This document shows positions 1 to 64,000 of a stretch of 64,000 nucleotides of DNA, piece by piece (within the stretch, counting starts at the first letter, position 1; the number at the start of each line of letters is the position of its first letter). Under the pieces are notes generated by a model. That model was not told the origin of the DNA. It ran no database searches and saw only the letters and a list, made by a program, of their open reading frames with translations. The translations under genes and the position numbers were made by a program. The stretch is from Strigamia acuminata (lineage: Eukaryota; Arthropoda; Chilopoda; Geophilomorpha; Linotaeniidae): contig OX442314.1 in NCBI GenBank assembly GCA_949358305.1, positions 33,227,608-33,291,607 of the forward strand. The letters run 5' to 3'.

Positions 1-152
1 ATTTGTATAGGTACGTTTTGCAACCGTATTAAATTGTAATGCGATTGAATGTTTGGTGAACGTTTGCTAGACGTTTTGAGTTTTACTAACGTATTTAAAT
101 GTGAATAATACATTTTTTAGGCAATTCGTCTAGTTTGCCCAGAGACAACGCA

Positions 153-578
153 ATGGCCACCAGTGGAGAAATGCCTGAAAAGTGTGAAAACATGTCTATA
201 AGTGAAAACGAAAATAGTATCGACGGTGCAGATACATCGACGTGCGAGACAGAATCAACAAATATTGGCAGAGATTTGGCAGATTTCGCTGATAAAATCG
301 AAAACTTTGAGCCGACGATTCCGGACGCAGTTGTATCGGCTTGTCTCAATTCCGTCGGTTTTTCGAGCACTGATCCGCGGATGATTCGTTTGGTTTCAGT
401 GGCAGCTCAGAAATTAATCTCTGATATTTCCAACGACGCGTTACAGCGCTATCGAATGCGCAAATCACAAACTACGAAAAGTGGCGACAAGGGCAAAAAC
501 ACATTAACTATGGAGGATCTGAAAGGTCCACTCGCGGAGCAAGGAATCGATGTCAAGAAACCGGACTATTTTGTATAA
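153..578 (+). CDS. TAF10: TFIID subunit TAF10
   Basis: The product is a histone-fold subunit of TFIID and of SAGA-type coactivators and acts in RNA polymerase II preinitiation complexes in the nucleus. The 141-residue protein has a Ser/Glu-rich N-terminus (about 1-45) followed by the conserved TAF10 block, with TIPDAVVSACLN, DPRMIRLVSVAAQKLISDI and a C-terminal VKKPDYF. This matches the family pattern over its whole conserved half. The start is the first ATG. The frame stays open upstream to about 105 but has no ATG, and TTTTTTAG at 113-120 looks like a 3' splice site, with a possible donor GTACGT at 11, so a short 5' intron is plausible. The length is normal for compact insect TAF10 proteins. 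There is no frameshift or stop, so the gene looks functional. It is the only clear host gene at this end of the window. Confidence 0.9.
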   Translation: MATSGEMPEKCENMSISENENSIDGADTSTCETESTNIGRDLADFADKIENFEPTIPDAVVSACLNSVGFSSTDPRMIRLVSVAAQKLISDISNDALQRYRMRKSQTTKSGDKGKNTLTMEDLKGPLAEQGIDVKKPDYFV

Positions 579-655
579 ACATGGCTGCACAACCGATTTG
601 GTGGCAGCAGTAGCGGCAGGTTGTTTTCCGTACAACATAAATAAGCATTGTTATT

Positions 656-661
656 ATTAAA
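656..661 (+). terminator. Candidate TAF10 poly(A) signal
   Basis: ATTAAA lies 78 bases after the TAF10 stop, in AT-rich sequence. It is the best poly(A) signal variant close to the gene. No canonical AATAAA was seen in the first 100 bases. Confidence 0.4.
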
Positions 662-1765
662 ATTAATATTTTTATTTTACTTTTTGCAATTTTCTTTTTA
701 GTCGAAAATCCTCTCTCCCAAGTGGCGGTGTGACTGCCGATATCTGTTGATTATACCTCCCCGAATAATTATTTTTCTTCCGATTGGTATTTTATGCTAA
801 TTATTTCTCCCTCGATAATTATTTCTTCCTCGATTTCCCATTCTTCCAATTTTCCAAATGGACGAATTTGTAACAATCATGCCGTTTTAGCTTTAGCCAG
901 AATTAATGTTTAATTTCGCCAATACATGGCGCGTTCAATCAAATTCGACTAAGAATTTATAGTTTTAAATAAAAAAAACTACATGCGTGATTAAATCAGT
1001 AAATACTCAAAATATATGTAAGATTTGAAAATTTAAAATTTTGTTATTTCTGTATAAACAAATTGGAGAGTATCTATGGTGAGTGGGGTCCGAGATTAAG
1101 TCGGGCATGCGCAATGATTATCCACAGCCCAACGGAGGAAGAAGCTCGTTGTTTATCGCTCCGTCGTGGCGGTGATTTGTTCGTGCTCACCGCTTTCCTT
1201 CATTTGTTTTCAGGTTTCATTCTCGAATCTTCATGAAAAGGCTTCTAATTTGGTTTAAATCTTATTTCACTATTTGGAGTTTATGTTTGTATTGATATAT
1301 TGCGTATATTAAGCCTTTCTCGTTGGCCTTTCATTGCCGCCATTTTGTATCAAGCTGTTCTTCGCCATTTAATTTTTAATTTTATCGGTTTCTATTTTTC
1401 TATTACGGTATATTTTTTCTCGCCAATTTTTCGTTCTTTTCTAACACGAATTCTTCCGTTGCATGTACGTATCGACATTCCACGTTTGTACTGTAAGACT
1501 GCATTCAAACCTAATTGGTGTAGCATTTACCAAAAAGATAGTACGTGAATATTATTGGTACTGCAACCATTTTACCGCATGGTGCTGGACACAACACATC
1601 ATAAAACTCCAAGAAATTACTAGACCATTCACGTTGCAAAAAGGGTCAGATGGCATTGAAATTTAATGATTAGCATTAACCAACTTTGTACAAGTTATAA
1701 ACTATTGACTAATATTGCTACTGTTATTGCTTATTGCACGTGTTGTAAGGACGAGCAGTACATGA
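662..1765. other. Intergenic, no supported gene
   Basis: No convincing coding sequence is seen here. The stretch 1488-1530 (CTGTAAGACTGCATTC and about 25 bases beyond) recurs, diverged, at about 23128-23170, so part of this interval is dispersed repeat. The GC-richer stretch at 1080-1230 could be a promoter or 5' UTR of an unseen exon, but nothing identifies it. Confidence 0.5.
760..833. repeat. Degenerate short tandem repeat
   Basis: Three or four imperfect copies of a unit close to CGATAATTATTTCTTC follow each other (near 760, 796 and 812). It is a simple local tandem repeat downstream of TAF10 with no obvious function. Confidence 0.5.
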
Positions 1766-2665
1766 CTTGGGTAGTATCATTTGGTATGGGAGGCACAACA
1801 CTTGATGAAAATGACTGGAGAGTCGTAGGTGCATTCAGAGTGTGTTTGTTGTTGGCATTTGTAATATAAACGGCCAAAACAGAATGCAAAAAAATGCGTA
1901 ACTAAGAATTGTGTGTGGCAATTTCGGTTTTGGATCTGTGTGGTTAACTCATGTTCTTTCTGCGAATTGTTCTTGACAGTTGTTCCATACATTAGGTTGG
2001 CTAATTGTAGTGCTGATTTCTAAAAAAAAAATTGCAAAAAAAATAAAAAATGACAAAAAATAAATTACAAAAATTACAAAATAATGAAAAATAGATTTTA
2101 AAAAATTGCAAAAGAATTAAAAAGTGACAAAAAATAAATTACAAAAATTACACAATAATGAAAAATAGATTTAAAAAAATTGCAAAAAAATTCAAAAATT
2201 TAAAAAATGGCAAAAATAAAAAAAATAATTGAAAATAATGTTCTATTTGTGGGGACGAAACAATAAAGCCTCCCAATGGTCTAAACGTGAGAAATTCATT
2301 TAATGAACAACTCGAATTATCACTACGACCTACAGGAAAAGAAAAACGTCAGAGTATATTTAACCTATTGTTTTCATTACCGGTACTGTTGTACTGTACA
2401 TTCATTCATCAAAATCTACGAACAAATCCAGGTTTTTACTATTGACGTAACTTATAATTTTATCATACGCTGAATCATCGATAAGATCACGTATTACAAT
2501 CAACTACGTTCTTTGGTATTACATACGAATAACAAAAAAAATAAACGAACAATGTAAACAAAGGAAATAATGAAAAGGTGCACTACGACTTTATTGCGCG
2601 CGAAAATGGCGGGGCGGGGTCTTCTCCCTCTTTGCTCACAGACGGCGGCTTGATGTGTAGCAAAG
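1766..2665 (+). repeat. Dispersed repeat A, copy 1
   Basis: This segment is repeated, diverged and shortened, at about 25214-25800. Shared landmarks are GGTAGTATCATTTGG at the left, a GTTGTTGGCATTTGTAATATAAACGG stretch, an A-rich block (about 2020-2240) made of AAAATTGCAAAAAAATT-like units, and a right part with GCGCGCGAAAATGGCGGGGC. Its left part also resembles repeat B, so A and B seem to be related units of one family. There is no intact ORF. I infer that it belongs to an old transposon. Confidence 0.65.
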
Positions 2666-2736
2666 AAAAGTCTAGATGCATTTGCTTGATTATCTAATTA
2701 ATGTTTGCTCTCAGCTTGAATGTTGATATTTTGTAA

Positions 2737-3575
2737 TTTCTCAATCTGTCAAGTTGTCTCAGGACTCAGGATACTGCAAGCAAACGCTTGACGGAAAATG
2801 ACTGGACAGAGACTGTTGTTGTTTTTGTTGGCATTTATAATATAAAAGACCAAAACAGAATATAAAAATACCTAACTATAAATGTGTGCGAGGCAATTTC
2901 GGTTTTGGACTTGGCGTACATGGCAGTTAAAAACTGTAAATAAGAAGACTGGGTTGAACTCAAAATGCACGTGGCTTTAATCCTTGCTAAAACAGTTGCA
3001 CTGGGCGTTCCAGCAGAAATAATTAAACAAAAATCTGTACAAAAAATTTATATCAAAATCACAAATGTTATGTTAGGGCAGTTCGGTGATGGGCACTGGA
3101 CCCTAAACGTACCGTTTGTTTAATTGCTATGCTGCAAAAGTACTGTATGGATATGGATTGCATTGTTGCAGTGAGTACACCTATAAATATATGACATTTA
3201 CATTACAACGTATTTTATATTTCTTCAAGCCGGTCCAAGCCCTGTCTGGGGCATCCAAGCCCCACTCAATCACACTCATTTTGGTCTTTGGCAAAACAGC
3301 TGGTACCAAATACCAATCCGTCTGCTTGGATTAAATGCGCTGAAGAAAGTGCGCAGGAGAAAATGACAAAAATCTTTAAAATATCTTAACAAATCCATTA
3401 AATAAAAATGTTATTTATGCAGGGAAGTTAGGGAAAGGACACAATTCGGAATTTACGGTTTCCGTGTAATAATTATTTTATTCCTGCAATCATTGCATTG
3501 AATTTTATTGCATTGTTCGCCTGCGAATTGTCCTTCAGATCACAGGGCGTGTTGTGGTTCAATAATTCATTGAAT
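2737..3575 (+). repeat. Dispersed repeat B, copy 1
   Basis: This segment is closely repeated at about 43893-44715, with scattered substitutions and small indels. Landmarks include GATACTGCAAG, GAGGCAATTTCGGTTTTGGAC and AAAGTACTGTATGGATATGG. Short open frames inside (for example 3116-3334) are also partly open in the other copy, but I do not recognise the peptide. It probably belongs to the same mobile element as repeats C and D. Confidence 0.65.
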
Positions 3576-3825
3576 GTTGACTGGCAGTGGGACATGCAGC
3601 TGTTTGATTGTTTGAACCAACTTTCCAGTTTTTCCAACACCTATACTGTTGCAGCCCATCTTTTTTTTCAGTGTGTGTTCGTTTGTTCGTTCATTCATTC
3701 GACGCGTTTATTTAGCAAGAAGACGAAACAATTGAATAATCAAAAATAAAAAGTTAAATGAAAAAGCAAATAAATTAAAATGGAAATTAACAAGAAAAAT
3801 TTATAAATTGTAAGAACGCATCTTG

Positions 3826-4104
3826 ATGGCAAATGAATACGTTTCCGTGGCGATCCTATGCATTTCGGTGAACGCTGCCGCCGCAAACCTGTACGACGAC
3901 TTCGGCAGTCTCGATTGTATCAGTTCGGCACATCTCCGTATGGCCTGTCGCCGCTGCGACTCCCGTCGCAGCCGTCGCCGAATCGAGCGCCGCCGTGGCC
4001 GACTCGTGGCGACAAAGTCACCGTCCTTGTCGCCGAGAAAGGTTCGTCGACAGCGAACGAATAGCCCAAAAGCGTGGTCGCCACGTTTGCCATCTCCAAA
4101 TTAA
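3826..4104 (+). CDS. Unidentified GC-rich short ORF
   Basis: A 92-residue open frame starts at the ATG at 3826. It stands out because 3850-4080 is much GC-richer than its surroundings and all three forward frames are long and open there. The protein has a hydrophobic N-terminal stretch (VSVAILCISVNAAAA) and an Arg/Ser-rich C-terminal half. AATAAA at 4232-4237 lies about 130 bases downstream. I do not recognise it. A second frame (3858-4064, ending in GDKVTVLVAEKG) looks equally protein-like, so the true frame is uncertain. It could be an exon of a host gene, a retrocopy fragment, or non-coding. Confidence 0.25.
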   Translation: MANEYVSVAILCISVNAAAANLYDDFGSLDCISSAHLRMACRRCDSRRSRRRIERRRGRLVATKSPSLSPRKVRRQRTNSPKAWSPRLPSPN

Positions 4105-4635
4105 TTCACTTGCAAAATGGTTTTTGATGGCAAACACAGCATTCCTATTGGTTCGTGTTGTAGGCAGAGGCAATAAGTTATGTGTAGGTGTTTGTATCTT
4201 TTTGTGGACTTAATAAGGAGTAAGGAACTCTAATAAAATTTCTTAGCTGTACTTCGATGACAACTGTTGTTGCCTTCTACTTTACACAGTTCAGTGGCGT
4301 TTTTTGCTATTAGCCTGGCCACACTCCTGCGTCGATCGTGTCTATACCTTCAGTCGTTGCAATGTCCCCAAAATCGTTTTGTCATGCTTGCTTTTGAGGT
4401 CATGAATAATTGTCCTGCCCAGCAGGAGTAAACTACGCATGTCCTACTCAACGACCCCATTAAAGTACCCTTCTACATAACATAGCGCCTTGTGGAAACT
4501 CACAAGGAGGCACATGGAAGTGGTACTTGCTTACCTTCATAATTCTATTGAACTATCTCTCAAGAAAATGGTCATCGTTTTGTCCTATAGTAGAGTACTA
4601 CAACACTCCTCTTGGAATATGGACTTCTTCTAAGC
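4105..4635. other. No gene seen
   Basis: This is AT-rich sequence between the short ORF and repeat C. Apart from AATAAA at 4232-4237, nothing is recognisable. Confidence 0.4.
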
Positions 4636-4850
4636 TCAGTGATCTGGTCAGCGATCACACCTACCAGTTTTTAGCAAAATCTACCCATAGTACCCATAGT
4701 AGTTAAAGCCTATATTGGGTTTACAATTATAGTCATGGGTGCCTGGGATGTGAATGGGAATAAATGTGGGACACTATAAATGCAATCAATCTTCTTATTA
4801 AAAAACTACGGTTTCTTAATACCAGTAGTAATGTGTAATTCATCTATAAA
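4636..4850 (+). repeat. Dispersed repeat C, copy 1
   Basis: The segment starts CAGTGATCTGGTCAGCGATC and includes GGTGCCTGGGATGTGAATGG. It recurs at about 44888-45113. In this copy it is followed by MULE transposase remnants. In the other copy it is joined directly to repeat D. Confidence 0.65.
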
Positions 4851-4979
4851 ATGCTGCAAATTATTTGTTAGACTAACTTGATAAGCAACAGGTGAGTGCT
4901 GACTTCTAGGCAAGTCTTGGTGGTATGTAACTACTTGCTTCAAGTTTATAATCAAGCCAAAATTACAATAACTCTTTAT

Positions 4980-5450
4980 TTAGAGCTTTATTGCACGTTA
5001 AGCATTTTAACACAGTTTCCCAGCTAGTGTGAGGTCTCTTTTGAGAAACGTCGAATGATTGTTTGAACCAAGTAGGGCACATAAGAGTTATTTTACTCTC
5101 AATTCCAATCAAGTTGTCCAAAATATTTTCATCGATTCATTTCTGCTTTTTTGGAACTCATTAAGATAGGAAGTAGCTTTGAAAATTGTAGATAACAAAC
5201 ATATGTTCCTCCTAAGTTGACATCACGTTTCATCTCACTATTGAAACATTCTGAATTATTGTTTGTTGCCGTGATATCACGAAATGCTTCATATTTATCT
5301 GTATTGAGTATAGCACTGTGGTCTTTGATGTCAGGAAATATAATGTTCTTAATGTATGAACAAAAGTTTGTGACGATGACCTTTCGATGACGCTATCCGC
5401 TCAAAATGTGTATTTTGGCATAACAAGCTAGTCTATCTATTCAGTAGTTG
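4980..5450 (-). pseudogene. MULE-like transposase remnant, C-terminal half
   Basis: The - strand reads as a decayed transposase with in-frame stops. Pieces such as SYIKNIIFPDIKDHSAIL and FRDITATNNNSECFNSEMKR follow the pattern of the C-terminal half of MULE (Phantom-type) transposases of arthropods, which have a hydrophobic-PDI block and then a TNN-SE-FN block. The matching N-terminal half lies in the same orientation at 12525-12985. The two halves flank element 1, so one MULE copy appears to have been split by later insertions. The family assignment is by pattern only. Confidence 0.45.
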
Positions 5451-5647
5451 AGAGATAGGATTGACAAAACCTAAAGTGTGAACTGGGTAAAATAATGACA
5501 CATGCGGTTATCAAGACATAACATATTTATTGATATCTAAATATAATCACCGTAAAGTGATTATATTAATCAATTTGCATGAAATACAATTATACAGTGA
5601 CTATGCCGACAATTGGCCGTATAAATTGGTCGATTAACTATACATAC

Positions 5648-5887
5648 TGTTACGTGGAATCCGGGCCTAATCAGGTCTCCACGCAACTATGTTTAATTGG
5701 GGTTTAGTGAGTGTGAAAGGAAAGAATGAGATTCATTTATGCTTTAAATTCAATTCAGATTTATTTGACCGGACAAACAAAGTTTGTTCGATCCCTTATA
5801 AATTCAGATACATTTATTCTCAACAGGTCAGAATGTTATTTTGGATAAATTGTCACTTCTTACATTTGTCAAATGTACAACCTTTAT
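5648..5887 (-). repeat. Element 1 truncated 3' LTR
   Basis: These 240 bp match 10495-10734 of the complete LTR without any difference that I could see. The match stops at about 5887, where pol sequence begins. The outer end has the TG terminus next to the ATAC target duplication. Confidence 0.9.
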
Positions 5888-8108
5888 TTTTCTTTTTCTT
5901 TAATTTTTCTATTTCTTCTTCACTTAATTCTTCCTGGATCCTACTTAAAGCATCGGCATCTGTATGTTTCTTGCCGCTTTTATGAAATATTTCAAAATCA
6001 TATTCAGCTAGTTGCAGCGCCCACCTGGCTAGACGTCCATTTGGATTTCGGACTCCTTTCAGCCGTTGGAGGGCAGAATGGTCGGTAATAATTTGGAATT
6101 TCTGTCCATATAAGTACGGTCTAAACTTTTCAATAGCAAAAATGATTGCTAACATTTCCCTATCAGTTGCAGTGTAATTCATTTCTGCTGTGCTCATCAT
6201 ACGACTTGCATAAGCGATAACACGCTCTTGATTGTTGACTTTTTGCTTCAAAATAGCTCCTAATCCATAGGCACTTGCATCGCATGAAATCATGAAGGGC
6301 TGAGTAAAATCTGGATGCGCTAACACCGGCACTGTTATTAATGCATTTCGGAGCGTGTGGAATGCTTTGTCGTGGGGTGGTCCCCAGTCAAACTTTTCAT
6401 CCTTTTTGGTTAAATTCACCAGAGGTTTGGAAATGTCCGCAAAACCTTTAATAAATTTCCGGTAATACGAGCATAATCCTAAAAAACCACGTAGTTGTTT
6501 AACGTTCACAGGAATTGGAAACTTAGCTACTGAATCCAGATTCCTGGGATCCGGTGAAATACCTTCAGCATCAACCACATGTCCGAGATATCGTATGGTG
6601 TGTGTCGCAAACGTACATTTACTCAGTTTGACTTTGAGATTCGCTGTTCTAAGCTTTTGGAAAACTGCCTCCAAATCAACAAGATGCTGATCGAAAGTCT
6701 TCGAAAACACTATCAAATCGTCCAGATATGCAATACATACTTTTCCCAGGAGGTTACCAAGTACTTTATTCATCAATTTTTGAAAGGCGGCCGGGCTGTT
6801 ACATAATCCCATTCCAAGGACATTAAACTCATAATGTCCACTAGACGTGGTAAACGCTGTCTTTTCACGATCTTGTTCGTCTATTTCGACTTGGTGATAT
6901 CCCTGGATAAGATCCATCATTGAAAAATACTTCGCACCCGCTAATTGATCTAGGGTGTCATCAATACGTGGTAAGGGATAAACCATTTTCTTTGTTACCG
7001 CGTTTAACCGTCTCCAATCAACACAAAATCTCCATTTGCCGTCTCTTTTCTTGACGAGTAGTACTGGTGCACTCCATGGGCTCTCAGATTCTCTAATGAC
7101 TCCTTGCTCAAGTAACTTCTTTGTTTCAGCATCCTCGATTTCTTTTTCCTTAATCGATCGTCTATAAGGTTGTAAATGGATTGGAGGAGAATCTCCAGTA
7201 TCAATTCGATGTTTAATCGTATGAGCTCTGCCTAAATCATTGTCAGTCTTCGCAAATCTATCCGAATTTTCCTCCAGCAACCGCAACATTAGCCCTTGTT
7301 GTGATGGCGTCATATTGTCATTCGCCATGGCCGTGCTAAAGTCAAATTGATTAACTCTGTTTTCATCAAGCACGCCAGACTCAATTACATAAAAGGCCTT
7401 TGCAATTGCTGAGTTTTTTCCTAAATAGATTGTCTTTTTAGTTGGATTTGCAACTCGCAGAACTCCTTCACCTTTTCTGAATTTAGTCAATGTTTTGCAA
7501 CAAATTACTCCAAAGCGATCAATTACTCCACTGAGTGGTTCTATAAATAGTTCATCATCTACTTTCTTTGCAATTTTAATTGGAACTACACATTCATGTA
7601 ATGCTGGAATTGTTATCGGTTTTAAAACTCGGGCTATGTAGTTTACATCAGTATAATTCTTTGACATTGGGAAAACTTCTTGTTGTTCATTTTTTGGGCC
7701 TACAAAGATCTTCTGTTGGTCATAGTCGAGTTTACACTTTGCAGATCTTAAGAAATTATCTCCCAGTAGTAAGTGGCGTCCAAATCCATTAACGATCAAT
7801 ACGTCGATGGTGTGTTGTTGTTGTCCAACATCAATGGTAATCCTGGTTTTTCCTTCTGGGACTATCAATGAGCCATCCACAACTCTCAATCGAACACCTG
7901 GACAAGGCTGATATTTGAGCTGCAGAGTTCTCACCAAATCTTCACTAATGATATTGCGAAAACCTCCAGAATCCAAGACACCAGTGATTTCCATACCATT
8001 TAATACTACTGGAATCTGTAAAAGTTCGTCCATAGCGTGTAACTCGATGATTTCTAATTTTCTCTTTCTTCTTTTCTTCTTGTTATTTCGTCTTTGTGGC
8101 CATTCTAG
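5853..8108 (-). CDS. pol: Element 1 pol: protease, RT, RNase H
   Basis: This is the pol of element 1, predicted to be made as a Gag-Pol fusion by a -1 shift at 8108-8114; the first ATG in the frame is at 8033. The order is a retropepsin (DSG in VLDSGGFRN, LLLGDNF further on), a reverse transcriptase with YPLPRIDDTLD, FNVLGMGLCNSPAAFQ and the catalytic YLDD, then an RNase H (SCDASAYGLGAIL, ATDREMLAI, DADALSR). The integrase that follows in normal Gypsy pol is missing. The last ten or so residues and the stop codon are read from LTR sequence at 5853-5887. The frame has no internal stop, so the truncation may be recent. Confidence 0.88.
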   Translation of the reverse strand, partial: LEWPQRRNNKKKRRKRKLEIIELHAMDELLQIPVVLNGMEITGVLDSGGFRNIISEDLVRTLQLKYQPCPGVRLRVVDGSLIVPEGKTRITIDVGQQQHTIDVLIVNGFGRHLLLGDNFLRSAKCKLDYDQQKIFVGPKNEQQEVFPMSKNYTDVNYIARVLKPITIPALHECVVPIKIAKKVDDELFIEPLSGVIDRFGVICCKTLTKFRKGEGVLRVANPTKKTIYLGKNSAIAKAFYVIESGVLDENRVNQFDFSTAMANDNMTPSQQGLMLRLLEENSDRFAKTDNDLGRAHTIKHRIDTGDSPPIHLQPYRRSIKEKEIEDAETKKLLEQGVIRESESPWSAPVLLVKKRDGKWRFCVDWRRLNAVTKKMVYPLPRIDDTLDQLAGAKYFSMMDLIQGYHQVEIDEQDREKTAFTTSSGHYEFNVLGMGLCNSPAAFQKLMNKVLGNLLGKVCIAYLDDLIVFSKTFDQHLVDLEAVFQKLRTANLKVKLSKCTFATHTIRYLGHVVDAEGISPDPRNLDSVAKFPIPVNVKQLRGFLGLCSYYRKFIKGFADISKPLVNLTKKDEKFDWGPPHDKAFHTLRNALITVPVLAHPDFTQPFMISCDASAYGLGAILKQKVNNQERVIAYASRMMSTAEMNYTATDREMLAIIFAIEKFRPYLYGQKFQIITDHSALQRLKGVRNPNGRLARWALQLAEYDFEIFHKSGKKHTDADALSRIQEELSEEEIEKLKKKKNKGCTFDKCKK

Positions 8109-9559
8109 TTTCCCGATGCATTAGGCGGTCCACCACGTGGGGCTCCTCGTTGACCTCGGCCTTGGTAATTTTCAATGAAATTTTTACCTTTATAATTTGG
8201 ATTTTTAGGATGGCCTTGGTTATTTGGATTCCCCTGTGGTCTTTGTCCTTGTGGTGGATTCCATTGCTGTTGTGGTGGATTCCACTGCTGTTGTGGATTT
8301 TGCTGTTGGAATCCTTGACCTGAGTTATTCCACTGATTACTCCAATTACCTCTGTTTTGACCTCTATTGTCACTCCATCCTCTTCCTTGGTTCCTATTAT
8401 TGTCATTCCACCATCCACGTTGTTGTCCAGATCGTCCTCTAAAGTTACCTCTATTGTAGAACTGGGCCTGGTTTGGATGTGGTGTATACCATTGATTTTG
8501 ATAGAAGACTGGAGTAACCTCTGCATATTGAACTTCCCCAAACTGCTGCTGTTGCCTTAGCACTTTGACCTCTGCTAACAACTCGTCTTTTGATTTATTG
8601 ACGTCGCTCGGTTCAACTAACAAACTTGGTTTCACCTCGCCTGTTGTATCAACAGCTTTTTGCAGTAGGGTTAGCAAAACTTCTGCAGGATCCTCGCTGA
8701 ATGCATGAGCTTCCAATAGTCCAAGTTGAGATGTTAACTGATCCAATGTCTTTGGAAAATTGACTACTAATTTATCTCTAGTCACCTTTTTAAGTCCTTG
8801 AAACACATGAAATATCTTTTGTTCTTCAGTAAATGCTGGTCTCGCAAAAGAACATTCTTTTAATATTTTCTGCATATGTTCCATTGCTGTCCCATCTTTG
8901 TGCTGCATTGCCTGTAATTTCGACAAAATTGTTGTTATTTGTCGCCTGAATTTTGCCTTCAACGCATCTTTCCATTGACTCCATGTTCTAGTCGGATGTT
9001 GTGGAAGTTGATCTAGATACCACGATGATGCGGAGGATTTCAGCACAATTGACAGATGTTTAATCCTTTCAGTGTCATCGGCGATCGTATCTTCATATCC
9101 GATCAACCATGTGTCAATATTCCCTGTAGCCGGATCAAAGTCAACTGGATTTCTTCTATTGACCACTAAATTTTGTAATACCGTCTGTATTGCTACTAGT
9201 TCTGGTGAAGCATTTGCCATATTATCTGGAAATTGTTCGTTTTTAATTGCCAATATTGGTTGAATTAATTCCTTTTGGTCCTCAATATTGTCAGTTGCGT
9301 CCTCAAATGCGTCGTCCAAATTTGCTTGCACTTTATCCAGGAGATTGCCTAATTCCGTAGCTTCGTCAGGCAACAACAAATTGTACACACTTGGATCGAT
9401 TATTCTTTTATGGCGCTGTTCCGGGGTTTCAAAATCTTCCCTTTTTTGAATTTTTTCTTCTCCTTTGGATTTTGATCTCTTTTTCCGGTCAGTCACCTTA
9501 TCATCCAGTGATTCAAGTGCTCCCGGATCTTTTGATGAAAACAAATAATCCGTTACCAC
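8105..9559 (-). CDS. gag: Element 1 gag
   Basis: This is the structural Gag protein that packages the element's RNA into cytoplasmic particles. It has about 484 residues: a charged N-terminus, a capsid-like Retrotrans_gag region at about 130-300 (SASSWYLDQLPQ, then WSQWKDALKAKFRRQ), and a Gly/Asn/Gln/Arg-rich C-terminal tail with RG repeats instead of a CCHC zinc knuckle. The listed start is a GTG. The frame runs about 35 codons further upstream without any ATG before a stop, so either the ATG has been lost or initiation is non-AUG. The stop TAG follows the slippery heptamer directly. Confidence 0.8.
   Translation of the reverse strand: MVTDYLFSSKDPGALESLDDKVTDRKKRSKSKGEEKIQKREDFETPEQRHKRIIDPSVYNLLLPDEATELGNLLDKVQANLDDAFEDATDNIEDQKELIQPILAIKNEQFPDNMANASPELVAIQTVLQNLVVNRRNPVDFDPATGNIDTWLIGYEDTIADDTERIKHLSIVLKSSASSWYLDQLPQHPTRTWSQWKDALKAKFRRQITTILSKLQAMQHKDGTAMEHMQKILKECSFARPAFTEEQKIFHVFQGLKKVTRDKLVVNFPKTLDQLTSQLGLLEAHAFSEDPAEVLLTLLQKAVDTTGEVKPSLLVEPSDVNKSKDELLAEVKVLRQQQQFGEVQYAEVTPVFYQNQWYTPHPNQAQFYNRGNFRGRSGQQRGWWNDNNRNQGRGWSDNRGQNRGNWSNQWNNSGQGFQQQNPQQQWNPPQQQWNPPQGQRPQGNPNNQGHPKNPNYKGKNFIENYQGRGQRGAPRGGPPNASGN
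8108..8114 (-). promoter_or_regulatory. -1 frameshift site GGGAAAC, element 1
   Basis: The last gag codons read TCG GGA AAC TAG. The heptamer G-GGA-AAC is a canonical -1 slippery sequence of the kind used by several retroviruses. Slipping one base back gives GGG AAA CTA and enters the pol frame, which is open from here to the pol ATG at 8033 and beyond. Confidence 0.75.
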
Positions 9560-10494
9560 TTGTGAAAAGTTATAACGTTTGGATTCCGCAATTGTTAAAT
9601 AATTAAATTCGAAGACACAATCCTTAGACTTGAAGCACTTTTAATTCACTTTTCCAGTTATAAATAACACTATAACTCTTTAGCACACAGAACACTTTTC
9701 ACTTTCTGAAAAATAAATCAGTGATTAAACACTTCAATTTTCACAGAAATATTTCAAAATACTAGAACAATTCAATCTTCACAATCAAATCTCAAAATTT
9801 CCACAAAAGAATTCAAGGAAAAAAAAAAAAACACTTTCACGGTCATCATTTTTTACAAAAATATCAAAAACAATTCATTTTCACGGTCATAATTACAAAA
9901 TTTCATCAAAACTATTCAAGGAAAAACTTCTTATTAATAACACTTTACAAAAATGCTCTGGAAAGAAAATAAATTCATTAATAAATATAAACAATATATT
10001 CTCTATTATTATTCAATTTTATCTTACATTCACAATTAAATTCTTCATTACTATACACTTTCATTTAATTTTATCAAAGTTCAATCAATAATACTATATC
10101 AATTCAATTAAAAGTCAAATATCACAATAAATAATACTCAAATGCAAATTTATCCAATTTAAACCTTCAAAGCTTCTATTCTATTTTATTTTATTTTTTT
10201 AATCTTGCCAATTTTCAATCTAATTGACCTATTTATTCTTTAGCAATGACTCACTCTCACATTCCTATCAATTTCACAAATGACTCACTCATATTCAAAT
10301 TAGGTTGGGATCTCTCTAAATTTTATATGATTTCAAAGCTATTTTTAAGCTAAATTTGCCAATTTTATGTGATTTTAATTCCAATTTCACTCATTTTACT
10401 CTAGATTTTACAATTTTAATGATTTTTAACTCTAATTTCGGGGTTTTTTATTCTAATTTTTGGTCCCGGGGAAAGAACCGCGATCTCCACCATT
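9560..10494 (-). other. Element 1 leader
   Basis: This is the AT-rich 5' leader between the PBS and gag. It contains repeated CACTTTTCA- and TTCACAA-like stretches and a poly(A/T) run near 9820. No ORF is supported apart from the ATG-less gag extension up to about 9650. Confidence 0.6.
10475..10492 (-). promoter_or_regulatory. Element 1 primer-binding site
   Basis: On the - strand, TGGTGGAGATCGCGGTTC starts two bases after the 5' LTR end. It has the TGG complementary to a tRNA CCA end, and its complement looks like a T-arm plus acceptor 3' strand. I cannot name the tRNA with confidence. Confidence 0.7.
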
Positions 10495-11066
10495 TGTTAC
10501 GTGGAATCCGGGCCTAATCAGGTCTCCACGCAACTATGTTTAATTGGGGTTTAGTGAGTGTGAAAGGAAAGAATGAGATTCATTTATGCTTTAAATTCAA
10601 TTCAGATTTATTTGACCGGACAAACAAAGTTTGTTCGATCCCTTATAAATTCAGATACATTTATTCTCAACAGGTCAGAATGTTATTTTGGATAAATTGT
10701 CACTTCTTACATTTGTCAAATGTACAACCTTTATTAATTGGGTTATGAACTACTGTGTGATAACTTAATTGCGATGTAATTAAATTGGTTTTATAGTCAT
10801 CAGCCGCACTCTTTATTGAGGCGACATCAGACTCTCTAGTTCTGAAAAGCAAAAGTGATTAGAGACCTGTCTTAGTGCGGGCTCCTTATTTATAGCAAAT
10901 CTGCCATAAACCCCATAATTGAATTGATCGGTCCATCACATGGCGATGACGGAGTCCAAGCCGTCAGCGCCATCTGTGGCCGAAATTTAGCAACATTTAA
11001 CCTAATAATGATTCGAATTACGTGCTACGAATCGCGCATCAATTGGCACGGTTCGTACACGTGACA
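10495..11066 (-). repeat. Element 1 5' LTR (complete)
   Basis: This 572-bp LTR has inverted ends TGTTACGTG and CACGTGACA and is followed by ATAC, the target duplication. The first 240 bp on the + strand are shared with the left LTR remnant. Transcription start and poly(A) sites cannot be placed from sequence alone. Confidence 0.85.
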
Positions 11067-11984
11067 ATACAGTCGCCTAAACGGCGCTATGATAATATCA
11101 AGTCGGCTTCATCGGATGGGTAAGATGTCATCTGAATCGGTTGATTATTTGGTCCTAATTGTACATCGGGGTCTGGTTCAAATCTGTAATGAAAAAGTTA
11201 GTATCCGAGGACTTCCGGTTGACTGTATCTGCATCGCCACAAACTTGGGGCGGTTATTGGTTTAAATGGCTTGTGAGAGCCATTTACCAATTGACCTCTT
11301 ATAAATGTTTTAAGACAATTATAATTGGTGTGATACGTCAAATTGGTTCTTCATACGAGAGTAAACTGTTGCGAGTTTACAATCATATCTTCTAGTTCCG
11401 TGTAATGGATGTATTTATTAGAGTATTACTTTTCAGTAAATACTCGTAATAATTCTGCTTACATAAAGTTGGCAATTTAGCTACACATTTACTGGCAAGT
11501 AAATGCTAATGTAGCTAGTCTTCAGTTTTGTACAGTTCTGGAAGAAGTATCCATGTTTATGCACAATGCTGAGTTGTGACATAAACCAGCTGGGGATTTA
11601 ATCTAACTAAACTTTTCCGAGTTTAGTTATTTCAACCCTAATGTTACATTTTCGACACGCTGTTCGGCAGCCGTGGTTTACTGTAACTGGCAGGCCTTGT
11701 GGAACACTTGTTGAAATATATCCGGCCCGACGGGATTCTTACTACTCATCGCCGCGACCTGATCTCCTCACGGCCACACAGCCGTCATCGGGCACCCGGA
11801 CATGGAGGCATCATATCACCCATCTCCACGTCAAGTGTACGCCGTATGTATGTTCTCATAGGCCCGCAGTATAAGGGGCATTGGCTGCGCAATCAACAGG
11901 CAAGCTTGTGTTTGCGCAATCAACATAACACCGAAGTAGTAGAATGGGCTCAAGAAAACATATAGTCAAAATATCTGGTCAAGA
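11067..11984. other. No supported gene
   Basis: Flank of element 1. The GC-richer interval 11640-11965 has two overlapping open frames in different phases, neither recognisable. It could be a decayed retroelement internal region, because protease-like sequence follows. Confidence 0.4.
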
Positions 11985-12280
11985 GCGAGCTACTTCCTGT
12001 TGCGAGGAAGTATATACTCGGGGAAAACAATAGCTTGGCCACTGCTCCAATGAGAGCAATGGTCCTGCAAATCCCCCCAATCACTGGTCCAGGTGATGGG
12101 ATACTCAGGACACATTTTCAGTCCAGGTGGTCAACAAGACAGACCATAGCTCTCTGCTAGGTCGGGACAGGAACTGGATAGCGAGGAACACTTTTGGATT
12201 AAGTCTTTCAACTTGATCCGCAGGGGTCCACGCTTGGAGCAGGTGCGAGGGGAAGATTTAATCCCCTAAACCTAGTTTTG
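11985..12280 (+). pseudogene. Decayed Gypsy-like protease fragment
   Basis: A short open stretch reads FSVQVVNKTDHSSLLGRD followed shortly by NWIAR, which resembles the C-terminal half of a retropepsin (the LLGRDW motif). Just upstream, ACTTCCTGTTGCGAGGAAGT forms a perfect short hairpin. That sequence and the next 120 bases recur at about 14012-14140. The frame is closed by stops on both sides. This is a weak, pattern-based call. Confidence 0.35.
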
Positions 12281-12524
12281 AGGTAACTTTGCAGAGTTAC
12301 CACAAAACAACATAATATCTGTATTTATTTTCATAAATATAAGATAAACTTGTTTAATGCCTTGAAATCACATAAAAGTTGCATTTTATGTGGTTTCACG
12401 TCAAACTGCAAATTCTATTCGAATTTACCGCTTATTGACGTCAGCACCATCTATCGGTGGGATTTGGCATGATATCGCGTAAACAATACCGTGTTCGTCA
12501 TAAGTTCAATGCCCAAGAGTCTTC

Positions 12525-12985
12525 AAAGGTTGCGTATTTTTTTATGAGTGAATCTTCTGTCTTGCTATCTAGCAATTGTACCACATCATCTTTCAGCACT
12601 TTTTAATCATCTGGTTTACTATAGTTTTTGGAAATCCAGTGCTCAACGTCATTGCGACACATAACAATAGGTACATTAGAGATAAACTTAAGCATTGCTG
12701 AAACAATCCCTTGTTCACGGTCGCATGAAAATTGAATGTTGCAGGTATTCTCCATCTTAATCGCCTTTAAAGCAAACTGCAAAAAAGTTCATGACTGCTG
12801 GCAAATTTCCTTTCGTGCCGCATAGATGCTACTAGAAAGATTGGATTTCCCATCATTCTAATATTTTTTATGACTAGCGTTGAGACATAAAAATCCTCCA
12901 TTTGGAAAGTTGGTGTCGTATGTGGCAACGTGTGGAAGTGCTTTTGTTGTTGTTGCTTAAAGGAACGATGATTCTTGCACACTTG
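12525..12985 (-). pseudogene. MULE-like transposase remnant, N-terminal half
   Basis: On the - strand the reading FQMEDFYVSTLVIKNIRM, then NPIFLVASMRHERKFASSHE, then DREQGIVSAMLKFISNVP and DVEHWISKNY matches the layout of Phantom-type MULE transposases. In that family a catalytic-core HERKF block is followed by a D-E..IV block and a W block. One stop interrupts it, after SKPDD. Its left part, FQMEDFYV to HERKF, is also present at about 45122-45260 (repeat D). It pairs with the C-terminal remnant at 4980-5450, on the other side of element 1. Confidence 0.5.
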
Positions 12986-13079
12986 ATTTCACTTGGAAGA
13001 GCACAAACAACAACCAAATCTGGATAGAATCAACAAATGCTGATAACTAATGTGTAATTCAATTAAACCAAATGAGAAA

Positions 13080-13403
13080 TCATTTGAAAGACGGTTCTCT
13101 CTCTCTTTTAATTAAGTTTTGGACTTGAACCAAATCTCTGGGGCGATCAACAGACACATGTGCTAAATAAATGTTCACCTGTGGGATTCGCGGCTCAAGA
13201 GGTGGTGAGACCAGCAATGCAAAGAAAACCCTTCCCTCATTATGGAAACAGTTGGCCATAGCCTTCAGAAACTCGAGTTTGTTCAGCGTATGGTCTGCTG
13301 CGATCCGGGTCTTACAATTAATGGCTACGCTAATGTATATCTGGCCTGCAAAATGTCTAGGAGTAAAAAGGTTAAATAAACACAAAGGTAAGTAAAAAAG
13401 CAA
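13080..13403 (-). CDS. Unidentified ORF, possible exon
   Basis: A 107-codon open frame on the - strand. Its middle (INCKTRIAADHTLNKLEFL, then MANCFHNEGRVFFALL) looks like real protein in composition. ATTTTGCAG near 13350 is a plausible 3' splice site, so the true coding part may begin there and not at the listed start. I do not recognise the family. It could be a host exon or a piece of an old element. Confidence 0.3.
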   Translation of the reverse strand: MLFYLPLCLFNLFTPRHFAGQIYISVAINCKTRIAADHTLNKLEFLKAMANCFHNEGRVFFALLVSPPLEPRIPQVNIYLAHVSVDRPRDLVQVQNLIKREREPSFK

Positions 13404-13777
13404 TTTACAATAATAAATAAAGATAAGTGAATTAATACTAAACTAGGGATAAATGGGAATGAAAATAAAGAGGGCGACAACAATCGCGAAGCAATACGGA
13501 TAGCGCGCACGCGGCAAGAGCTTGTTGTTTCACAAAAGCGAAACTGCAGTGCAAAGTGGGAATGCTAATTCAATGGATTTATACAGTGCAGGCTCAAAAT
13601 CTGTCTTGAATATGCTGCCCGATAATAGGAATCGTTACACCAAAACGGTTAATTTGTAGCTCACCCCAGCCAAATTGAAGTGAAATGGGCCTAGGGAGTT
13701 TTCACACCCTAGACACAGCAAGCAAAAAAAGAAAACACTTTTAGGCAGAATTCTCTCCCTTGCCACGTTCTCTATCG

Positions 13778-13993
13778 TCAATGCAGAAGTTCGGCCCTGG
13801 CGATGGAGTCCGCATCGTCATCGTCATCCGAGTTGTCCAACACATCAGGCAAGTCCGGCGCGTCCACCAAAACCTTGAGAGAATTGTCCGGCGCGTGATA
13901 TACCACTACGTGGTATGGCTGAGTCACATTGCCATCTCCGTCTATCAGCAGCATTGTGTTGGGCCCAACGAGTACAAAACAAGTATAAAACAA
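13778..13993 (-). pseudogene. Gypsy pol C-terminal fragment
   Basis: The 71-residue open frame begins FVLVGPNTMLLIDGDG and ends in an Asp-rich tail. It is alignable by eye with the end of pol of element 3 (TGPNTVILMDKDG, then YNVVELRHW and an Asp-rich tail). I take it as the post-integrase tail of a decayed Gypsy pol. Nothing else of that element is intact here. Confidence 0.5.
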
Positions 13994-14011
13994 AATATCA
14001 AATCATGAGCG

Positions 14012-14140
14012 CCTGACTTCCTGTTGCAAGGAAGTATATACCTTTGATAGGATTACTGGGGGACCATTGTTCCAATAGGAACACTGGTCACCAGAATCCT
14101 TCCAATCCCTGAGAACAGAAACTGAATACTTAGGACACAG
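14012..14140 (+). repeat. Short repeat shared with 11985-12125
   Basis: It starts with the same hairpin-forming sequence (ACTTCCTGTTGCAAGGAAGT, then ATATAC) and shares GTTCCAATAGGAACA- and TACTTAGGACACA-like motifs with the copy at 11985. It lies beside the pol fragment, so both copies probably derive from the same extinct Gypsy family. Confidence 0.45.
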
Positions 14141-14594
14141 CTATCTTTTAGGCATTGGTGGCGATGGGAAAAAATAATCCCGGCCAGATTTACATGCAAA
14201 CTCATTAGCTGTTCGGTCGTCATGAATTTTTCATTGTAAATAAAAAGTATCATTTTTCTTACAAATCCTGGTGGCGCAAAATCATTGAGGGCAATTAATT
14301 GCTCCAAAATGTCACCCGTAGTTACACATCAGTAATATTCTCCTGGCACTGCAGCTTCAGCCATGTTTTATGATAGCCTACTTTTAATAAAATGACATTT
14401 TTTTTCGATTTATAAGGGGTTGGGCTGCCACATGGATACAGTTACAACTATTTTGCAAAAATAATTATTTTAATTTAACTTAATTTAAGACAAAAACAAC
14501 AACAAATTACTAAAGAAAAAAACATCGTACATTTCTCCAAACATTATTAATTAAAAACAAATAAATTCTCATAAATAAATAGCTTTTATCTTTA
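14141..14594. other. No gene seen
   Basis: AT-rich sequence between the decayed fragments and element 2. It ends with TCTTTA (14589-14594), the left target duplication of element 2. Confidence 0.5.
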
Positions 14595-14761
14595 TTGTGT
14601 TCGTATGATTTGATGAATGATGGTCAAGAAAGACAACATGTCGGCCATAGTAAACTAAACTGACTGATTTATTGTCGAATTACAATATAGGTGGCGCTGC
14701 TCTTAAAAGCGCCAAAACATAACGATTGGTCAAGATTGACCAATGGAGTAAGACACTCCAA
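14595..14761 (-). repeat. Element 2 3' LTR
   Basis: A 167-bp direct repeat of 19215-19381, ending at the inner side next to the polypurine tract (AAAGGGGATG on the - strand, 14762-14771). Confidence 0.85.
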
Positions 14762-14918
14762 CATCCCCTTTAATTGGGAGAAACACCAATTATACAATCA
14801 AGAAAAGGATAAAACAAATTAAACATTAAACACATGTAATAAAAGCTAATAAAGAACAAAGTTGAAATTTAAGCAAATACAAAATGAAATCAATTATTTC
14901 AAAACACAAACACAAACA

Positions 14919-17342
14919 TCAATTCGGTGGGAAACCATAAAAGTCCGTTTGTTTCCTGTTTCGGACTGGTCGAGGGCTAAGCGCTGAAGGAACTGGAGCA
15001 CTCGAGCCAGCAATTGCAGGTGGCGATGGCGCACGAACGGGCAGCGGTGGTGCATGTGTTGGCACAACATTCTGTGGTACGACAGCTGGTGGAATGACGA
15101 GTGGTGGATCAAGCACGGGCACAGGCGGTGCAGTCGGCGGTGAAGTGAGTGCAAAAGGGAGCAGGGAACTTCTACAATCTTTCCCCCCATTTTGTGGCAA
15201 CAAACTCGGATCCGCGCGACGTCGCAACTGGTCAATGTGGCGATTCCACGTCACATCAAGGGCAACTTCTACGTCGTACGTGGATGAGGAAGTTTTCTTC
15301 TTTATTATTCCTGGAATCCACTTAGGCGTACCGCGATAATCTCGAGCAAACACGAGATCCCCAACGTCGAAACGGCGCGGAATGTCAATCTGGTCGACAT
15401 CAGGCAATAGTCGTGGGTTCAGCAAGTGTAGTCGAGTTCGGATTTCACGTTGAAGAAAGGCGGCAGCTGGTGTAACTTTCGTCGTGGCGTGAGGTGTTGA
15501 GCGATACGATGAGATAAAGCGTGATACGGCATCCGACAAGGAGAAATTTAAGGTTAGAAATTTATCAACTTGATTTTTAAAAGTCTTCACAAAACCCTCA
15601 ACCGCGCCATTTGTAGCTGGATGGTATGGCGGTGAGAGAGTGTGACGAATTCCATTTATCGCCAAGAACTGGCGAAATTCCTGCGAGGTGAACTGTGGCC
15701 CGTTGTCGGTATGGAAATGCAATGGCAAACCGTGATTTTCGAACCAAGACTTGATTACTTCAATGGTGGCGGCAGCAGTGGTTTTAGTCATCTTGCGAAC
15801 TTCGCACCACTTGGTTTTTGCGTCAACCGCCAGCAGGAACATCGCGTTGTGGAATGGGCCGGCGAAATCGAGATGTACCCGTCCCCACACCTGGTCTGGA
15901 ACTGGCCAACTGACAGTGTTTGATTTTGGCGGATCGGGCAAGCTTCGCTGGCATACATCGCAATTCTTAACTGTGCGCTCGATGTCAGCGTCGATTCTAG
16001 GCCACCAAACCGTGGCTCGCGCCAACGATTTGGTACGGACAATGCCGTAATGACCCGCATGGAGCTCGACCAACACCGAACGACTAACAGCTTTCGGAAT
16101 CACCAACCTGTCGGAGAGAAATAAATATTCATCAAAGGTTGAGAATGAGTCTCGCTGTTTATAAAATTCAGCAACATCCAACGTCCGCGATTCCCATCCG
16201 GTGCGAACATGTCGCAAAACAGCTTGCAATACTTCATCAGCTGCATATGCAGCTTTGAGAGAAGTAGCAGTCATGGGAAAATCTGAAATGAGAGTTGAAT
16301 AAATTTTGTTAATGCCGACTTCCAAATCTTCTTTGCTGTCCACACTCGGTTGTGGATTACGAGACAAGCCATCGGCAATGGCGTTGTCCACAGCAGGCAC
16401 GTGTTCAATTACGAAATCATATGCGGATAAAAATACCGCCCAACGATGCAGTCGTGCAGCCACGATCTGATTACATCCCTTTTTCTCTCCGAATATCGAG
16501 ACAAGGGATTTGTGGTCCGTACGCAGAAAGAAACAACGCCCAAACAGGTAGTGGTGGAATTTTCTTATGCCATAAATAATGGCGAATCCCTCACGCTCTA
16601 TCTGTGCGTAGTTCTTCTGCGCGGCCGACAAAAGAGAACTTGCAAAGGCAATTGGCCTGTGAGTACCGTCTGGATCGAGGTGCGACAAGAACGCTCCCAC
16701 GCCTACCGGGGAAGCATCGACTGTCAGAAACAATTTTTTAGACTGATCAAAGTGAACCAACGCTGACTCTGTGGATACTGCAACCTTAACCTTTTTCCAT
16801 GTGGACTCGTGCTCCTCTGTCCACTTCCACTCGACATCGTCACGTGTTAAACGATATAACGGTTCGAGCAGAGTAGACAAATTTGCAACAAAGCGACCGT
16901 AGTAATTGATGAGACCAAGGAACGATTTCAAAGAGGTTACATCACTGGGGCGCGTTGCATCTCGTAAAGGAGCGAGTTTGGAATCTATCGGGGAAATGCC
17001 ATGTTTAGAAATATTCAAACCTAGGAACTGGATCGACCGTTGCATAAAGCGACACTTCCGGCGATTCAAAGTACGCCCGGCTCCGCCGAATGTCGACAGG
17101 AGCACATCCAAGTTTTGCAGGTGAACTGTGTTAGTCACACCTGTCACGGCAGAATCATCGATAAACGGCTGAGCGCTGTTCACCTTGGCGGTCAACTGGT
17201 CCATCGTTTGTTGGAATAGAGCGGGAGCGGATGAAATTCCATAAAACAACCTATTTACTCTAAAAAGGCCCAAATGCGTATTAATCGTACAGGACATTTT
17301 ACTCTCCTCATCTAGTTCCAGTTGATTAAAAGCTGAATTCAT
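14919..17342 (-). CDS. pol: Element 2 pol: RT (rest), RNase H, integrase
   Basis: About 800 codons without a stop. It enters RT after the first conserved Asp block (NSAFNQLELDEESKM) and includes the RT catalytic FIDD and an RNase H (TVDASPVGVGAFL, QIEREGFAI, NAIADGLSR). The integrase has an HHCC zinc finger (ELHAGHYGI to CDVCQ), a catalytic Asp in LDFAGP, a second in HTDNGPQF, and a Glu in NGAVEGFVK. The C-terminal tail is Pro-rich. It is out of frame with the upstream ORF because of a 13-base homopolymer at 17362-17374. Its listed ATG at 17342 is internal to RT and not a real start. Confidence 0.85.
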   Translation of the reverse strand: MNSAFNQLELDEESKMSCTINTHLGLFRVNRLFYGISSAPALFQQTMDQLTAKVNSAQPFIDDSAVTGVTNTVHLQNLDVLLSTFGGAGRTLNRRKCRFMQRSIQFLGLNISKHGISPIDSKLAPLRDATRPSDVTSLKSFLGLINYYGRFVANLSTLLEPLYRLTRDDVEWKWTEEHESTWKKVKVAVSTESALVHFDQSKKLFLTVDASPVGVGAFLSHLDPDGTHRPIAFASSLLSAAQKNYAQIEREGFAIIYGIRKFHHYLFGRCFFLRTDHKSLVSIFGEKKGCNQIVAARLHRWAVFLSAYDFVIEHVPAVDNAIADGLSRNPQPSVDSKEDLEVGINKIYSTLISDFPMTATSLKAAYAADEVLQAVLRHVRTGWESRTLDVAEFYKQRDSFSTFDEYLFLSDRLVIPKAVSRSVLVELHAGHYGIVRTKSLARATVWWPRIDADIERTVKNCDVCQRSLPDPPKSNTVSWPVPDQVWGRVHLDFAGPFHNAMFLLAVDAKTKWCEVRKMTKTTAAATIEVIKSWFENHGLPLHFHTDNGPQFTSQEFRQFLAINGIRHTLSPPYHPATNGAVEGFVKTFKNQVDKFLTLNFSLSDAVSRFISSYRSTPHATTKVTPAAAFLQREIRTRLHLLNPRLLPDVDQIDIPRRFDVGDLVFARDYRGTPKWIPGIIKKKTSSSTYDVEVALDVTWNRHIDQLRRRADPSLLPQNGGKDCRSSLLPFALTSPPTAPPVPVLDPPLVIPPAVVPQNVVPTHAPPLPVRAPSPPAIAGSSAPVPSALSPRPVRNRKQTDFYGFPPN

Positions 17343-19008
17343 ATCTAATACTGAATAAGTTCCCCCCCCCCCCCGACAATTTGGCGGTCACATCTGCAAA
17401 TAAAGGCAAAGGATATGAGTTGGGAAAATTAGCTTTGTTAATTGTCCGATTATAGCAACCAGCCAATTTGATGGTGCCATCAGACTTTTTAACATGCATC
17501 ACGGGCGTTGCCCAACGTGATGATGCAACTGGGGAAATAATACCGAGCGCTTGCAAACGCGCTAACTCAGCCTCGACCAATGGCTTAACTGCTATGGGGA
17601 CTGGATAAGCTTTTAGAAAAATCGGCTGCACCGTTGGATCAACGTCAATGTGGACTGTGGACTTGTTAAAGCAACCAATTTCATCGCGGAAAGTGTGCTC
17701 GTGCTTCAGCAACAACGTTTCCAAAGCTTTGGCGGAAGTGGAATCGAGAACCTCGGGCTGAGTTGCAATGGGATCGACCTTGTAGATTTTCGCGCCGACC
17801 GCTTCAGCAGTTTTCGAAAAGAGCCCGAACATGCATAACCAACCTCTGCCCAACAACGGAACTGGACCATCCCGTGCGACACAGAGTGGCAATTGAAAAT
17901 TACGATTTTTGAACCTGACTGGAACTTCAATAACTCCCTCCATCTGTATTTGGTCGCCTGTGTACGTGTACATGTTGCACGGGATGGTCTGCAATGGAAA
18001 ATGAGAGAAATGTTTTAGATATAAATCAAGAGCAATAATTGAAGCACCTGCCCCCGTGTCCATCTCCATATCGAGATTGACACCATCGATACAAATGGTA
18101 ATCATGACTGGCTTCACACGTGGCAAATGCACGGAATTAACTGCAGTTGCAGGACTAGTGTGAACTCGATAGAAATCCATGTCCTCGTTAAAACGAACAA
18201 CGTGAGTGGAATCCGATGCTGGAACACGAGAACGACACACCGGACGAATATGTCCAGTTTTACCACAGCCGTGGCACTTGGCGTCCCGAAAACGACACGC
18301 ATCGCGAGAATGGTCTGATTTACTACAAGCTAAGCACCCGGACGCATTTCCTTTACTGGATGGTCGGTGTGGTACAGGGAAAGCAGCATTTTTCTTCGTA
18401 AAGCGCTTCCCGCTTCGCTTGTTCGGCTCGTATCGCGGTTTTGACTCGTGGAGTTTGTGCACAGGAGTGGCGTTGGTATTTTGGGCAGCAATAGTTGAAA
18501 ACTCCTTCGATGACACCTCAGCGGAAGCCGCAAAAGAAACAGCGTCGTCGAAAGTCAAATCAGTTTTCAGGGTTAACGCTTGTTGGACCTGCTCGTTTTG
18601 CAGGCCACACAAAAATCGATTCCGCAGCTCGTCTGCTTTATTTTCTTTGAAGTCGCAATTCATGGCGAGCTCCTGCAGAACCACGGCATAGTCGGTAACC
18701 GATTCACCTGGCAGGCGATCGCGCCGGTGAAATCGTCGAATTTCAGCCAAAGTAAGCGGCTTCGGGCGGGCGTTCTTCTGCACGAGCGCTACCAATTCTT
18801 TGTATTTCAGTTCAGCCGGCTTTTTGGGTGCTGCAAGCGACACCAAAAGCTTAAACGTCGGCATTCCCACGTACGAAATCAGCGTATGGACCTGCTCCGT
18901 ATCATCAACTATTTTGTTGCAGGCGAAAATACTCGCCATACGCAAACAATACAGTTCCCAGTCATCGTTGGGATCGTATTCGCGAGGTGTGCCTTTCAAC
19001 GTCGACAT
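17326..19008 (-). CDS. gag: Element 2 gag-protease-RT (N-terminal part)
   Basis: This is the first 560 codons of a fused Gag-Pol. It has a capsid-like region (about 1-170), two CCHC zinc knuckles (CX2CX4HX4C twice, about residues 225-260, including CHGCGKTGHIRPVC), a retropepsin with DTGAGASI and LLGRGW, and the first RT block (WATPVMHVKKSDG, ending at PLPLFADVTAKLS). The start ATG at 19008 is the first in frame. It leaves the RT frame at the poly-G tract and ends 16 codons later. Related to the broken copy at 19842-22060. Confidence 0.85.
   Translation of the reverse strand: MSTLKGTPREYDPNDDWELYCLRMASIFACNKIVDDTEQVHTLISYVGMPTFKLLVSLAAPKKPAELKYKELVALVQKNARPKPLTLAEIRRFHRRDRLPGESVTDYAVVLQELAMNCDFKENKADELRNRFLCGLQNEQVQQALTLKTDLTFDDAVSFAASAEVSSKEFSTIAAQNTNATPVHKLHESKPRYEPNKRSGKRFTKKNAAFPVPHRPSSKGNASGCLACSKSDHSRDACRFRDAKCHGCGKTGHIRPVCRSRVPASDSTHVVRFNEDMDFYRVHTSPATAVNSVHLPRVKPVMITICIDGVNLDMEMDTGAGASIIALDLYLKHFSHFPLQTIPCNMYTYTGDQIQMEGVIEVPVRFKNRNFQLPLCVARDGPVPLLGRGWLCMFGLFSKTAEAVGAKIYKVDPIATQPEVLDSTSAKALETLLLKHEHTFRDEIGCFNKSTVHIDVDPTVQPIFLKAYPVPIAVKPLVEAELARLQALGIISPVASSRWATPVMHVKKSDGTIKLAGCYNRTINKANFPNSYPLPLFADVTAKLSGGGGNLFSIRYEFSF
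17362..17374 (-). other. 13-base homopolymer breaking RT
   Basis: Thirteen consecutive C on the + strand (G on the coding strand) lie inside the RT. The tract has one G too many (or two too few) to keep the RT frame. The related copy at 19842-20080 has ordinary codons at this place. Polymerase slippage or a sequencing error would both fit. Confidence 0.8.
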
Positions 19009-19192
19009 CTTGATGGCAAGGAGACGGAATACAGCAGCAAAAACGCGAAAATTCGAAGCACAAAACGACTAGGCCTACTTCGGGGACGGCGTGGTCAGCG
19101 ACGATCAAAAACGGCCAAAAAGTTCATCAAAAGTTCAAAAACTCACAAATAAAGTTGATACGATACCGCATCTGGTAGTGGGTCGTCGATTG

Positions 19193-19210
19193 CGATCCCC
19201 CTCGTCGCCA
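19193..19210 (-). promoter_or_regulatory. Element 2 primer-binding site
   Basis: TGGCGACGAGGGGGATCG on the - strand, four bases inside the 5' LTR. It starts with the TGG expected against a tRNA CCA end. I do not name the tRNA. Confidence 0.65.
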
Positions 19211-19214
19211 ATTA

Positions 19215-19381
19215 TTGTGTTCGTATGATTTGATGAATGATGGTCAAGAAAGACAACATGTCGGCCATAGTAAACTAAACTGACTGATTTATTGTCGAAT
19301 TACAATATAGGTGGCGCTGCTCTTAAAAGCGCCAAAACATAACGATTGGTCAAGATTGACCGATGGAGTAAGACACTCCAA
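19215..19381 (-). repeat. Element 2 5' LTR
   Basis: 167-bp LTR, one visible mismatch to 14595-14761, directly followed by the right target duplication TCTTTA. Confidence 0.85.
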
Positions 19382-19558
19382 TCTTTACGCTATTGACAAG
19401 AAGCGCAATCACCTGAAAATCTGGTTTTATTGGGGATTTCGAGATTCATGTTAGGGAAATGTTTACTGAAGAAAAAACTGGTATCAAACGGTAAATAATT
19501 ACTTAGCGTCTTTAAACGATTACTAATTGTTAATTTTTAGTGGCAGGACCAAAAATAG

Positions 19559-19838
<280 letters not shown>

Positions 19839-20088
19839 GAAAAGACCAAGATAAGTGTTAATTGTACAACACATTTGACTTTCCGCATCTAAATCCAGCT
19901 GGTTATAAGCGGAAGTCATGTCCAAAATGGAGTACGTTTCTTCACCGGACAGTTTGGCAGTAATATTGGCAAATAATGGCAGTGGATACAAATTCGAAAG
20001 AATGGCTTTGTTAATGGTCCTGTTGTAACATCCGGCCAACTTGATGGTTCCATCAGTCTTCTTCACGTGCATCACAGGAGTCGCCCAG

Positions 20089-20872
20089 TAGGGATTGCAG
20101 TACCGGACGGTTTTTATGCTACCGGTATTCGGTACTGACATTTTTTCCGGTACTATATTCGGTTCCGGTACCGAATGAAAAATGAGCACCGGTATTAGGC
20201 CGGTACTACTACCGAGAGCGGTACTGGCACCGGTATTGGTATCGGTTCTGGATAGTCAATCCATTTCTCAACAAAAATATTTATTTGTCATGTATAATTA
20301 GATAATACTGTAGTACTACAATTTACTCTTGAAAATATGAACGTAAAAAGCACAATGAATCCAGAGACTGATCACCCAAGCGGCTACTTATCTTGGTGCA
20401 GAAAATTCCAGCTGACGAAAATGCCCGTTCCATCTCTTTAATAAACTTTACAACTTTACAAGTGACCATCACATGACGTTGTGAAATAGTTCCACACGGG
20501 ATTTTTGTTTATAGAAACTTCCGGCGTAGACACTTCCAGAGTAGGAATTTCCGGATTTTGTCCTAGTTCAGCCATTTGCCATTATTACTATTTCCAAGTT
20601 AATTTAAAAAGAGAAACTAACGAGTGAAATAAAATTTGTCACCTCCTACATCATTAGAAATGCTGGTAGTAGGTGGCGTTGTTGTGTCGTTAATGATGAT
20701 GGAAAGTACCGGTTCCCGTGTGAGGGACGGTTCCGGTACCAAGAAAAGCTTACGGTACTAGTACCGGCCCTCAGTACCGACAGAAAAAAACCTCGGTACC
20801 AAGAACTGGTACTGAATCCCGGTACCAATACCGGTACTGGAACCGATACTGAAACCGGTACTGCAATCCCTA
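20089..20872. mobile_element. Non-autonomous hAT transposon
   Basis: A 784-bp insertion into the RT of the broken mag-like copy. It has 18-bp perfect terminal inverted repeats TAGGGATTGCAGTACCGG and an 8-bp target duplication TCGCCCAG (20081-20088 and 20873-20880), the hallmark of hAT elements. Both ends (about 170-200 bp) are full of CCGGTAC/GGTACCGG motifs in both orientations, as expected for subterminal transposase-binding repeats. Only a scrap of transposase remains inside. Confidence 0.93.
20323..20469 (-). pseudogene. hAT transposase C-terminal remnant
   Basis: A 48-codon open frame on the - strand inside the hAT element. The stretch EMERAFSSAGIFCTKISSRL followed by LDSLCFLRSYF fits the C-terminal dimerisation domain of hAT transposases (the ER-FS-AG block and the L-FL-SY block). 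The catalytic DDE region is absent, so this is a deletion derivative that depends on a full-length relative. Confidence 0.75.
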
Positions 20873-21330
20873 TCGCCCAGCGCAATGACGCGACCGGTGT
20901 AATAATGCCGAGTGACTGGAGTCTTGCCAATTCAGTCTCGACCAACGACTTCATTGCGGTGGGAACCGGATATGCCTTTAAAAAGATGGGCTGCACTGCA
21001 GGATCAATTTCAATGTGTACCTGAGATGAATTTAAACAACCAATTTCGTCTCTAAATATGTGCTCGTGCTTTCACAACACGGAGTCCAGTTTCTTTTTGG
21101 TGGCAGCATCAAAGACAGCGGCCTCGGAGGCAATTGTGTCTACTTTGTTGATTTTCGTTGTTGACTGCTTCAGCTGTTTTAGAAAGCAAACCGAACAAGC
21201 ACAGCCATCCTCTCCCCAACAATGCTACAGGACCATCCTGTGGGAAGCAGAGCGGTAACAGGAAATTACCGTCTTTATAAGTGACTGGCACCTCGATGAT
21301 TCCTTCCATGGGGATCTGCTGTAGACCTGT

Positions 21331-21532
21331 GCGCCGAGCTCAATTTTTCGGCGGCGGCTCGTTTCGGCTGATCGCCACGAGATAGCGGCGGCTTGGATCC
21401 GGCTCCTTCGCAGGGGCCGGCGGCTGGCGGCTCAGCCGATCCAATACGGTATCAGCGGCGGCCAGTCGGCTGATCGGCTCAGCCGAAATTTTGGCTTTAA
21501 AAACCAAAAAAAAAAACCCCCGATTCTGATCA
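21331..21532. repeat. GC-rich insert replacing protease core
   Basis: About 200 bp made largely of CGGCTGATCGGCT-like and CGGCGGCGG motifs in both orientations, ending in a short A-rich tract and CCCCC. It interrupts the mag-like copy between gag and the end of the protease, where about 60 codons are missing. The ends show loosely inverted CGGCTGA...TCAGCCG motifs. I found no clear target duplication, so the class is unknown. Confidence 0.5.
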
Positions 21533-22060
21533 GTCTGGACGCGATAGAAGGTCAAATCGTCCAATACGCCAACAGCGTGAGTCGTGGTGGTGTGTTGCGC
21601 TGACGAGCGACAAACTGGGCAAATGTGGCCTGTTTTGCCACAGCCATGACATTTGGCATCTCGAAAACGGTACGAATTACGAGAGTGGTTGTTCTTGCCA
21701 CACGCCGAACATGCAGACACCTTTCCTTTTCGATTGGATGGCTGCTGCGGGGCTGGAAACACGGTGGTGCTCTTCGTGGGACGTTTACCACCTCCTCTAT
21801 TCCCATCGTAACGTGGTTTCGACTCGTTTACTTTGTGCACCAAAGTGGTTGGCGCAGACGTGGCTGCAATGTCCGAAAATTCTGTGGAGGAGATTTCTGC
21901 AGAAGCTGCAAACTCCACAGCCGTGTCAAACATCAAATTTTCCTTCAAAGTTGGCGCTTGTTGAATCTGCTCGTTCTTTAGTCCGCACAGAAAACGATTT
22001 CGCAACTCGTCGGACTTATTTCCAAACTCACAGTTCTTGGCTAACTCTTGCAACAAAATC

Positions 22061-23592
22061 GAATTAAGACAGCTTCCGGTTTACATAAAACGACCAAAAC
22101 TCTCACAAAAATGTTTTATTTAAAAATTTAAAAAAAAATTTTACATTTTGTTTAGTATATTAAAAAAAAATACGGTAATAATATTGTAGATAGAGATTTT
22201 TCATTTGAATAAAAAGTTAACTTTAAAATTAATAGGTTTTTTTTATATTCAATTTTAGCAATTTGAAATTTAAATTTTTCGTCCAAATTTTTTCAATTTT
22301 CTTTTTCGTGTAAAAGAAGGTTTATTTATGTATTGTCCTTTCGGGTTTTATCACACTCGTCATCATCAAGCCAGTATTTTTGAACAATTTTTGCGTAATC
22401 AAAGTCCATCAAAGTGCACTGTATTGAGAAGTAATGACACGTGGAATTTAACCAATCACCACCGCCCAGACGTTAAGCCCTTATTCGCTATTTCCCATGA
22501 TTCAGTTCTGCTTCCTTTCCTAAGTGTCTGTGGCGTCGTTTCAGGCTGCTCAAACTTTAAAGAAATTCTCCCAGATATCTTCCGGATCGTTTACCATCGG
22601 ATCCAGTATTGTGTGTGGGAACATTCATCAGGTTCGCAGCGATGTTATTTCGATGTTTTAGCAAAGTTTTGATCGATTCATCTGGTGTTAAAATGTTCCA
22701 TTTGTTTCCGAAGTTTTTCGTTCCGCCATTTTTATGTTGGGCCAGGTTGATGGTAAGTTTTTGTTCAAACTCACCACCCAACTTCAAATTTTTATATTTT
22801 TTATACTTTTATTATGGTTGTTTTATACAATATCAGTGTATTTAAAATTATTTGGGGACAGCAAATCCAACTCTCTACCTCCTCGTGGTTGTCCCTCGGC
22901 CACCGTTAACGGTGGTGCTGAATGAGAGCTCTGGTGTTCGGAATTTGGATTCTGATTTTTTTTAAATTTGCTTGTCGATTCAATTCATGTATTCTTGAAA
23001 ACTTGAGGTGTAACTTGATCACCGCTGATTATTGAACCTACTGGTTTGGCGTTGCCGTCTCCGTTTAACGTTTTTTTTATTTTATTTTTATGGGTTTTGA
23101 AGTTTATTTGACAAATATTTTGGGTCCTGTAAGACTGCATTCCACTAAATGAGTGTAGCATTTACCTGATGTGTGGTATTATAAGATTGCATTCGATTTT
23201 ATTGAATGAGTGTAAGCATTTATTAAAAATGGTGTTACATTATTATTTCTGGTTATTGCATTTTTTTTTTCATTCATATATTTTTTTAAACATTTATTAA
23301 TTTGACCGTTCCATCTGATTGTGGGATTTCAAGTGGTGGTTGATGTTTTTATAAATTAGTTTTGTACCGTACATATAAAATTCAGTGGAAATTTGGGCCC
23401 AGTTTGCCAATTTCGAGATTAATTCCGACGAATTCTTTAGTGGTGAAAATAATATTCAAAATAAATCAGGATCACCACATGCTGCCAAGAGCACCAGTGC
23501 AGGCCTTTAAATACCTTAAGGCAGCCAGCTAAATGCACTAGGGGTGCCTAGTTGTTATGCAACCAGTCATAAGAACTGTGTCAGACGGGTTA
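22061..23592. other. No supported gene
   Basis: AT-rich start, then mixed sequence. Open frames at 22328-22672 (+) and 22557-22787 (-) overlap and neither is recognisable. The stretch 23128-23170 repeats 1488-1530, and a diverged second unit follows at 23183-23225 (AAGA/TTGCATTC...GAGTGTA.GCATTTA), so this is a dispersed, locally doubled repeat. Confidence 0.4.
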
Positions 23593-23668
23593 GGGAGATT
23601 GCTTTGTGGAGGGATTGCTTGTCGAGAGATTGCCTATTCGAGGGATAGACTGTCGAGAGACTGCTACC
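23593..23668. repeat. Degenerate 15-16-bp tandem repeat
   Basis: About five imperfect units of GAGGGATTGCTTGTC(G) type follow each other (GGAGATTGC, GGGATTGC, GAGATTGCC, GGGATAGAC, GAGACTGC). Confidence 0.55.
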
Positions 23669-23742
23669 CCATCGCTGGGATTGATGGCGAATTTGGCGAG
23701 GCCTTCAACTTTGCCCTCCTACCAGGGGTGTGCCTATAATTT

Positions 23743-24069
23743 TCACTCTCCTCTGAAGGTTGTCTGGTTTTTCTGATGAAGAATCAAGAGATTTAGATAA
23801 AGGGAAAAACAAGAATTAAACTTGCTGCTGGTTTCAGTAAACTGTCTTTCCAAAAGGAATTTGTGATGACTGTTACAGAATTTTTTGGCTAAGGAAATGT
23901 TTTTGGGTGATAAGGTGGCATAAGAATCAGTCCAAGAATAGGTCCGGAACTGGTTATGGGGGGGGGGGGAGCAATAGCGTGAAACGACGCACTCTTCACC
24001 ATCACGTCGCGCCTTATTACGAGAGTCCTTGATAGCTTTGCGGGTAGGTCGATTACCGCCTCCTGCCAT
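23743..24069 (-). CDS. Unidentified ORF with poly-G tract
   Basis: The - strand frame starts at a good ATG with MAGGGNRPTRKAIKDSRNKA, a basic N-terminus. It crosses a 12-base homopolymer (23958-23969) and then continues with a less convincing composition. The N-terminal 30 residues look protein-like; the rest may be out of frame because of the homopolymer. I do not recognise it. Confidence 0.25.
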   Translation of the reverse strand: MAGGGNRPTRKAIKDSRNKARRDGEECVVSRYCSPPPHNQFRTYSWTDSYATLSPKNISLAKKFCNSHHKFLLERQFTETSSKFNSCFSLYLNLLILHQKNQTTFRGE

Positions 24070-24205
24070 AACAGGAACTATATTATAAAAAGTGAATCAA
24101 ATCAAATATAAATGATAAACAAATAAATTTTACATAAGGAACAAAAATCTCATAAAATCTAATTAAAGAATGACAACAAATAAGTATGAATTAACTAAAT
24201 TAATA

Positions 24206-24874
24206 CAGTCAAAGCTGCGTAGCCCGGACATAGCACCGTCCGGACAGCTGTGTGGTCCGGACAGGTTTGTCGGGACCCTGACCCAACCAATAAGGAGCAA
24301 TGAAAAATTTGCTCTTCGGTCTGGACAGCTCTCTCTTCCGGATTCCGGACAAAGCGATGCGTCCCATATAGGGAAAAATCGCTGTGAAGTCCAGACAAAA
24401 CCCGATTTTCTAATGAAACTAATTACAAAAAGAATTAAAAACACTAAAATTTAAATAAAAAATTAATTTATTGCAGTTTCACAAGGGTTAGAAAAGGAAA
24501 TTTGCGTTAAAGGTATCTTTACGCCATGTGCACGTCGTAATGTGCATGTCTTCACCAACGTAGACATTACGTATTCTTAGCGATACTTTGCATTTGCACT
24601 ACCCTTTAGCGCAAAATTTCTGACAATAAACTTTAATTTTCATTTTTAATTTAATTTTTAGTGTTTAAAATTCTTTTTATTGTTTCTTTCATTAGAAAAT
24701 TACATTATTTTGGATTCTTTTAACGTAGGGGAAATTGATTTTCTTTAACTCTCTTGTCCGGACATGTGGCATTTGTCCGGACGAGAGAGCGTACGCGCCC
24801 AACAGAACGGACATTCCCTAGACCGGACAAGTTTCTGGGACCCGTCCTATGTCCGGGCTAAGCAGCTTTGACTG
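24206..24874. mobile_element. Pogo/Tc1-like inverted-repeat element
   Basis: A 669-bp element with long terminal inverted repeats. The outer 28 bp, beginning CAGTCAAAGCTGC and continuing TAGCCCGGACATAG, match with one difference. It is flanked by TA on both sides (24204-24205 and 24875-24876). The ends carry many GTCCGGAC motifs. The CAGT start and TA duplication fit the pogo/Tigger branch of the Tc1/mariner superfamily. There is no transposase ORF, so it is a MITE. Confidence 0.85.
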
Positions 24875-24876
24875 TA

Positions 24877-25213
24877 AATGAAATTAGCAAAATAATCATT
24901 ATCCATCATGATTAATTAAAATAAAAATACAGTTAAAAACCACACACTGCCAGCACTCCTCTCACCAAATCACTTCCTAATTGTGACTCATCTGGCTGGT
25001 AATATTGACGACCAATTTTCTATCAATTCTTTTGGGATTCCCAGTGGGATTGTCCATAAATCTCGCTGCGATGAATGAGTTTTCAATTGGTTGGGAATAT
25101 TTCCGGAAAAAATTGAAAATTTAACTTTTAAGTTTTTTAATGCCAGACATGGGTACGAACAATAAACATCAATACAGAAAAAAATAATAATTGGAAATAA
25201 TTGTTCACGTGGT
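24877..25213. other. No gene seen
   Basis: AT-rich flank between the pogo-like element and repeat A copy 2. A - strand frame (24988-25248) has no recognisable content. Confidence 0.4.
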
Positions 25214-25800
25214 GTGGGTAGTATCATTTGGTGCTGGAGGCACAACACTTGATGAAAAATGACTGGACAGTCGTAGGTTCTTTCAGAGTGCGTTTGTTGT
25301 TGGCATTTGTAATATAAACGGCCAAACAGAATACAAAAAAACGCCTAATTACGAATTGTGTGAGGCAATTTCGGTTTTGGACCTGTGTGGTTAGACTTTC
25401 ATGTTCTTTCTTAAAGATTGGCGATGGGTCAAATTGGCGATCGCGGAAAATGCGAGAAAACGGGCCGTGCGACGACGGGCCGTGCGACAACGGGCCTTAC
25501 AAAAAAATGCAAAAAAATTGAAACAAAAAAAATTTTAAAAATTAAGAAATAAATTAAAAGATGAAAAATAAATTAAAAAATTGCAAAAAAAAATTAAAAA
25601 GTAATGTAAAAATAAATTAAAAAAATTGAAAGAAAAAGAAAATAATTGAATACTCCATATAATTTTTAGAAAATAAAAAAAATGAACAATGGAAACAAAG
25701 GAACTAATGAAAATGCGCCAACGACTTGTTGCGCGCGAAAATGGCGGGGCGGCGTCTTCTCCCTCTTTACTCACAGACGGCGACTTGGTGTGTAGCAAAT
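25214..25800 (+). repeat. Dispersed repeat A, copy 2
   Basis: A shortened, diverged copy of 1766-2665 with the same landmarks, including the A-rich block and GCGCGCGAAAATGGCGGGGC. Between them, 25461-25497 has three tandem copies of an ACGGGCCGTGCGAC-like unit that copy 1 lacks. Confidence 0.6.
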
Positions 25801-25863
25801 GTTGCTTCTTGCTTTTACATTCAAAGGTGGCTTTTACGAGTGACGGATTTTAGTTTGAAACCT

Positions 25864-26905
25864 TGTCACGTCGTAGTCGACTTTTTAACAATGGTTTCGG
25901 AAATTTAAGAATTTCCAGGGATTGTAATAACCAGAAAATTTAGGTTCGCAGGCGCTGCAACTCTTAAAACTTTGCCGGGGGTGGTAGCTAGGTTAAGACA
26001 GCGTCTATTCGTGAAATCTGTATTTTATGGGTGCAGGATTCAATTCGGGCGCCGTACAAAATGGCGAACGTTGATACTCGAATTTTAAGACCAAATATCG
26101 CTCTTCACTAGGGAAAATGTCGTCATATGCTAGGCGTACTTACGAAGAGTATGTTTCTTCTCCTGAACACGCGCAAACGTTGGGTGAACGCGCAAACAGG
26201 TACCAAACCGCAGACAACGTCGTCGAGCCGTCGATAATGAAATGAATACGCAATTGAGACGAGTATGAGTTCAAAATGTCTAGGCTGAGGAGGAAGTCAC
26301 AGTCGTGGCATAAAATGTATTGACGAATTAAGACCGTCGAATACGCCTTTTTTCCAGCAATTCGTACGCAAATAATGGGCAAAATAATAAATGTTGTGGT
26401 TAGTTAGACTAACATGAGAATTCGGGCTGCATAATGACCGTATGCGTTGAGACGCAACATAATCGCACTTGGAAACCTTCCAGTTTGAGACAGAAGATGT
26501 TGACTAGTCGAAGGCGAAAATTATTCTCTCTGTCAAAAATGTCTTGACAGAACAAGTCACCTCTGATCACATGTCAAAGGCCAAGTCAATTCCCAATGGG
26601 GACTGGGCAGAAAACAGGCGACCAGGGGTGAAATATGCAAATTTAGAGCGCGATTATATCAACTTATTGCAGAATTCTCATGAATTGTCTGGATGGGGTG
26701 ATTAAAACCAGGCCGAATTAAAGATAAATATCAAAAATAAGGAAAATAATATAAAATAAAATAATAAATTTAGATTTGGGAAAAATAAAATGATTTAAAG
26801 AAATTAGAGCAATTTCTCAATAAAATTGGGGAAAATTCAAAGGAAAGGCGCAAAATGCGCTCAAAATTTTGAAAATTAATACTGTCTAAAGTCAGGACCG
26901 TGACA
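25864..26905 (-). repeat. Element 3 3' LTR
   Basis: 1042 bp, repeated at 42319-43360. A 440-bp piece of it (26466-26905) also appears at 29638-30077 as part of the large tandem duplication. The inner side is next to the polypurine tract at 26906-26918 (GGTGGGGGGGGAA on the - strand). Confidence 0.92.
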
Positions 26906-29635
26906 TTCCCCCCCACCTAGATGTTTATTATATGGTTTTTATATAATCAACATCTAAATGGAGTTAACAAACATGATTGATAAAAATTTGAACATATAAA
27001 TAAATAAAAATAATGAATCAACAATATTAATCTCATAATAAACATATAACACAGGTAGGGATTTATTTGGACAGACGCAACAGGCGCACAACTTGGCGCA
27101 ATTACAGACAAGAACAAACAAATACAAACAAATGGGTTTAGGAGAGGAATATTGTAAAAAATCGTTTGATTAAAAATTAACAGAATCAATAGACGTTTAG
27201 GCGCTAACTACGACTAAATTCTAAATAAAATAATAAAATTTGTTAAATTAGTTGATAACGCTTGAAATTAACAATGGTATTCTCTGTTATGACTAGAAAA
27301 TAATTTAAGATTAATTAACAATGCCTATGGGTGGCAAAATTTCTATAAAAATGTAAATTATTAGCAAATAAAAATATTGATTAGGCGCTGATTTGGCGTC
27401 AATTATCACAATATAAGGATAGCAAAATTTCAATGATCACAAATGGTTAATAAAAATGATTAGCAAAAATGATTAGTAAAATATAAATATCAAAAAATAA
27501 AAAGTTCGCAAACGAATATTATCTTCTTTCGTAGGCGTTTGAGTTTTCACGGAACTTTACGTAAAAAATCTTCATCGAGGCGCATAACAATCACATTTTA
27601 AACAATTACAACACTTATCGTTTGTATCACAATTATCACAATAAAGTCCACACACAACAGTTCGTATATGGGTTTTTAGAAGGCGCAAAGTCACTGTAAG
27701 TTCTGTTGTTTAGAAGTCGCGTAACACTTCCGGCTAATTCGGTTCACTCGGTAAAGGAAATGTCCAACATAATATTGTTTAATGATGGACAACAATTTTT
27801 CGCCCGCGCTGTGGTCGAGTTGCAAGTCCGAAAAGATGATCGTTTCGAAAAGGCGCGTCAGAACACTCCAATCCACGACCAATTCGATTTTAGGCTCCCA
27901 TGGCAACGAATAGAATATTTCGTCCACCGGAATAATCTCCTCCATGATCGCAAGGGCGCAAGTTGGCTCTACGAGACGTTTCTCCTTAGGTTTCGGCTCG
28001 ACCGGTTCGCGCAAACTCTCACGTGTGACAACTTCGCCTGGATCGTCATCTTTTTCCTTTGGCGGTGTCAAAATCATTTTTGGCATCCTCGACATCAATG
28101 GCGATCGACGTCCACCCCTCGCACCGCCTCGTCCAACTCCAGGAAGTCTGAAAGGCTCGTCGACCTGAATTACCTCAATTTTGTTGTGTTCTTGGGCCGC
28201 CAGGAATGCTTTGTGGTTCTCTTCGTCGCCCGTTGACTCGCGAAGCGACTCGACATCCGACATTGAGTAATCCACATCCGATGATAACTCCGAGGCGAGT
28301 ATTCCTGTGTCCGCCACGATTACGGGATCGTATCTGAATGAATATTTGGTTCGGGGATCTGCTAATTTCGGATTTTCGGCAATTGCGTCCTCAAATTGTT
28401 GCACCAATTTTTCAGGCGCCAACTCGATGAGAATCTTTTCTGAAAAGTTCTTAATTTCATCCTCCGTCATGATCAATTCTGGATCCAGTGGTGGTTTGGC
28501 GGGCGCATTTTTCTCGTCCTCAAGTCTCTGGGCCTCCCTGAGCGCGTCGGCCTCTCGAAATCGCTTGACGGCGTCGCGACGACTCTGATGCATTTGGGTG
28601 ATGATTTCTTTTAAATTAAAGTGCACGGCGTGCACAATAAGGTGATGCACCGCGTGCTCGTCTCCGGTACAGTCCTTTGTCATTTTCGCTTCAATTTCCT
28701 TCGCGATGTTCCCGAGGCGTCCGAAAATCGTTCCGACGACCGTCTTGAAGTCCGAGGTGCTGACGTTGAAATCCAAATTAATCGACATCTTAAAAAGTTC
28801 GCTCCATCCCTCCGATCTCAGGTTGATTCGTCCTTGACCCCTGTTCTCCATGGGGTACAGTATCTCAAGCTCGTGGCGCCGGAATATTTCGGACATCTGG
28901 GTGAAAATACGGTCTGGGCGCATTGTACATCCATTTCGGTCGAATCCCTGGAGATATCGTGGCTTTAGAGATGCGCATCCCTCCGACGACGTCGATCCGC
29001 TCGAGACCGCTGAAATGGCCTTAGCAATTGGATTCGAAACCTTGTTTTCCAATTTCTTGACGTCGTGGACCCTCGCGCACTCCTCCGCATCTCTCGCAAT
29101 TTCGGCAGCGATATTCGCGATGGATGAAGATGGTGTAAAATTCAACAACGCTTTGATATCTCGGTCAACCTGTGGGGAAAAATCAGCTTTAATTAGTTTT
29201 TTGTTAAAATCAGCAACCGTGTCCATTTGTGTGTTTGAAGTTGCAATTTTGGAGTACGTAATCGGCACCGATGTCGCAGCAATTGAAGTCATCATCTTGG
29301 GCGTCACATTCGATTGAGTCACAGTGGTGACATCGACAGGTCGGGCAGCTTGGCTCGATTCGGACGTCTCAATCGAAGACGATTTGTTTTTTACAACGTA
29401 AAAATAAGGAATGACGATTGGTGCAGCAGTGGTCACCGTTGTAACGTTGGTTGACTTCGCCTCCGCCGCCGTTACACTCGATTCCGTTTTGATGATCGGG
29501 GTCGACATCGTGTTGATATTATTAATTTTTTCTCTCTCTCTTCTGTTCTCTTCATTCTTCTTTACCTTTTTAATTACTTGATCGCCCAACGAAAGTTCTT
29601 CTGTTGGTTTAACGATGGGCATGGCGGCAGGCGCT
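26466..29635 (-). repeat. 3172-bp tandem duplication, left unit
   Basis: Base for base the same as 29638-32807 except for one visible substitution (GATGGGCATGG here, GATGAGCATGG there). The unit joins mid-LTR sequence to the middle of ORF3, and the joint carries a 2-bp microhomology (TC). The offset between copies is 3172 bp. Confidence 0.9.
26919..27690 (-). other. Element 3 3' untranslated region
   Basis: AT-rich, non-coding sequence between the ORF3 stop and the polypurine tract, repeated at about 30091-30862 by the tandem duplication. It has GGCGC-containing motifs at intervals. No ORF is supported. Confidence 0.6.
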
Positions 29636-29742
29636 CGCACTTGGAAACCTTCCAGTTTGAGACAGAAGATGTTGACTAGTCGAAGGCGAAAATTATTCTC
29701 TCTGTCAAAAATGTCTTGACAGAACAAGTCACCTCTGATCAC
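27691..29742 (-). pseudogene. Element 3 ORF3, truncated duplicate
   Basis: This carries the C-terminal 640 or so codons of ORF3, identical to those at 30863-32807 apart from one Pro/Leu change. Its first 35 or so codons come from antisense-to-plus LTR sequence, not from ORF3. The N-terminal domain with the CxxC pairs is missing. It was created by the tandem duplication, and I do not expect it to be made as a normal product. Confidence 0.85.
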
Positions 29743-32700
29743 ATGTCAAAGGCCAAGTCAATTCCCAATGGGGACTGGGCAGAAAACAGGCGACCAGGGG
29801 TGAAATATGCAAATTTAGAGCGCGATTATATCAACTTATTGCAGAATTCTCATGAATTGTCTGGATGGGGTGATTAAAACCAGGCCGAATTAAAGATAAA
29901 TATCAAAAATAAGGAAAATAATATAAAATAAAATAATAAATTTAGATTTGGGAAAAATAAAATGATTTAAAGAAATTAGAGCAATTTCTCAATAAAATTG
30001 GGGAAAATTCAAAGGAAAGGCGCAAAATGCGCTCAAAATTTTGAAAATTAATACTGTCTAAAGTCAGGACCGTGACATTCCCCCCCACCTAGATGTTTAT
30101 TATATGGTTTTTATATAATCAACATCTAAATGGAGTTAACAAACATGATTGATAAAAATTTGAACATATAAATAAATAAAAATAATGAATCAACAATATT
30201 AATCTCATAATAAACATATAACACAGGTAGGGATTTATTTGGACAGACGCAACAGGCGCACAACTTGGCGCAATTACAGACAAGAACAAACAAATACAAA
30301 CAAATGGGTTTAGGAGAGGAATATTGTAAAAAATCGTTTGATTAAAAATTAACAGAATCAATAGACGTTTAGGCGCTAACTACGACTAAATTCTAAATAA
30401 AATAATAAAATTTGTTAAATTAGTTGATAACGCTTGAAATTAACAATGGTATTCTCTGTTATGACTAGAAAATAATTTAAGATTAATTAACAATGCCTAT
30501 GGGTGGCAAAATTTCTATAAAAATGTAAATTATTAGCAAATAAAAATATTGATTAGGCGCTGATTTGGCGTCAATTATCACAATATAAGGATAGCAAAAT
30601 TTCAATGATCACAAATGGTTAATAAAAATGATTAGCAAAAATGATTAGTAAAATATAAATATCAAAAAATAAAAAGTTCGCAAACGAATATTATCTTCTT
30701 TCGTAGGCGTTTGAGTTTTCACGGAACTTTACGTAAAAAATCTTCATCGAGGCGCATAACAATCACATTTTAAACAATTACAACACTTATCGTTTGTATC
30801 ACAATTATCACAATAAAGTCCACACACAACAGTTCGTATATGGGTTTTTAGAAGGCGCAAAGTCACTGTAAGTTCTGTTGTTTAGAAGTCGCGTAACACT
30901 TCCGGCTAATTCGGTTCACTCGGTAAAGGAAATGTCCAACATAATATTGTTTAATGATGGACAACAATTTTTCGCCCGCGCTGTGGTCGAGTTGCAAGTC
31001 CGAAAAGATGATCGTTTCGAAAAGGCGCGTCAGAACACTCCAATCCACGACCAATTCGATTTTAGGCTCCCATGGCAACGAATAGAATATTTCGTCCACC
31101 GGAATAATCTCCTCCATGATCGCAAGGGCGCAAGTTGGCTCTACGAGACGTTTCTCCTTAGGTTTCGGCTCGACCGGTTCGCGCAAACTCTCACGTGTGA
31201 CAACTTCGCCTGGATCGTCATCTTTTTCCTTTGGCGGTGTCAAAATCATTTTTGGCATCCTCGACATCAATGGCGATCGACGTCCACCCCTCGCACCGCC
31301 TCGTCCAACTCCAGGAAGTCTGAAAGGCTCGTCGACCTGAATTACCTCAATTTTGTTGTGTTCTTGGGCCGCCAGGAATGCTTTGTGGTTCTCTTCGTCG
31401 CCCGTTGACTCGCGAAGCGACTCGACATCCGACATTGAGTAATCCACATCCGATGATAACTCCGAGGCGAGTATTCCTGTGTCCGCCACGATTACGGGAT
31501 CGTATCTGAATGAATATTTGGTTCGGGGATCTGCTAATTTCGGATTTTCGGCAATTGCGTCCTCAAATTGTTGCACCAATTTTTCAGGCGCCAACTCGAT
31601 GAGAATCTTTTCTGAAAAGTTCTTAATTTCATCCTCCGTCATGATCAATTCTGGATCCAGTGGTGGTTTGGCGGGCGCATTTTTCTCGTCCTCAAGTCTC
31701 TGGGCCTCCCTGAGCGCGTCGGCCTCTCGAAATCGCTTGACGGCGTCGCGACGACTCTGATGCATTTGGGTGATGATTTCTTTTAAATTAAAGTGCACGG
31801 CGTGCACAATAAGGTGATGCACCGCGTGCTCGTCTCCGGTACAGTCCTTTGTCATTTTCGCTTCAATTTCCTTCGCGATGTTCCCGAGGCGTCCGAAAAT
31901 CGTTCCGACGACCGTCTTGAAGTCCGAGGTGCTGACGTTGAAATCCAAATTAATCGACATCTTAAAAAGTTCGCTCCATCCCTCCGATCTCAGGTTGATT
32001 CGTCCTTGACCCCTGTTCTCCATGGGGTACAGTATCTCAAGCTCGTGGCGCCGGAATATTTCGGACATCTGGGTGAAAATACGGTCTGGGCGCATTGTAC
32101 ATCCATTTCGGTCGAATCCCTGGAGATATCGTGGCTTTAGAGATGCGCATCCCTCCGACGACGTCGATCCGCTCGAGACCGCTGAAATGGCCTTAGCAAT
32201 TGGATTCGAAACCTTGTTTTCCAATTTCTTGACGTCGTGGACCCTCGCGCACTCCTCCGCATCTCTCGCAATTTCGGCAGCGATATTCGCGATGGATGAA
32301 GATGGTGTAAAATTCAACAACGCTTTGATATCTCGGTCAACCTGTGGGGAAAAATCAGCTTTAATTAGTTTTTTGTTAAAATCAGCAACCGTGTCCATTT
32401 GTGTGTTTGAAGTTGCAATTTTGGAGTACGTAATCGGCACCGATGTCGCAGCAATTGAAGTCATCATCTTGGGCGTCACATTCGATTGAGTCACAGTGGT
32501 GACATCGACAGGTCGGGCAGCTTGGCTCGATTCGGACGTCTCAATCGAAGACGATTTGTTTTTTACAACGTAAAAATAAGGAATGACGATTGGTGCAGCA
32601 GTGGTCACCGTTGTAACGTTGGTTGACTTCGCCTCCGCCGCCGTTACACTCGATTCCGTTTTGATGATCGGGGTCGACATCGTGTTGATATTATTAATTT

Positions 32701-32807
32701 TTTCTCTCTCTCTTCTGTTCTCTTCATTCTTCTTTACCTTTTTAATTACTTGATCGCCCAACGAAAGTTCTTCTGTTGGTTTAACGATGAGCATGGCGGC
32801 AGGCGCT
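29636..32807 (-). repeat. 3172-bp tandem duplication, right unit
   Basis: The second unit of the duplication (see 26466-29635). It contains a partial LTR at its left end, and its right end runs smoothly into the unique N-terminal part of ORF3. Confidence 0.9.
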
Positions 32808-33661
32808 CCTCCAACCGCTCCATTTTCCTCGACTATAATCGAAGACGTGTTCGATGTTGGTCCGGATCGTCCCGTCACGAAGTGAGTGTCTCGATTCGCC
32901 TCCGCTCCAATCCTTTTCGTCACTTTCTGCGTATATTCCTTCAAACGGTGCGTGCTCCGCTCCTCGTACGTATGTCGTGGACGCAGATTTGAATGCTGAA
33001 ATGGCAAGTCGGCCGCAACTCTATCCGGCTCCGAATACGCTCTTTTCGCATCCGCGACCACATTAGGCGCCGTCAAACATAGTTCTATACCCGATTCCAC
33101 ATCGTAGGTCTTTCCCTCAGGTGTCACAAATTGGTCCGGAAGTTCGGCAGGCTGCTCGCCGGCAATTATGTAGGCTCCCTCTGGATATTCCCAGGTTAAA
33201 GGTCGGATTCCCTTTTCTCTTGCCAATTGCTTTATGCGTGCCAAATATGACGCGTGCGCATGACGAAAACGAACGATGGCGTTTGCACTGCCGAATGGAA
33301 TCCTTGGCGGCGGAAAATCCACTCCAGCCAACGATGTTTTGTCTATCGACTCATAACCAAGTACATACGCGAACATAAGGCGCATCCATTTCCGGAATTT
33401 GCAACGACGCAAGTCACCGCCGCCCCGACACGCTCGGCATTCTCGTGGCGCCCGCAGTTGGTATATTTCAAATCCGGTCCCGCTACAAACTGGACATAGT
33501 TCATAGTTTGGAAAACTTTGGTCGTTTGGGTGGTCCGGATGCCAGCGTGGCACCAGTCCTTCGCCCGACGCTTCGATTGGTGGTATCGGCAGGTACTTTG
33601 GATAACCTTTTTGCGTTGGTTTTGGAATCGTAATTGTTACTTTTGGATCGTAGGACGCCAT
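30863..33661 (-). CDS. Element 3 accessory ORF3 with CxxC pairs
   Basis: A 932-residue protein of unknown function in the position where errantiviruses have env. The N-terminal domain (about 1-250) has two CxxC knuckles, CPVCSGTG (Cys56, Cys59) and CRACRGGG (Cys75, Cys78), plus Cys87. This resembles a half DnaJ-type zinc finger, but there is no J domain. A Thr/Ser-rich linker follows (about 290-420), then a helical region with many charged residues (about 430-680), an RG-rich patch (GRGGARGGRR) and a short conserved-looking C-terminus. No signal peptide or membrane span is visible, so it is not an envelope protein. The start is the first ATG. A strong 3' splice site (TTTCTTTTAG, AG at 33685-33684) lies 22 bases upstream, suggesting a spliced subgenomic mRNA. 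Confidence 0.75.
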   Translation of the reverse strand: MASYDPKVTITIPKPTQKGYPKYLPIPPIEASGEGLVPRWHPDHPNDQSFPNYELCPVCSGTGFEIYQLRAPRECRACRGGGDLRRCKFRKWMRLMFAYVLGYESIDKTSLAGVDFPPPRIPFGSANAIVRFRHAHASYLARIKQLAREKGIRPLTWEYPEGAYIIAGEQPAELPDQFVTPEGKTYDVESGIELCLTAPNVVADAKRAYSEPDRVAADLPFQHSNLRPRHTYEERSTHRLKEYTQKVTKRIGAEANRDTHFVTGRSGPTSNTSSIIVEENGAVGGAPAAMLIVKPTEELSLGDQVIKKVKKNEENRREREKINNINTMSTPIIKTESSVTAAEAKSTNVTTVTTAAPIVIPYFYVVKNKSSSIETSESSQAARPVDVTTVTQSNVTPKMMTSIAATSVPITYSKIATSNTQMDTVADFNKKLIKADFSPQVDRDIKALLNFTPSSSIANIAAEIARDAEECARVHDVKKLENKVSNPIAKAISAVSSGSTSSEGCASLKPRYLQGFDRNGCTMRPDRIFTQMSEIFRRHELEILYPMENRGQGRINLRSEGWSELFKMSINLDFNVSTSDFKTVVGTIFGRLGNIAKEIEAKMTKDCTGDEHAVHHLIVHAVHFNLKEIITQMHQSRRDAVKRFREADALREAQRLEDEKNAPAKPPLDPELIMTEDEIKNFSEKILIELAPEKLVQQFEDAIAENPKLADPRTKYSFRYDPVIVADTGILASELSSDVDYSMSDVESLRESTGDEENHKAFLAAQEHNKIEVIQVDEPFRLPGVGRGGARGGRRSPLMSRMPKMILTPPKEKDDDPGEVVTRESLREPVEPKPKEKRLVEPTCALAIMEEIIPVDEIFYSLPWEPKIELVVDWSVLTRLFETIIFSDLQLDHSAGEKLLSIIKQYYVGHFLYRVNRISRKCYATSKQQNLQ

Positions 33662-34193
33662 AATAAATTATTGCAAAGTGAAACTAAAAGAAATGGAAAT
33701 CCTTCAGGAAAGAAAAAGTTATTTTAGCGAAAATATTCAATTAAAATTAAATTGTTGTGAGATAGAAAGTACTTACGGGTGATAGACGCACAATTTCTAA
33801 CAATATTTATCCAATTTAAGTGATTGTTAAGTTTTTTGAGGCGCGACTATTCAGACGCAAATTAAAATGTGGCTAAGTCGTGCCCTCACATGTCTTTAAT
33901 ACACGCGGTCTCGCTACGGGGTCGCCTCGTCACAAAATATGACACGGACCTCTCGCGTGAACGAGATTTAATCACGCACTTCGAAGAAGCATGAGTTTGG
34001 ACTTAGTAAATTTTTGTATCATCATTTTAAATTGATGAATTTCGAATTCCTAAACTAATCTTTACTTACTATTTTCAGCGTCTATCCTCCGTAAATATTT
34101 GGTTTAAAGCAGGGAAAATTATAAACACAAGAAGGAAAGAAGGTTGGGTAAAGTAAAGAAAGAAATAAAATTATAAAATGAAAAGAAATTAAG
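33662..34193 (-). other. Element 3 pol-ORF3 spacer
   Basis: About 530 non-coding bases between the end of pol and ORF3. It holds the candidate splice acceptor for ORF3 at 33684-33685. Nothing else is recognised. Confidence 0.6.
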
Positions 34194-35717
34194 TTATTTT
34201 ATCGAAAATGAAGCGATGATGGTTTCAATTTCCGATGTAAACGCAGCAACATGTTTTTCGATCATTGTTGCGTCCGTTTGGTCTAAATCATCATCATTAT
34301 TGAACCAATGGCGCAATTCCACGACGTTGTACGGCAGCATTCGACGACCATCCTTGTCCATAAGAATGACAGTATTGGGTCCAGTTAATTTATGGATTAC
34401 GTAAACGCCTTCCGTCCTCTGTCGAAGTCCTGCAGCAAACTGTCGGTCCGCCGATGACAATTGTCGATTTTTAATAGACACAAAATCGCCTGGTTTGAAA
34501 TCGTGTGGTCTTCTTTTTCGATCGAACCAACGTTTATGTCTAATTTGAGCTTTTTGTAAATTTGCAGTGGCATTATTTCGCAATTCTCTCATCAATTCAT
34601 GCGTCTCTCGCGCTCGTGCTGGCGGCAGCGGCTGTCCATCGTCGGTGTCCGAATCGAAATCACCTGGATAACGCGCCTCTTGTCCCGTCACCATTTGATA
34701 AGGAGAATATTGAAGCGAAGCCTGATATGCTGAGTTGATTGCTAGCACAAAATATCCAATGTGAACGTCCCAGCGCACATGCTCTTCAATATATGCCAAA
34801 ATGCAGTTTTTTAATGCTTGGTTTAATCTCTCGGCCAGGTTCCCCTGTGGATGATAAACAGCCGTATAGCGATTGATGGCGCCAAAACTCTGACATGCAG
34901 CCTGGAATTCCATTGATCGGAAAGCTGGTGCATTGTCACTTATAATGACTTTTGGGCATGCCCATCGCTGAATAAATCCTTGCAATTGTTTAATTGTTGT
35001 TTTCCAGTCAGATGTCTCAGTCAATCTCACATCCAACCATCGACTGGCGGCATCCACAATTACTAATGCGTAACAATGTCCTCCAATCGATCGGGGTTTT
35101 TTACCATAATAATCGATATAAATTGTGTGAAACAAATGTCGTGGTTTGGCCATGATCATTGGTCCATATGGAAGGCGATTTAACGGCTTAGCTCGTTGAC
35201 ACGGTTCACATTTTTGAATCCAAAGCAAAACGTCTTCCTTCATTTTAGGCCAATAAACTCGGGCCCGGAGTCGATGAAGTGTTTTTTCAACTCCTAAATG
35301 TCCGCAGCTCGGCGGGTAATGCAGAGCTTTGAAATATTGTTCGCGTAACATTAGGGGCAAATAGATCTGTCTTCTGCGGCGAATTTTATTTATGTCAATC
35401 GGTGGATAACGACATAACATTCCCTTGTAAATAGCAAAATCTACGGCACGATACTTGATACGCGCTGCTTGTACTTGGTCGTTGGGCAAATGTCCTTGAT
35501 CAAGATATTCGATTAATTCGGCGCTCCACGTGTCTTCGTGTTGTCGACGAATTATTTCGTTAATAGTTGGTATCAGACGAAATGGTTGGTGGTCTTGCGG
35601 CGCCTCATGGAGTCGCTCGGCCTCATCCTCTTCTTCGTCTTGTTGTTCATCAGCAACAGGGCGTCTTGTCGCATTTCTTTGAAATTGTGATCGATCTTGA
35701 CGCACCTGCTGTGGCAT
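34194..35717 (-). CDS. pol: Element 3 integrase segment (pol 3' end)
   Basis: This holds the true 3' end of pol, cut off from the rest of pol by the 1316-bp duplication. It has an acidic linker, an integrase HHCC zinc finger (YPPSCGHLGV to CEPCQRAKP), catalytic Asp in IDYYGKK, Asp in SDNAPAFRS, Glu in GNLAERLNQ, then the GDFVSIK domain and the C-terminal GPNTVILMDKDG tail with an Asp-rich stretch. The first in-frame ATG here (35717) is only an internal Met. The frame is intact to the stop at 34194, which marks the natural pol end. Confidence 0.82.
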   Translation of the reverse strand: MPQQVRQDRSQFQRNATRRPVADEQQDEEEDEAERLHEAPQDHQPFRLIPTINEIIRRQHEDTWSAELIEYLDQGHLPNDQVQAARIKYRAVDFAIYKGMLCRYPPIDINKIRRRRQIYLPLMLREQYFKALHYPPSCGHLGVEKTLHRLRARVYWPKMKEDVLLWIQKCEPCQRAKPLNRLPYGPMIMAKPRHLFHTIYIDYYGKKPRSIGGHCYALVIVDAASRWLDVRLTETSDWKTTIKQLQGFIQRWACPKVIISDNAPAFRSMEFQAACQSFGAINRYTAVYHPQGNLAERLNQALKNCILAYIEEHVRWDVHIGYFVLAINSAYQASLQYSPYQMVTGQEARYPGDFDSDTDDGQPLPPARARETHELMRELRNNATANLQKAQIRHKRWFDRKRRPHDFKPGDFVSIKNRQLSSADRQFAAGLRQRTEGVYVIHKLTGPNTVILMDKDGRRMLPYNVVELRHWFNNDDDLDQTDATMIEKHVAAFTSEIETIIASFSIK

Positions 35718-35731
35718 AAATCCTGCACGCC
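34416..35731 (-). repeat. 1316-bp tandem duplication in pol, left unit
   Basis: Same sequence as 35732-37047 except one visible substitution (GGTCTTC versus GGTTTTC, Arg/Lys in the product). It covers the linker and integrase. 1316 is not a multiple of three, so the joint breaks the pol frame. Confidence 0.9.
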
Positions 35732-38700
35732 CCTCTGTCGAAGTCCTGCAGCAAACTGTCGGTCCGCCGATGACAATTGTCGATTTTTAATAGACACAAA
35801 ATCGCCTGGTTTGAAATCGTGTGGTTTTCTTTTTCGATCGAACCAACGTTTATGTCTAATTTGAGCTTTTTGTAAATTTGCAGTGGCATTATTTCGCAAT
35901 TCTCTCATCAATTCATGCGTCTCTCGCGCTCGTGCTGGCGGCAGCGGCTGTCCATCGTCGGTGTCCGAATCGAAATCACCTGGATAACGCGCCTCTTGTC
36001 CCGTCACCATTTGATAAGGAGAATATTGAAGCGAAGCCTGATATGCTGAGTTGATTGCTAGCACAAAATATCCAATGTGAACGTCCCAGCGCACATGCTC
36101 TTCAATATATGCCAAAATGCAGTTTTTTAATGCTTGGTTTAATCTCTCGGCCAGGTTCCCCTGTGGATGATAAACAGCCGTATAGCGATTGATGGCGCCA
36201 AAACTCTGACATGCAGCCTGGAATTCCATTGATCGGAAAGCTGGTGCATTGTCACTTATAATGACTTTTGGGCATGCCCATCGCTGAATAAATCCTTGCA
36301 ATTGTTTAATTGTTGTTTTCCAGTCAGATGTCTCAGTCAATCTCACATCCAACCATCGACTGGCGGCATCCACAATTACTAATGCGTAACAATGTCCTCC
36401 AATCGATCGGGGTTTTTTACCATAATAATCGATATAAATTGTGTGAAACAAATGTCGTGGTTTGGCCATGATCATTGGTCCATATGGAAGGCGATTTAAC
36501 GGCTTAGCTCGTTGACACGGTTCACATTTTTGAATCCAAAGCAAAACGTCTTCCTTCATTTTAGGCCAATAAACTCGGGCCCGGAGTCGATGAAGTGTTT
36601 TTTCAACTCCTAAATGTCCGCAGCTCGGCGGGTAATGCAGAGCTTTGAAATATTGTTCGCGTAACATTAGGGGCAAATAGATCTGTCTTCTGCGGCGAAT
36701 TTTATTTATGTCAATCGGTGGATAACGACATAACATTCCCTTGTAAATAGCAAAATCTACGGCACGATACTTGATACGCGCTGCTTGTACTTGGTCGTTG
36801 GGCAAATGTCCTTGATCAAGATATTCGATTAATTCGGCGCTCCACGTGTCTTCGTGTTGTCGACGAATTATTTCGTTAATAGTTGGTATCAGACGAAATG
36901 GTTGGTGGTCTTGCGGCGCCTCATGGAGTCGCTCGGCCTCATCCTCTTCTTCGTCTTGTTGTTCATCAGCAACAGGGCGTCTTGTCGCATTTCTTTGAAA
37001 TTGTGATCGATCTTGACGCACCTGCTGTGGCATAAATCCTGCACGCCCCATCCATGCTGGTTGATAAGTTGTCGAATCGTCCGACGAATCCGAATCTGGA
37101 CCTCCATATCCGTCAAAATTCGGTCGCACAGCTCCAGATGGTCCTGCAGGTGGACTCAACACATCAGGAGTTGGAAACGATGCAGTTGGCACATTTGGTG
37201 ATGGCAGAGGCGACATTAAAGGTGGTAATGGTGCAACAGCTCCAGGAGGCGTCGAAACTTGTTTCTGTTGACGCGCTCTGGCTCGAGTTAATACCTGATA
37301 ATTTGGTGGCGGTCTCTTCTTGTTTTTAGAACCTTTTGGCCTACCCAATTTTGGTTTAATTTGCTGTTGTCGCCTTTGCGCTTTTGTCATCACAGCTACG
37401 TTATTTCGTTGCTGCGCCGCAGCCAATCCAACTCCAATAATGTTGATTATTGGTAATTTTGGCCAATCATTTGGGTCGTCAAAATAGGCGATGTAGCATG
37501 TTTCATCAACGAGAGGCGAGTCGTCTGCATCCAATGGTTCCGATGGTTCCACAGGCGCACGGCTAAGGGCATCCGCAACACGATTCTGTGCTCCTGAGCA
37601 GTAAAGAAATGTAAATTTATACTCACTGAGGGACAAAACCCATCGTGCCAGGCGTCCTTTTGGTTCTCGCTGCTGGAAAAGCCACTTTAACGACAAATGA
37701 TCGCTTTCTAAATAAAAATTCATCATCTCAAGATATACACGAAATCTTTTGACCGCCCAAACCGCCGCTAAGCATTCAATCTCGGTGACGCTGTAATTCT
37801 TTTCAGCAGAATTCAATGCACGTGATGCAAAGGCGATTGGTGTTCGTTCACCTTGATCATTTAGTTGCATAAGTGCAGCGCCCAAACCTGAATAGCTGGC
37901 GTCTGTTTGTAGTATGTATGGCTTGGTCCAATCCGGGAATCTTCGATGTAGAGTTGGTTCAGCCAATCCTCTCTTGAGTGAATTAAATGCCTCTTGGTGT
38001 TGAATCGTCCAATTCCACTCAGAATCTTTTTTGAGTAAGGGTTGAAACACCTCGCATGTTTTTGAATAATTTGGGAAAAATGACTGATAATAACCAATCA
38101 TTCCTTTGAATCTTTGTAATTCTTTGATGTTGGTAGGCGCCGGAAAATATTGAATTGCCGTCACCTTATTTGGATTTGGTTTAATGTGTCCAGCCTCCAC
38201 AATATGTCCCAAAACTTCGAGTGATGTTCTGCACAACTCCGTCTTGTTGGCGTTCATTGTGAATCCCGCTTCATCCAAGGCTTGAAGAATTATTTTGAGA
38301 TGTTGCACATGCTCCTCGAAAGTCTTGCTGAAAATTATGACGTCATCGAGATAAACAAACACGAACTTGTAAAGATATTTCGACAAAGTTTTGTTCATGG
38401 CTCTCTGCAGAGTTGCTGGGCCATTAATGGGTCCAAATGGCATTCTCACATATTCGAAAAGTCCTCTGTGCGTAATAAATGCGAGAAATCTCTCGTCACC
38501 TGGACGCACTCCAATCTGGTGGAAAGCTTCTCGTCCATCTATGATCGAAAACCAATTTGATCCTCCTAAATAAGAAAATATATTATCGATGTCGGGTAGT
38601 GGGTAGACATCGGGTAAAGTTTGAGCATTCATCGGTCTAAAATCCATAGCTGTACGCCAATCTCCAGTTTTCTTTGGAACAACAACAGGCGCCACCGCAC

Positions 38701-40318
38701 AATCACTTTTTGATCGACGAATAATGCCTTGTTTTAGTTTTTGGTCCAAATAAGCATCAATTACCATCTTTTTTGCTGGGTTAACGGGTCTTACAGGCAC
38801 ATGAATTGGTCTAAAGTCCGGTTTTAAATTTACTTCAAACTGAGTGTTGTTACATAATCCAACCTCCTCACGAAATACTTTCGAAATTGGTCGAAGAGTC
38901 TGAATTAATAAACGAATTTGGGGTACCGTCAATGATGACCACAGCTGGTCGTAAATCCAATCCAGTTGTGTTGGATCACTGCTTGGTTGATATTGTAGTA
39001 CATTAACATCCAGAGGCGGCTCCGAAATCGTCGAATGATCGTGTACTCTGGCCATGAGCGCATTTTCATCCACACGACGCAAAAGCTGTCTTCCCTGCGT
39101 GTTAAGTTGTTTTATTGTTGGTGACAATTCATAAAGGCGTCTCCGCTGTCGTCTTGCACGTCTGCGTTGGCTAAGCGTCGAAAACAATGATGAATTGAAT
39201 TTTCTTGATTTTTTAATGGAATCCTTCCTCTTTGGTGACCATATCAATGACCATTGATCTCGTGTACGATTCCGAATCCTCTTGATTTGGTGTTGAGCAT
39301 CATCATTTGGATATTCGAAAATCTCTTGCGACAAAGGTCGATGTTCTAGAAGAATACAATTAATGTTGTTAATTAATACCTTGGGTACATCTTTGGCGCT
39401 GTCCTTTGTATCATCGGGTTTCCTGATAGGAAATAAAAGAACAGATTCTGACTTGTTAGCTTGTTCTAAAGTCATGAATTGTCTTCGTTCTTGTGATCCC
39501 TTCAGATACCACTGGCACAATTCAAAGTCTGTGCACAGACCAACCGCTCTGCAGAAATCTCTTCCCAGCAGAAGGTCCTCTGATGTTTTGGGTATAATTA
39601 AGCAAATGAAAGAAATAACGGCCAAGGGTGCGCGCACTGACAGTTTAACAGATCCCTTAACTGGAATTTTGTCATCGGCCGCTGTACGCACTGTTTCGTG
39701 AAGTTCGAGCAATTCCAAACCCATATTGGCTTTAAGTTTGTTGAATAATGACTCTGACATTACACATGTCTGAGCGCCTGAATCCAAAAGTGCGACAAAA
39801 CTCACGTTAGCCCATGTTATTTTGATATATGGTGCTTCTCTGTTGAAGCGATCAGTCTTCGTAATTTCGATTCTCGGCTCTTCGGATTTTTGCAACTCCT
39901 CGGGCGACAAAAGAACGAAGTTTGTTTGCAACGTCTCACTCTGCGTTGTCAACGAAGTTGGTTTTTTGGGGGTTTCCTTGGCTTTCACAGACGAAAGTTG
40001 CGCTGATTTTGTTGGTTGTGGTGTTACGACACCGGGTATTTTTGATTTTGATTTACTTGAATCTGATTTGATTGATGTAGTTAATTTAATGTCAGTAGAC
40101 GGTGTTAATGATTTGTTGTTGTCTTCTCGAACAGCAGATGGCGCCTCTGATGTCGGAGTAGACGGTTTTGTACTTCCATCGATGTCTGGTGATTCTTCAG
40201 TCTTCTTCTCAGTAGAGTCCTTGATGTTTATATCCGACCCGCTCTCTGGACTCATGCTTTGAGCAGGCCGCTTGCGTTTCCCGACTGACGACTCCACTCC
40301 TTGCCACAAACGGGGCAC
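35573..40318 (-). CDS. pol: Element 3 pol: protease, RT, RNase H, integrase
   Basis: Pol of element 3, in the -1 frame relative to gag with a 67-base overlap. It starts effectively at the slippery site 40276-40282; no ATG is needed. Order: Ser/Lys-rich linker, retropepsin (LLDSGAQTCVM, LLLGRDF), RT (VYPLPDIDNIFSYLGGSNWF, catalytic YLDD), RNase H (QTDASYSGLGAAL, TEIECLA, RVADALSRAP), a Pro-rich linker, then integrase with the HHCC finger and D-D-E residues. After the GLRQR of the first integrase copy it crosses the duplication joint at about 35731, goes out of frame and stops about 50 codons later. As assembled, therefore, pol lacks its natural C-terminus. Confidence 0.88.
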   Translation of the reverse strand: MPRLWQGVESSVGKRKRPAQSMSPESGSDINIKDSTEKKTEESPDIDGSTKPSTPTSEAPSAVREDNNKSLTPSTDIKLTTSIKSDSSKSKSKIPGVVTPQPTKSAQLSSVKAKETPKKPTSLTTQSETLQTNFVLLSPEELQKSEEPRIEITKTDRFNREAPYIKITWANVSFVALLDSGAQTCVMSESLFNKLKANMGLELLELHETVRTAADDKIPVKGSVKLSVRAPLAVISFICLIIPKTSEDLLLGRDFCRAVGLCTDFELCQWYLKGSQERRQFMTLEQANKSESVLLFPIRKPDDTKDSAKDVPKVLINNINCILLEHRPLSQEIFEYPNDDAQHQIKRIRNRTRDQWSLIWSPKRKDSIKKSRKFNSSLFSTLSQRRRARRQRRRLYELSPTIKQLNTQGRQLLRRVDENALMARVHDHSTISEPPLDVNVLQYQPSSDPTQLDWIYDQLWSSLTVPQIRLLIQTLRPISKVFREEVGLCNNTQFEVNLKPDFRPIHVPVRPVNPAKKMVIDAYLDQKLKQGIIRRSKSDCAVAPVVVPKKTGDWRTAMDFRPMNAQTLPDVYPLPDIDNIFSYLGGSNWFSIIDGREAFHQIGVRPGDERFLAFITHRGLFEYVRMPFGPINGPATLQRAMNKTLSKYLYKFVFVYLDDVIIFSKTFEEHVQHLKIILQALDEAGFTMNANKTELCRTSLEVLGHIVEAGHIKPNPNKVTAIQYFPAPTNIKELQRFKGMIGYYQSFFPNYSKTCEVFQPLLKKDSEWNWTIQHQEAFNSLKRGLAEPTLHRRFPDWTKPYILQTDASYSGLGAALMQLNDQGERTPIAFASRALNSAEKNYSVTEIECLAAVWAVKRFRVYLEMMNFYLESDHLSLKWLFQQREPKGRLARWVLSLSEYKFTFLYCSGAQNRVADALSRAPVEPSEPLDADDSPLVDETCYIAYFDDPNDWPKLPIINIIGVGLAAAQQRNNVAVMTKAQRRQQQIKPKLGRPKGSKNKKRPPPNYQVLTRARARQQKQVSTPPGAVAPLPPLMSPLPSPNVPTASFPTPDVLSPPAGPSGAVRPNFDGYGGPDSDSSDDSTTYQPAWMGRAGFMPQQVRQDRSQFQRNATRRPVADEQQDEEEDEAERLHEAPQDHQPFRLIPTINEIIRRQHEDTWSAELIEYLDQGHLPNDQVQAARIKYRAVDFAIYKGMLCRYPPIDINKIRRRRQIYLPLMLREQYFKALHYPPSCGHLGVEKTLHRLRARVYWPKMKEDVLLWIQKCEPCQRAKPLNRLPYGPMIMAKPRHLFHTIYIDYYGKKPRSIGGHCYALVIVDAASRWLDVRLTETSDWKTTIKQLQGFIQRWACPKVIISDNAPAFRSMEFQAACQSFGAINRYTAVYHPQGNLAERLNQALKNCILAYIEEHVRWDVHIGYFVLAINSAYQASLQYSPYQMVTGQEARYPGDFDSDTDDGQPLPPARARETHELMRELRNNATANLQKAQIRHKRWFDRKRKPHDFKPGDFVSIKNRQLSSADRQFAAGLRQRGVQDLCHSRCVKIDHNFKEMRQDALLLMNNKTKKRMRPSDSMRRRKTTNHFV
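35732..37047 (-). repeat. 1316-bp tandem duplication in pol, right unit
   Basis: The second unit of the pol duplication (see 34416-35731). This one is in frame with RT and RNase H. Confidence 0.9.
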
Positions 40319-42168
40319 ACAGGCCTCCAGGATTGCCTGTCAGACATGAACCATTTGTCCGTTGGTGTTTTTCTCCACATAGCATTCTTCGGGAGCTTTG
40401 GCTCTGAAGGCGCTTCTTTAGCGGCTGGAAAAATGACAACGTCCTTGGGACATATGTGCTGTGTATCCGTTCTAGGTGTTGGCGCAGTAGTCGCAGTCAT
40501 GGCGTGGACATCAGACTTTTGTGCTGCCGCTGATGCAGACTCCTTTGGCGGGTCCCTATTTGATTCCTCGCTGTTGGGATCTTCTGGATCAAGCGCGCAC
40601 GCCGACATGTCCTCGAGCAATGCTGTAAATACTTTGTTGAATCTTGAAAAACGACCAGACCTGGACGAAGTAGATTGTTGATTTAACTTCTCCTCCTCTG
40701 TTCTGGTACGTGTGGCAGGACCCACTCCTGCGGGTAAAGGCATCTCCTGGTCCGAAACTCCGCACTGCTTGTACTCAAAAGTCCGCAACGAATCCAACTG
40801 AAGGCGATTATCGACATCGTTGCCCATTTTGACTGCGTCGTCGATCGTCCTGATGCACCAAGAGCGCATTAATTGTACGACTTGAGTTTGCATCATGCCC
40901 TGAACTCGTTCCCACTGCAAGCCCTTGTCCTTGTATCCAGCAATGTTTAAATAATGAATCATCTCGCTGAGGAACGACATAGTTGATTCCCCTGGCTTTT
41001 GTTTGCGCTGAGACAACTTAACATTAGCTAAAGCTGAATTAATGGAAAATACCTGCCTGAAAACCAATTCAAAGTCCTCCCAATTGTTTGGTTTTGGAGT
41101 CAGAGCCATCCACCAACGTTGCGCTCTATTTCGAAGCGCGAGAACCACGTATACTTTCAAATATATTCCTTCCGGTGCTCCCATGGTAAACATGTGCGCA
41201 TATAGCTTACCTAGGAACAAGTCCACTGTGTCGAAAGTAGCTTCATCCGGGTCGAAGTATGGAATTTTTTCAACTTTAAGTTTATACCTTCCAACCTGAG
41301 CGGCTTGACGCTGATCTTCCGACTCCAACGAGAGTTGAGATCTCGTGTGAGGCAGCTGTCTTGAGGCGCTGAGTGGTATGCCTTGACTACCTCCTTGAGC
41401 GGAATCCGGGTTAGGATCTGGTGGTGGGTCCCGTGGAACATTGGAAGTCGTGTCTCCCTGTCGTGAATGTTGTTGGCGTCGTCTCGGAGAATAAGAGCCA
41501 GTGCGTCGTGGTCCTGACGCACGTCCAGTATCTCCAAAAGAAAAGTCGGCTCCCCGAGCGCCCTCTCGACCACGACGTGTGGCCCCCGAACCTGCTTCAG
41601 GTGCTGGTGGTTCAGGCTGAGTTCGCTCGTTGTGCGAATGGATAAATTCCTCCACTCTGTCGTTCAGCTCGCGCCTAATTTGCCTCATCGATTCGAGCAA
41701 CTCCTGGCGAAGTTCGTGCTGTAACTCCCTTCTATCCTCTCGTAATACTCTCATCAATGCTTCCATCGTCAGTGCAGGTGGATTCCTTCGATGTTGCTGT
41801 GGTTCCGGTTGCATAAATGCAGGTTGGTAAGGAGGTGGCGGTCCTCGTTGAATGTCTTCTCGAACCGCTCGCATCCCGTCCACAATTTGTCTTCTTTCCA
41901 TGAGTGAGTCCTGCAAATGGCGTCTATTTTCCTCCCATTGATCCCGTGCCGCAGCCGCTTCCCGTTCATGTTGGAGTTGATCCGCTTCCATTTGAGCGTA
42001 TGTCCTCCAAGGATTGGAAAATGGTACGTCTGTGGATATTGGTTGTACTAGTAGATCCTGCTGCTGGTCCGGCTCATGTGTTGGTGAGTCTGGAAGTGGC
42101 AAAGTATGCGCTTGTTCGGCTTCTACGTCCGAAACACTGGATTGCGACAAAGCGTCGCGTGAAGCCAT
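40252..42168 (-). CDS. gag: Element 3 gag
   Basis: Gag of 638 residues. It begins at the first ATG after the PBS. Residues 60-180 are Gln/Arg/Glu-rich and probably coiled coil. A Pro/Arg/Gly-rich stretch follows, then a capsid-like region (about 290-440, with WWMALTPKPNNWEDFELVF). The C-terminus has one CPVC pair but no full CCHC knuckle. The slippery heptamer lies eight codons before the stop, so Gag-Pol starts inside the last gag codons. Confidence 0.82.
   Translation of the reverse strand: MASRDALSQSSVSDVEAEQAHTLPLPDSPTHEPDQQQDLLVQPISTDVPFSNPWRTYAQMEADQLQHEREAAAARDQWEENRRHLQDSLMERRQIVDGMRAVREDIQRGPPPPYQPAFMQPEPQQHRRNPPALTMEALMRVLREDRRELQHELRQELLESMRQIRRELNDRVEEFIHSHNERTQPEPPAPEAGSGATRRGREGARGADFSFGDTGRASGPRRTGSYSPRRRQQHSRQGDTTSNVPRDPPPDPNPDSAQGGSQGIPLSASRQLPHTRSQLSLESEDQRQAAQVGRYKLKVEKIPYFDPDEATFDTVDLFLGKLYAHMFTMGAPEGIYLKVYVVLALRNRAQRWWMALTPKPNNWEDFELVFRQVFSINSALANVKLSQRKQKPGESTMSFLSEMIHYLNIAGYKDKGLQWERVQGMMQTQVVQLMRSWCIRTIDDAVKMGNDVDNRLQLDSLRTFEYKQCGVSDQEMPLPAGVGPATRTRTEEEKLNQQSTSSRSGRFSRFNKVFTALLEDMSACALDPEDPNSEESNRDPPKESASAAAQKSDVHAMTATTAPTPRTDTQHICPKDVVIFPAAKEAPSEPKLPKNAMWRKTPTDKWFMSDRQSWRPVCPVCGKEWSRQSGNASGLLKA
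40276..40282 (-). promoter_or_regulatory. -1 frameshift site GGGAAAC, element 3
   Basis: Gag codons TCG GGA AAC GCA contain G-GGA-AAC. A -1 slip gives GGG AAA CGC, which is the pol frame as it continues downstream. The heptamer is identical to that of element 1 although the two gag proteins are not closely alike. Confidence 0.75.
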
Positions 42169-42295
42169 GTTGAAATAATAATATGTGTGCCGGCAAAAAT
42201 AAGTAATTAATTAAATAAATATAACGACCTATACTTGCGTAGTCTTCACTGAAGAAAATGGTGGTTTGTGTTCTCTTAGAACACGTTTCGAGTTG

Positions 42296-42314
42296 AATCC
42301 TGTCTAGCTCGCCA
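42296..42314 (-). promoter_or_regulatory. Element 3 primer-binding site
   Basis: TGGCGAGCTAGACAGGATTC on the - strand, four bases inside the 5' LTR. The complement continues as GTTGAATCCTGTC then TAGCTCGCCA, which looks like a tRNA T-loop, T-stem, acceptor and CCA. The tRNA identity is not assigned. Confidence 0.7.
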
Positions 42315-42318
42315 AGAT

Positions 42319-43360
42319 TGTCACGTCGTAGTCGACTTTTTAACAATGGTTTCGGAAATTTAAGAATTTCCAGGGATTGTAATAACCAGAAAATTTAGGT
42401 TCGCAGGCGCTGCAACTCTTAAAACTTTGCCGGGGGTGGTAGCTAGGTTAAGACAGCGTCTATTCGTGAAATCTGTATTTTATGGGTGCAGGATTCAATT
42501 CGGGCGCCGTACAAAATGGCGAACGTTGATACTCGAATTTTAAGACCAAATATCGCTCTTCACTAGGGAAAATGTCGTCATATGCTAGGCGTACTTACGA
42601 AGAGTATGTTTCTTCTCCTGAACACGCGCAAACGTTGGGTGAACGCGCAAACAGGTACCAAACCGCAGACAACGTCGTCGAGCCGTCGATAATGAAATGA
42701 ATACGCAATTGAGACGAGTATGAGTTCAAAATGTCTAGGCTGAGGAGGAAGTCACAGTCGTGGCATAAAATGTATTGACGAATTAAGACCGTCGAATACG
42801 CCTTTTTTCCAGCAATTCGTACGCAAATAATGGGCAAAATAATAAATGTTGTGGTTAGTTAGACTAACATGAGAATTCGGGCTGCATAATGACCGTATGC
42901 GTTGAGACGCAACATAATCGCACTTGGAAACCTTCCAGTTTGAGACAGAAGATGTTGACTAGTCGAAGGCGAAAATTATTCTCTCTGTCAAAAATGTCTT
43001 GACAGAACAAGTCACCTCTGATCACATGTCAAAGGCCAAGTCAATTCCCAATGGGGACTGGGCAGAAAACAGGCGACCAGGGGTGAAATATGCAAATTTA
43101 GAGCGCGATTATATCAACTTATTGCAGAATTCTCATGAATTGTCTGGATGGGGTGATTAAAACCAGGCCGAATTAAAGATAAATATCAAAAATAAGGAAA
43201 ATAATATAAAATAAAATAATAAATTTAGATTTGGGAAAAATAAAATGATTTAAAGAAATTAGAGCAATTTCTCAATAAAATTGGGGAAAATTCAAAGGAA
43301 AGGCGCAAAATGCGCTCAAAATTTTGAAAATTAATACTGTCTAAAGTCAGGACCGTGACC
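42319..43360 (-). repeat. Element 3 5' LTR
   Basis: 1042 bp, with no difference that I could see from 25864-26905 except the last base. Followed by the target duplication ACCT. Confidence 0.92.
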
Positions 43361-43364
43361 ACCT

Positions 43365-43892
43365 TTATTTGCACGTTTTGCGTCAGAATAATAAATTCTA
43401 TTGGCAGATTCATATAAGGTGTTTCGATTAAGGTGGAGCATTCTAGATCTAGGCAACAAAATAAATAAATAAATCAAATAATCAAATATACAAATTTCAG
43501 AGAATAACTCTTTCTCACATTTAATTTTACATCTGATCCTTAAAAATCTTGCTATAATTGACACTACGACATTCAACACATTCGTCACAAACAGATCCAG
43601 CGTTGTTTCGTTTCTCAGGTTGAGGTGCAAGAGGTGTCTCCTGTACTCGTGTTTGATATGCCAGCGGAGAGCTGGAGCGGATTGACCTCATGCATGCACG
43701 TATAAGGTTGAATTTTTTAGAGCGAGCGTTCGCAGCTGCCATGATAGTAAAATTGTAAGGTTCAGTGTGATTGCCTTAACAGAGATTTTAAGAGGAAATA
43801 GGTTTAGTTTTTAATGCTGTTTCAACGAAAGTTATAAAATATAAAATCACTAAACAATCCAAAACAATTTATTAAAAGAAAGAAAATCCCTT
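43365..43892. other. Flank of element 3, unidentified ORF
   Basis: A - strand frame at 43527-43742 starts with ATG and reads MAAANARSKKFNLIRACMRS, later with a CDECVEC motif. It is 71 codons long and unrecognised. It could be a first exon or a gag remnant. The rest of the interval is AT-rich without visible features. Confidence 0.3.
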
Positions 43893-44715
43893 AATCTGTC
43901 ATGTTGTCTCACTTGTCAGGATACTGCAAGTGAACGCTTGACGGAAAATGACTGGACAGACTGTTGGTGCATTTAAAGATTCTTTGTTGTTTTCAAAACA
44001 GAATATAAAAATACCTAACTATAAATGTGTGCGAGGCAATTTCGGTTTTGGACTTGGCGTACATGGCAGTTAAAAACTGTAAATTAGAAGACTGGGTTGA
44101 ACTCAAAACGCACGTGGCTTTAATCCTTGCTAAAACAGTTGCACTGGACATTCCAGCAGAAAGAATTAAACAAAAATCTTTACAAAAAAAATTATATCAA
44201 AATTACAAATGTTATGTTAGGGCAGTTCAGTGATGGGCACTGGACCCTAAACGTACCGTTTGTTTAATTGCCATGCTGCAAAAGTACTGTATGGATATGG
44301 ATTGCATTGTTGCAGTGAGTACACCTATAAATATATGACATTTACAACGTATTTTATATTTCTTCAAGCCGGTCCAAGCCCTGTCTGGGGCATCCAAGCC
44401 CCACTCAATCATACTCATTTTGGTCTTTGGCAAAACTGCTTGTACGAATCAGTCTGCTTGGATTAAATGCGCCGTAGAAAGTGCGTAAGAGAAAATGAAA
44501 TAAATCTTTAAAATATCTTAACAAATCCATTAAATAAAAATGTGTTATTTATGCTATGGAAATTAGGGAAAGGACACAATTCGGAATTTACGGTTTCCCT
44601 GTAATAATTATTTCTTTTCTGCATCCATTGCATTGATTTTGGCTTCATTGTTCGCCTGCGAATTGTCCTTGAGAGTTGAGATCACGGGCGTGTTGGTTCA
44701 ATAATTCATTGATGG
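43893..44715 (+). repeat. Dispersed repeat B, copy 2
   Basis: A diverged copy of 2737-3575. A 68-codon open frame (44027-44233, with VLDLAYMAVKNCKLEDWVEL) is broken by a stop in copy 1. The frame may be left from a protein of the parent element, but I do not recognise it. Confidence 0.6.
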
Positions 44716-44887
44716 CTGTCTGTTTCTTGTTTCGGCCGGAAATTCGTCTCGTTGAACGTCAGCTTCTGCATAAACCGCTACCTAAAAACGAAAAAACAAA
44801 AAAAATCAATCAAAGTGAATTTTTTATTTTTTTATTTTTTACCGTTTCGGCCGGACACCCGTTTTGAACGGCAGCTTCTTCATAAAC

Positions 44888-45113
44888 CAGTGATCTGGTC
44901 AGCGATCACACCTGCCAGTTTTTAGCAAAATCTACCCACATCAATTCTCGCTCGACCCATTGTTATTAACGCCCATATTGGGTTTAGCGCATCCCATCAA
45001 TCGACCATGGGTGCCTGGGATGTGAATGGGAATAAATGTGGGACATTATAAATGCAACCAATCTTATTAAAAAACTCAAAAGTACGGCTTCTCAATACCA
45101 GTATTAATATGTA
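44888..45113 (+). repeat. Dispersed repeat C, copy 2
   Basis: A diverged copy of 4636-4850. Here it runs directly into repeat D, whereas in copy 1 transposase sequence and element 1 come between. Confidence 0.65.
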
Positions 45114-45121
45114 ATTCATGT

Positions 45122-45390
45122 ATGACAGCTGGCAAATTCCTTTTGTGCAGCATAAATGCAACTGGAAGGATTGGATTTCCCATCATTCTAATATTTTTTA
45201 TGACTAGCGTTCAGACATAAAAATCCCCCATTTGAAAAGTTGTGTCATATGTAGCAACTGGTGGTAGGGCTTTGTATTAGACTTCTAAACTGTCTAAGAT
45301 GTAATGTTTCTATGCATTCCAGAATGATCTTGCTTGTTGCTGAAAGCAACGATGCTTCTTCCATACTTGATTGTACATGGAAAAGCACAA
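45122..45390 (-). pseudogene. MULE remnant (repeat D, copy 2)
   Basis: Matches 12783-12990, including the - strand FQMGDFYVSTL-like and VIKNIRMMGNPI readings of the MULE-type transposase. The transposase is cut off after its first part and joined to repeat C, so this copy is an internally deleted derivative of the same family. Confidence 0.5.
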
Positions 45391-46446
45391 ACATATCGTA
45401 TAATTATTAAGTTCCTCGATCAAGCGTAAACGTTCTTTTCTTCGTCCTGGCGAATTAAAACTAATAAATTAATAAACAAAATACATAAAATAAAAAAACA
45501 CTAAATTAATTGACCCAAAAATGGCTGAAAGTCTGAGGGTAAGATGAATCTCCCGACCGTCAGCACCTGGCTTATAATTCAAACACATCTCGGGCATGCG
45601 CCGCATCCAGATTTAACAAACCAAAAAATCATACAACATCAATTATAAATACAAACAGTAAATAAATATGCACAACTTGAGTAACAAAAGGAATCCATTA
45701 AAGGGCAGTGTTTAAATTTGCGATGGCTAGATTTGTGATCGCTAAAAATGCGATCCCAAATTGTAGGACAGGTGTGAGTGGAAGCTTTCAATCTGAATGG
45801 CTACACATGCTGGAGCACACATTGGATATAAATTCATAAGAATGAGATTTATAAACACACAGGATTATCATACGACACTCACGCAGGAAGATTGATTAAC
45901 TGCAAATAAAATAAAGAATTTATTTATATTTTTAAACTTACATAGAAGAATCATTTGCACTGAAGAAAATCCCTGTAGGCTGCCACCTTTGCTGAGGAAA
46001 AACATAAGGAAGGAAGAGCATCTGGTGGTGGGAAAATCACACCATTTACCTTGATTTGGACTGGAGATGCATAGTGCTTTATTATTGCCAGCAGTCATAG
46101 AGCACGTCTGTTCACATGATTTTAGCAACAACAATATAACAATGCTGAAACACTTTTCCCGTGGTAATGAGAAGAGCTCAGCTGAAGCTCAAGAGCTGCC
46201 TTGAAAAATTGTGTAGTGGAGTTGACCATTCAGAGCTGCCACTTCTGGTGAAACTTCAGATCTTTCATGGGCGCTCTCCATTGAAAACAAACATGGCGGT
46301 CTCGTCCCACAATTCTGTCTGGGAGGGATTGTTAAAGAATATTTACACTTCATTGTTGTGAGCAAGAAAGAACTGGGCAGAAAGCAAAAAATGTGTCTAC
46401 TCTCATAAGCTTGGAAAAATTGTAATACTAAGCAAACAGTCTGTGC
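45391..46446. other. Unassigned flank of element 4
   Basis: Mostly AT-rich. On the - strand, 45940-46134 is open (CSMTAGNNKALCISSPNQGK in the middle) and ends at TTCTATGTAAGTTT, which has a good 5' splice donor (GTAAGT near 45940). It could be a host exon, but I do not recognise it. Confidence 0.3.
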
Positions 46447-46600
46447 AGATGTTTCCGCTTCGTGACTATTGTTTGACATACGTGACACTTCAACTCCACG
46501 TTCACGTCCACTGCCCTGTTTGCACAGTCTGCACAAACCAAGTGGTCGCACTTGTATGAGATGTTGTAATGGCTTGTGACTGGTGTGGTTGATGGCCTTT
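46447..46600 (-). CDS. Short Cys-rich (RING-like) ORF fragment
   Basis: The - strand reads YKCDHLVCADCANRAVDVN followed by KCHVCQTIV and a stop after HRLFA. The C-D-H-x2-C-x2-C ... C-x2-C spacing fits the second half of a RING or similar cross-brace zinc finger at a protein's C-terminus. The frame is closed by a stop just before element 4 begins (46611). It may be the last exon of a host gene whose upstream part lies beyond element 4. No family is assigned. Confidence 0.3.
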
Positions 46601-46614
46601 AATCGTTATTAGTG

Positions 46615-48365
46615 TGTGACGATTCTACTTTTGGGCTAATTTATTAGTCCTTTTGAGATAGATAATTCGGTTTATACAAGACGTTGCTAAGTTTAGCAAC
46701 AACCTAACCGAGATAAGCTACGGAAACCTTCACAAACATGAATACGTGATCGAATAGAAATAACTTACAGTTTTAGTGTGACATAACATATTTATTACTA
46801 AATATTGATGGTTAACAAAGATGGGTTCTTGACGCGTGTAAACGGGCGGCATCAACTGGTTGAGGATCCGGGCGAAGCCAGAGGGATACGGCTGACTTGC
46901 GGCATCGTCACAAATATCGCTACGGAGACGTATTTGGTCCGCAGCTCGAATATCTAAATATGCGAAGAGTCCTTCGCATTAATCGGAATATTCGGCAGAA
47001 TATTCCATGTTCCAAATGAATAAAAGTAAAGTGATTAAAGTAATATAACAAATGAATTGTTATATAAATAATAATTGGGCGGGGACCGTCACGACAATTG
47101 AGAGAACGTCGCGGGAGTTGTTGAGACTCCATCCGCCAGCATGCCTTACGACGACAAGATCTCGTGATCAGGCGCCGAGTATTTAATTGTACGCTTTAAT
47201 TCGCTATCGGTGGTACCAACCACCAGGTAAACATTTCTATGGACTTACCGGGTTTAAAAGATATTGCCAATACAGGATTACCAATGCCCGAGTAATTTGT
47301 TTAACACGATATATTTATATATCGTTCACGGGTTACTAACCCGGAGGGTACGATGGGGCGGGGACCGTCACGACGGTCGAGAGAACCATCGCGGGAGGAT
47401 TTGACTCCTCCATCCGCCAGCATGCCTTACGATGACGGGATCAGCGGATCGAGCACCGGGTAAAATATTATTTGGCCACTGCCATTGGATTACCATTATC
47501 CAGGTAGTTGTTTTATCGCAACATCTTTAGATATTACTCACGGGCTACCAACCCGGCGTGTCACCTGTATATTAAGCCTTTACCGACTTTTAACGAGCGG
47601 AAGGACCAATCGTAGAAAGACGGGAACCTGCGTGGGCTGTTTACAACAACCATCCTGCAGCGGACTGTGGCCAGTTAGCTGAGGGACCTACTTTCATTTA
47701 GCAAGGTCGTACTGTATACGACCGTTATATTAAGCCACCGTACGAAGTCCTACTGTCCCGTAGAACAGCTGGCTAACGTTACGGGGCCATTTCATGCGAA
47801 TGCATGTCTATTACCGGAGTTAGCCTTCCCGAAAAGGCCCTACAACAGCAATAACAAACTAGTAATGAATACTAACTGTGGAGAGCTGAGGTGGCCTGAT
47901 GTGTCGATAGAGAATAATGAAATCAAACGATAACAATTCAACTACAGACAATATACAAGTTCAGTTATCAAAAATCAAGCCTTAGGGAAGTGAAAAACTG
48001 ATGCTTATATAGTTCTGTAGAACTACTAGATTGGCGGCAGCCAATCAGCGTACGAATCGGCGGATTCGTGGGTCACTAGTCCGGACCTAATATATGACTA
48101 TGTCCAGATGGGCCCAGTTGGGGTCCGGAAGGGTCCGATTGGTTCCCTTCGACAGGTAAGTAAAGTGGACATTGATTCGATAGAATCAACATCATCAAGT
48201 AATTAATACTTAATTTATATCGAATAAAATAGTTATATTTTATTCACCGTGTCTAAATAATTATTTATCACACTTTTTAGTTTTAACCGAGTTTGAAATA
48301 CGCGCGTTGATTAAACAGCGCCATCTATGGTGAACATTGACAACTATTGATTTGTAATCATCACA
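46615..48365 (-). repeat. Element 4 3' LTR
   Basis: 1751 bp, repeated at 59362-61112. It contains an internal direct repeat: about 80 bp at 47087-47167 recur, diverged, at 47356-47437 (both start GGGGACCGTCACGAC and include CCGCCAGCATGCCTTACGA). A perfect palindromic stem GTTGCTAA/TTAGCAAC lies near 46684-46702. The inner side is next to the polypurine tract at 48366-48376 (ACCGGGGGATG on the - strand). Confidence 0.93.
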
Positions 48366-48376
48366 CATCCCCCGGT

Positions 48377-49112
48377 GACAAACATAGAGTTTACTAACTC
48401 TCGATTGTCATTCTTAATGGATAAGAATGTTCACCTAATTCTATCGAATTAATCCACTTGGTAAGTATTTTATTAATTTAATCACGTTATTTCTTTCAGA
48501 AACTTCGTCACCCGATTAGACTAATCGGCTTCTCTGTACCGCGCAACTCCCGGTTGCTAAGCGACGGAAATGAACTCGTCCGAACATGGATACATGTTCG
48601 AGAAAATACAAATTTCGATAGAAATTTTATTTCTCCGTCAAATAAACTTATTTATAGCTTATTAATCAACAAGATAATCAATAAAAATAAATTTATGCAA
48701 AACTTTATTTATCGAAAATCTAAACTACTAATTTTTATTACGACTGTCATAAAAATTATCGAATTTCAACTTGAAATTCTTTAATACTTCGATCAAAGCA
48801 AAATAAACACAAAATTTCCACAAGTAATTATGAAATTGCAAATAAATCAAACAAACATATATTAATATGATTAGTTCAAAATAACAACCAAATTGAATTC
48901 GGAAAACCAAAACAAATTAAATTGAATCCAATTTTAAATCAAACTATATTCTTATGAATATTTGAATAATTAGTTCAAGATCTTGAAACCAAACAAACAC
49001 AACACTCATGAGAATATTTCTTAATTGCAAAAACACAACAAAACACTTGGAGTATTTTTAGTCATAAAAATCTCCACTCGGAAAAAATAAGCGAATGTTA
49101 ACTTTGTCCCTT
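48377..49112 (-). other. Element 4 3' untranslated region
   Basis: AT-rich. Interval 48505-48620 holds strong inverted repeats (CCGATTAG with CTAATCGG; GGTTGCTAAGCGAC; CGAACATG with CATGTTCG). The same series of motifs, diverged, occurs in the leader at 58395-58500. Confidence 0.6.
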
Positions 49113-50633
49113 TTACTCCTTCTTTTCGACGTCAGTCGAATCTTTTTCTTCCTTTTTCTCGACTTCAGCTGAAGTCAGAAAATCCGATTCTTCAGTCGCC
49201 TCTGTCGAGACGGCAGAAAATACAGCTTCTTCCGGCGCTTCGATTTCATCCGGACTCGGAGGCGGAAACGGCATGTCGTCGAGAAGCTCAGCCACGAAAT
49301 CAACGACTGAAAGCAGCTCCTCGGCGTCCTCGAACTGCGCGTCGTCCGAAGTCTCAGACTTAGACGCTGGAGGGGCGCTAGACACGTCGGTTACGGCCGC
49401 TGGAGGATCCTCCACGGGTTTAGACGACGTTTCAACAGCCTGTTGAAGCTTACGAGCTCGCCCTCGTGCCAAGATGTTGGTTCGTTGAACCTTGGCAATT
49501 TCTCTCGCTCGGTCGAGCGTCAGACAGCCTCGCCCTCGCGACATCGCTCTTGGTCGAACGAATTCCTCTTGCACCTCGCTTCCGGCGCTCTCGATGGCCT
49601 GGACAGTTTCAGTTGAAACTTCGGAGTCCTCGGACGGCGGCGGTGACTGTCGAAGGAGTTCGACTCTTACGCCGGCGTTGGCTTCAGCACGGGTCCAGGT
49701 GAGGAAGCGCGGGTCGATGTAAACCGCTTCGCCGCGACTATTCAAGAAAAGTCGGCACTTTGGGCAGTGAGCCCAACATCGCTTTTCGTTCGGCTTAATG
49801 CCTTTCACCACGTGGGGCTGAACCTCCTTGCGCCACGGCTCCGAACGCGGTCGCGTTTTCCTTCCACGGCAGTTTGGACAACGCATAAGCGAAGAACCTG
49901 CGGATGCACCGCAGCACCACCCACAGCCGACGCAAAATGGGCATATCGTCTCCGTGGCTTGGTCCGTCACGATGTTATCGTGAGGTATTCCGGCTGCCAT
50001 GTCTCGTTCGCACTGCTCCTTGCGCAGGCGGGCTTTCTCATCCTTCTTTTTCGCCTTATTGGCCGCTCGGTACTCGCGGTTGCGAGAAACAGGCTCCGAA
50101 TAACGCAGAGCGCCCGGTGGCGGCTCGTTCCATCCATACTCTGATGCCGAGGATTCAGCACCGGCAGGGAGGTGCACAGCAGACGTTGATTGTCCCGCCA
50201 CAGTCGGTGCGGTCGCATTCGATGTATTGGCAACGGTAGGTGCCACGTTTGCAGTTGGCGGCCGAAATTCTGGCGAATGCGGGGCCAACGGGACGTTGAT
50301 AACGTTCGCAGGCGGAAATGCTACCTGGGCCAACGGGGCCAATTGCGCCGACTCATAAATAGTTGGCTGTGCAGATGTGGATGGGGCCTGCATCAACGCA
50401 TTTAAGTCGAGCGGAAGTCCGTCCGGATGGACGCTCAGCCAATTAAGCGTTGCGAGTTGCAACGGCGTCAGGGCGTACATCGAGGCGGGCGCCGTCGGTA
50501 TCGGTTGGGCCCTCATGTAAGCACGTTCCGCTGAACGGCGTTGCTCGTCACTAGACGAGGTGGACGAGCTGGACGAGCTTTCATGACGGTGTCGTCGATG
50601 ACTCCGTTTTGAGCGGTGTTTACCACTTCCCAT
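49113..50633 (-). CDS. Element 4 accessory ORF3 with CxxC pairs
   Basis: A 506-residue protein of unknown function between pol and the 3' LTR. It has a basic Arg/His/Ser-rich N-terminus (a likely nuclear or RNA-binding tail), an Ala/Pro/Thr-rich region (about 45-180), a basic helix, then a cysteine cluster CPFCVGCGWCCG (about 231-241), RCPNCRGRK (252, 255) and CWAHCPKC (286-293). An acidic C-terminal half ends in Lys/Glu repeats. The CxxCxG pairs resemble those of the ORF3 of element 3, though the proteins otherwise do not align by eye. There is no signal peptide or membrane span. The start is the ATG at 50633. It is preceded directly by TTTGCGTCTGCAG, an excellent 3' splice site, so a spliced mRNA is likely. 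Confidence 0.75.
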   Translation of the reverse strand: MGSGKHRSKRSHRRHRHESSSSSSTSSSDEQRRSAERAYMRAQPIPTAPASMYALTPLQLATLNWLSVHPDGLPLDLNALMQAPSTSAQPTIYESAQLAPLAQVAFPPANVINVPLAPHSPEFRPPTANVAPTVANTSNATAPTVAGQSTSAVHLPAGAESSASEYGWNEPPPGALRYSEPVSRNREYRAANKAKKKDEKARLRKEQCERDMAAGIPHDNIVTDQATETICPFCVGCGWCCGASAGSSLMRCPNCRGRKTRPRSEPWRKEVQPHVVKGIKPNEKRCWAHCPKCRLFLNSRGEAVYIDPRFLTWTRAEANAGVRVELLRQSPPPSEDSEVSTETVQAIESAGSEVQEEFVRPRAMSRGRGCLTLDRAREIAKVQRTNILARGRARKLQQAVETSSKPVEDPPAAVTDVSSAPPASKSETSDDAQFEDAEELLSVVDFVAELLDDMPFPPPSPDEIEAPEEAVFSAVSTEATEESDFLTSAEVEKKEEKDSTDVEKKE

Positions 50634-51686
50634 CTGCAGACGCAAATAAATTATTTTATTAAAAATAATTCCACTCTAAATAATCATTCCTTGAGTCCAA
50701 AGAATTAAAACGTATTGTTCGCAACGAAAAATACACAACTCGAGTTATTTATAACCCCTTACACGTGACACTAATGAGTCACATTCCCCTTGTGTTTATG
50801 ACACGAGAATGGACTCGCCTGACAGCGATTTTCATCGAAAATCGCAACTTGTTGATTTTTCAAGAGAAAAAAATCCTTTTAGTTTCTTTAAACTATTTAA
50901 CCCAAATTCCGAGTATCAAAATATCTATCGTATTAATTGATTAACACTTAGTCTAATAAATATCTCAAATCGAAAATTCACCGCTAAATAATTTATGCAA
51001 GCCTCGACCGCGACTTGATTTAAATAATTAGTGCCCACGTACTTAAACCTAATAAATAATTATTAAATTTAACCCAACTATTCGACTGAATAGCTAAACT
51101 TCCAGAGTGATTTAATGCCGATTCACGCTTATAATACACGTGAATTTTTTAATTTTTATCGGGACGCCGATATTTTCAATTGTTGCGAACAATTTTTTGT
51201 TTCAATTCTTTGGTCAAAGAATATATTTGAAAACTACTTACTGTTGAAGCTTGTTTTCCTTGCTGAAGTTGCTAATTGAATTAGCGTTGAAATCTCGAGT
51301 CGAAAAGTGAAAAGGGACGAAGGGACGAAGTCACTTATATCCACGTGTTTAACGAAGTGTTTGTGTGCAATGAACCCTGGGAATTTTATTCCCTATTAAT
51401 TGTCGGGTTCGAGGTTTAATCACACCTCGTAAGTCTCGTACCTTCGTGATTACGCGAGATTATCACTTTTCAAAGTAATTCTCTGTATTTTGGTTAAAAT
51501 ACAAGTAAATACGACCAAAAAATTAAAATATTCTACCGAATATTTAATTCATCGCAACAAATTCATATTTTTAATATAAATTTCAATAAATATCGTAATA
51601 TCTTGTCCCCCGGTGTTGAGATTATAAATCACTACACCTGTCAGACATGTAAATAATTACAGTCTCCAAGTTTTGAATAAAACTTA
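50634..51686 (-). other. Element 4 pol-ORF3 spacer
   Basis: About 1.05 kb of non-coding AT-rich sequence. Its right-hand end on the transcript holds the ORF3 splice acceptor (AG at 50635-50634). No other feature is recognised. Confidence 0.55.
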
Positions 51687-54600
51687 TCAATTCCAACAGA
51701 ACTTTGATGCTTTTCCTTGTTGGTATGGTTTTTTAAATACTGCAGTGATGTTTCGCACGAAATTTTCATCTGCATATCTAGGATTTGGTTTTCGTTCTCG
51801 TCGTGGACGAGTGCTAGTTCGTGGAACTATTGGTTGGGGTTTACGGGGTTTTCGAGGCGGTTTCTTTGGAACTTCGCCTCTTTTTAACGCCGCTTTCCTT
51901 TCCATAGCAGTTAAGCGTTGTCTATGTCTATGTTTAGACTTTGTTGACGCAGATTTGTCAATCTGCACTGAAGTTGAGTCGGATAATTCCATTGGAATTT
52001 CTGAGGAAGTTTCAGGAATTAATTCCATTTCTTCAGCATCCGGAAGTTGGTTACTTTCATCCATCCATTTAGGATTTTCTTGAGGCGAGTAAGAGGCGGA
52101 CTTTTGTCCTACTTTCCAAGTCTCAATTGGGTACGACGGAGTATAGGGATACAACGCTTTAATATTTACTGATTTTTCAATCGAACCATCAGATAATTTG
52201 CGTAATTTATACGCTCCGCCTGGAAGTACTTTAGTAATTTCCCACGGACCATCTCTCTTTTCCGCGAAACCAGCAGAAATATTTTTATCTGCGCACGAGA
52301 GAATGTGAGTTTGTTTCCAAACTAAATCTCCAACTTCGAACTCCGTAATTACGAACTTCTGTTCGTGTATTTTTCTATGTCGTTCAAAATTCAATTGAAT
52401 TCTGCGATGCATCTCTTGATGCGATCTGCGCAATACATCCAATAGTACTCTGACATATTTTTCTGGATTTTCTTTGTCAAATGGATTGGCATGTTTAATA
52501 ATCCTTGGGTCGAAAGGTAATGTTACGATTCTCCCCGTGTTGAGTAGCATCGGGCTTGAACCCGTTGCCGACGAAACGTTATTTCGCATTGCAAATGCGA
52601 ATTCGTCTAGATATCTTGGCCATTGCGTGTGCACATCTGTGTACAAAGCCAGCATCGTCTTTATATCTCTATTGGCTCGCTCTGTCGGGTTCGCCTGAGC
52701 ATGATACGTGCTCGTATGAGACGGGCGAATGTTGTACATATCGCAATACTCATTGTAAATATCGGAAACAAATTGTTTTCCGTTATCGCTCACAATCTTT
52801 TTGGGGTGTCCCCATCTGTTTGTAACAGATCTTAATTCTTGAACGCAGTTAGCGCTCGTGGCTTTGGTCAAAGCCTTAATTTCAACGAACTTGGTACAAT
52901 TGTCAATAATGACAAAAATATACTGATTTTGGGACCTTCCCGCGGGTTTCGGGCCCATCAAGTCCATGTTAATACATTCCCAAGGATTGGTCATGTTGTG
53001 TGGTGTGTAAGGAGCTGCGTGCCTTTTCTGTTGAATAGGCTTGTACTGAGCACAGTGCGTGCAGCTTTTGACGTAGTTCCTGACACTTCTACTCATACCA
53101 GGCCAGAAATATATTAAACGCGTTTTCTCAAGCGTCTTACTCATCCCAGCGTGACCGCTTAGGGGGTGGCCATGACAAGCGAAGAGTACTCGCTTTACAA
53201 GTGCACTGGGTACAACAGCTTTGAAGCCATTTCCCGAATCGTTTAATTCCTCTTCGAACGAAGGGTTAAAATAGATGATCATTTGATCACCATCAACTTC
53301 TTTTTTGTCCAAACAATAGTTTTTGACTTTATTTTTCCATTCTTTTATTTCAGATTGTGGTATCCCAACAACCTTGTCATTTAATAAATATTTTCGAATG
53401 CGTTTGCATTCAGTATCCAGTAACTGAGCATCTATTATTTCTCTCCTTGTAGGAGGGACTTCTTTAAGTACTTCAGTCAACGCACTGTACAAGGTTTCTT
53501 GTACTTCCTCCCCCTCCTTTTCTTCAGAACATTCTTTAGAATTTTCTAAAAAATAGGAACGCACACTAGCCAAATATTCTCGTTTCTCTGGGGCACGATT
53601 TAATGAAACAGAAGGATTTCCGTCCCATTCAGGCCAATATTGTTTAATTTCGACAGGTTCCACATGATCACGAAGAGGAATGTCTTCCTCTGTTAGTGGG
53701 GCTCTAGAAAGTGCATCTGCAACTTGGTTAGCAGCACCTTTTCGAAAAACAATTTTAAAGTTTCCACATTGGATTCTTAAGGCCCATCGGCCAAATTTCC
53801 CAGATGGTTCAGGCGTTCGCATCAACCATTTCAGTGCTTCTGCATCTGACTCTAAAGTGAATGTACCATATTCGAGATATGGTTTAAATCGATCAATTGC
53901 CCACACAACTGCGAGACATTCGAGTTCCGGCGTTGTATAACGCTTCTCCGCTCCACGTAAAACTCTGCTTGCATAAGCTACAGGTCTGGGTACAGAAATG
54001 TTTTTCTGCTTCTTTTCATCGAATATATCGACGTCTTGGCAAAGGACAGCTCCTAAGCCTTCATGTGAAGCGTCAGTCATGACAACAAATGGCAAAGTCA
54101 TATCTGGTTTGTGTAGACAATTGTCACCACAAAGTAGCTCTTTAATTTTATTAAAAGCTTCTGTCTGCTCATCTCCCCATTCAAATGGAGTTTTCTCATT
54201 CATCATACGTGTGTATGGTGCGGCAATAGTTCCGTGATTTGGAACAAACTTCCTGAAGAAGTTAGTCATGCCGTGAAAGCGCTGAATATCTTTAGCACAC
54301 GTGGGGGTGGGAAATTTCATGATCGCCGATATTTTATCGGGATCACCGAAGAGACCTTCGGGTTTGATCCAGTGGCCCAAGAATTTTAATTCTGTACGCC
54401 CAAAACGAGATTTCGCTTTATTTATTGTCATGTTGGCTTGGTTAAGCCTTTCCAAAACATCTCGAACATGTTTGAGATGATCATCCCAATTATCTGAATA
54501 CACAATTACGTCATCCAAATAAACTAACGCGTAGTCTTGCAAAGCTGAGCCTAAAATGCCTTCCATCAGACGTTGGAAAGTACAAGGCGCATTGCAAAGG

Positions 54601-55883
54601 CCGAACGGCATTCGCACAAATTGATAAGGGCCGTTTGGCGTATAAAACGCCGTTTTTGGACGATCTTCCTTACACATCTCGACTTGGTAGTAACCTTTGA
54701 CAAGGTCAATTGACGTAAAATACCTAGCAGGACCAGTATTATGCAACAAAAGGTCAATACTTGGCATTTGTATTACTTCGACTTCAGTGATGGCATTTAG
54801 CCACCGGTAGTCAATGCACATCCTATACGAGCCGTCAGGCTTCGCAACAATGACGGGATGACTTATGAAGGGCCCTTTGGCCTTTTCAATGAGTCCATCC
54901 TGTTCCAATTCTGCAGCTAGTTTGGTCATAATGGCTCTCTTGGCCGGGTTATACATTCTATACTGCATTTTGGGCAATGAATGCCCTTCTTTGAACTTAA
55001 TACGATGTTGGGTCACGTTAGTGCACCCAACTTGATCACGAAATACATTCGGTATCGATTTAACCACTTCGCGAAGTGCTAGTCTTTGTTCTGGAGTGCA
55101 GTCGCTCTCCTCAACTAATTTTTCATCCCAAGTCAACACAGGAGTGTCTGTTAACTCAATTGAGTTGAGAGTGGACGACAGTCCTAAATAATCGAAAGTA
55201 ATTCGATTTAACGGGGCGAGGGCCAAATTGGCTTCTTCCGACTCATAAGGGGCGGACCAATTGGGTTTATCTGCACAAGAGAACTCTTGTAAATGTGGAT
55301 GCGGACTAATTTTCTGTCTGCGCATGAAATTGTGACCAAGTATCAAGCCACAAACTCGTTTTGCTAAAACGATGAAATTCATTGGTGTAAATTCATCAGC
55401 CCATTGCACGCACAAAGTTATTTGTCCGACAGGCTTGTGTGCTACGCCTACAGCGTTAACCAACATGTTTCTGGGGGCCTCTTGCAAAAATTCTGGCAAA
55501 GCCTGAGTTTCAGACAAGAGCTGTTCCCCAATGTAACATTGAGATGCTCCTGTATCCATGAGCGCGTTGTAGGTGAGCCCACCAATTGTGATCTTCATTC
55601 GAGGATCATCTTTATTATTACCTAAAGTAATATTGTGCAAATTGTTACCACCTATGACTCGATTGAGTCGGCGAAGTCTACAGAATTTCTTCGTGTAACA
55701 CTTGTGGGGAAACAATGTCAGATTTTTTAATTGTTCTGTCATTTCTTGCAGATTTTCCTCTACTCCGCCACTATGACTAGTGGTTACTTCAAGACAAGTC
55801 GTGTCTACATCCATAAATAAGGATTCCGACGCAGCATTAGCTACTTCTGGGGGATGGAATAAACCTTCGTCCCCCGGATCTAG
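51687..55883 (-). CDS. pol: Element 4 pol: protease, RT, RNase H, integrase
   Basis: About 1398 codons from the frameshift site; the first ATG is at 55814. Retropepsin (LMDTGASQCYIG, LILGHNF), RT (YRMCIDYRWLNAITE, FVRMPFGLCNAPCTFQRLM, catalytic YLDD), RNase H (MTDASHEGLGAVL, TPELECLAV, VADALSRAP), integrase with HHCC finger (CHGHPLSGHAGMSKTL to CTHCAQYKP), Asp in MDLMGPKPAG, Asp in SDNGKQFVS, Glu in NPTERANRD, and a C-terminal GDLVWKQ/DGPWEITKVL domain of GPY/F type. It ends in a basic tail (KPPRKPRKPQP). All catalytic residues are present and there is no internal stop. Confidence 0.92.
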   Translation of the reverse strand, partial: LDPGDEGLFHPPEVANAASESLFMDVDTTCLEVTTSHSGGVEENLQEMTEQLKNLTLFPHKCYTKKFCRLRRLNRVIGGNNLHNITLGNNKDDPRMKITIGGLTYNALMDTGASQCYIGEQLLSETQALPEFLQEAPRNMLVNAVGVAHKPVGQITLCVQWADEFTPMNFIVLAKRVCGLILGHNFMRRQKISPHPHLQEFSCADKPNWSAPYESEEANLALAPLNRITFDYLGLSSTLNSIELTDTPVLTWDEKLVEESDCTPEQRLALREVVKSIPNVFRDQVGCTNVTQHRIKFKEGHSLPKMQYRMYNPAKRAIMTKLAAELEQDGLIEKAKGPFISHPVIVAKPDGSYRMCIDYRWLNAITEVEVIQMPSIDLLLHNTGPARYFTSIDLVKGYYQVEMCKEDRPKTAFYTPNGPYQFVRMPFGLCNAPCTFQRLMEGILGSALQDYALVYLDDVIVYSDNWDDHLKHVRDVLERLNQANMTINKAKSRFGRTELKFLGHWIKPEGLFGDPDKISAIMKFPTPTCAKDIQRFHGMTNFFRKFVPNHGTIAAPYTRMMNEKTPFEWGDEQTEAFNKIKELLCGDNCLHKPDMTLPFVVMTDASHEGLGAVLCQDVDIFDEKKQKNISVPRPVAYASRVLRGAEKRYTTPELECLAVVWAIDRFKPYLEYGTFTLESDAEALKWLMRTPEPSGKFGRWALRIQCGNFKIVFRKGAANQVADALSRAPLTEEDIPLRDHVEPVEIKQYWPEWDGNPSVSLNRAPEKREYLASVRSYFLENSKECSEEKEGEEVQETLYSALTEVLKEVPPTRREIIDAQLLDTECKRIRKYLLNDKVVGIPQSEIKEWKNKVKNYCLDKKEVDGDQMIIYFNPSFEEELNDSGNGFKAVVPSALVKRVLFACHGHPLSGHAGMSKTLEKTRLIYFWPGMSRSVRNYVKSCTHCAQYKPIQQKRHAAPYTPHNMTNPWECINMDLMGPKPAGRSQNQYIFVIIDNCTKFVEIKALTKATSANCVQELRSVTNRWGHPKKIVSDNGKQFVSDIYNEYCDMYNIRPSHTSTYHAQANPTERANRDIKTMLALYTDVHTQWPRYLDEFAFAMRNNVSSATGSSPMLLNTGRIVTLPFDPRIIKHANPFDKENPEKYVRVLLDVLRRSHQEMHRRIQLNFERHRKIHEQKFVITEFEVGDLVWKQTHILSCADKNISAGFAEKRDGPWEITKVLPGGAYKLRKLSDGSIEKSVNIKALYPYTPSYPIETWKVGQKSASYSPQENPKWMDESNQLPDAEEMELIPETSSEIPMELSDSTSVQIDKSASTKSKHRHRQRLTAMERKAALKRGEVPKKPPRKPRKPQPIVPRTSTRPRRERKPNPRYADENFVRNITAVFKKPYQQGKASKFCWN

Positions 55884-58036
55884 TTTTTTGAACTAGTCGC
55901 ACTTGAATCTGTCGATTCGGGCTTGATCAAAGTCTTGACCATTTCTGCCAACGAGTTAGTCAGCGAAGTTTGTAACTTATTTTCAAAAGTATTAAGTTTC
56001 GCATCAAGTTTAGCATCTAGTGTTGCATCCAACACTTCTTGAGTTATCCACCTATTATTAGGACGTTTAGAAGTAGGATCCACAGTCGGGGAATCCGGCG
56101 TACTTCGTTTTTGCAACTCTTCAGAGTTGAAATTTGCACGTGGTTTTAAATCTGGACATTCTCGACGCATGTGTCCTGGTTTCTTACAGTGGTAACAAAC
56201 TAATTGACCACGTCGGGTCTGATCTACTGCTCCATTTATTAAATAGACAGCCTCGCATTCCTCAGGTAACTCTTCATCACAAATATTAAGTTGTTCTTGT
56301 GAGTCCAAAGTTAAAGATTTAGCATTTGTCTTCGGTTGAGGACGAGTGTCAGTTTTCCGAGGTGGAAAAACAACTGGATTGGAAATATTTTCCCTTGCTC
56401 CATTGGCTGTACGACTGTACAAGCCTTTATTTTTCGTTATAACGGCATAAATCTCTGTCAGAGGTAAATCCGCTATGCCTTGCGTATGCAAAAGCAAATC
56501 ATTAGCAGGAGTTACACTCCCAATAAAAAGACAACCAGCCCCTTTTGCATCAAGACTGTCTTGTAATATCCATAACTGGTAATATTTGTGCATAAAGTCG
56601 TAAAGACTTTCTGTTTCTAGTTGTTTCAACTTAGTTAGTTGGTTCGTCCGCTCTTGTCGAGTGGCTACAAACCGTTCTTTGAACGCCTGTTCAAATACTT
56701 CCCAAGATATGAAATCTTCTCTCCTTTCATGAAACCATCCATGCGCTTGCTCGGTTAGATAACCGGCTACGCCTTTAACAAGCATGTCATCGAGTGACAT
56801 GTTTCGCAGGAAAGCGACATTTTTTACAATGTTGAGAAAGCGTTCGCTTTCTTCTGCTTTTCCGGAGAATACAGGGATATCTGGAGGCTTCAAACTGTTA
56901 GTTTGAGGGACAATGGCGGAACTTTTTCCAGCCTGCATTAATTTGTGCATGGTTGTGGCAATTGACGCGAGGTCATCAGCCGTCATTCCAAAGCTACTGG
57001 GGGGGCGCGAGTTGTCGTTTGACGACCCGCCATTATTTGGTTGACTCGAGTTATTTTGACTTGAGCCACCACTATTGGGGTTGAAATTATTCGACCCTCC
57101 TTGATTTGACCTGCTGTGGTTACCAAAGTTCGAATGGTTATTCGAATTGCCTCGGTTCCCATAATTCGAATGATTATTAGAATTACCCTGATTGTCAAAA
57201 TTCGGACGGTTGTTCGAACTTTTTTGATTACCAAAATTCGGATTATTTGGGTTGTTCGAGTTCGGAGGAACTGGGTGACCCCTTTGCAAGTTAGGTGCTG
57301 GACTAGAATTGTTTACAAATCTAGAATTTGAGTCAAAACGGCGGTTTGGACCTCTTGTCGCACATGAATTTGGGTTCAAATTTCCAGCGAGATTCGGACA
57401 ACTATTTGATCCGTTTGGAAAACTTGGATTAGGGTTGGCCATATTAGGCGGACCCAAATTCGTTCTGTTGAACGTATTCTCAAAGTTCTCTGGATTTGTA
57501 AATCCTCTTTGTTGGTTGCGAGCGAAGTTATTCGCTCGTAACCGCTGTTGGAAAGCACGATTAAAATCTCCTGGTGTCAAATTCGACTGATCTTGACGAG
57601 GAGGTTGTGCATTTTTATTTCTATATCTAGAAATAGGTGTCGAAGGAGCGGGACTAAAATTATTTAATCTTTGGCTGGCTGGGGAATGGGATTGCTCCGA
57701 CGTAGCACGAGGCGCGTGCACAAAATCCAATACTTCGGTCAAAGATCTAAATTGGTTTGGGTTCAAACCGTGATCCTGACAAAATAATAGACCGCCTCGG
57801 CCTAAATGAGAACCTTCAGGAATGCATTCCTCTTCTCCAGGCGGAGTAGGTTCATGTGGAGCCCTATTCTCTCCAGATAGTCCGGCGGTTTCATTTGAAA
57901 CGCCATTATGGACCGCGTGGTTTCCCACTTCTTCAATTCCATTAGGAACAGGTATAAACCCGGATAGATTCATTCCACCGGTCAAACAAGTTCTTTCCTT
58001 ACCACGGGTGTTCATGTGATGCTGGTTATTAGTCAT
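55880..58036 (-). CDS. gag: Element 4 gag
   Basis: Gag of 718 residues starting at the first ATG (58036). The N-terminal third is followed by an Asn/Gly/Ser-rich, prion-like stretch (about 180-350) with repeated NNHSNxGNxGNSN units. A capsid-like region follows (about 370-500, VAGYLTEQAHGWFHERRED), then one CCHC zinc knuckle CYHCKKPGHMRREC (about 615-630) and a C-terminal helix. The stop TAG follows the slippery AAAAAAC directly. GGTAAG near 57994, just after the start, is a candidate splice donor for an ORF3 mRNA. Confidence 0.88.
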   Translation of the reverse strand: MTNNQHHMNTRGKERTCLTGGMNLSGFIPVPNGIEEVGNHAVHNGVSNETAGLSGENRAPHEPTPPGEEECIPEGSHLGRGGLLFCQDHGLNPNQFRSLTEVLDFVHAPRATSEQSHSPASQRLNNFSPAPSTPISRYRNKNAQPPRQDQSNLTPGDFNRAFQQRLRANNFARNQQRGFTNPENFENTFNRTNLGPPNMANPNPSFPNGSNSCPNLAGNLNPNSCATRGPNRRFDSNSRFVNNSSPAPNLQRGHPVPPNSNNPNNPNFGNQKSSNNRPNFDNQGNSNNHSNYGNRGNSNNHSNFGNHSRSNQGGSNNFNPNSGGSSQNNSSQPNNGGSSNDNSRPPSSFGMTADDLASIATTMHKLMQAGKSSAIVPQTNSLKPPDIPVFSGKAEESERFLNIVKNVAFLRNMSLDDMLVKGVAGYLTEQAHGWFHERREDFISWEVFEQAFKERFVATRQERTNQLTKLKQLETESLYDFMHKYYQLWILQDSLDAKGAGCLFIGSVTPANDLLLHTQGIADLPLTEIYAVITKNKGLYSRTANGARENISNPVVFPPRKTDTRPQPKTNAKSLTLDSQEQLNICDEELPEECEAVYLINGAVDQTRRGQLVCYHCKKPGHMRRECPDLKPRANFNSEELQKRSTPDSPTVDPTSKRPNNRWITQEVLDATLDAKLDAKLNTFENKLQTSLTNSLAEMVKTLIKPESTDSSATSSKN
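55883..55889 (-). promoter_or_regulatory. -1 frameshift site AAAAAAC, element 4
   Basis: The last gag codons are TCA AAA AAC TAG, containing the classical A-AAA-AAC heptamer. A -1 slip gives AAA AAA CTA and enters pol, which is open for 23 codons before its first ATG at 55814. Confidence 0.82.
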
Positions 58037-59341
58037 AACTAAACTTAAAACTAAGAAAATTTCCTAAGTCTGAGAGGTAACGATGAAGTTGCAAACGTTC
58101 AGGAGGATCGCAAACGAAGCAGTGGTCACACTAGTTCGAAAGGAAGTATGGGTACTTCGATACACCTCTCTGATTGGTCAAGTATCAACGCTAGTCTCGC
58201 GAGAGTCCAATCTCGTCCGAGATTGGTGGAAATCACCAAGTTCGTGGAACCGTAATCTTGTCAGATTCCAGTGTTATGACGTAGTCACCAAACAAAATGG
58301 ATACTTTTCAAAATATTTTTAAAATATCACCGCATTTATTAATAAATGAATGATCACCTTTATGGAATTTTTTAAAGTTTTAAAACTCGTAATTTCAAAA
58401 GACGCGCCGATTCGTTTGAATCGACGGCTTTCCTGCACAACACGGGTTGCTAGGCAACACAACAGCGAGAATTCTTCTTCGCTAAAATTCGAATGGTATT
58501 CCATTCATAAAATTCGATTTCAATGACTTGAGATCACGATTTTTAACCAACATTTTAATGTAGATCAAGTCTGTAAAATAAGGTAAACCCACTTTGAAAT
58601 AAAATATAAATTTTAATTCCTTCGAAAAGCGTCAATTTTCTTTCTGATTTATTTAGGCAAATAAATTTAGGTTTAACTTGAAGTCTCAAGCAAAATACGT
58701 GTGAATAACATTTCTAAAAATAAAAACAACTGTTAAATTGATAGAATTCTTTAAGAATTCCGTCAAAGTCAACTTTTTCAAAATTAGGCCCGACCGCGTG
58801 GTTTTGTCAGATTGTCGATGACAAAATGACGTTACCCGGGCGGAACCAACTTCAACAAGTTCGGGCAAGATTCTCATTTTCGGGGTTAGGCCTTTAGGCC
58901 TGACCACGCGGTAGAAATTATTAGTTTTGTTAAAACACACAATTTCTACGACGGAAAATCGGAATAAAGTGAATTACACTTATTCTCTTGTGAGAAGTCC
59001 TAAAACAGAATAAAAAATATTAAACACAAATACAAATTTCGCTCGAAATTTATTTTACACACAAAAAATTTCATTTGAAATTTTAACACTGCAAGCATAT
59101 TTCCGAATTCTCATAAACACACGAAAACTTCAAAATTCATTTGAATTTTTGTAGCCTTATCTCGGTAGAACCTCCACTTGTGACGGTTCTAACGAGATTC
59201 CTATAAAAAGAAGAAAAACATTAAATATACATGGGTTTTGTCACACAAAAAAAATTTCATTCGAAATTTTATCACTGTAAGCACCTTTCCGAATTCTCAT
59301 AAACACACACACTTAAAATTCAATTGAATTTTTTGCAGCCT
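58037..59341 (-). other. Element 4 long structured leader
   Basis: About 1.3 kb between the PBS and gag. It has several strong inverted repeats: TTTTGTCA (58802-58809) with TGACAAAA (58819-58826), enclosed by ACCGCGTGGT (58793-58802) with ACCACGCGGT (58903-58912); CGATTC with GAATCG and GTTGCTAGGCAAC at 58395-58450. Next to the PBS, 59060-59195 and 59247-59375 are diverged direct repeats that include a second PBS-like sequence at 59159-59176. No coding sequence is supported. Confidence 0.6.
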
Positions 59342-59359
59342 ATCTCGGTAGAACCTCCA
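59342..59359 (-). promoter_or_regulatory. Element 4 primer-binding site
   Basis: TGGAGGTTCTACCGAGAT on the - strand, two bases inside the 5' LTR, beginning with the TGG expected against a tRNA CCA end. A copy of it lies 183 bases further in (59159-59176). The tRNA is not identified. Confidence 0.7.
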
Positions 59360-59361
59360 TT

Positions 59362-61112
59362 TGTGACGATTCTACTTTTGGGCTAATTTATTAGTCCTTT
59401 TGAGATAGATAATTCGGTTTATACAAGACGTTGCTAAGTTTAGCAACAACCTAACCGAGATAAGCTACGGAAACCTTCACAAACATGAATACGTGATCGA
59501 ATAGAAATAACTTACAGTTTTAGTGTGACATAACATATTTATTACTAAATATTGATGGTTAACAAAGATGGGTTCTTGACGCGTGTAAACGGGCGGCATC
59601 AACTGGTTGAGGATCCGGGCGAAGCCAGAGGGATACGGCTGACTTGCGGCATCGTCACAAATATCGCTACGGAGACGTATTTGGTCCGCAGCTCGAATAT
59701 CTAAATATGCGAAGAGTCCTTCGCATTAATCGGAATATTCGGCAGAATATTCCATGTTCCAAATGAATAAAAGTAAAGTGATTAAAGTAATATAACAAAT
59801 GAATTGTTATATAAATAATAATTGGGCGGGGACCGTCACGACAATTGAGAGAACGTCGCGGGAGTTGTTGAGACTCCATCCGCCAGCATGCCTTACGACG
59901 ACAAGATCTCGTGATCAGGCGCCGAGTATTTAATTGTACGCTTTAATTCGCTATCGGTGGTACCAACCACCAGGTAAACATTTCTATGGACTTACCGGGT
60001 TTAAAAGATATTGCCAATACAGGATTACCAATGCCCGAGTAATTTGTTTAACACGATATATTTATATATCGTTCACGGGTTACTAACCCGGAGGGTACGA
60101 TGGGGCGGGGACCGTCACGACGGTCGAGAGAACCATCGCGGGAGGATTTGACTCCTCCATCCGCCAGCATGCCTTACGATGACGGGATCAGCGGATCGAG
60201 CACCGGGTAAAATATTATTTGGCCACTGCCATTGGATTACCATTATCCAGGTAGTTGTTTTATCGCAACATCTTTAGATATTACTCACGGGCTACCAACC
60301 CGGCGTGTCACCTGTATATTAAGCCTTTACCGACTTTTAACGAGCGGAAGGACCAATCGTAGAAAGACGGGAACCTGCGTGGGCTGTTTACAACAACCAT
60401 CCTGCAGCGGACTGTGGCCAGTTAGCTGAGGGACCTACTTTCATTTAGCAAGGTCGTACTGTATACGACCGTTATATTAAGCCACCGTACGAAGTCCTAC
60501 TGTCCCGTAGAACAGCTGGCTAACGTTACGGGGCCATTTCATGCGAATGCATGTCTATTACCGGAGTTAGCCTTCCCGAAAAGGCCCTACAACAGCAATA
60601 ACAAACTAGTAATGAATACTAACTGTGGAGAGCTGAGGTGGCCTGATGTGTCGATAGAGAATAATGAAATCAAACGATAACAATTCAACTACAGACAATA
60701 TACAAGTTCAGTTATCAAAAATCAAGCCTTAGGGAAGTGAAAAACTGATGCTTATATAGTTCTGTAGAACTACTAGATTGGCGGCAGCCAATCAGCGTAC
60801 GAATCGGCGGATTCGTGGGTCACTAGTCCGGACCTAATATATGACTATGTCCAGATGGGCCCAGTTGGGGTCCGGAAGGGTCCGATTGGTTCCCTTCGAC
60901 AGGTAAGTAAAGTGGACATTGATTCGATAGAATCAACATCATCAAGTAATTAATACTTAATTTATATCGAATAAAATAGTTATATTTTATTCACCGTGTC
61001 TAAATAATTATTTATCACACTTTTTAGTTTTAACCGAGTTTGAAATACGCGCGTTGATTAAACAGCGCCATCTATGGTGAACATTGACAACTATTGATTT
61101 GTAATCATCACA
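59362..61112 (-). repeat. Element 4 5' LTR
   Basis: 1751 bp, no visible difference from 46615-48365, followed by the target duplication AGTG. Confidence 0.93.
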
Positions 61113-62217
61113 AGTGTTCGGGTTGGAGACTCCTATTATCCGCGTGTTGCAGTGCCGCGAAGGCACAGCCACACCAGCAACCGAACTGTCACACACAGGG
61201 CGAGAGTCCCATGTATGACGTGGTCGGTGAAACATAACATTCGTGTTGTACCATGTAGCCGCTCATGGAAGCTGCAGCCGGTCCATCGCCGTACTACTGA
61301 GCATCACAGTGGTAAATGGGGAAGAGAGCAGAGTCAACGCAGGGCACGACTGCCCTTGATGGCTCAGGACCTTCTTGACTGGTACACCTGTCTAGGTTGA
61401 GACCAAGCACTCTTCCTCGTGACCTCTCTACGGTGGTCGCGCTCTTTCTCTCTCTCTACGCCCCACACCACTCAGCTCCCTCCTTCCCTCACTGGGTCAT
61501 ACAATTCCGCGAAAGAGGGATGACCTTAGGGCCAATGGTCGGTGTGTGGCAGTGAAACAGGTCACCTTTAGGTGGCAGCGGTAACGTACTACACAGCTGG
61601 CAAGTGAAGTTGTTTGGTTCTTCCATAGCAATTAAGTTTTCGATTGAAGGAGTCAAGAACTCAACCAACTCAATTGTCAATGCGTGGACTTCTGTAGGTA
61701 AGCGCTGAATGTGCCACAGGTGTGGAACATGTACAGCTAGGTTGCGTCCATAGTGTGTTGGAGTTGCACAGGGAGCTTTATAGAATTGTAATATAAACTG
61801 ATAGTGTTTCTAAGGGCATATTATTACTGTGTAAAATGTAGCACTAAGATAAAATACATAAAACCTTAATTTTATATATTAAATTATTTTAATCAAATCC
61901 GCGTTTAAAATTACTGCTAAACATTTATTACGGAGTATTTTTTATTCGATATGACGTCATTACCGTCAGAACGTGAAAAATTTTGACAAGGTAACACTAA
62001 CACTGTACAATGTGAATGTAACTAAGGTAAGAACAAATCTGTTATTAAATGATAAACAAACATGTTTGCGGCATGTCCAAATGATTGGGATACCACCTAA
62101 AGAGACTGTGGCGAAAGTCAAATTCATAGCGCTGAGCCACTAATAGGTACAAAAAGCATACTCGTATATTTGATAATTGTCATTGACCCATGTGCGTGAT
62201 TTCCATAGAATCATCAA
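61113..62217. other. Intergenic, no supported gene
   Basis: Right flank of element 4. 61130-61490 is GC-richer, with a CT-rich microsatellite-like run near 61445. 61780-62200 is AT-rich. Short open frames (61152-61400 +, 61489-61680 -) have no recognisable content. They may be UTR or promoter sequence. Confidence 0.4.
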
Positions 62218-62223
62218 TTTATT
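62218..62223 (-). terminator. Poly(A) signal of the capping enzyme gene
   Basis: AATAAA on the - strand, 45 bases after the stop codon at 62268. Position and sequence fit the 3' end of this gene. Confidence 0.7.
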
Positions 62224-62267
62224 TAGAAATCTCGAGTTAAAGAGTAAATTGAAACGTTGAAACTAAT

Positions 62268-64000
62268 TTACATGTGTTTAGGCCGCTTGGAATTTGAGGG
62301 ATAATTTTCTTCTTCCGCCGCTCGTTTTCTCGGTTTCCAACGATAATTGTCGATAAACGAAAGCAACCGTTCCTTCGTAATCGGGGTTCGAATGCTACCA
62401 CAAACACTCCTGGCCGTTTTCAAACTGTTGGGAAAAGACTTGTCGGTCCTCTCGCGCATAAACTTCCACTCATTATCCTCGACTCTACACTCGATGATCT
62501 TCTTGTCCAAACGTCTTAACTCCCTCGTCAATTTGATCTCGGCAAACGGCCTGTCTGAATTACCAACGTACAAACAACCCTTCGATTCCGGCAGCATTCC
62601 AGCTCGCTCTTCTTTCCTGATAACCAACTTGAAATCCACCGAGTTCAAGCTCGGCGGCTTCCATTTTAAAACGTCCGCATTGGGGCCCCCCGAGTACGCC
62701 ATGACGGCGGGTTGGTAGATGAGGCCGTCGAATTCGTGGCCCAACGTTTTCGTAAATTTCTCACCCAACAAATGTCGACTGACCGTAACATCCCAAAACT
62801 CTTTAACTCGGACATTAAACGACTCCGCATTTCTATTGATAAGTCCGTTTTGTTTGGCGAGTTGTCGAGGTTCCACTAATTCCTTTCTAATGCACAGCAT
62901 TCTGCGCTCGAAATCCGTCTTTCCCACGTCCTGATTCTCGAACTTGATTATATCGTAAACCAGATAATTAACGATCGTTTTACCGTCGAGTCGATCGATC
63001 ACCATCTCCCCGTCGACCAAGCTTCCAAAAACGTGTTCGTCGGGACACTTTCTTCGCGGAAACCGAATATTGGTGACATGAAACGCGCAATTATCCCGAT
63101 CCAGAAAATAGACTTCCTTCTCGCCGTCGATCAGCATCATGTATCGAATTCCGTCCGGCTTCCAACTCACCCTGTACTCTCGCCGTTGCAAAAATGCAAG
63201 ATTGTCAGAACCCATCGACACGGGTTGAAGGCCTGGAAAGCCCGATCGTTCCCATCCGCACATCTCTTGGCACTTCCTTTGAATTTCGAGTAATTTTGGT
63301 TGCGCGGTGATTGGCGAAGTTCCCGCCACACCTTTCATGAACGTCGGATTGTTTTTACCGAATTCTTTTCCCCGCCGCTTCCCTCTATCTCTATCTCCGC
63401 GTACAACTTTATCTTTATCCGTTGTAAGTGTGGGTCCACCATCGTTGCACCAATCTGGCAGAGATGGTACTGGAGGAAGTTTACTGGGATCGCCGTATCG
63501 AGTGAACAATTCGCGCAAATATTCTTCCTTGTAGATCCCCGGCGGTCTGGCTTCGGCGAATTCGACGACGGCTGCACGGACACTCCACGACAACTTTTCT
63601 ACCAGGTACGCAACGATCAGGAATCCCGTTCGGTTAAATCCGTGGGTGCAATGAATTCCTATAAGCTCCGACGGATGTTTCGCTGCGAAATCGCTGCAGG
63701 TTCTTATGAATTCTCGCGTTTGGTCGGCGCTAGGACATTCGCTGTGACCTGGGCACTGAATCTTCACGTATGGAATGTCGTGGGATTCGATTTCTGAGTT
63801 GTCGTAGAATCGAGTGGTGTTCGTTAAATCGATCCAAAGTCCCATTCTTACGTTGTAGCTTCGGACTGATGAAGGCATCATCGAAGGTCGAAACAAACAA
63901 GCGGGTGGTACGATTTTGTCATATTTCGCGTCCAAAGGAGTCTTAAACGCTAAAAATATTTCTCCGATTAAACGTAGCGCTTTTCGTGGACAGTTTAACC
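62268..64000 (-). CDS. RNGTT: mRNA-capping enzyme (5' end outside window)
   Basis: A bifunctional nuclear enzyme that removes the gamma-phosphate of nascent RNA polymerase II transcripts and adds GMP to form the cap. The N-terminal RNA triphosphatase has the cysteine-phosphatase loop HCTHGFNRTG (Cys about 117, counted from the first codon in view). The C-terminal guanylyltransferase has the nucleotidyl-lysine motif KPDG (Lys about 280), DGEMVID, HEFDGLIYQP and LKWKPPSLNSVDFKL, then an OB-fold and a basic tail. About 576 codons are in view in a single exon. The frame stays open to the right edge and its first residues, LNCPRK, match the conserved start of metazoan enzymes, so only about ten residues are missing. 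Every catalytic residue is present. The ancestral gene has introns in many animals, so the absence of introns here is notable. Confidence 0.93.
   Translation of the reverse strand, partial: LNCPRKALRLIGEIFLAFKTPLDAKYDKIVPPACLFRPSMMPSSVRSYNVRMGLWIDLTNTTRFYDNSEIESHDIPYVKIQCPGHSECPSADQTREFIRTCSDFAAKHPSELIGIHCTHGFNRTGFLIVAYLVEKLSWSVRAAVVEFAEARPPGIYKEEYLRELFTRYGDPSKLPPVPSLPDWCNDGGPTLTTDKDKVVRGDRDRGKRRGKEFGKNNPTFMKGVAGTSPITAQPKLLEIQRKCQEMCGWERSGFPGLQPVSMGSDNLAFLQRREYRVSWKPDGIRYMMLIDGEKEVYFLDRDNCAFHVTNIRFPRRKCPDEHVFGSLVDGEMVIDRLDGKTIVNYLVYDIIKFENQDVGKTDFERRMLCIRKELVEPRQLAKQNGLINRNAESFNVRVKEFWDVTVSRHLLGEKFTKTLGHEFDGLIYQPAVMAYSGGPNADVLKWKPPSLNSVDFKLVIRKEERAGMLPESKGCLYVGNSDRPFAEIKLTRELRRLDKKIIECRVEDNEWKFMRERTDKSFPNSLKTARSVCGSIRTPITKERLLSFIDNYRWKPRKRAAEEENYPSNSKRPKHM

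Follow-up and report, generated by a model that had tools for sequence, protein, structure and literature searches.

Two LTR retrotransposons in the 64-kb stretch of DNA analysed here (the window) each carry a large third open reading frame, ORF3, between pol and the 3' LTR, where an envelope gene would sit. The locus raises the question of what kind of gene occupies this position, how it is expressed, and whether the two ORF3s are the same protein. The features of the two elements, which we call elements 3 and 4, are as follows.

25864..43360, minus strand: element 3, Gypsy LTR element (LTR pair, gag and pol domains; ends read from the sequence)
25864-26904 and 42319-43359: element 3 LTRs, 1042 bp, pair identical
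40252..42168, minus strand: element 3 gag (Pfam)
35573..40318, minus strand: element 3 pol, integrase end duplicated in tandem (second ORF 34194-35717)
33684..33776, minus strand: element 3 intron ahead of ORF3, 93 bp, GTAAGT..TTTTAG
30863..33661, minus strand: element 3 ORF3, 932 aa, intact
33416..33496, minus strand: element 3 predicted zinc motif CPVCSGTG..CRACRGGG, ORF3 residues 56-82
46615..61112, minus strand: element 4, Gypsy LTR element (LTR pair; ends read from the sequence)
46615-48365 and 59362-61112: element 4 LTRs, 1751 bp, pair identical
55880..58036, minus strand: element 4 gag (Pfam), CCHC knuckle present
51687..55814, minus strand: element 4 pol (Pfam)
50634..51241, minus strand: element 4 intron ahead of ORF3, 608 bp, GTAAGT..CTGCAG, with the ORF3 ATG starting at the next base
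49113..50633, minus strand: element 4 ORF3, 506 aa counted from the ATG, intact
49755..49943, minus strand: element 4 cysteine cluster CPFCVGCGWCCG..CPNCRGRK..CPKC, ORF3 residues 231-293

Two Gypsy lineages with a non-envelope third ORF

Both elements have the LTRs, gag, protease-RT-RNase H-integrase order and Ty3-like RT of Ty3/Gypsy elements (Metaviridae), and they are bordered by likely 4-bp target duplications, ACCT for element 3 and AGTG for element 4. They are distinct lineages. As the original prediction had it, they differ in LTRs, gag and primer-binding site: the LTRs measure 1042 versus 1751 bp, BLASTP of one gag against the other gave no match at E 1, and the regions 3' of the 5' LTRs are unlike. 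Identity between them is 36% in RT and 25% in integrase, and element 3 is equally close in RT to another element, element 1 (38%). A capping-enzyme gene lies at 62268-63935; its best match among solved structures is to the mammalian enzymes. A search for the spliced leader SL1 found nothing, and its control likewise gave no signal.

The window copy of element 3 is rearranged by two near-identical tandem duplications (26463-29636 = 29635-32808 and 34416-35733 = 35732-37049), and the ORF at 27691-29742 is therefore a duplicated ORF3 C-terminus. The C-terminal end of ORF3 in this copy is unlike that of most copies; among the 28 of 30 copies found by their exact start, 24 encode 954 aa, one 957 and one 958, one has a stop at 561, and the window copy encodes 932 aa.

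Both ORF3s are intact on the minus strand and carry the cysteine motifs that had been read in them. In the six frames of the window, C..C.G.G-x(4-22)-C..C.G is found exactly two times, once per ORF3, and in none of 40 mononucleotide-shuffled windows. The earlier claim that neither protein is an envelope holds up: the maximal 19-residue hydropathy is only 1.35 in the ORF3 of element 3 and 1.14 in that of element 4, and by this measure neither a membrane span nor a signal peptide is apparent. The two elements have in common the position of ORF3, its motif, the intron ahead of it and the lack of a membrane span.

Relatives and copies of ORF3 are found elsewhere in the host genome. The motif recurs in additional families of Gypsy elements there, and related ORF3s follow integrase in diverged kin of elements 3 and 4 as well as in a third lineage of Gypsy type. 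Among the best-scoring copies, a sample that favours intact ones, dN/dS of ORF3 is 0.093 for element 3 (30 of 51 matches) and 0.101 for element 4 (28 of 84), well below 1, one of the two outcomes named in advance as support. Internal stops occur in 7/51 and 5/84 of the matches, respectively. Around the ORF3 cysteines dN/dS falls to 0.02-0.05, with the minimum of 0.02 in windows containing zinc cysteines, while the C-termini of pol give 0.087 and 0.196, so that the constraint on ORF3 is comparable to that on pol. Both ORF3s therefore come from young families that purifying selection strongly constrains. Rather than an envelope, ORF3 is a true accessory gene, present in several Gypsy lineages.

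A spliced intron ahead of ORF3

Each of the two elements has an intron between pol and ORF3 that ends shortly before the ORF3 start codon; the TTG start listed for the element 4 ORF (50645) is upstream of the splice acceptor. The splice sites of the element 3 intron are kept in 30/30 copies, and both sites of the element 4 intron in 8/8, with the donor invariant among diverged bases. Using sequence patterns, we found the intron at 61 genomic sites for element 3 and 156 for element 4, counting the sites that the patterns could reach. The predicted exon-exon junction is present at two places for element 3 (0 and 1 mismatch) and at one for element 4, and reversed-pattern controls gave 0. Two of the three intron-less places were read; each runs colinearly with pol as far as the donor and continues directly at the acceptor. 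Because such precise intron-less copies exist in the genome, the introns of both elements must be spliced. The spliced intron ahead of ORF3 was not part of the original prediction, and to judge from the intron-less copies ORF3 would be made from spliced RNA. Nearly all copies retain the intron among the sites reached by the patterns, and packaging and reverse transcription therefore normally act on unspliced RNA. Genomic sequence also shows that ORF3 begins at its own ATG, as the intron-less copies have an in-frame stop ahead of it.

An internal promoter for ORF3 was also considered. The idea was dropped: upstream TATA-like words are unevenly kept (one in 2/8), and both of the intron-less copies that were read run on into pol.

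The cysteine motif and its possible relatives

The CxxCxGxG..CxxCxG spacing of ORF3 is like that of the DnaJ central zinc domain (PF00684) and of anti-TRAP (PF15777). The element 3 ORF3 scores 14.3 bits against PF00684 (matching relatives, 13.2-16.7), below the curated cutoff of 32.7, and the element 4 ORF3 scores 13.3 bits against PF15777 (matching relatives, 13.6-19.9), below the cutoff of 32. Unlike DnaJ, ORF3 has half of the DnaJ motif and no J domain, none being reported by Pfam at E 1.

A domain profile of the element 3 ORF3 scores 37.1 against that of element 4 and 36.4 against the zinc domain of host DnaJ. The score of 37.1 was reached by 0/50 shuffles that kept the cysteines and by 3/50 that kept cysteines and glycines; with cysteines masked, it drops to 20.4. 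Outside the CxxC patch, there is no convincing alignment between the two ORF3s, and single-sequence structure prediction of the window proteins was uninformative (pLDDT 39.5 and 41.5). Shared ancestry of the two zinc motifs is thus not shown by these comparisons. The profiles of ORF3 groups II, III, and IV score 35.0-40.5 against each other and 23.9-28.2 against DnaJ. Of the shared accessory protein originally proposed, what stands is a real, selected, multicopy non-envelope ORF in two different elements; that it is one protein by descent does not follow.

Outside the host, no relatives were found in protein searches, viral contigs, or a prokaryotic genome collection; as the only animal genome covered was that of the host, this is weak evidence of absence. 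The scan of GTDB gave one 31-residue motif match, on a bacterial contig.

A possible role in the fate of unspliced RNA and its alternatives

Rev is an arginine-rich protein without a zinc motif, and it resembles ORF3 in neither sequence nor size. The problem that Rev and other retroviral export proteins solve, a genomic RNA that must stay unspliced despite its splice sites, would be the one faced here, and the closest parallel in the available portion of the literature is CERV, the non-envelope third ORF of the Caenorhabditis elegans Gypsy element Cer1 (PMC10309623). Like ORF3, CERV lies between pol and the 3' LTR, is made from a spliced mRNA, and has about 500 aa with a candidate C4 cysteine loop; its cysteines are required for it to concentrate on genomic RNA in the nucleus, and when CERV carries a stop mutation cytoplasmic genomic RNA is lost (PMC10309623). 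However, exons 1 to 3 of CERV are in the gag frame whereas ORF3 starts at its own ATG, and the mutated CERV cysteines (C193, C195, and C200) are not CxxCxGxG pairs (PMC10309623). The original statement that no described Gypsy lineage has such a protein therefore needs qualifying: among the matches listed from open-licence full texts, none describes an LTR element whose third ORF has CxxCxGxG, but CERV is a spliced, non-envelope third ORF that has a cysteine loop and whose function is known. The plant LTR elements Ogre and EVADE likewise use introns for subgenomic RNAs, but the available text on them does not mention a zinc third ORF behind the intron (PMC12786077). In Drosophila MDG1, sORF1 and sORF2 are accessory, non-envelope, and under purifying selection, with sORF1 subnuclear, but they have about 110 and 70 aa and lie upstream of gag, the full-length RNA has no sign of splicing, and sORF2 is transmembrane (PMC11952523, preprint).

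We tentatively favor, at somewhat less than even chances, a role of ORF3 like that of CERV or Rev in the export or packaging of intron-containing genomic RNA. Cells normally retain intron-containing RNA, and the element RNA would need an exit route; by binding either RNA or an adaptor of the host in the nucleus, the predicted zinc motif may enable ORF3 to license export or packaging of genomic RNA that is still unspliced, much as CERV serves Cer1 and Rev serves lentiviruses. Copies without the intron no longer have the ORF3 acceptor and would probably express ORF3 poorly, which would explain their rarity, although the intron may be retained on other grounds, for instance if only the acceptor is needed for the ORF3 mRNA. 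Several observations run against a CERV- or Rev-like role: a scan for simple basic NLS patterns gave no match in the element 4 ORF3, no window of the element 3 pol-ORF3 gap exceeded z -3 in a search for structured RNA, eight ORF3-like loci of other groups gave no clear donor-acceptor pair upstream (donor-like words at 4/8), and no exons are shared with gag. Among the functions first offered, RNA chaperone, silencing suppressor, or nuclear targeting factor, the splicing evidence favors a nuclear RNA role and does not prove it.

A rather improbable reading, yet the foremost of the alternatives, is that ORF3 acts as a chaperone of nucleic acids or as a second nucleocapsid, coating particle RNA and aiding packaging or reverse transcription, with the intron serving expression only. 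No part of ORF3 is more constrained than its zinc region, and Pfam at E 1 reports no CCHC knuckle in the element 3 gag, for which another zinc protein could substitute; however, element 4 has ORF3 despite a knuckle in its gag, and the spliced route would presumably yield less protein than a particle component requires. We consider it quite unlikely that ORF3 counteracts host silencing (piRNA, siRNA, or chromatin) in the manner of viral suppressor proteins. Its size, charged low-complexity flanks, and many-copy families would suit such a role, but arms-race suppressors often evolve fast, unlike ORF3, and the data contain no pointer to silencing. Equally unlikely is the capture of a DnaJ-type co-chaperone domain from the host, with Hsp70 recruitment or chaperone activity retained: the element 3 profile does match host DnaJ as well as it matches element 4, but Pfam reports no J domain, ORF3 has one CxxCxGxG pair where DnaJ has two, and groups II, III, and IV are closer to each other than to DnaJ. 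Very improbable, finally, is that ORF3 serves as an atypical envelope or in transfer between cells, comparable to MDG1 sORF2; ORF3 occupies the env position, but it lacks a hydrophobic span, and sORF2 is both short and transmembrane, its coding region lying upstream of gag (PMC11952523).

Returning to a CERV- or Rev-like role, one could speculate, as a reading less likely than not, that a large share of the Gypsy elements of this host go back to an ancestor with a gene of that kind, spliced and regulating unspliced RNA in a zinc-dependent way, which was passed on together with pol and gave rise to groups I, II, and III. Few systems have so far revealed how intron-containing retroelements export their unspliced RNA. 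With intact third ORFs under selection, preceded by genuine introns, in distinct Gypsy lineages of a single genome, and with splicing naturally proven by intron-less copies, the matter can be put to the test beyond retroviruses and C. elegans; such genes would also define a specific class among the unknown ORFs noted at the env position of LTR elements (PMC10309623). If the ancestral gene was indeed Rev- or CERV-like, Rev-type control would be old and common in Metaviridae, beyond complex retroviruses and Cer1.

Elements 3 and 4 and their third ORFs

Both of these LTR elements have gag and pol (protease, reverse transcriptase [RT], RNase H, and integrase), and Ty3 is the closest solved relative of either pol. 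Their main features are as follows:

25864-43360, minus strand: element 3, with two 1042-bp LTRs identical to each other
33684-33776, minus strand: intron of element 3 (93 bp)
30863-33661, minus strand: ORF3 of element 3
46615-61112, minus strand: element 4, with two 1751-bp LTRs identical to each other
50634-51241, minus strand: intron of element 4 (608 bp)
49113-50633, minus strand: ORF3 of element 4

The original prediction held that two unrelated Gypsy elements carry a non-env third ORF. The elements are clearly different and belong to different lineages, with an RT identity of 36% over 505 residues, an integrase identity of 25%, and no match between their gag proteins; the RT of element 3 is as near to that of element 1 (38%) as to that of element 4. 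ORF3 is not envelope-like, as no membrane span was found in either copy. Beyond gag and pol, elements 1 and 2 in the window have no ORF of at least 250 aa. In six frames, the motif C..C.G.G-x(4-22)-C..C.G occurs twice in the window, once per ORF3; none of 40 shuffled windows contains it.

The host genome assembly comprises 237.5 Mb in 157 contigs. Searching it for the element 4 ORF3 gave 84 scored places at 94 to 100% identity from 755 first-look candidates; the element 3 ORF3 gave 51 match rows at 88 to 100% from 496. Both ORF3s belong to recent families. One 10.3-Mb contig, C13 (4.4% of the assembly), carries 27 of the 84 places. A dN/dS well below 1 among copies had been proposed as a check, and the pooled values are 0.093 (30 element 3 copies) and 0.101 (28 element 4 copies). 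The four 60-codon windows containing the first two CxxC pairs have values of 0.02 to 0.05, each ORF3 has its minimum within its CxxC-pair windows, and low-complexity stretches reach 0.14 to 0.23. Two other sense and two antisense frames gave 1.4 to 4.8, while the antisense frame with common third positions gave 0.145 and 0.163, the expected echo. The pol C termini have values of 0.087 (29 of the same element 3 copies) and 0.196 (8 of the same element 4 copies); therefore, selection on ORF3 is about as strong as on pol, and ORF3 is a real protein in both elements.

Several other features were seen. Element 3 contains two tandem duplications, 26463-32808 (3174 bp, 99.97%; LTR, 3' untranslated region [UTR], and ORF3 C terminus) and 34416-37049 (1318 bp, 99.92%; integrase), which may be either real or an assembly artifact. 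The noncoding parts of element 4 (LTR, 3' UTR, pol-ORF3 gap, and leader) hold perfect short hairpins (stem of ≥7, loop of 3 to 9) at 6.3 to 8.0 per kb, versus 0.3 to 1.2 in shuffles and 0 to 2.9 in elements 1 to 3 and flanks; the internal part of element 3 has no such packing. One-sided changes in the stems amount to 1.7% versus 4.6% in slid controls (8 copies), with 23 G-U versus 11 A-C (P = 0.058). A ACCGGGGGA-like purine-rich word adjoins the 3' LTR of element 4 (48366-48379) and recurs after pol (about 51607-51620) and between gag and pol (about 55868-55880); these words are possible internal polypurine tracts. Outside elements 3 and 4 are a one-exon gene for an mRNA capping enzyme (phosphatase and guanylyltransferase; 62268-63935, about 1.1 kb from the element 4 end) and a 0.85-kb repeat (2740-3573 and 43890-44712, 89% identical).

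An intron between pol and ORF3

In both elements, GTAAGT stands upstream of ORF3 and an AG near its start codon. All 30 element 3 copies retain the donor (-115) and the acceptor (ending at -23). In element 4, all 8 copies retain the donor (-608) and the acceptor (-1), and the bases preceding the fixed donor vary by substitutions and indels; the exact acceptor-start word is present in 21 of 28 copies. Such conservation alone is weak, because 53% and 48% of upstream 6-mers are kept in ≥95% of copies.

The decisive test was a genome search for the predicted exon-exon junctions. That of element 3 was found at two places (0 and 1 mismatch) and that of element 4 at one (2 mismatches, or 0 against the exon variant that 3 of 8 copies carry before the donor), with no genomic match for reversed-pattern controls. 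Reading two of these three places showed sequence that follows pol and the gap colinearly as far as the donor and continues directly at the acceptor. The removed segments are 93 and 608 bp, their two ends have no base in common, and an in-frame stop lies upstream of the ORF3 ATG in both copies. Both introns are therefore spliced from RNA that carries pol and was later reverse transcribed. Loss is rare, given 61 (element 3, donor) and 156 (element 4, acceptor) intron-containing sites with ≤2 mismatches. One element 4 copy (L047) lacks 50637-50818, from a CAG|GCGAGT site to the same acceptor, which could reflect either splicing at a GC-AG pair or a deletion from one CAG to the other. At eight loci of other ORF3 groups, donor-like words stand upstream in four and are absent in four; the presence of the intron is therefore established only in elements 3 and 4.

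An element 3 ORF3 copy (L016:1-1236, element sense) has unrelated sequence in place of pol, beginning some 267 bases before ORF3, and keeps the intron. Across 30 copies, the element 3 gap 33662-34193 has a pi of about 0.03 to 0.05, versus 0.08 to 0.20 at ORF3 third positions and up to 0.16 after ORF3, so the gap may hold cis signals.

Related ORF3s in the host genome

A genome search with PF00684, the DnaJ central zinc domain, gave 12 places: 3 over the cutoff (host DnaJ genes), L062, and 8 others. L063 and L064 have integrase ends 66 to 73% identical to the element 3 integrase, followed by an ORF3 (its frame broken into two in L063) whose N-terminal part is 36 to 39% identical to that of element 3. 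The L063 ORF3, used in turn as a query, returned 119 matches from 317 candidates (117 scored), with identities stepping near 99, 80, 72, 66, 43, and 36%. In this group I, CPxCSGxG...CxACxGxGxL is invariant across six ORF3s. With PF15777 (anti-TRAP), none of 150 scored places (170 candidates) exceeded the cutoff; four were read, and the rest include known group I loci and one host DnaJ gene. L074 is group I; L075 and L076 (group II) are 35 to 36% identical to the element 4 ORF3, and the integrase upstream of L076 is 57% identical to that of element 4. L073 (group III; CPICNGFG...CMNCGG), the one read among the 65 of the 150 rows with its profile span, is preceded by a Gypsy integrase that has 32% identity with that of element 3 and with that of element 4. 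At least three integrase lineages therefore carry such an ORF3.

Group IV ORFs have the same motif and C2H2-like cysteines:

L068:1420-2580, group IV ORF with motif
L069:583-1722, group IV ORF with motif
L070:610-1722, group IV ORF with motif

No element structure was found within the 3.1 kb examined per locus; a gag-like fragment is near the ORF in one of the three. dN/dS is 0.52 for L068 versus L069 and 2.1 for the near-identical pair L069 and L070. Group IV may represent a host gene that arose from an ORF3, or an ORF3 may instead have come from such a host gene.

Shared descent and convergence were weighed by profile comparison. Groups I and II align over 47 columns with a score of 37.1, reached by 0 of 50 group II shuffles with Cys columns fixed and by 3 of 50 with Cys and Gly columns fixed; masking Cys lowers it to 20.4. 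Group I scores 36.4 against host DnaJ, 30.9 against group III, and 26.8 against group IV, and integrase zinc-domain controls score 10.7 to 17.5. Groups II, III, and IV score 35.0 to 40.5 among themselves versus 23.9 to 28.2 against DnaJ. Groups II to IV are thus probably related to each other, and group I may or may not belong with them. Single-sequence structure prediction of the two ORF3s gave pLDDT values of 39.5 and 41.5, too low for a fold.

A possible role in RNA export

The introns of the plant LTR elements Ogre and EVADE are a precedent for part of this picture (PMC12786077). CERV, the third ORF product of the Caenorhabditis elegans Gypsy element Cer1, and Drosophila sORFs are precedents for other parts. 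Searches of the open-license literature turned up no description of an LTR element with a CxxCxGxG third ORF.

When spliced RNA serves as template, the resulting retroelement copy lacks the intron. Nearly all copies keep it; therefore, unspliced RNA is the usual template, and elements 3 and 4 must export and package intron-containing RNA. Cer1 is reported to do so via CERV, which is made from a spliced third ORF other than env; the cysteine loop of CERV is required both for it to gather on genomic RNA in the nucleus and for export (PMC10309623). ORF3 occupies the same place in the element, with an intron in front; it has no membrane features and carries a zinc-like cysteine motif under the strongest constraint. 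However, CERV has exons in common with gag, which ORF3 does not, and the cysteine spacing differs; for these reasons, we do not claim membership in the CERV family. It also counts against a CERV/Rev-like role that intron retention can have other causes. From the place, the preceding intron, the constrained motif, and the lack of membrane features, we tentatively propose such a role, as a serious possibility just short of an even chance: ORF3 would act in the export or packaging of intron-containing genomic RNA.
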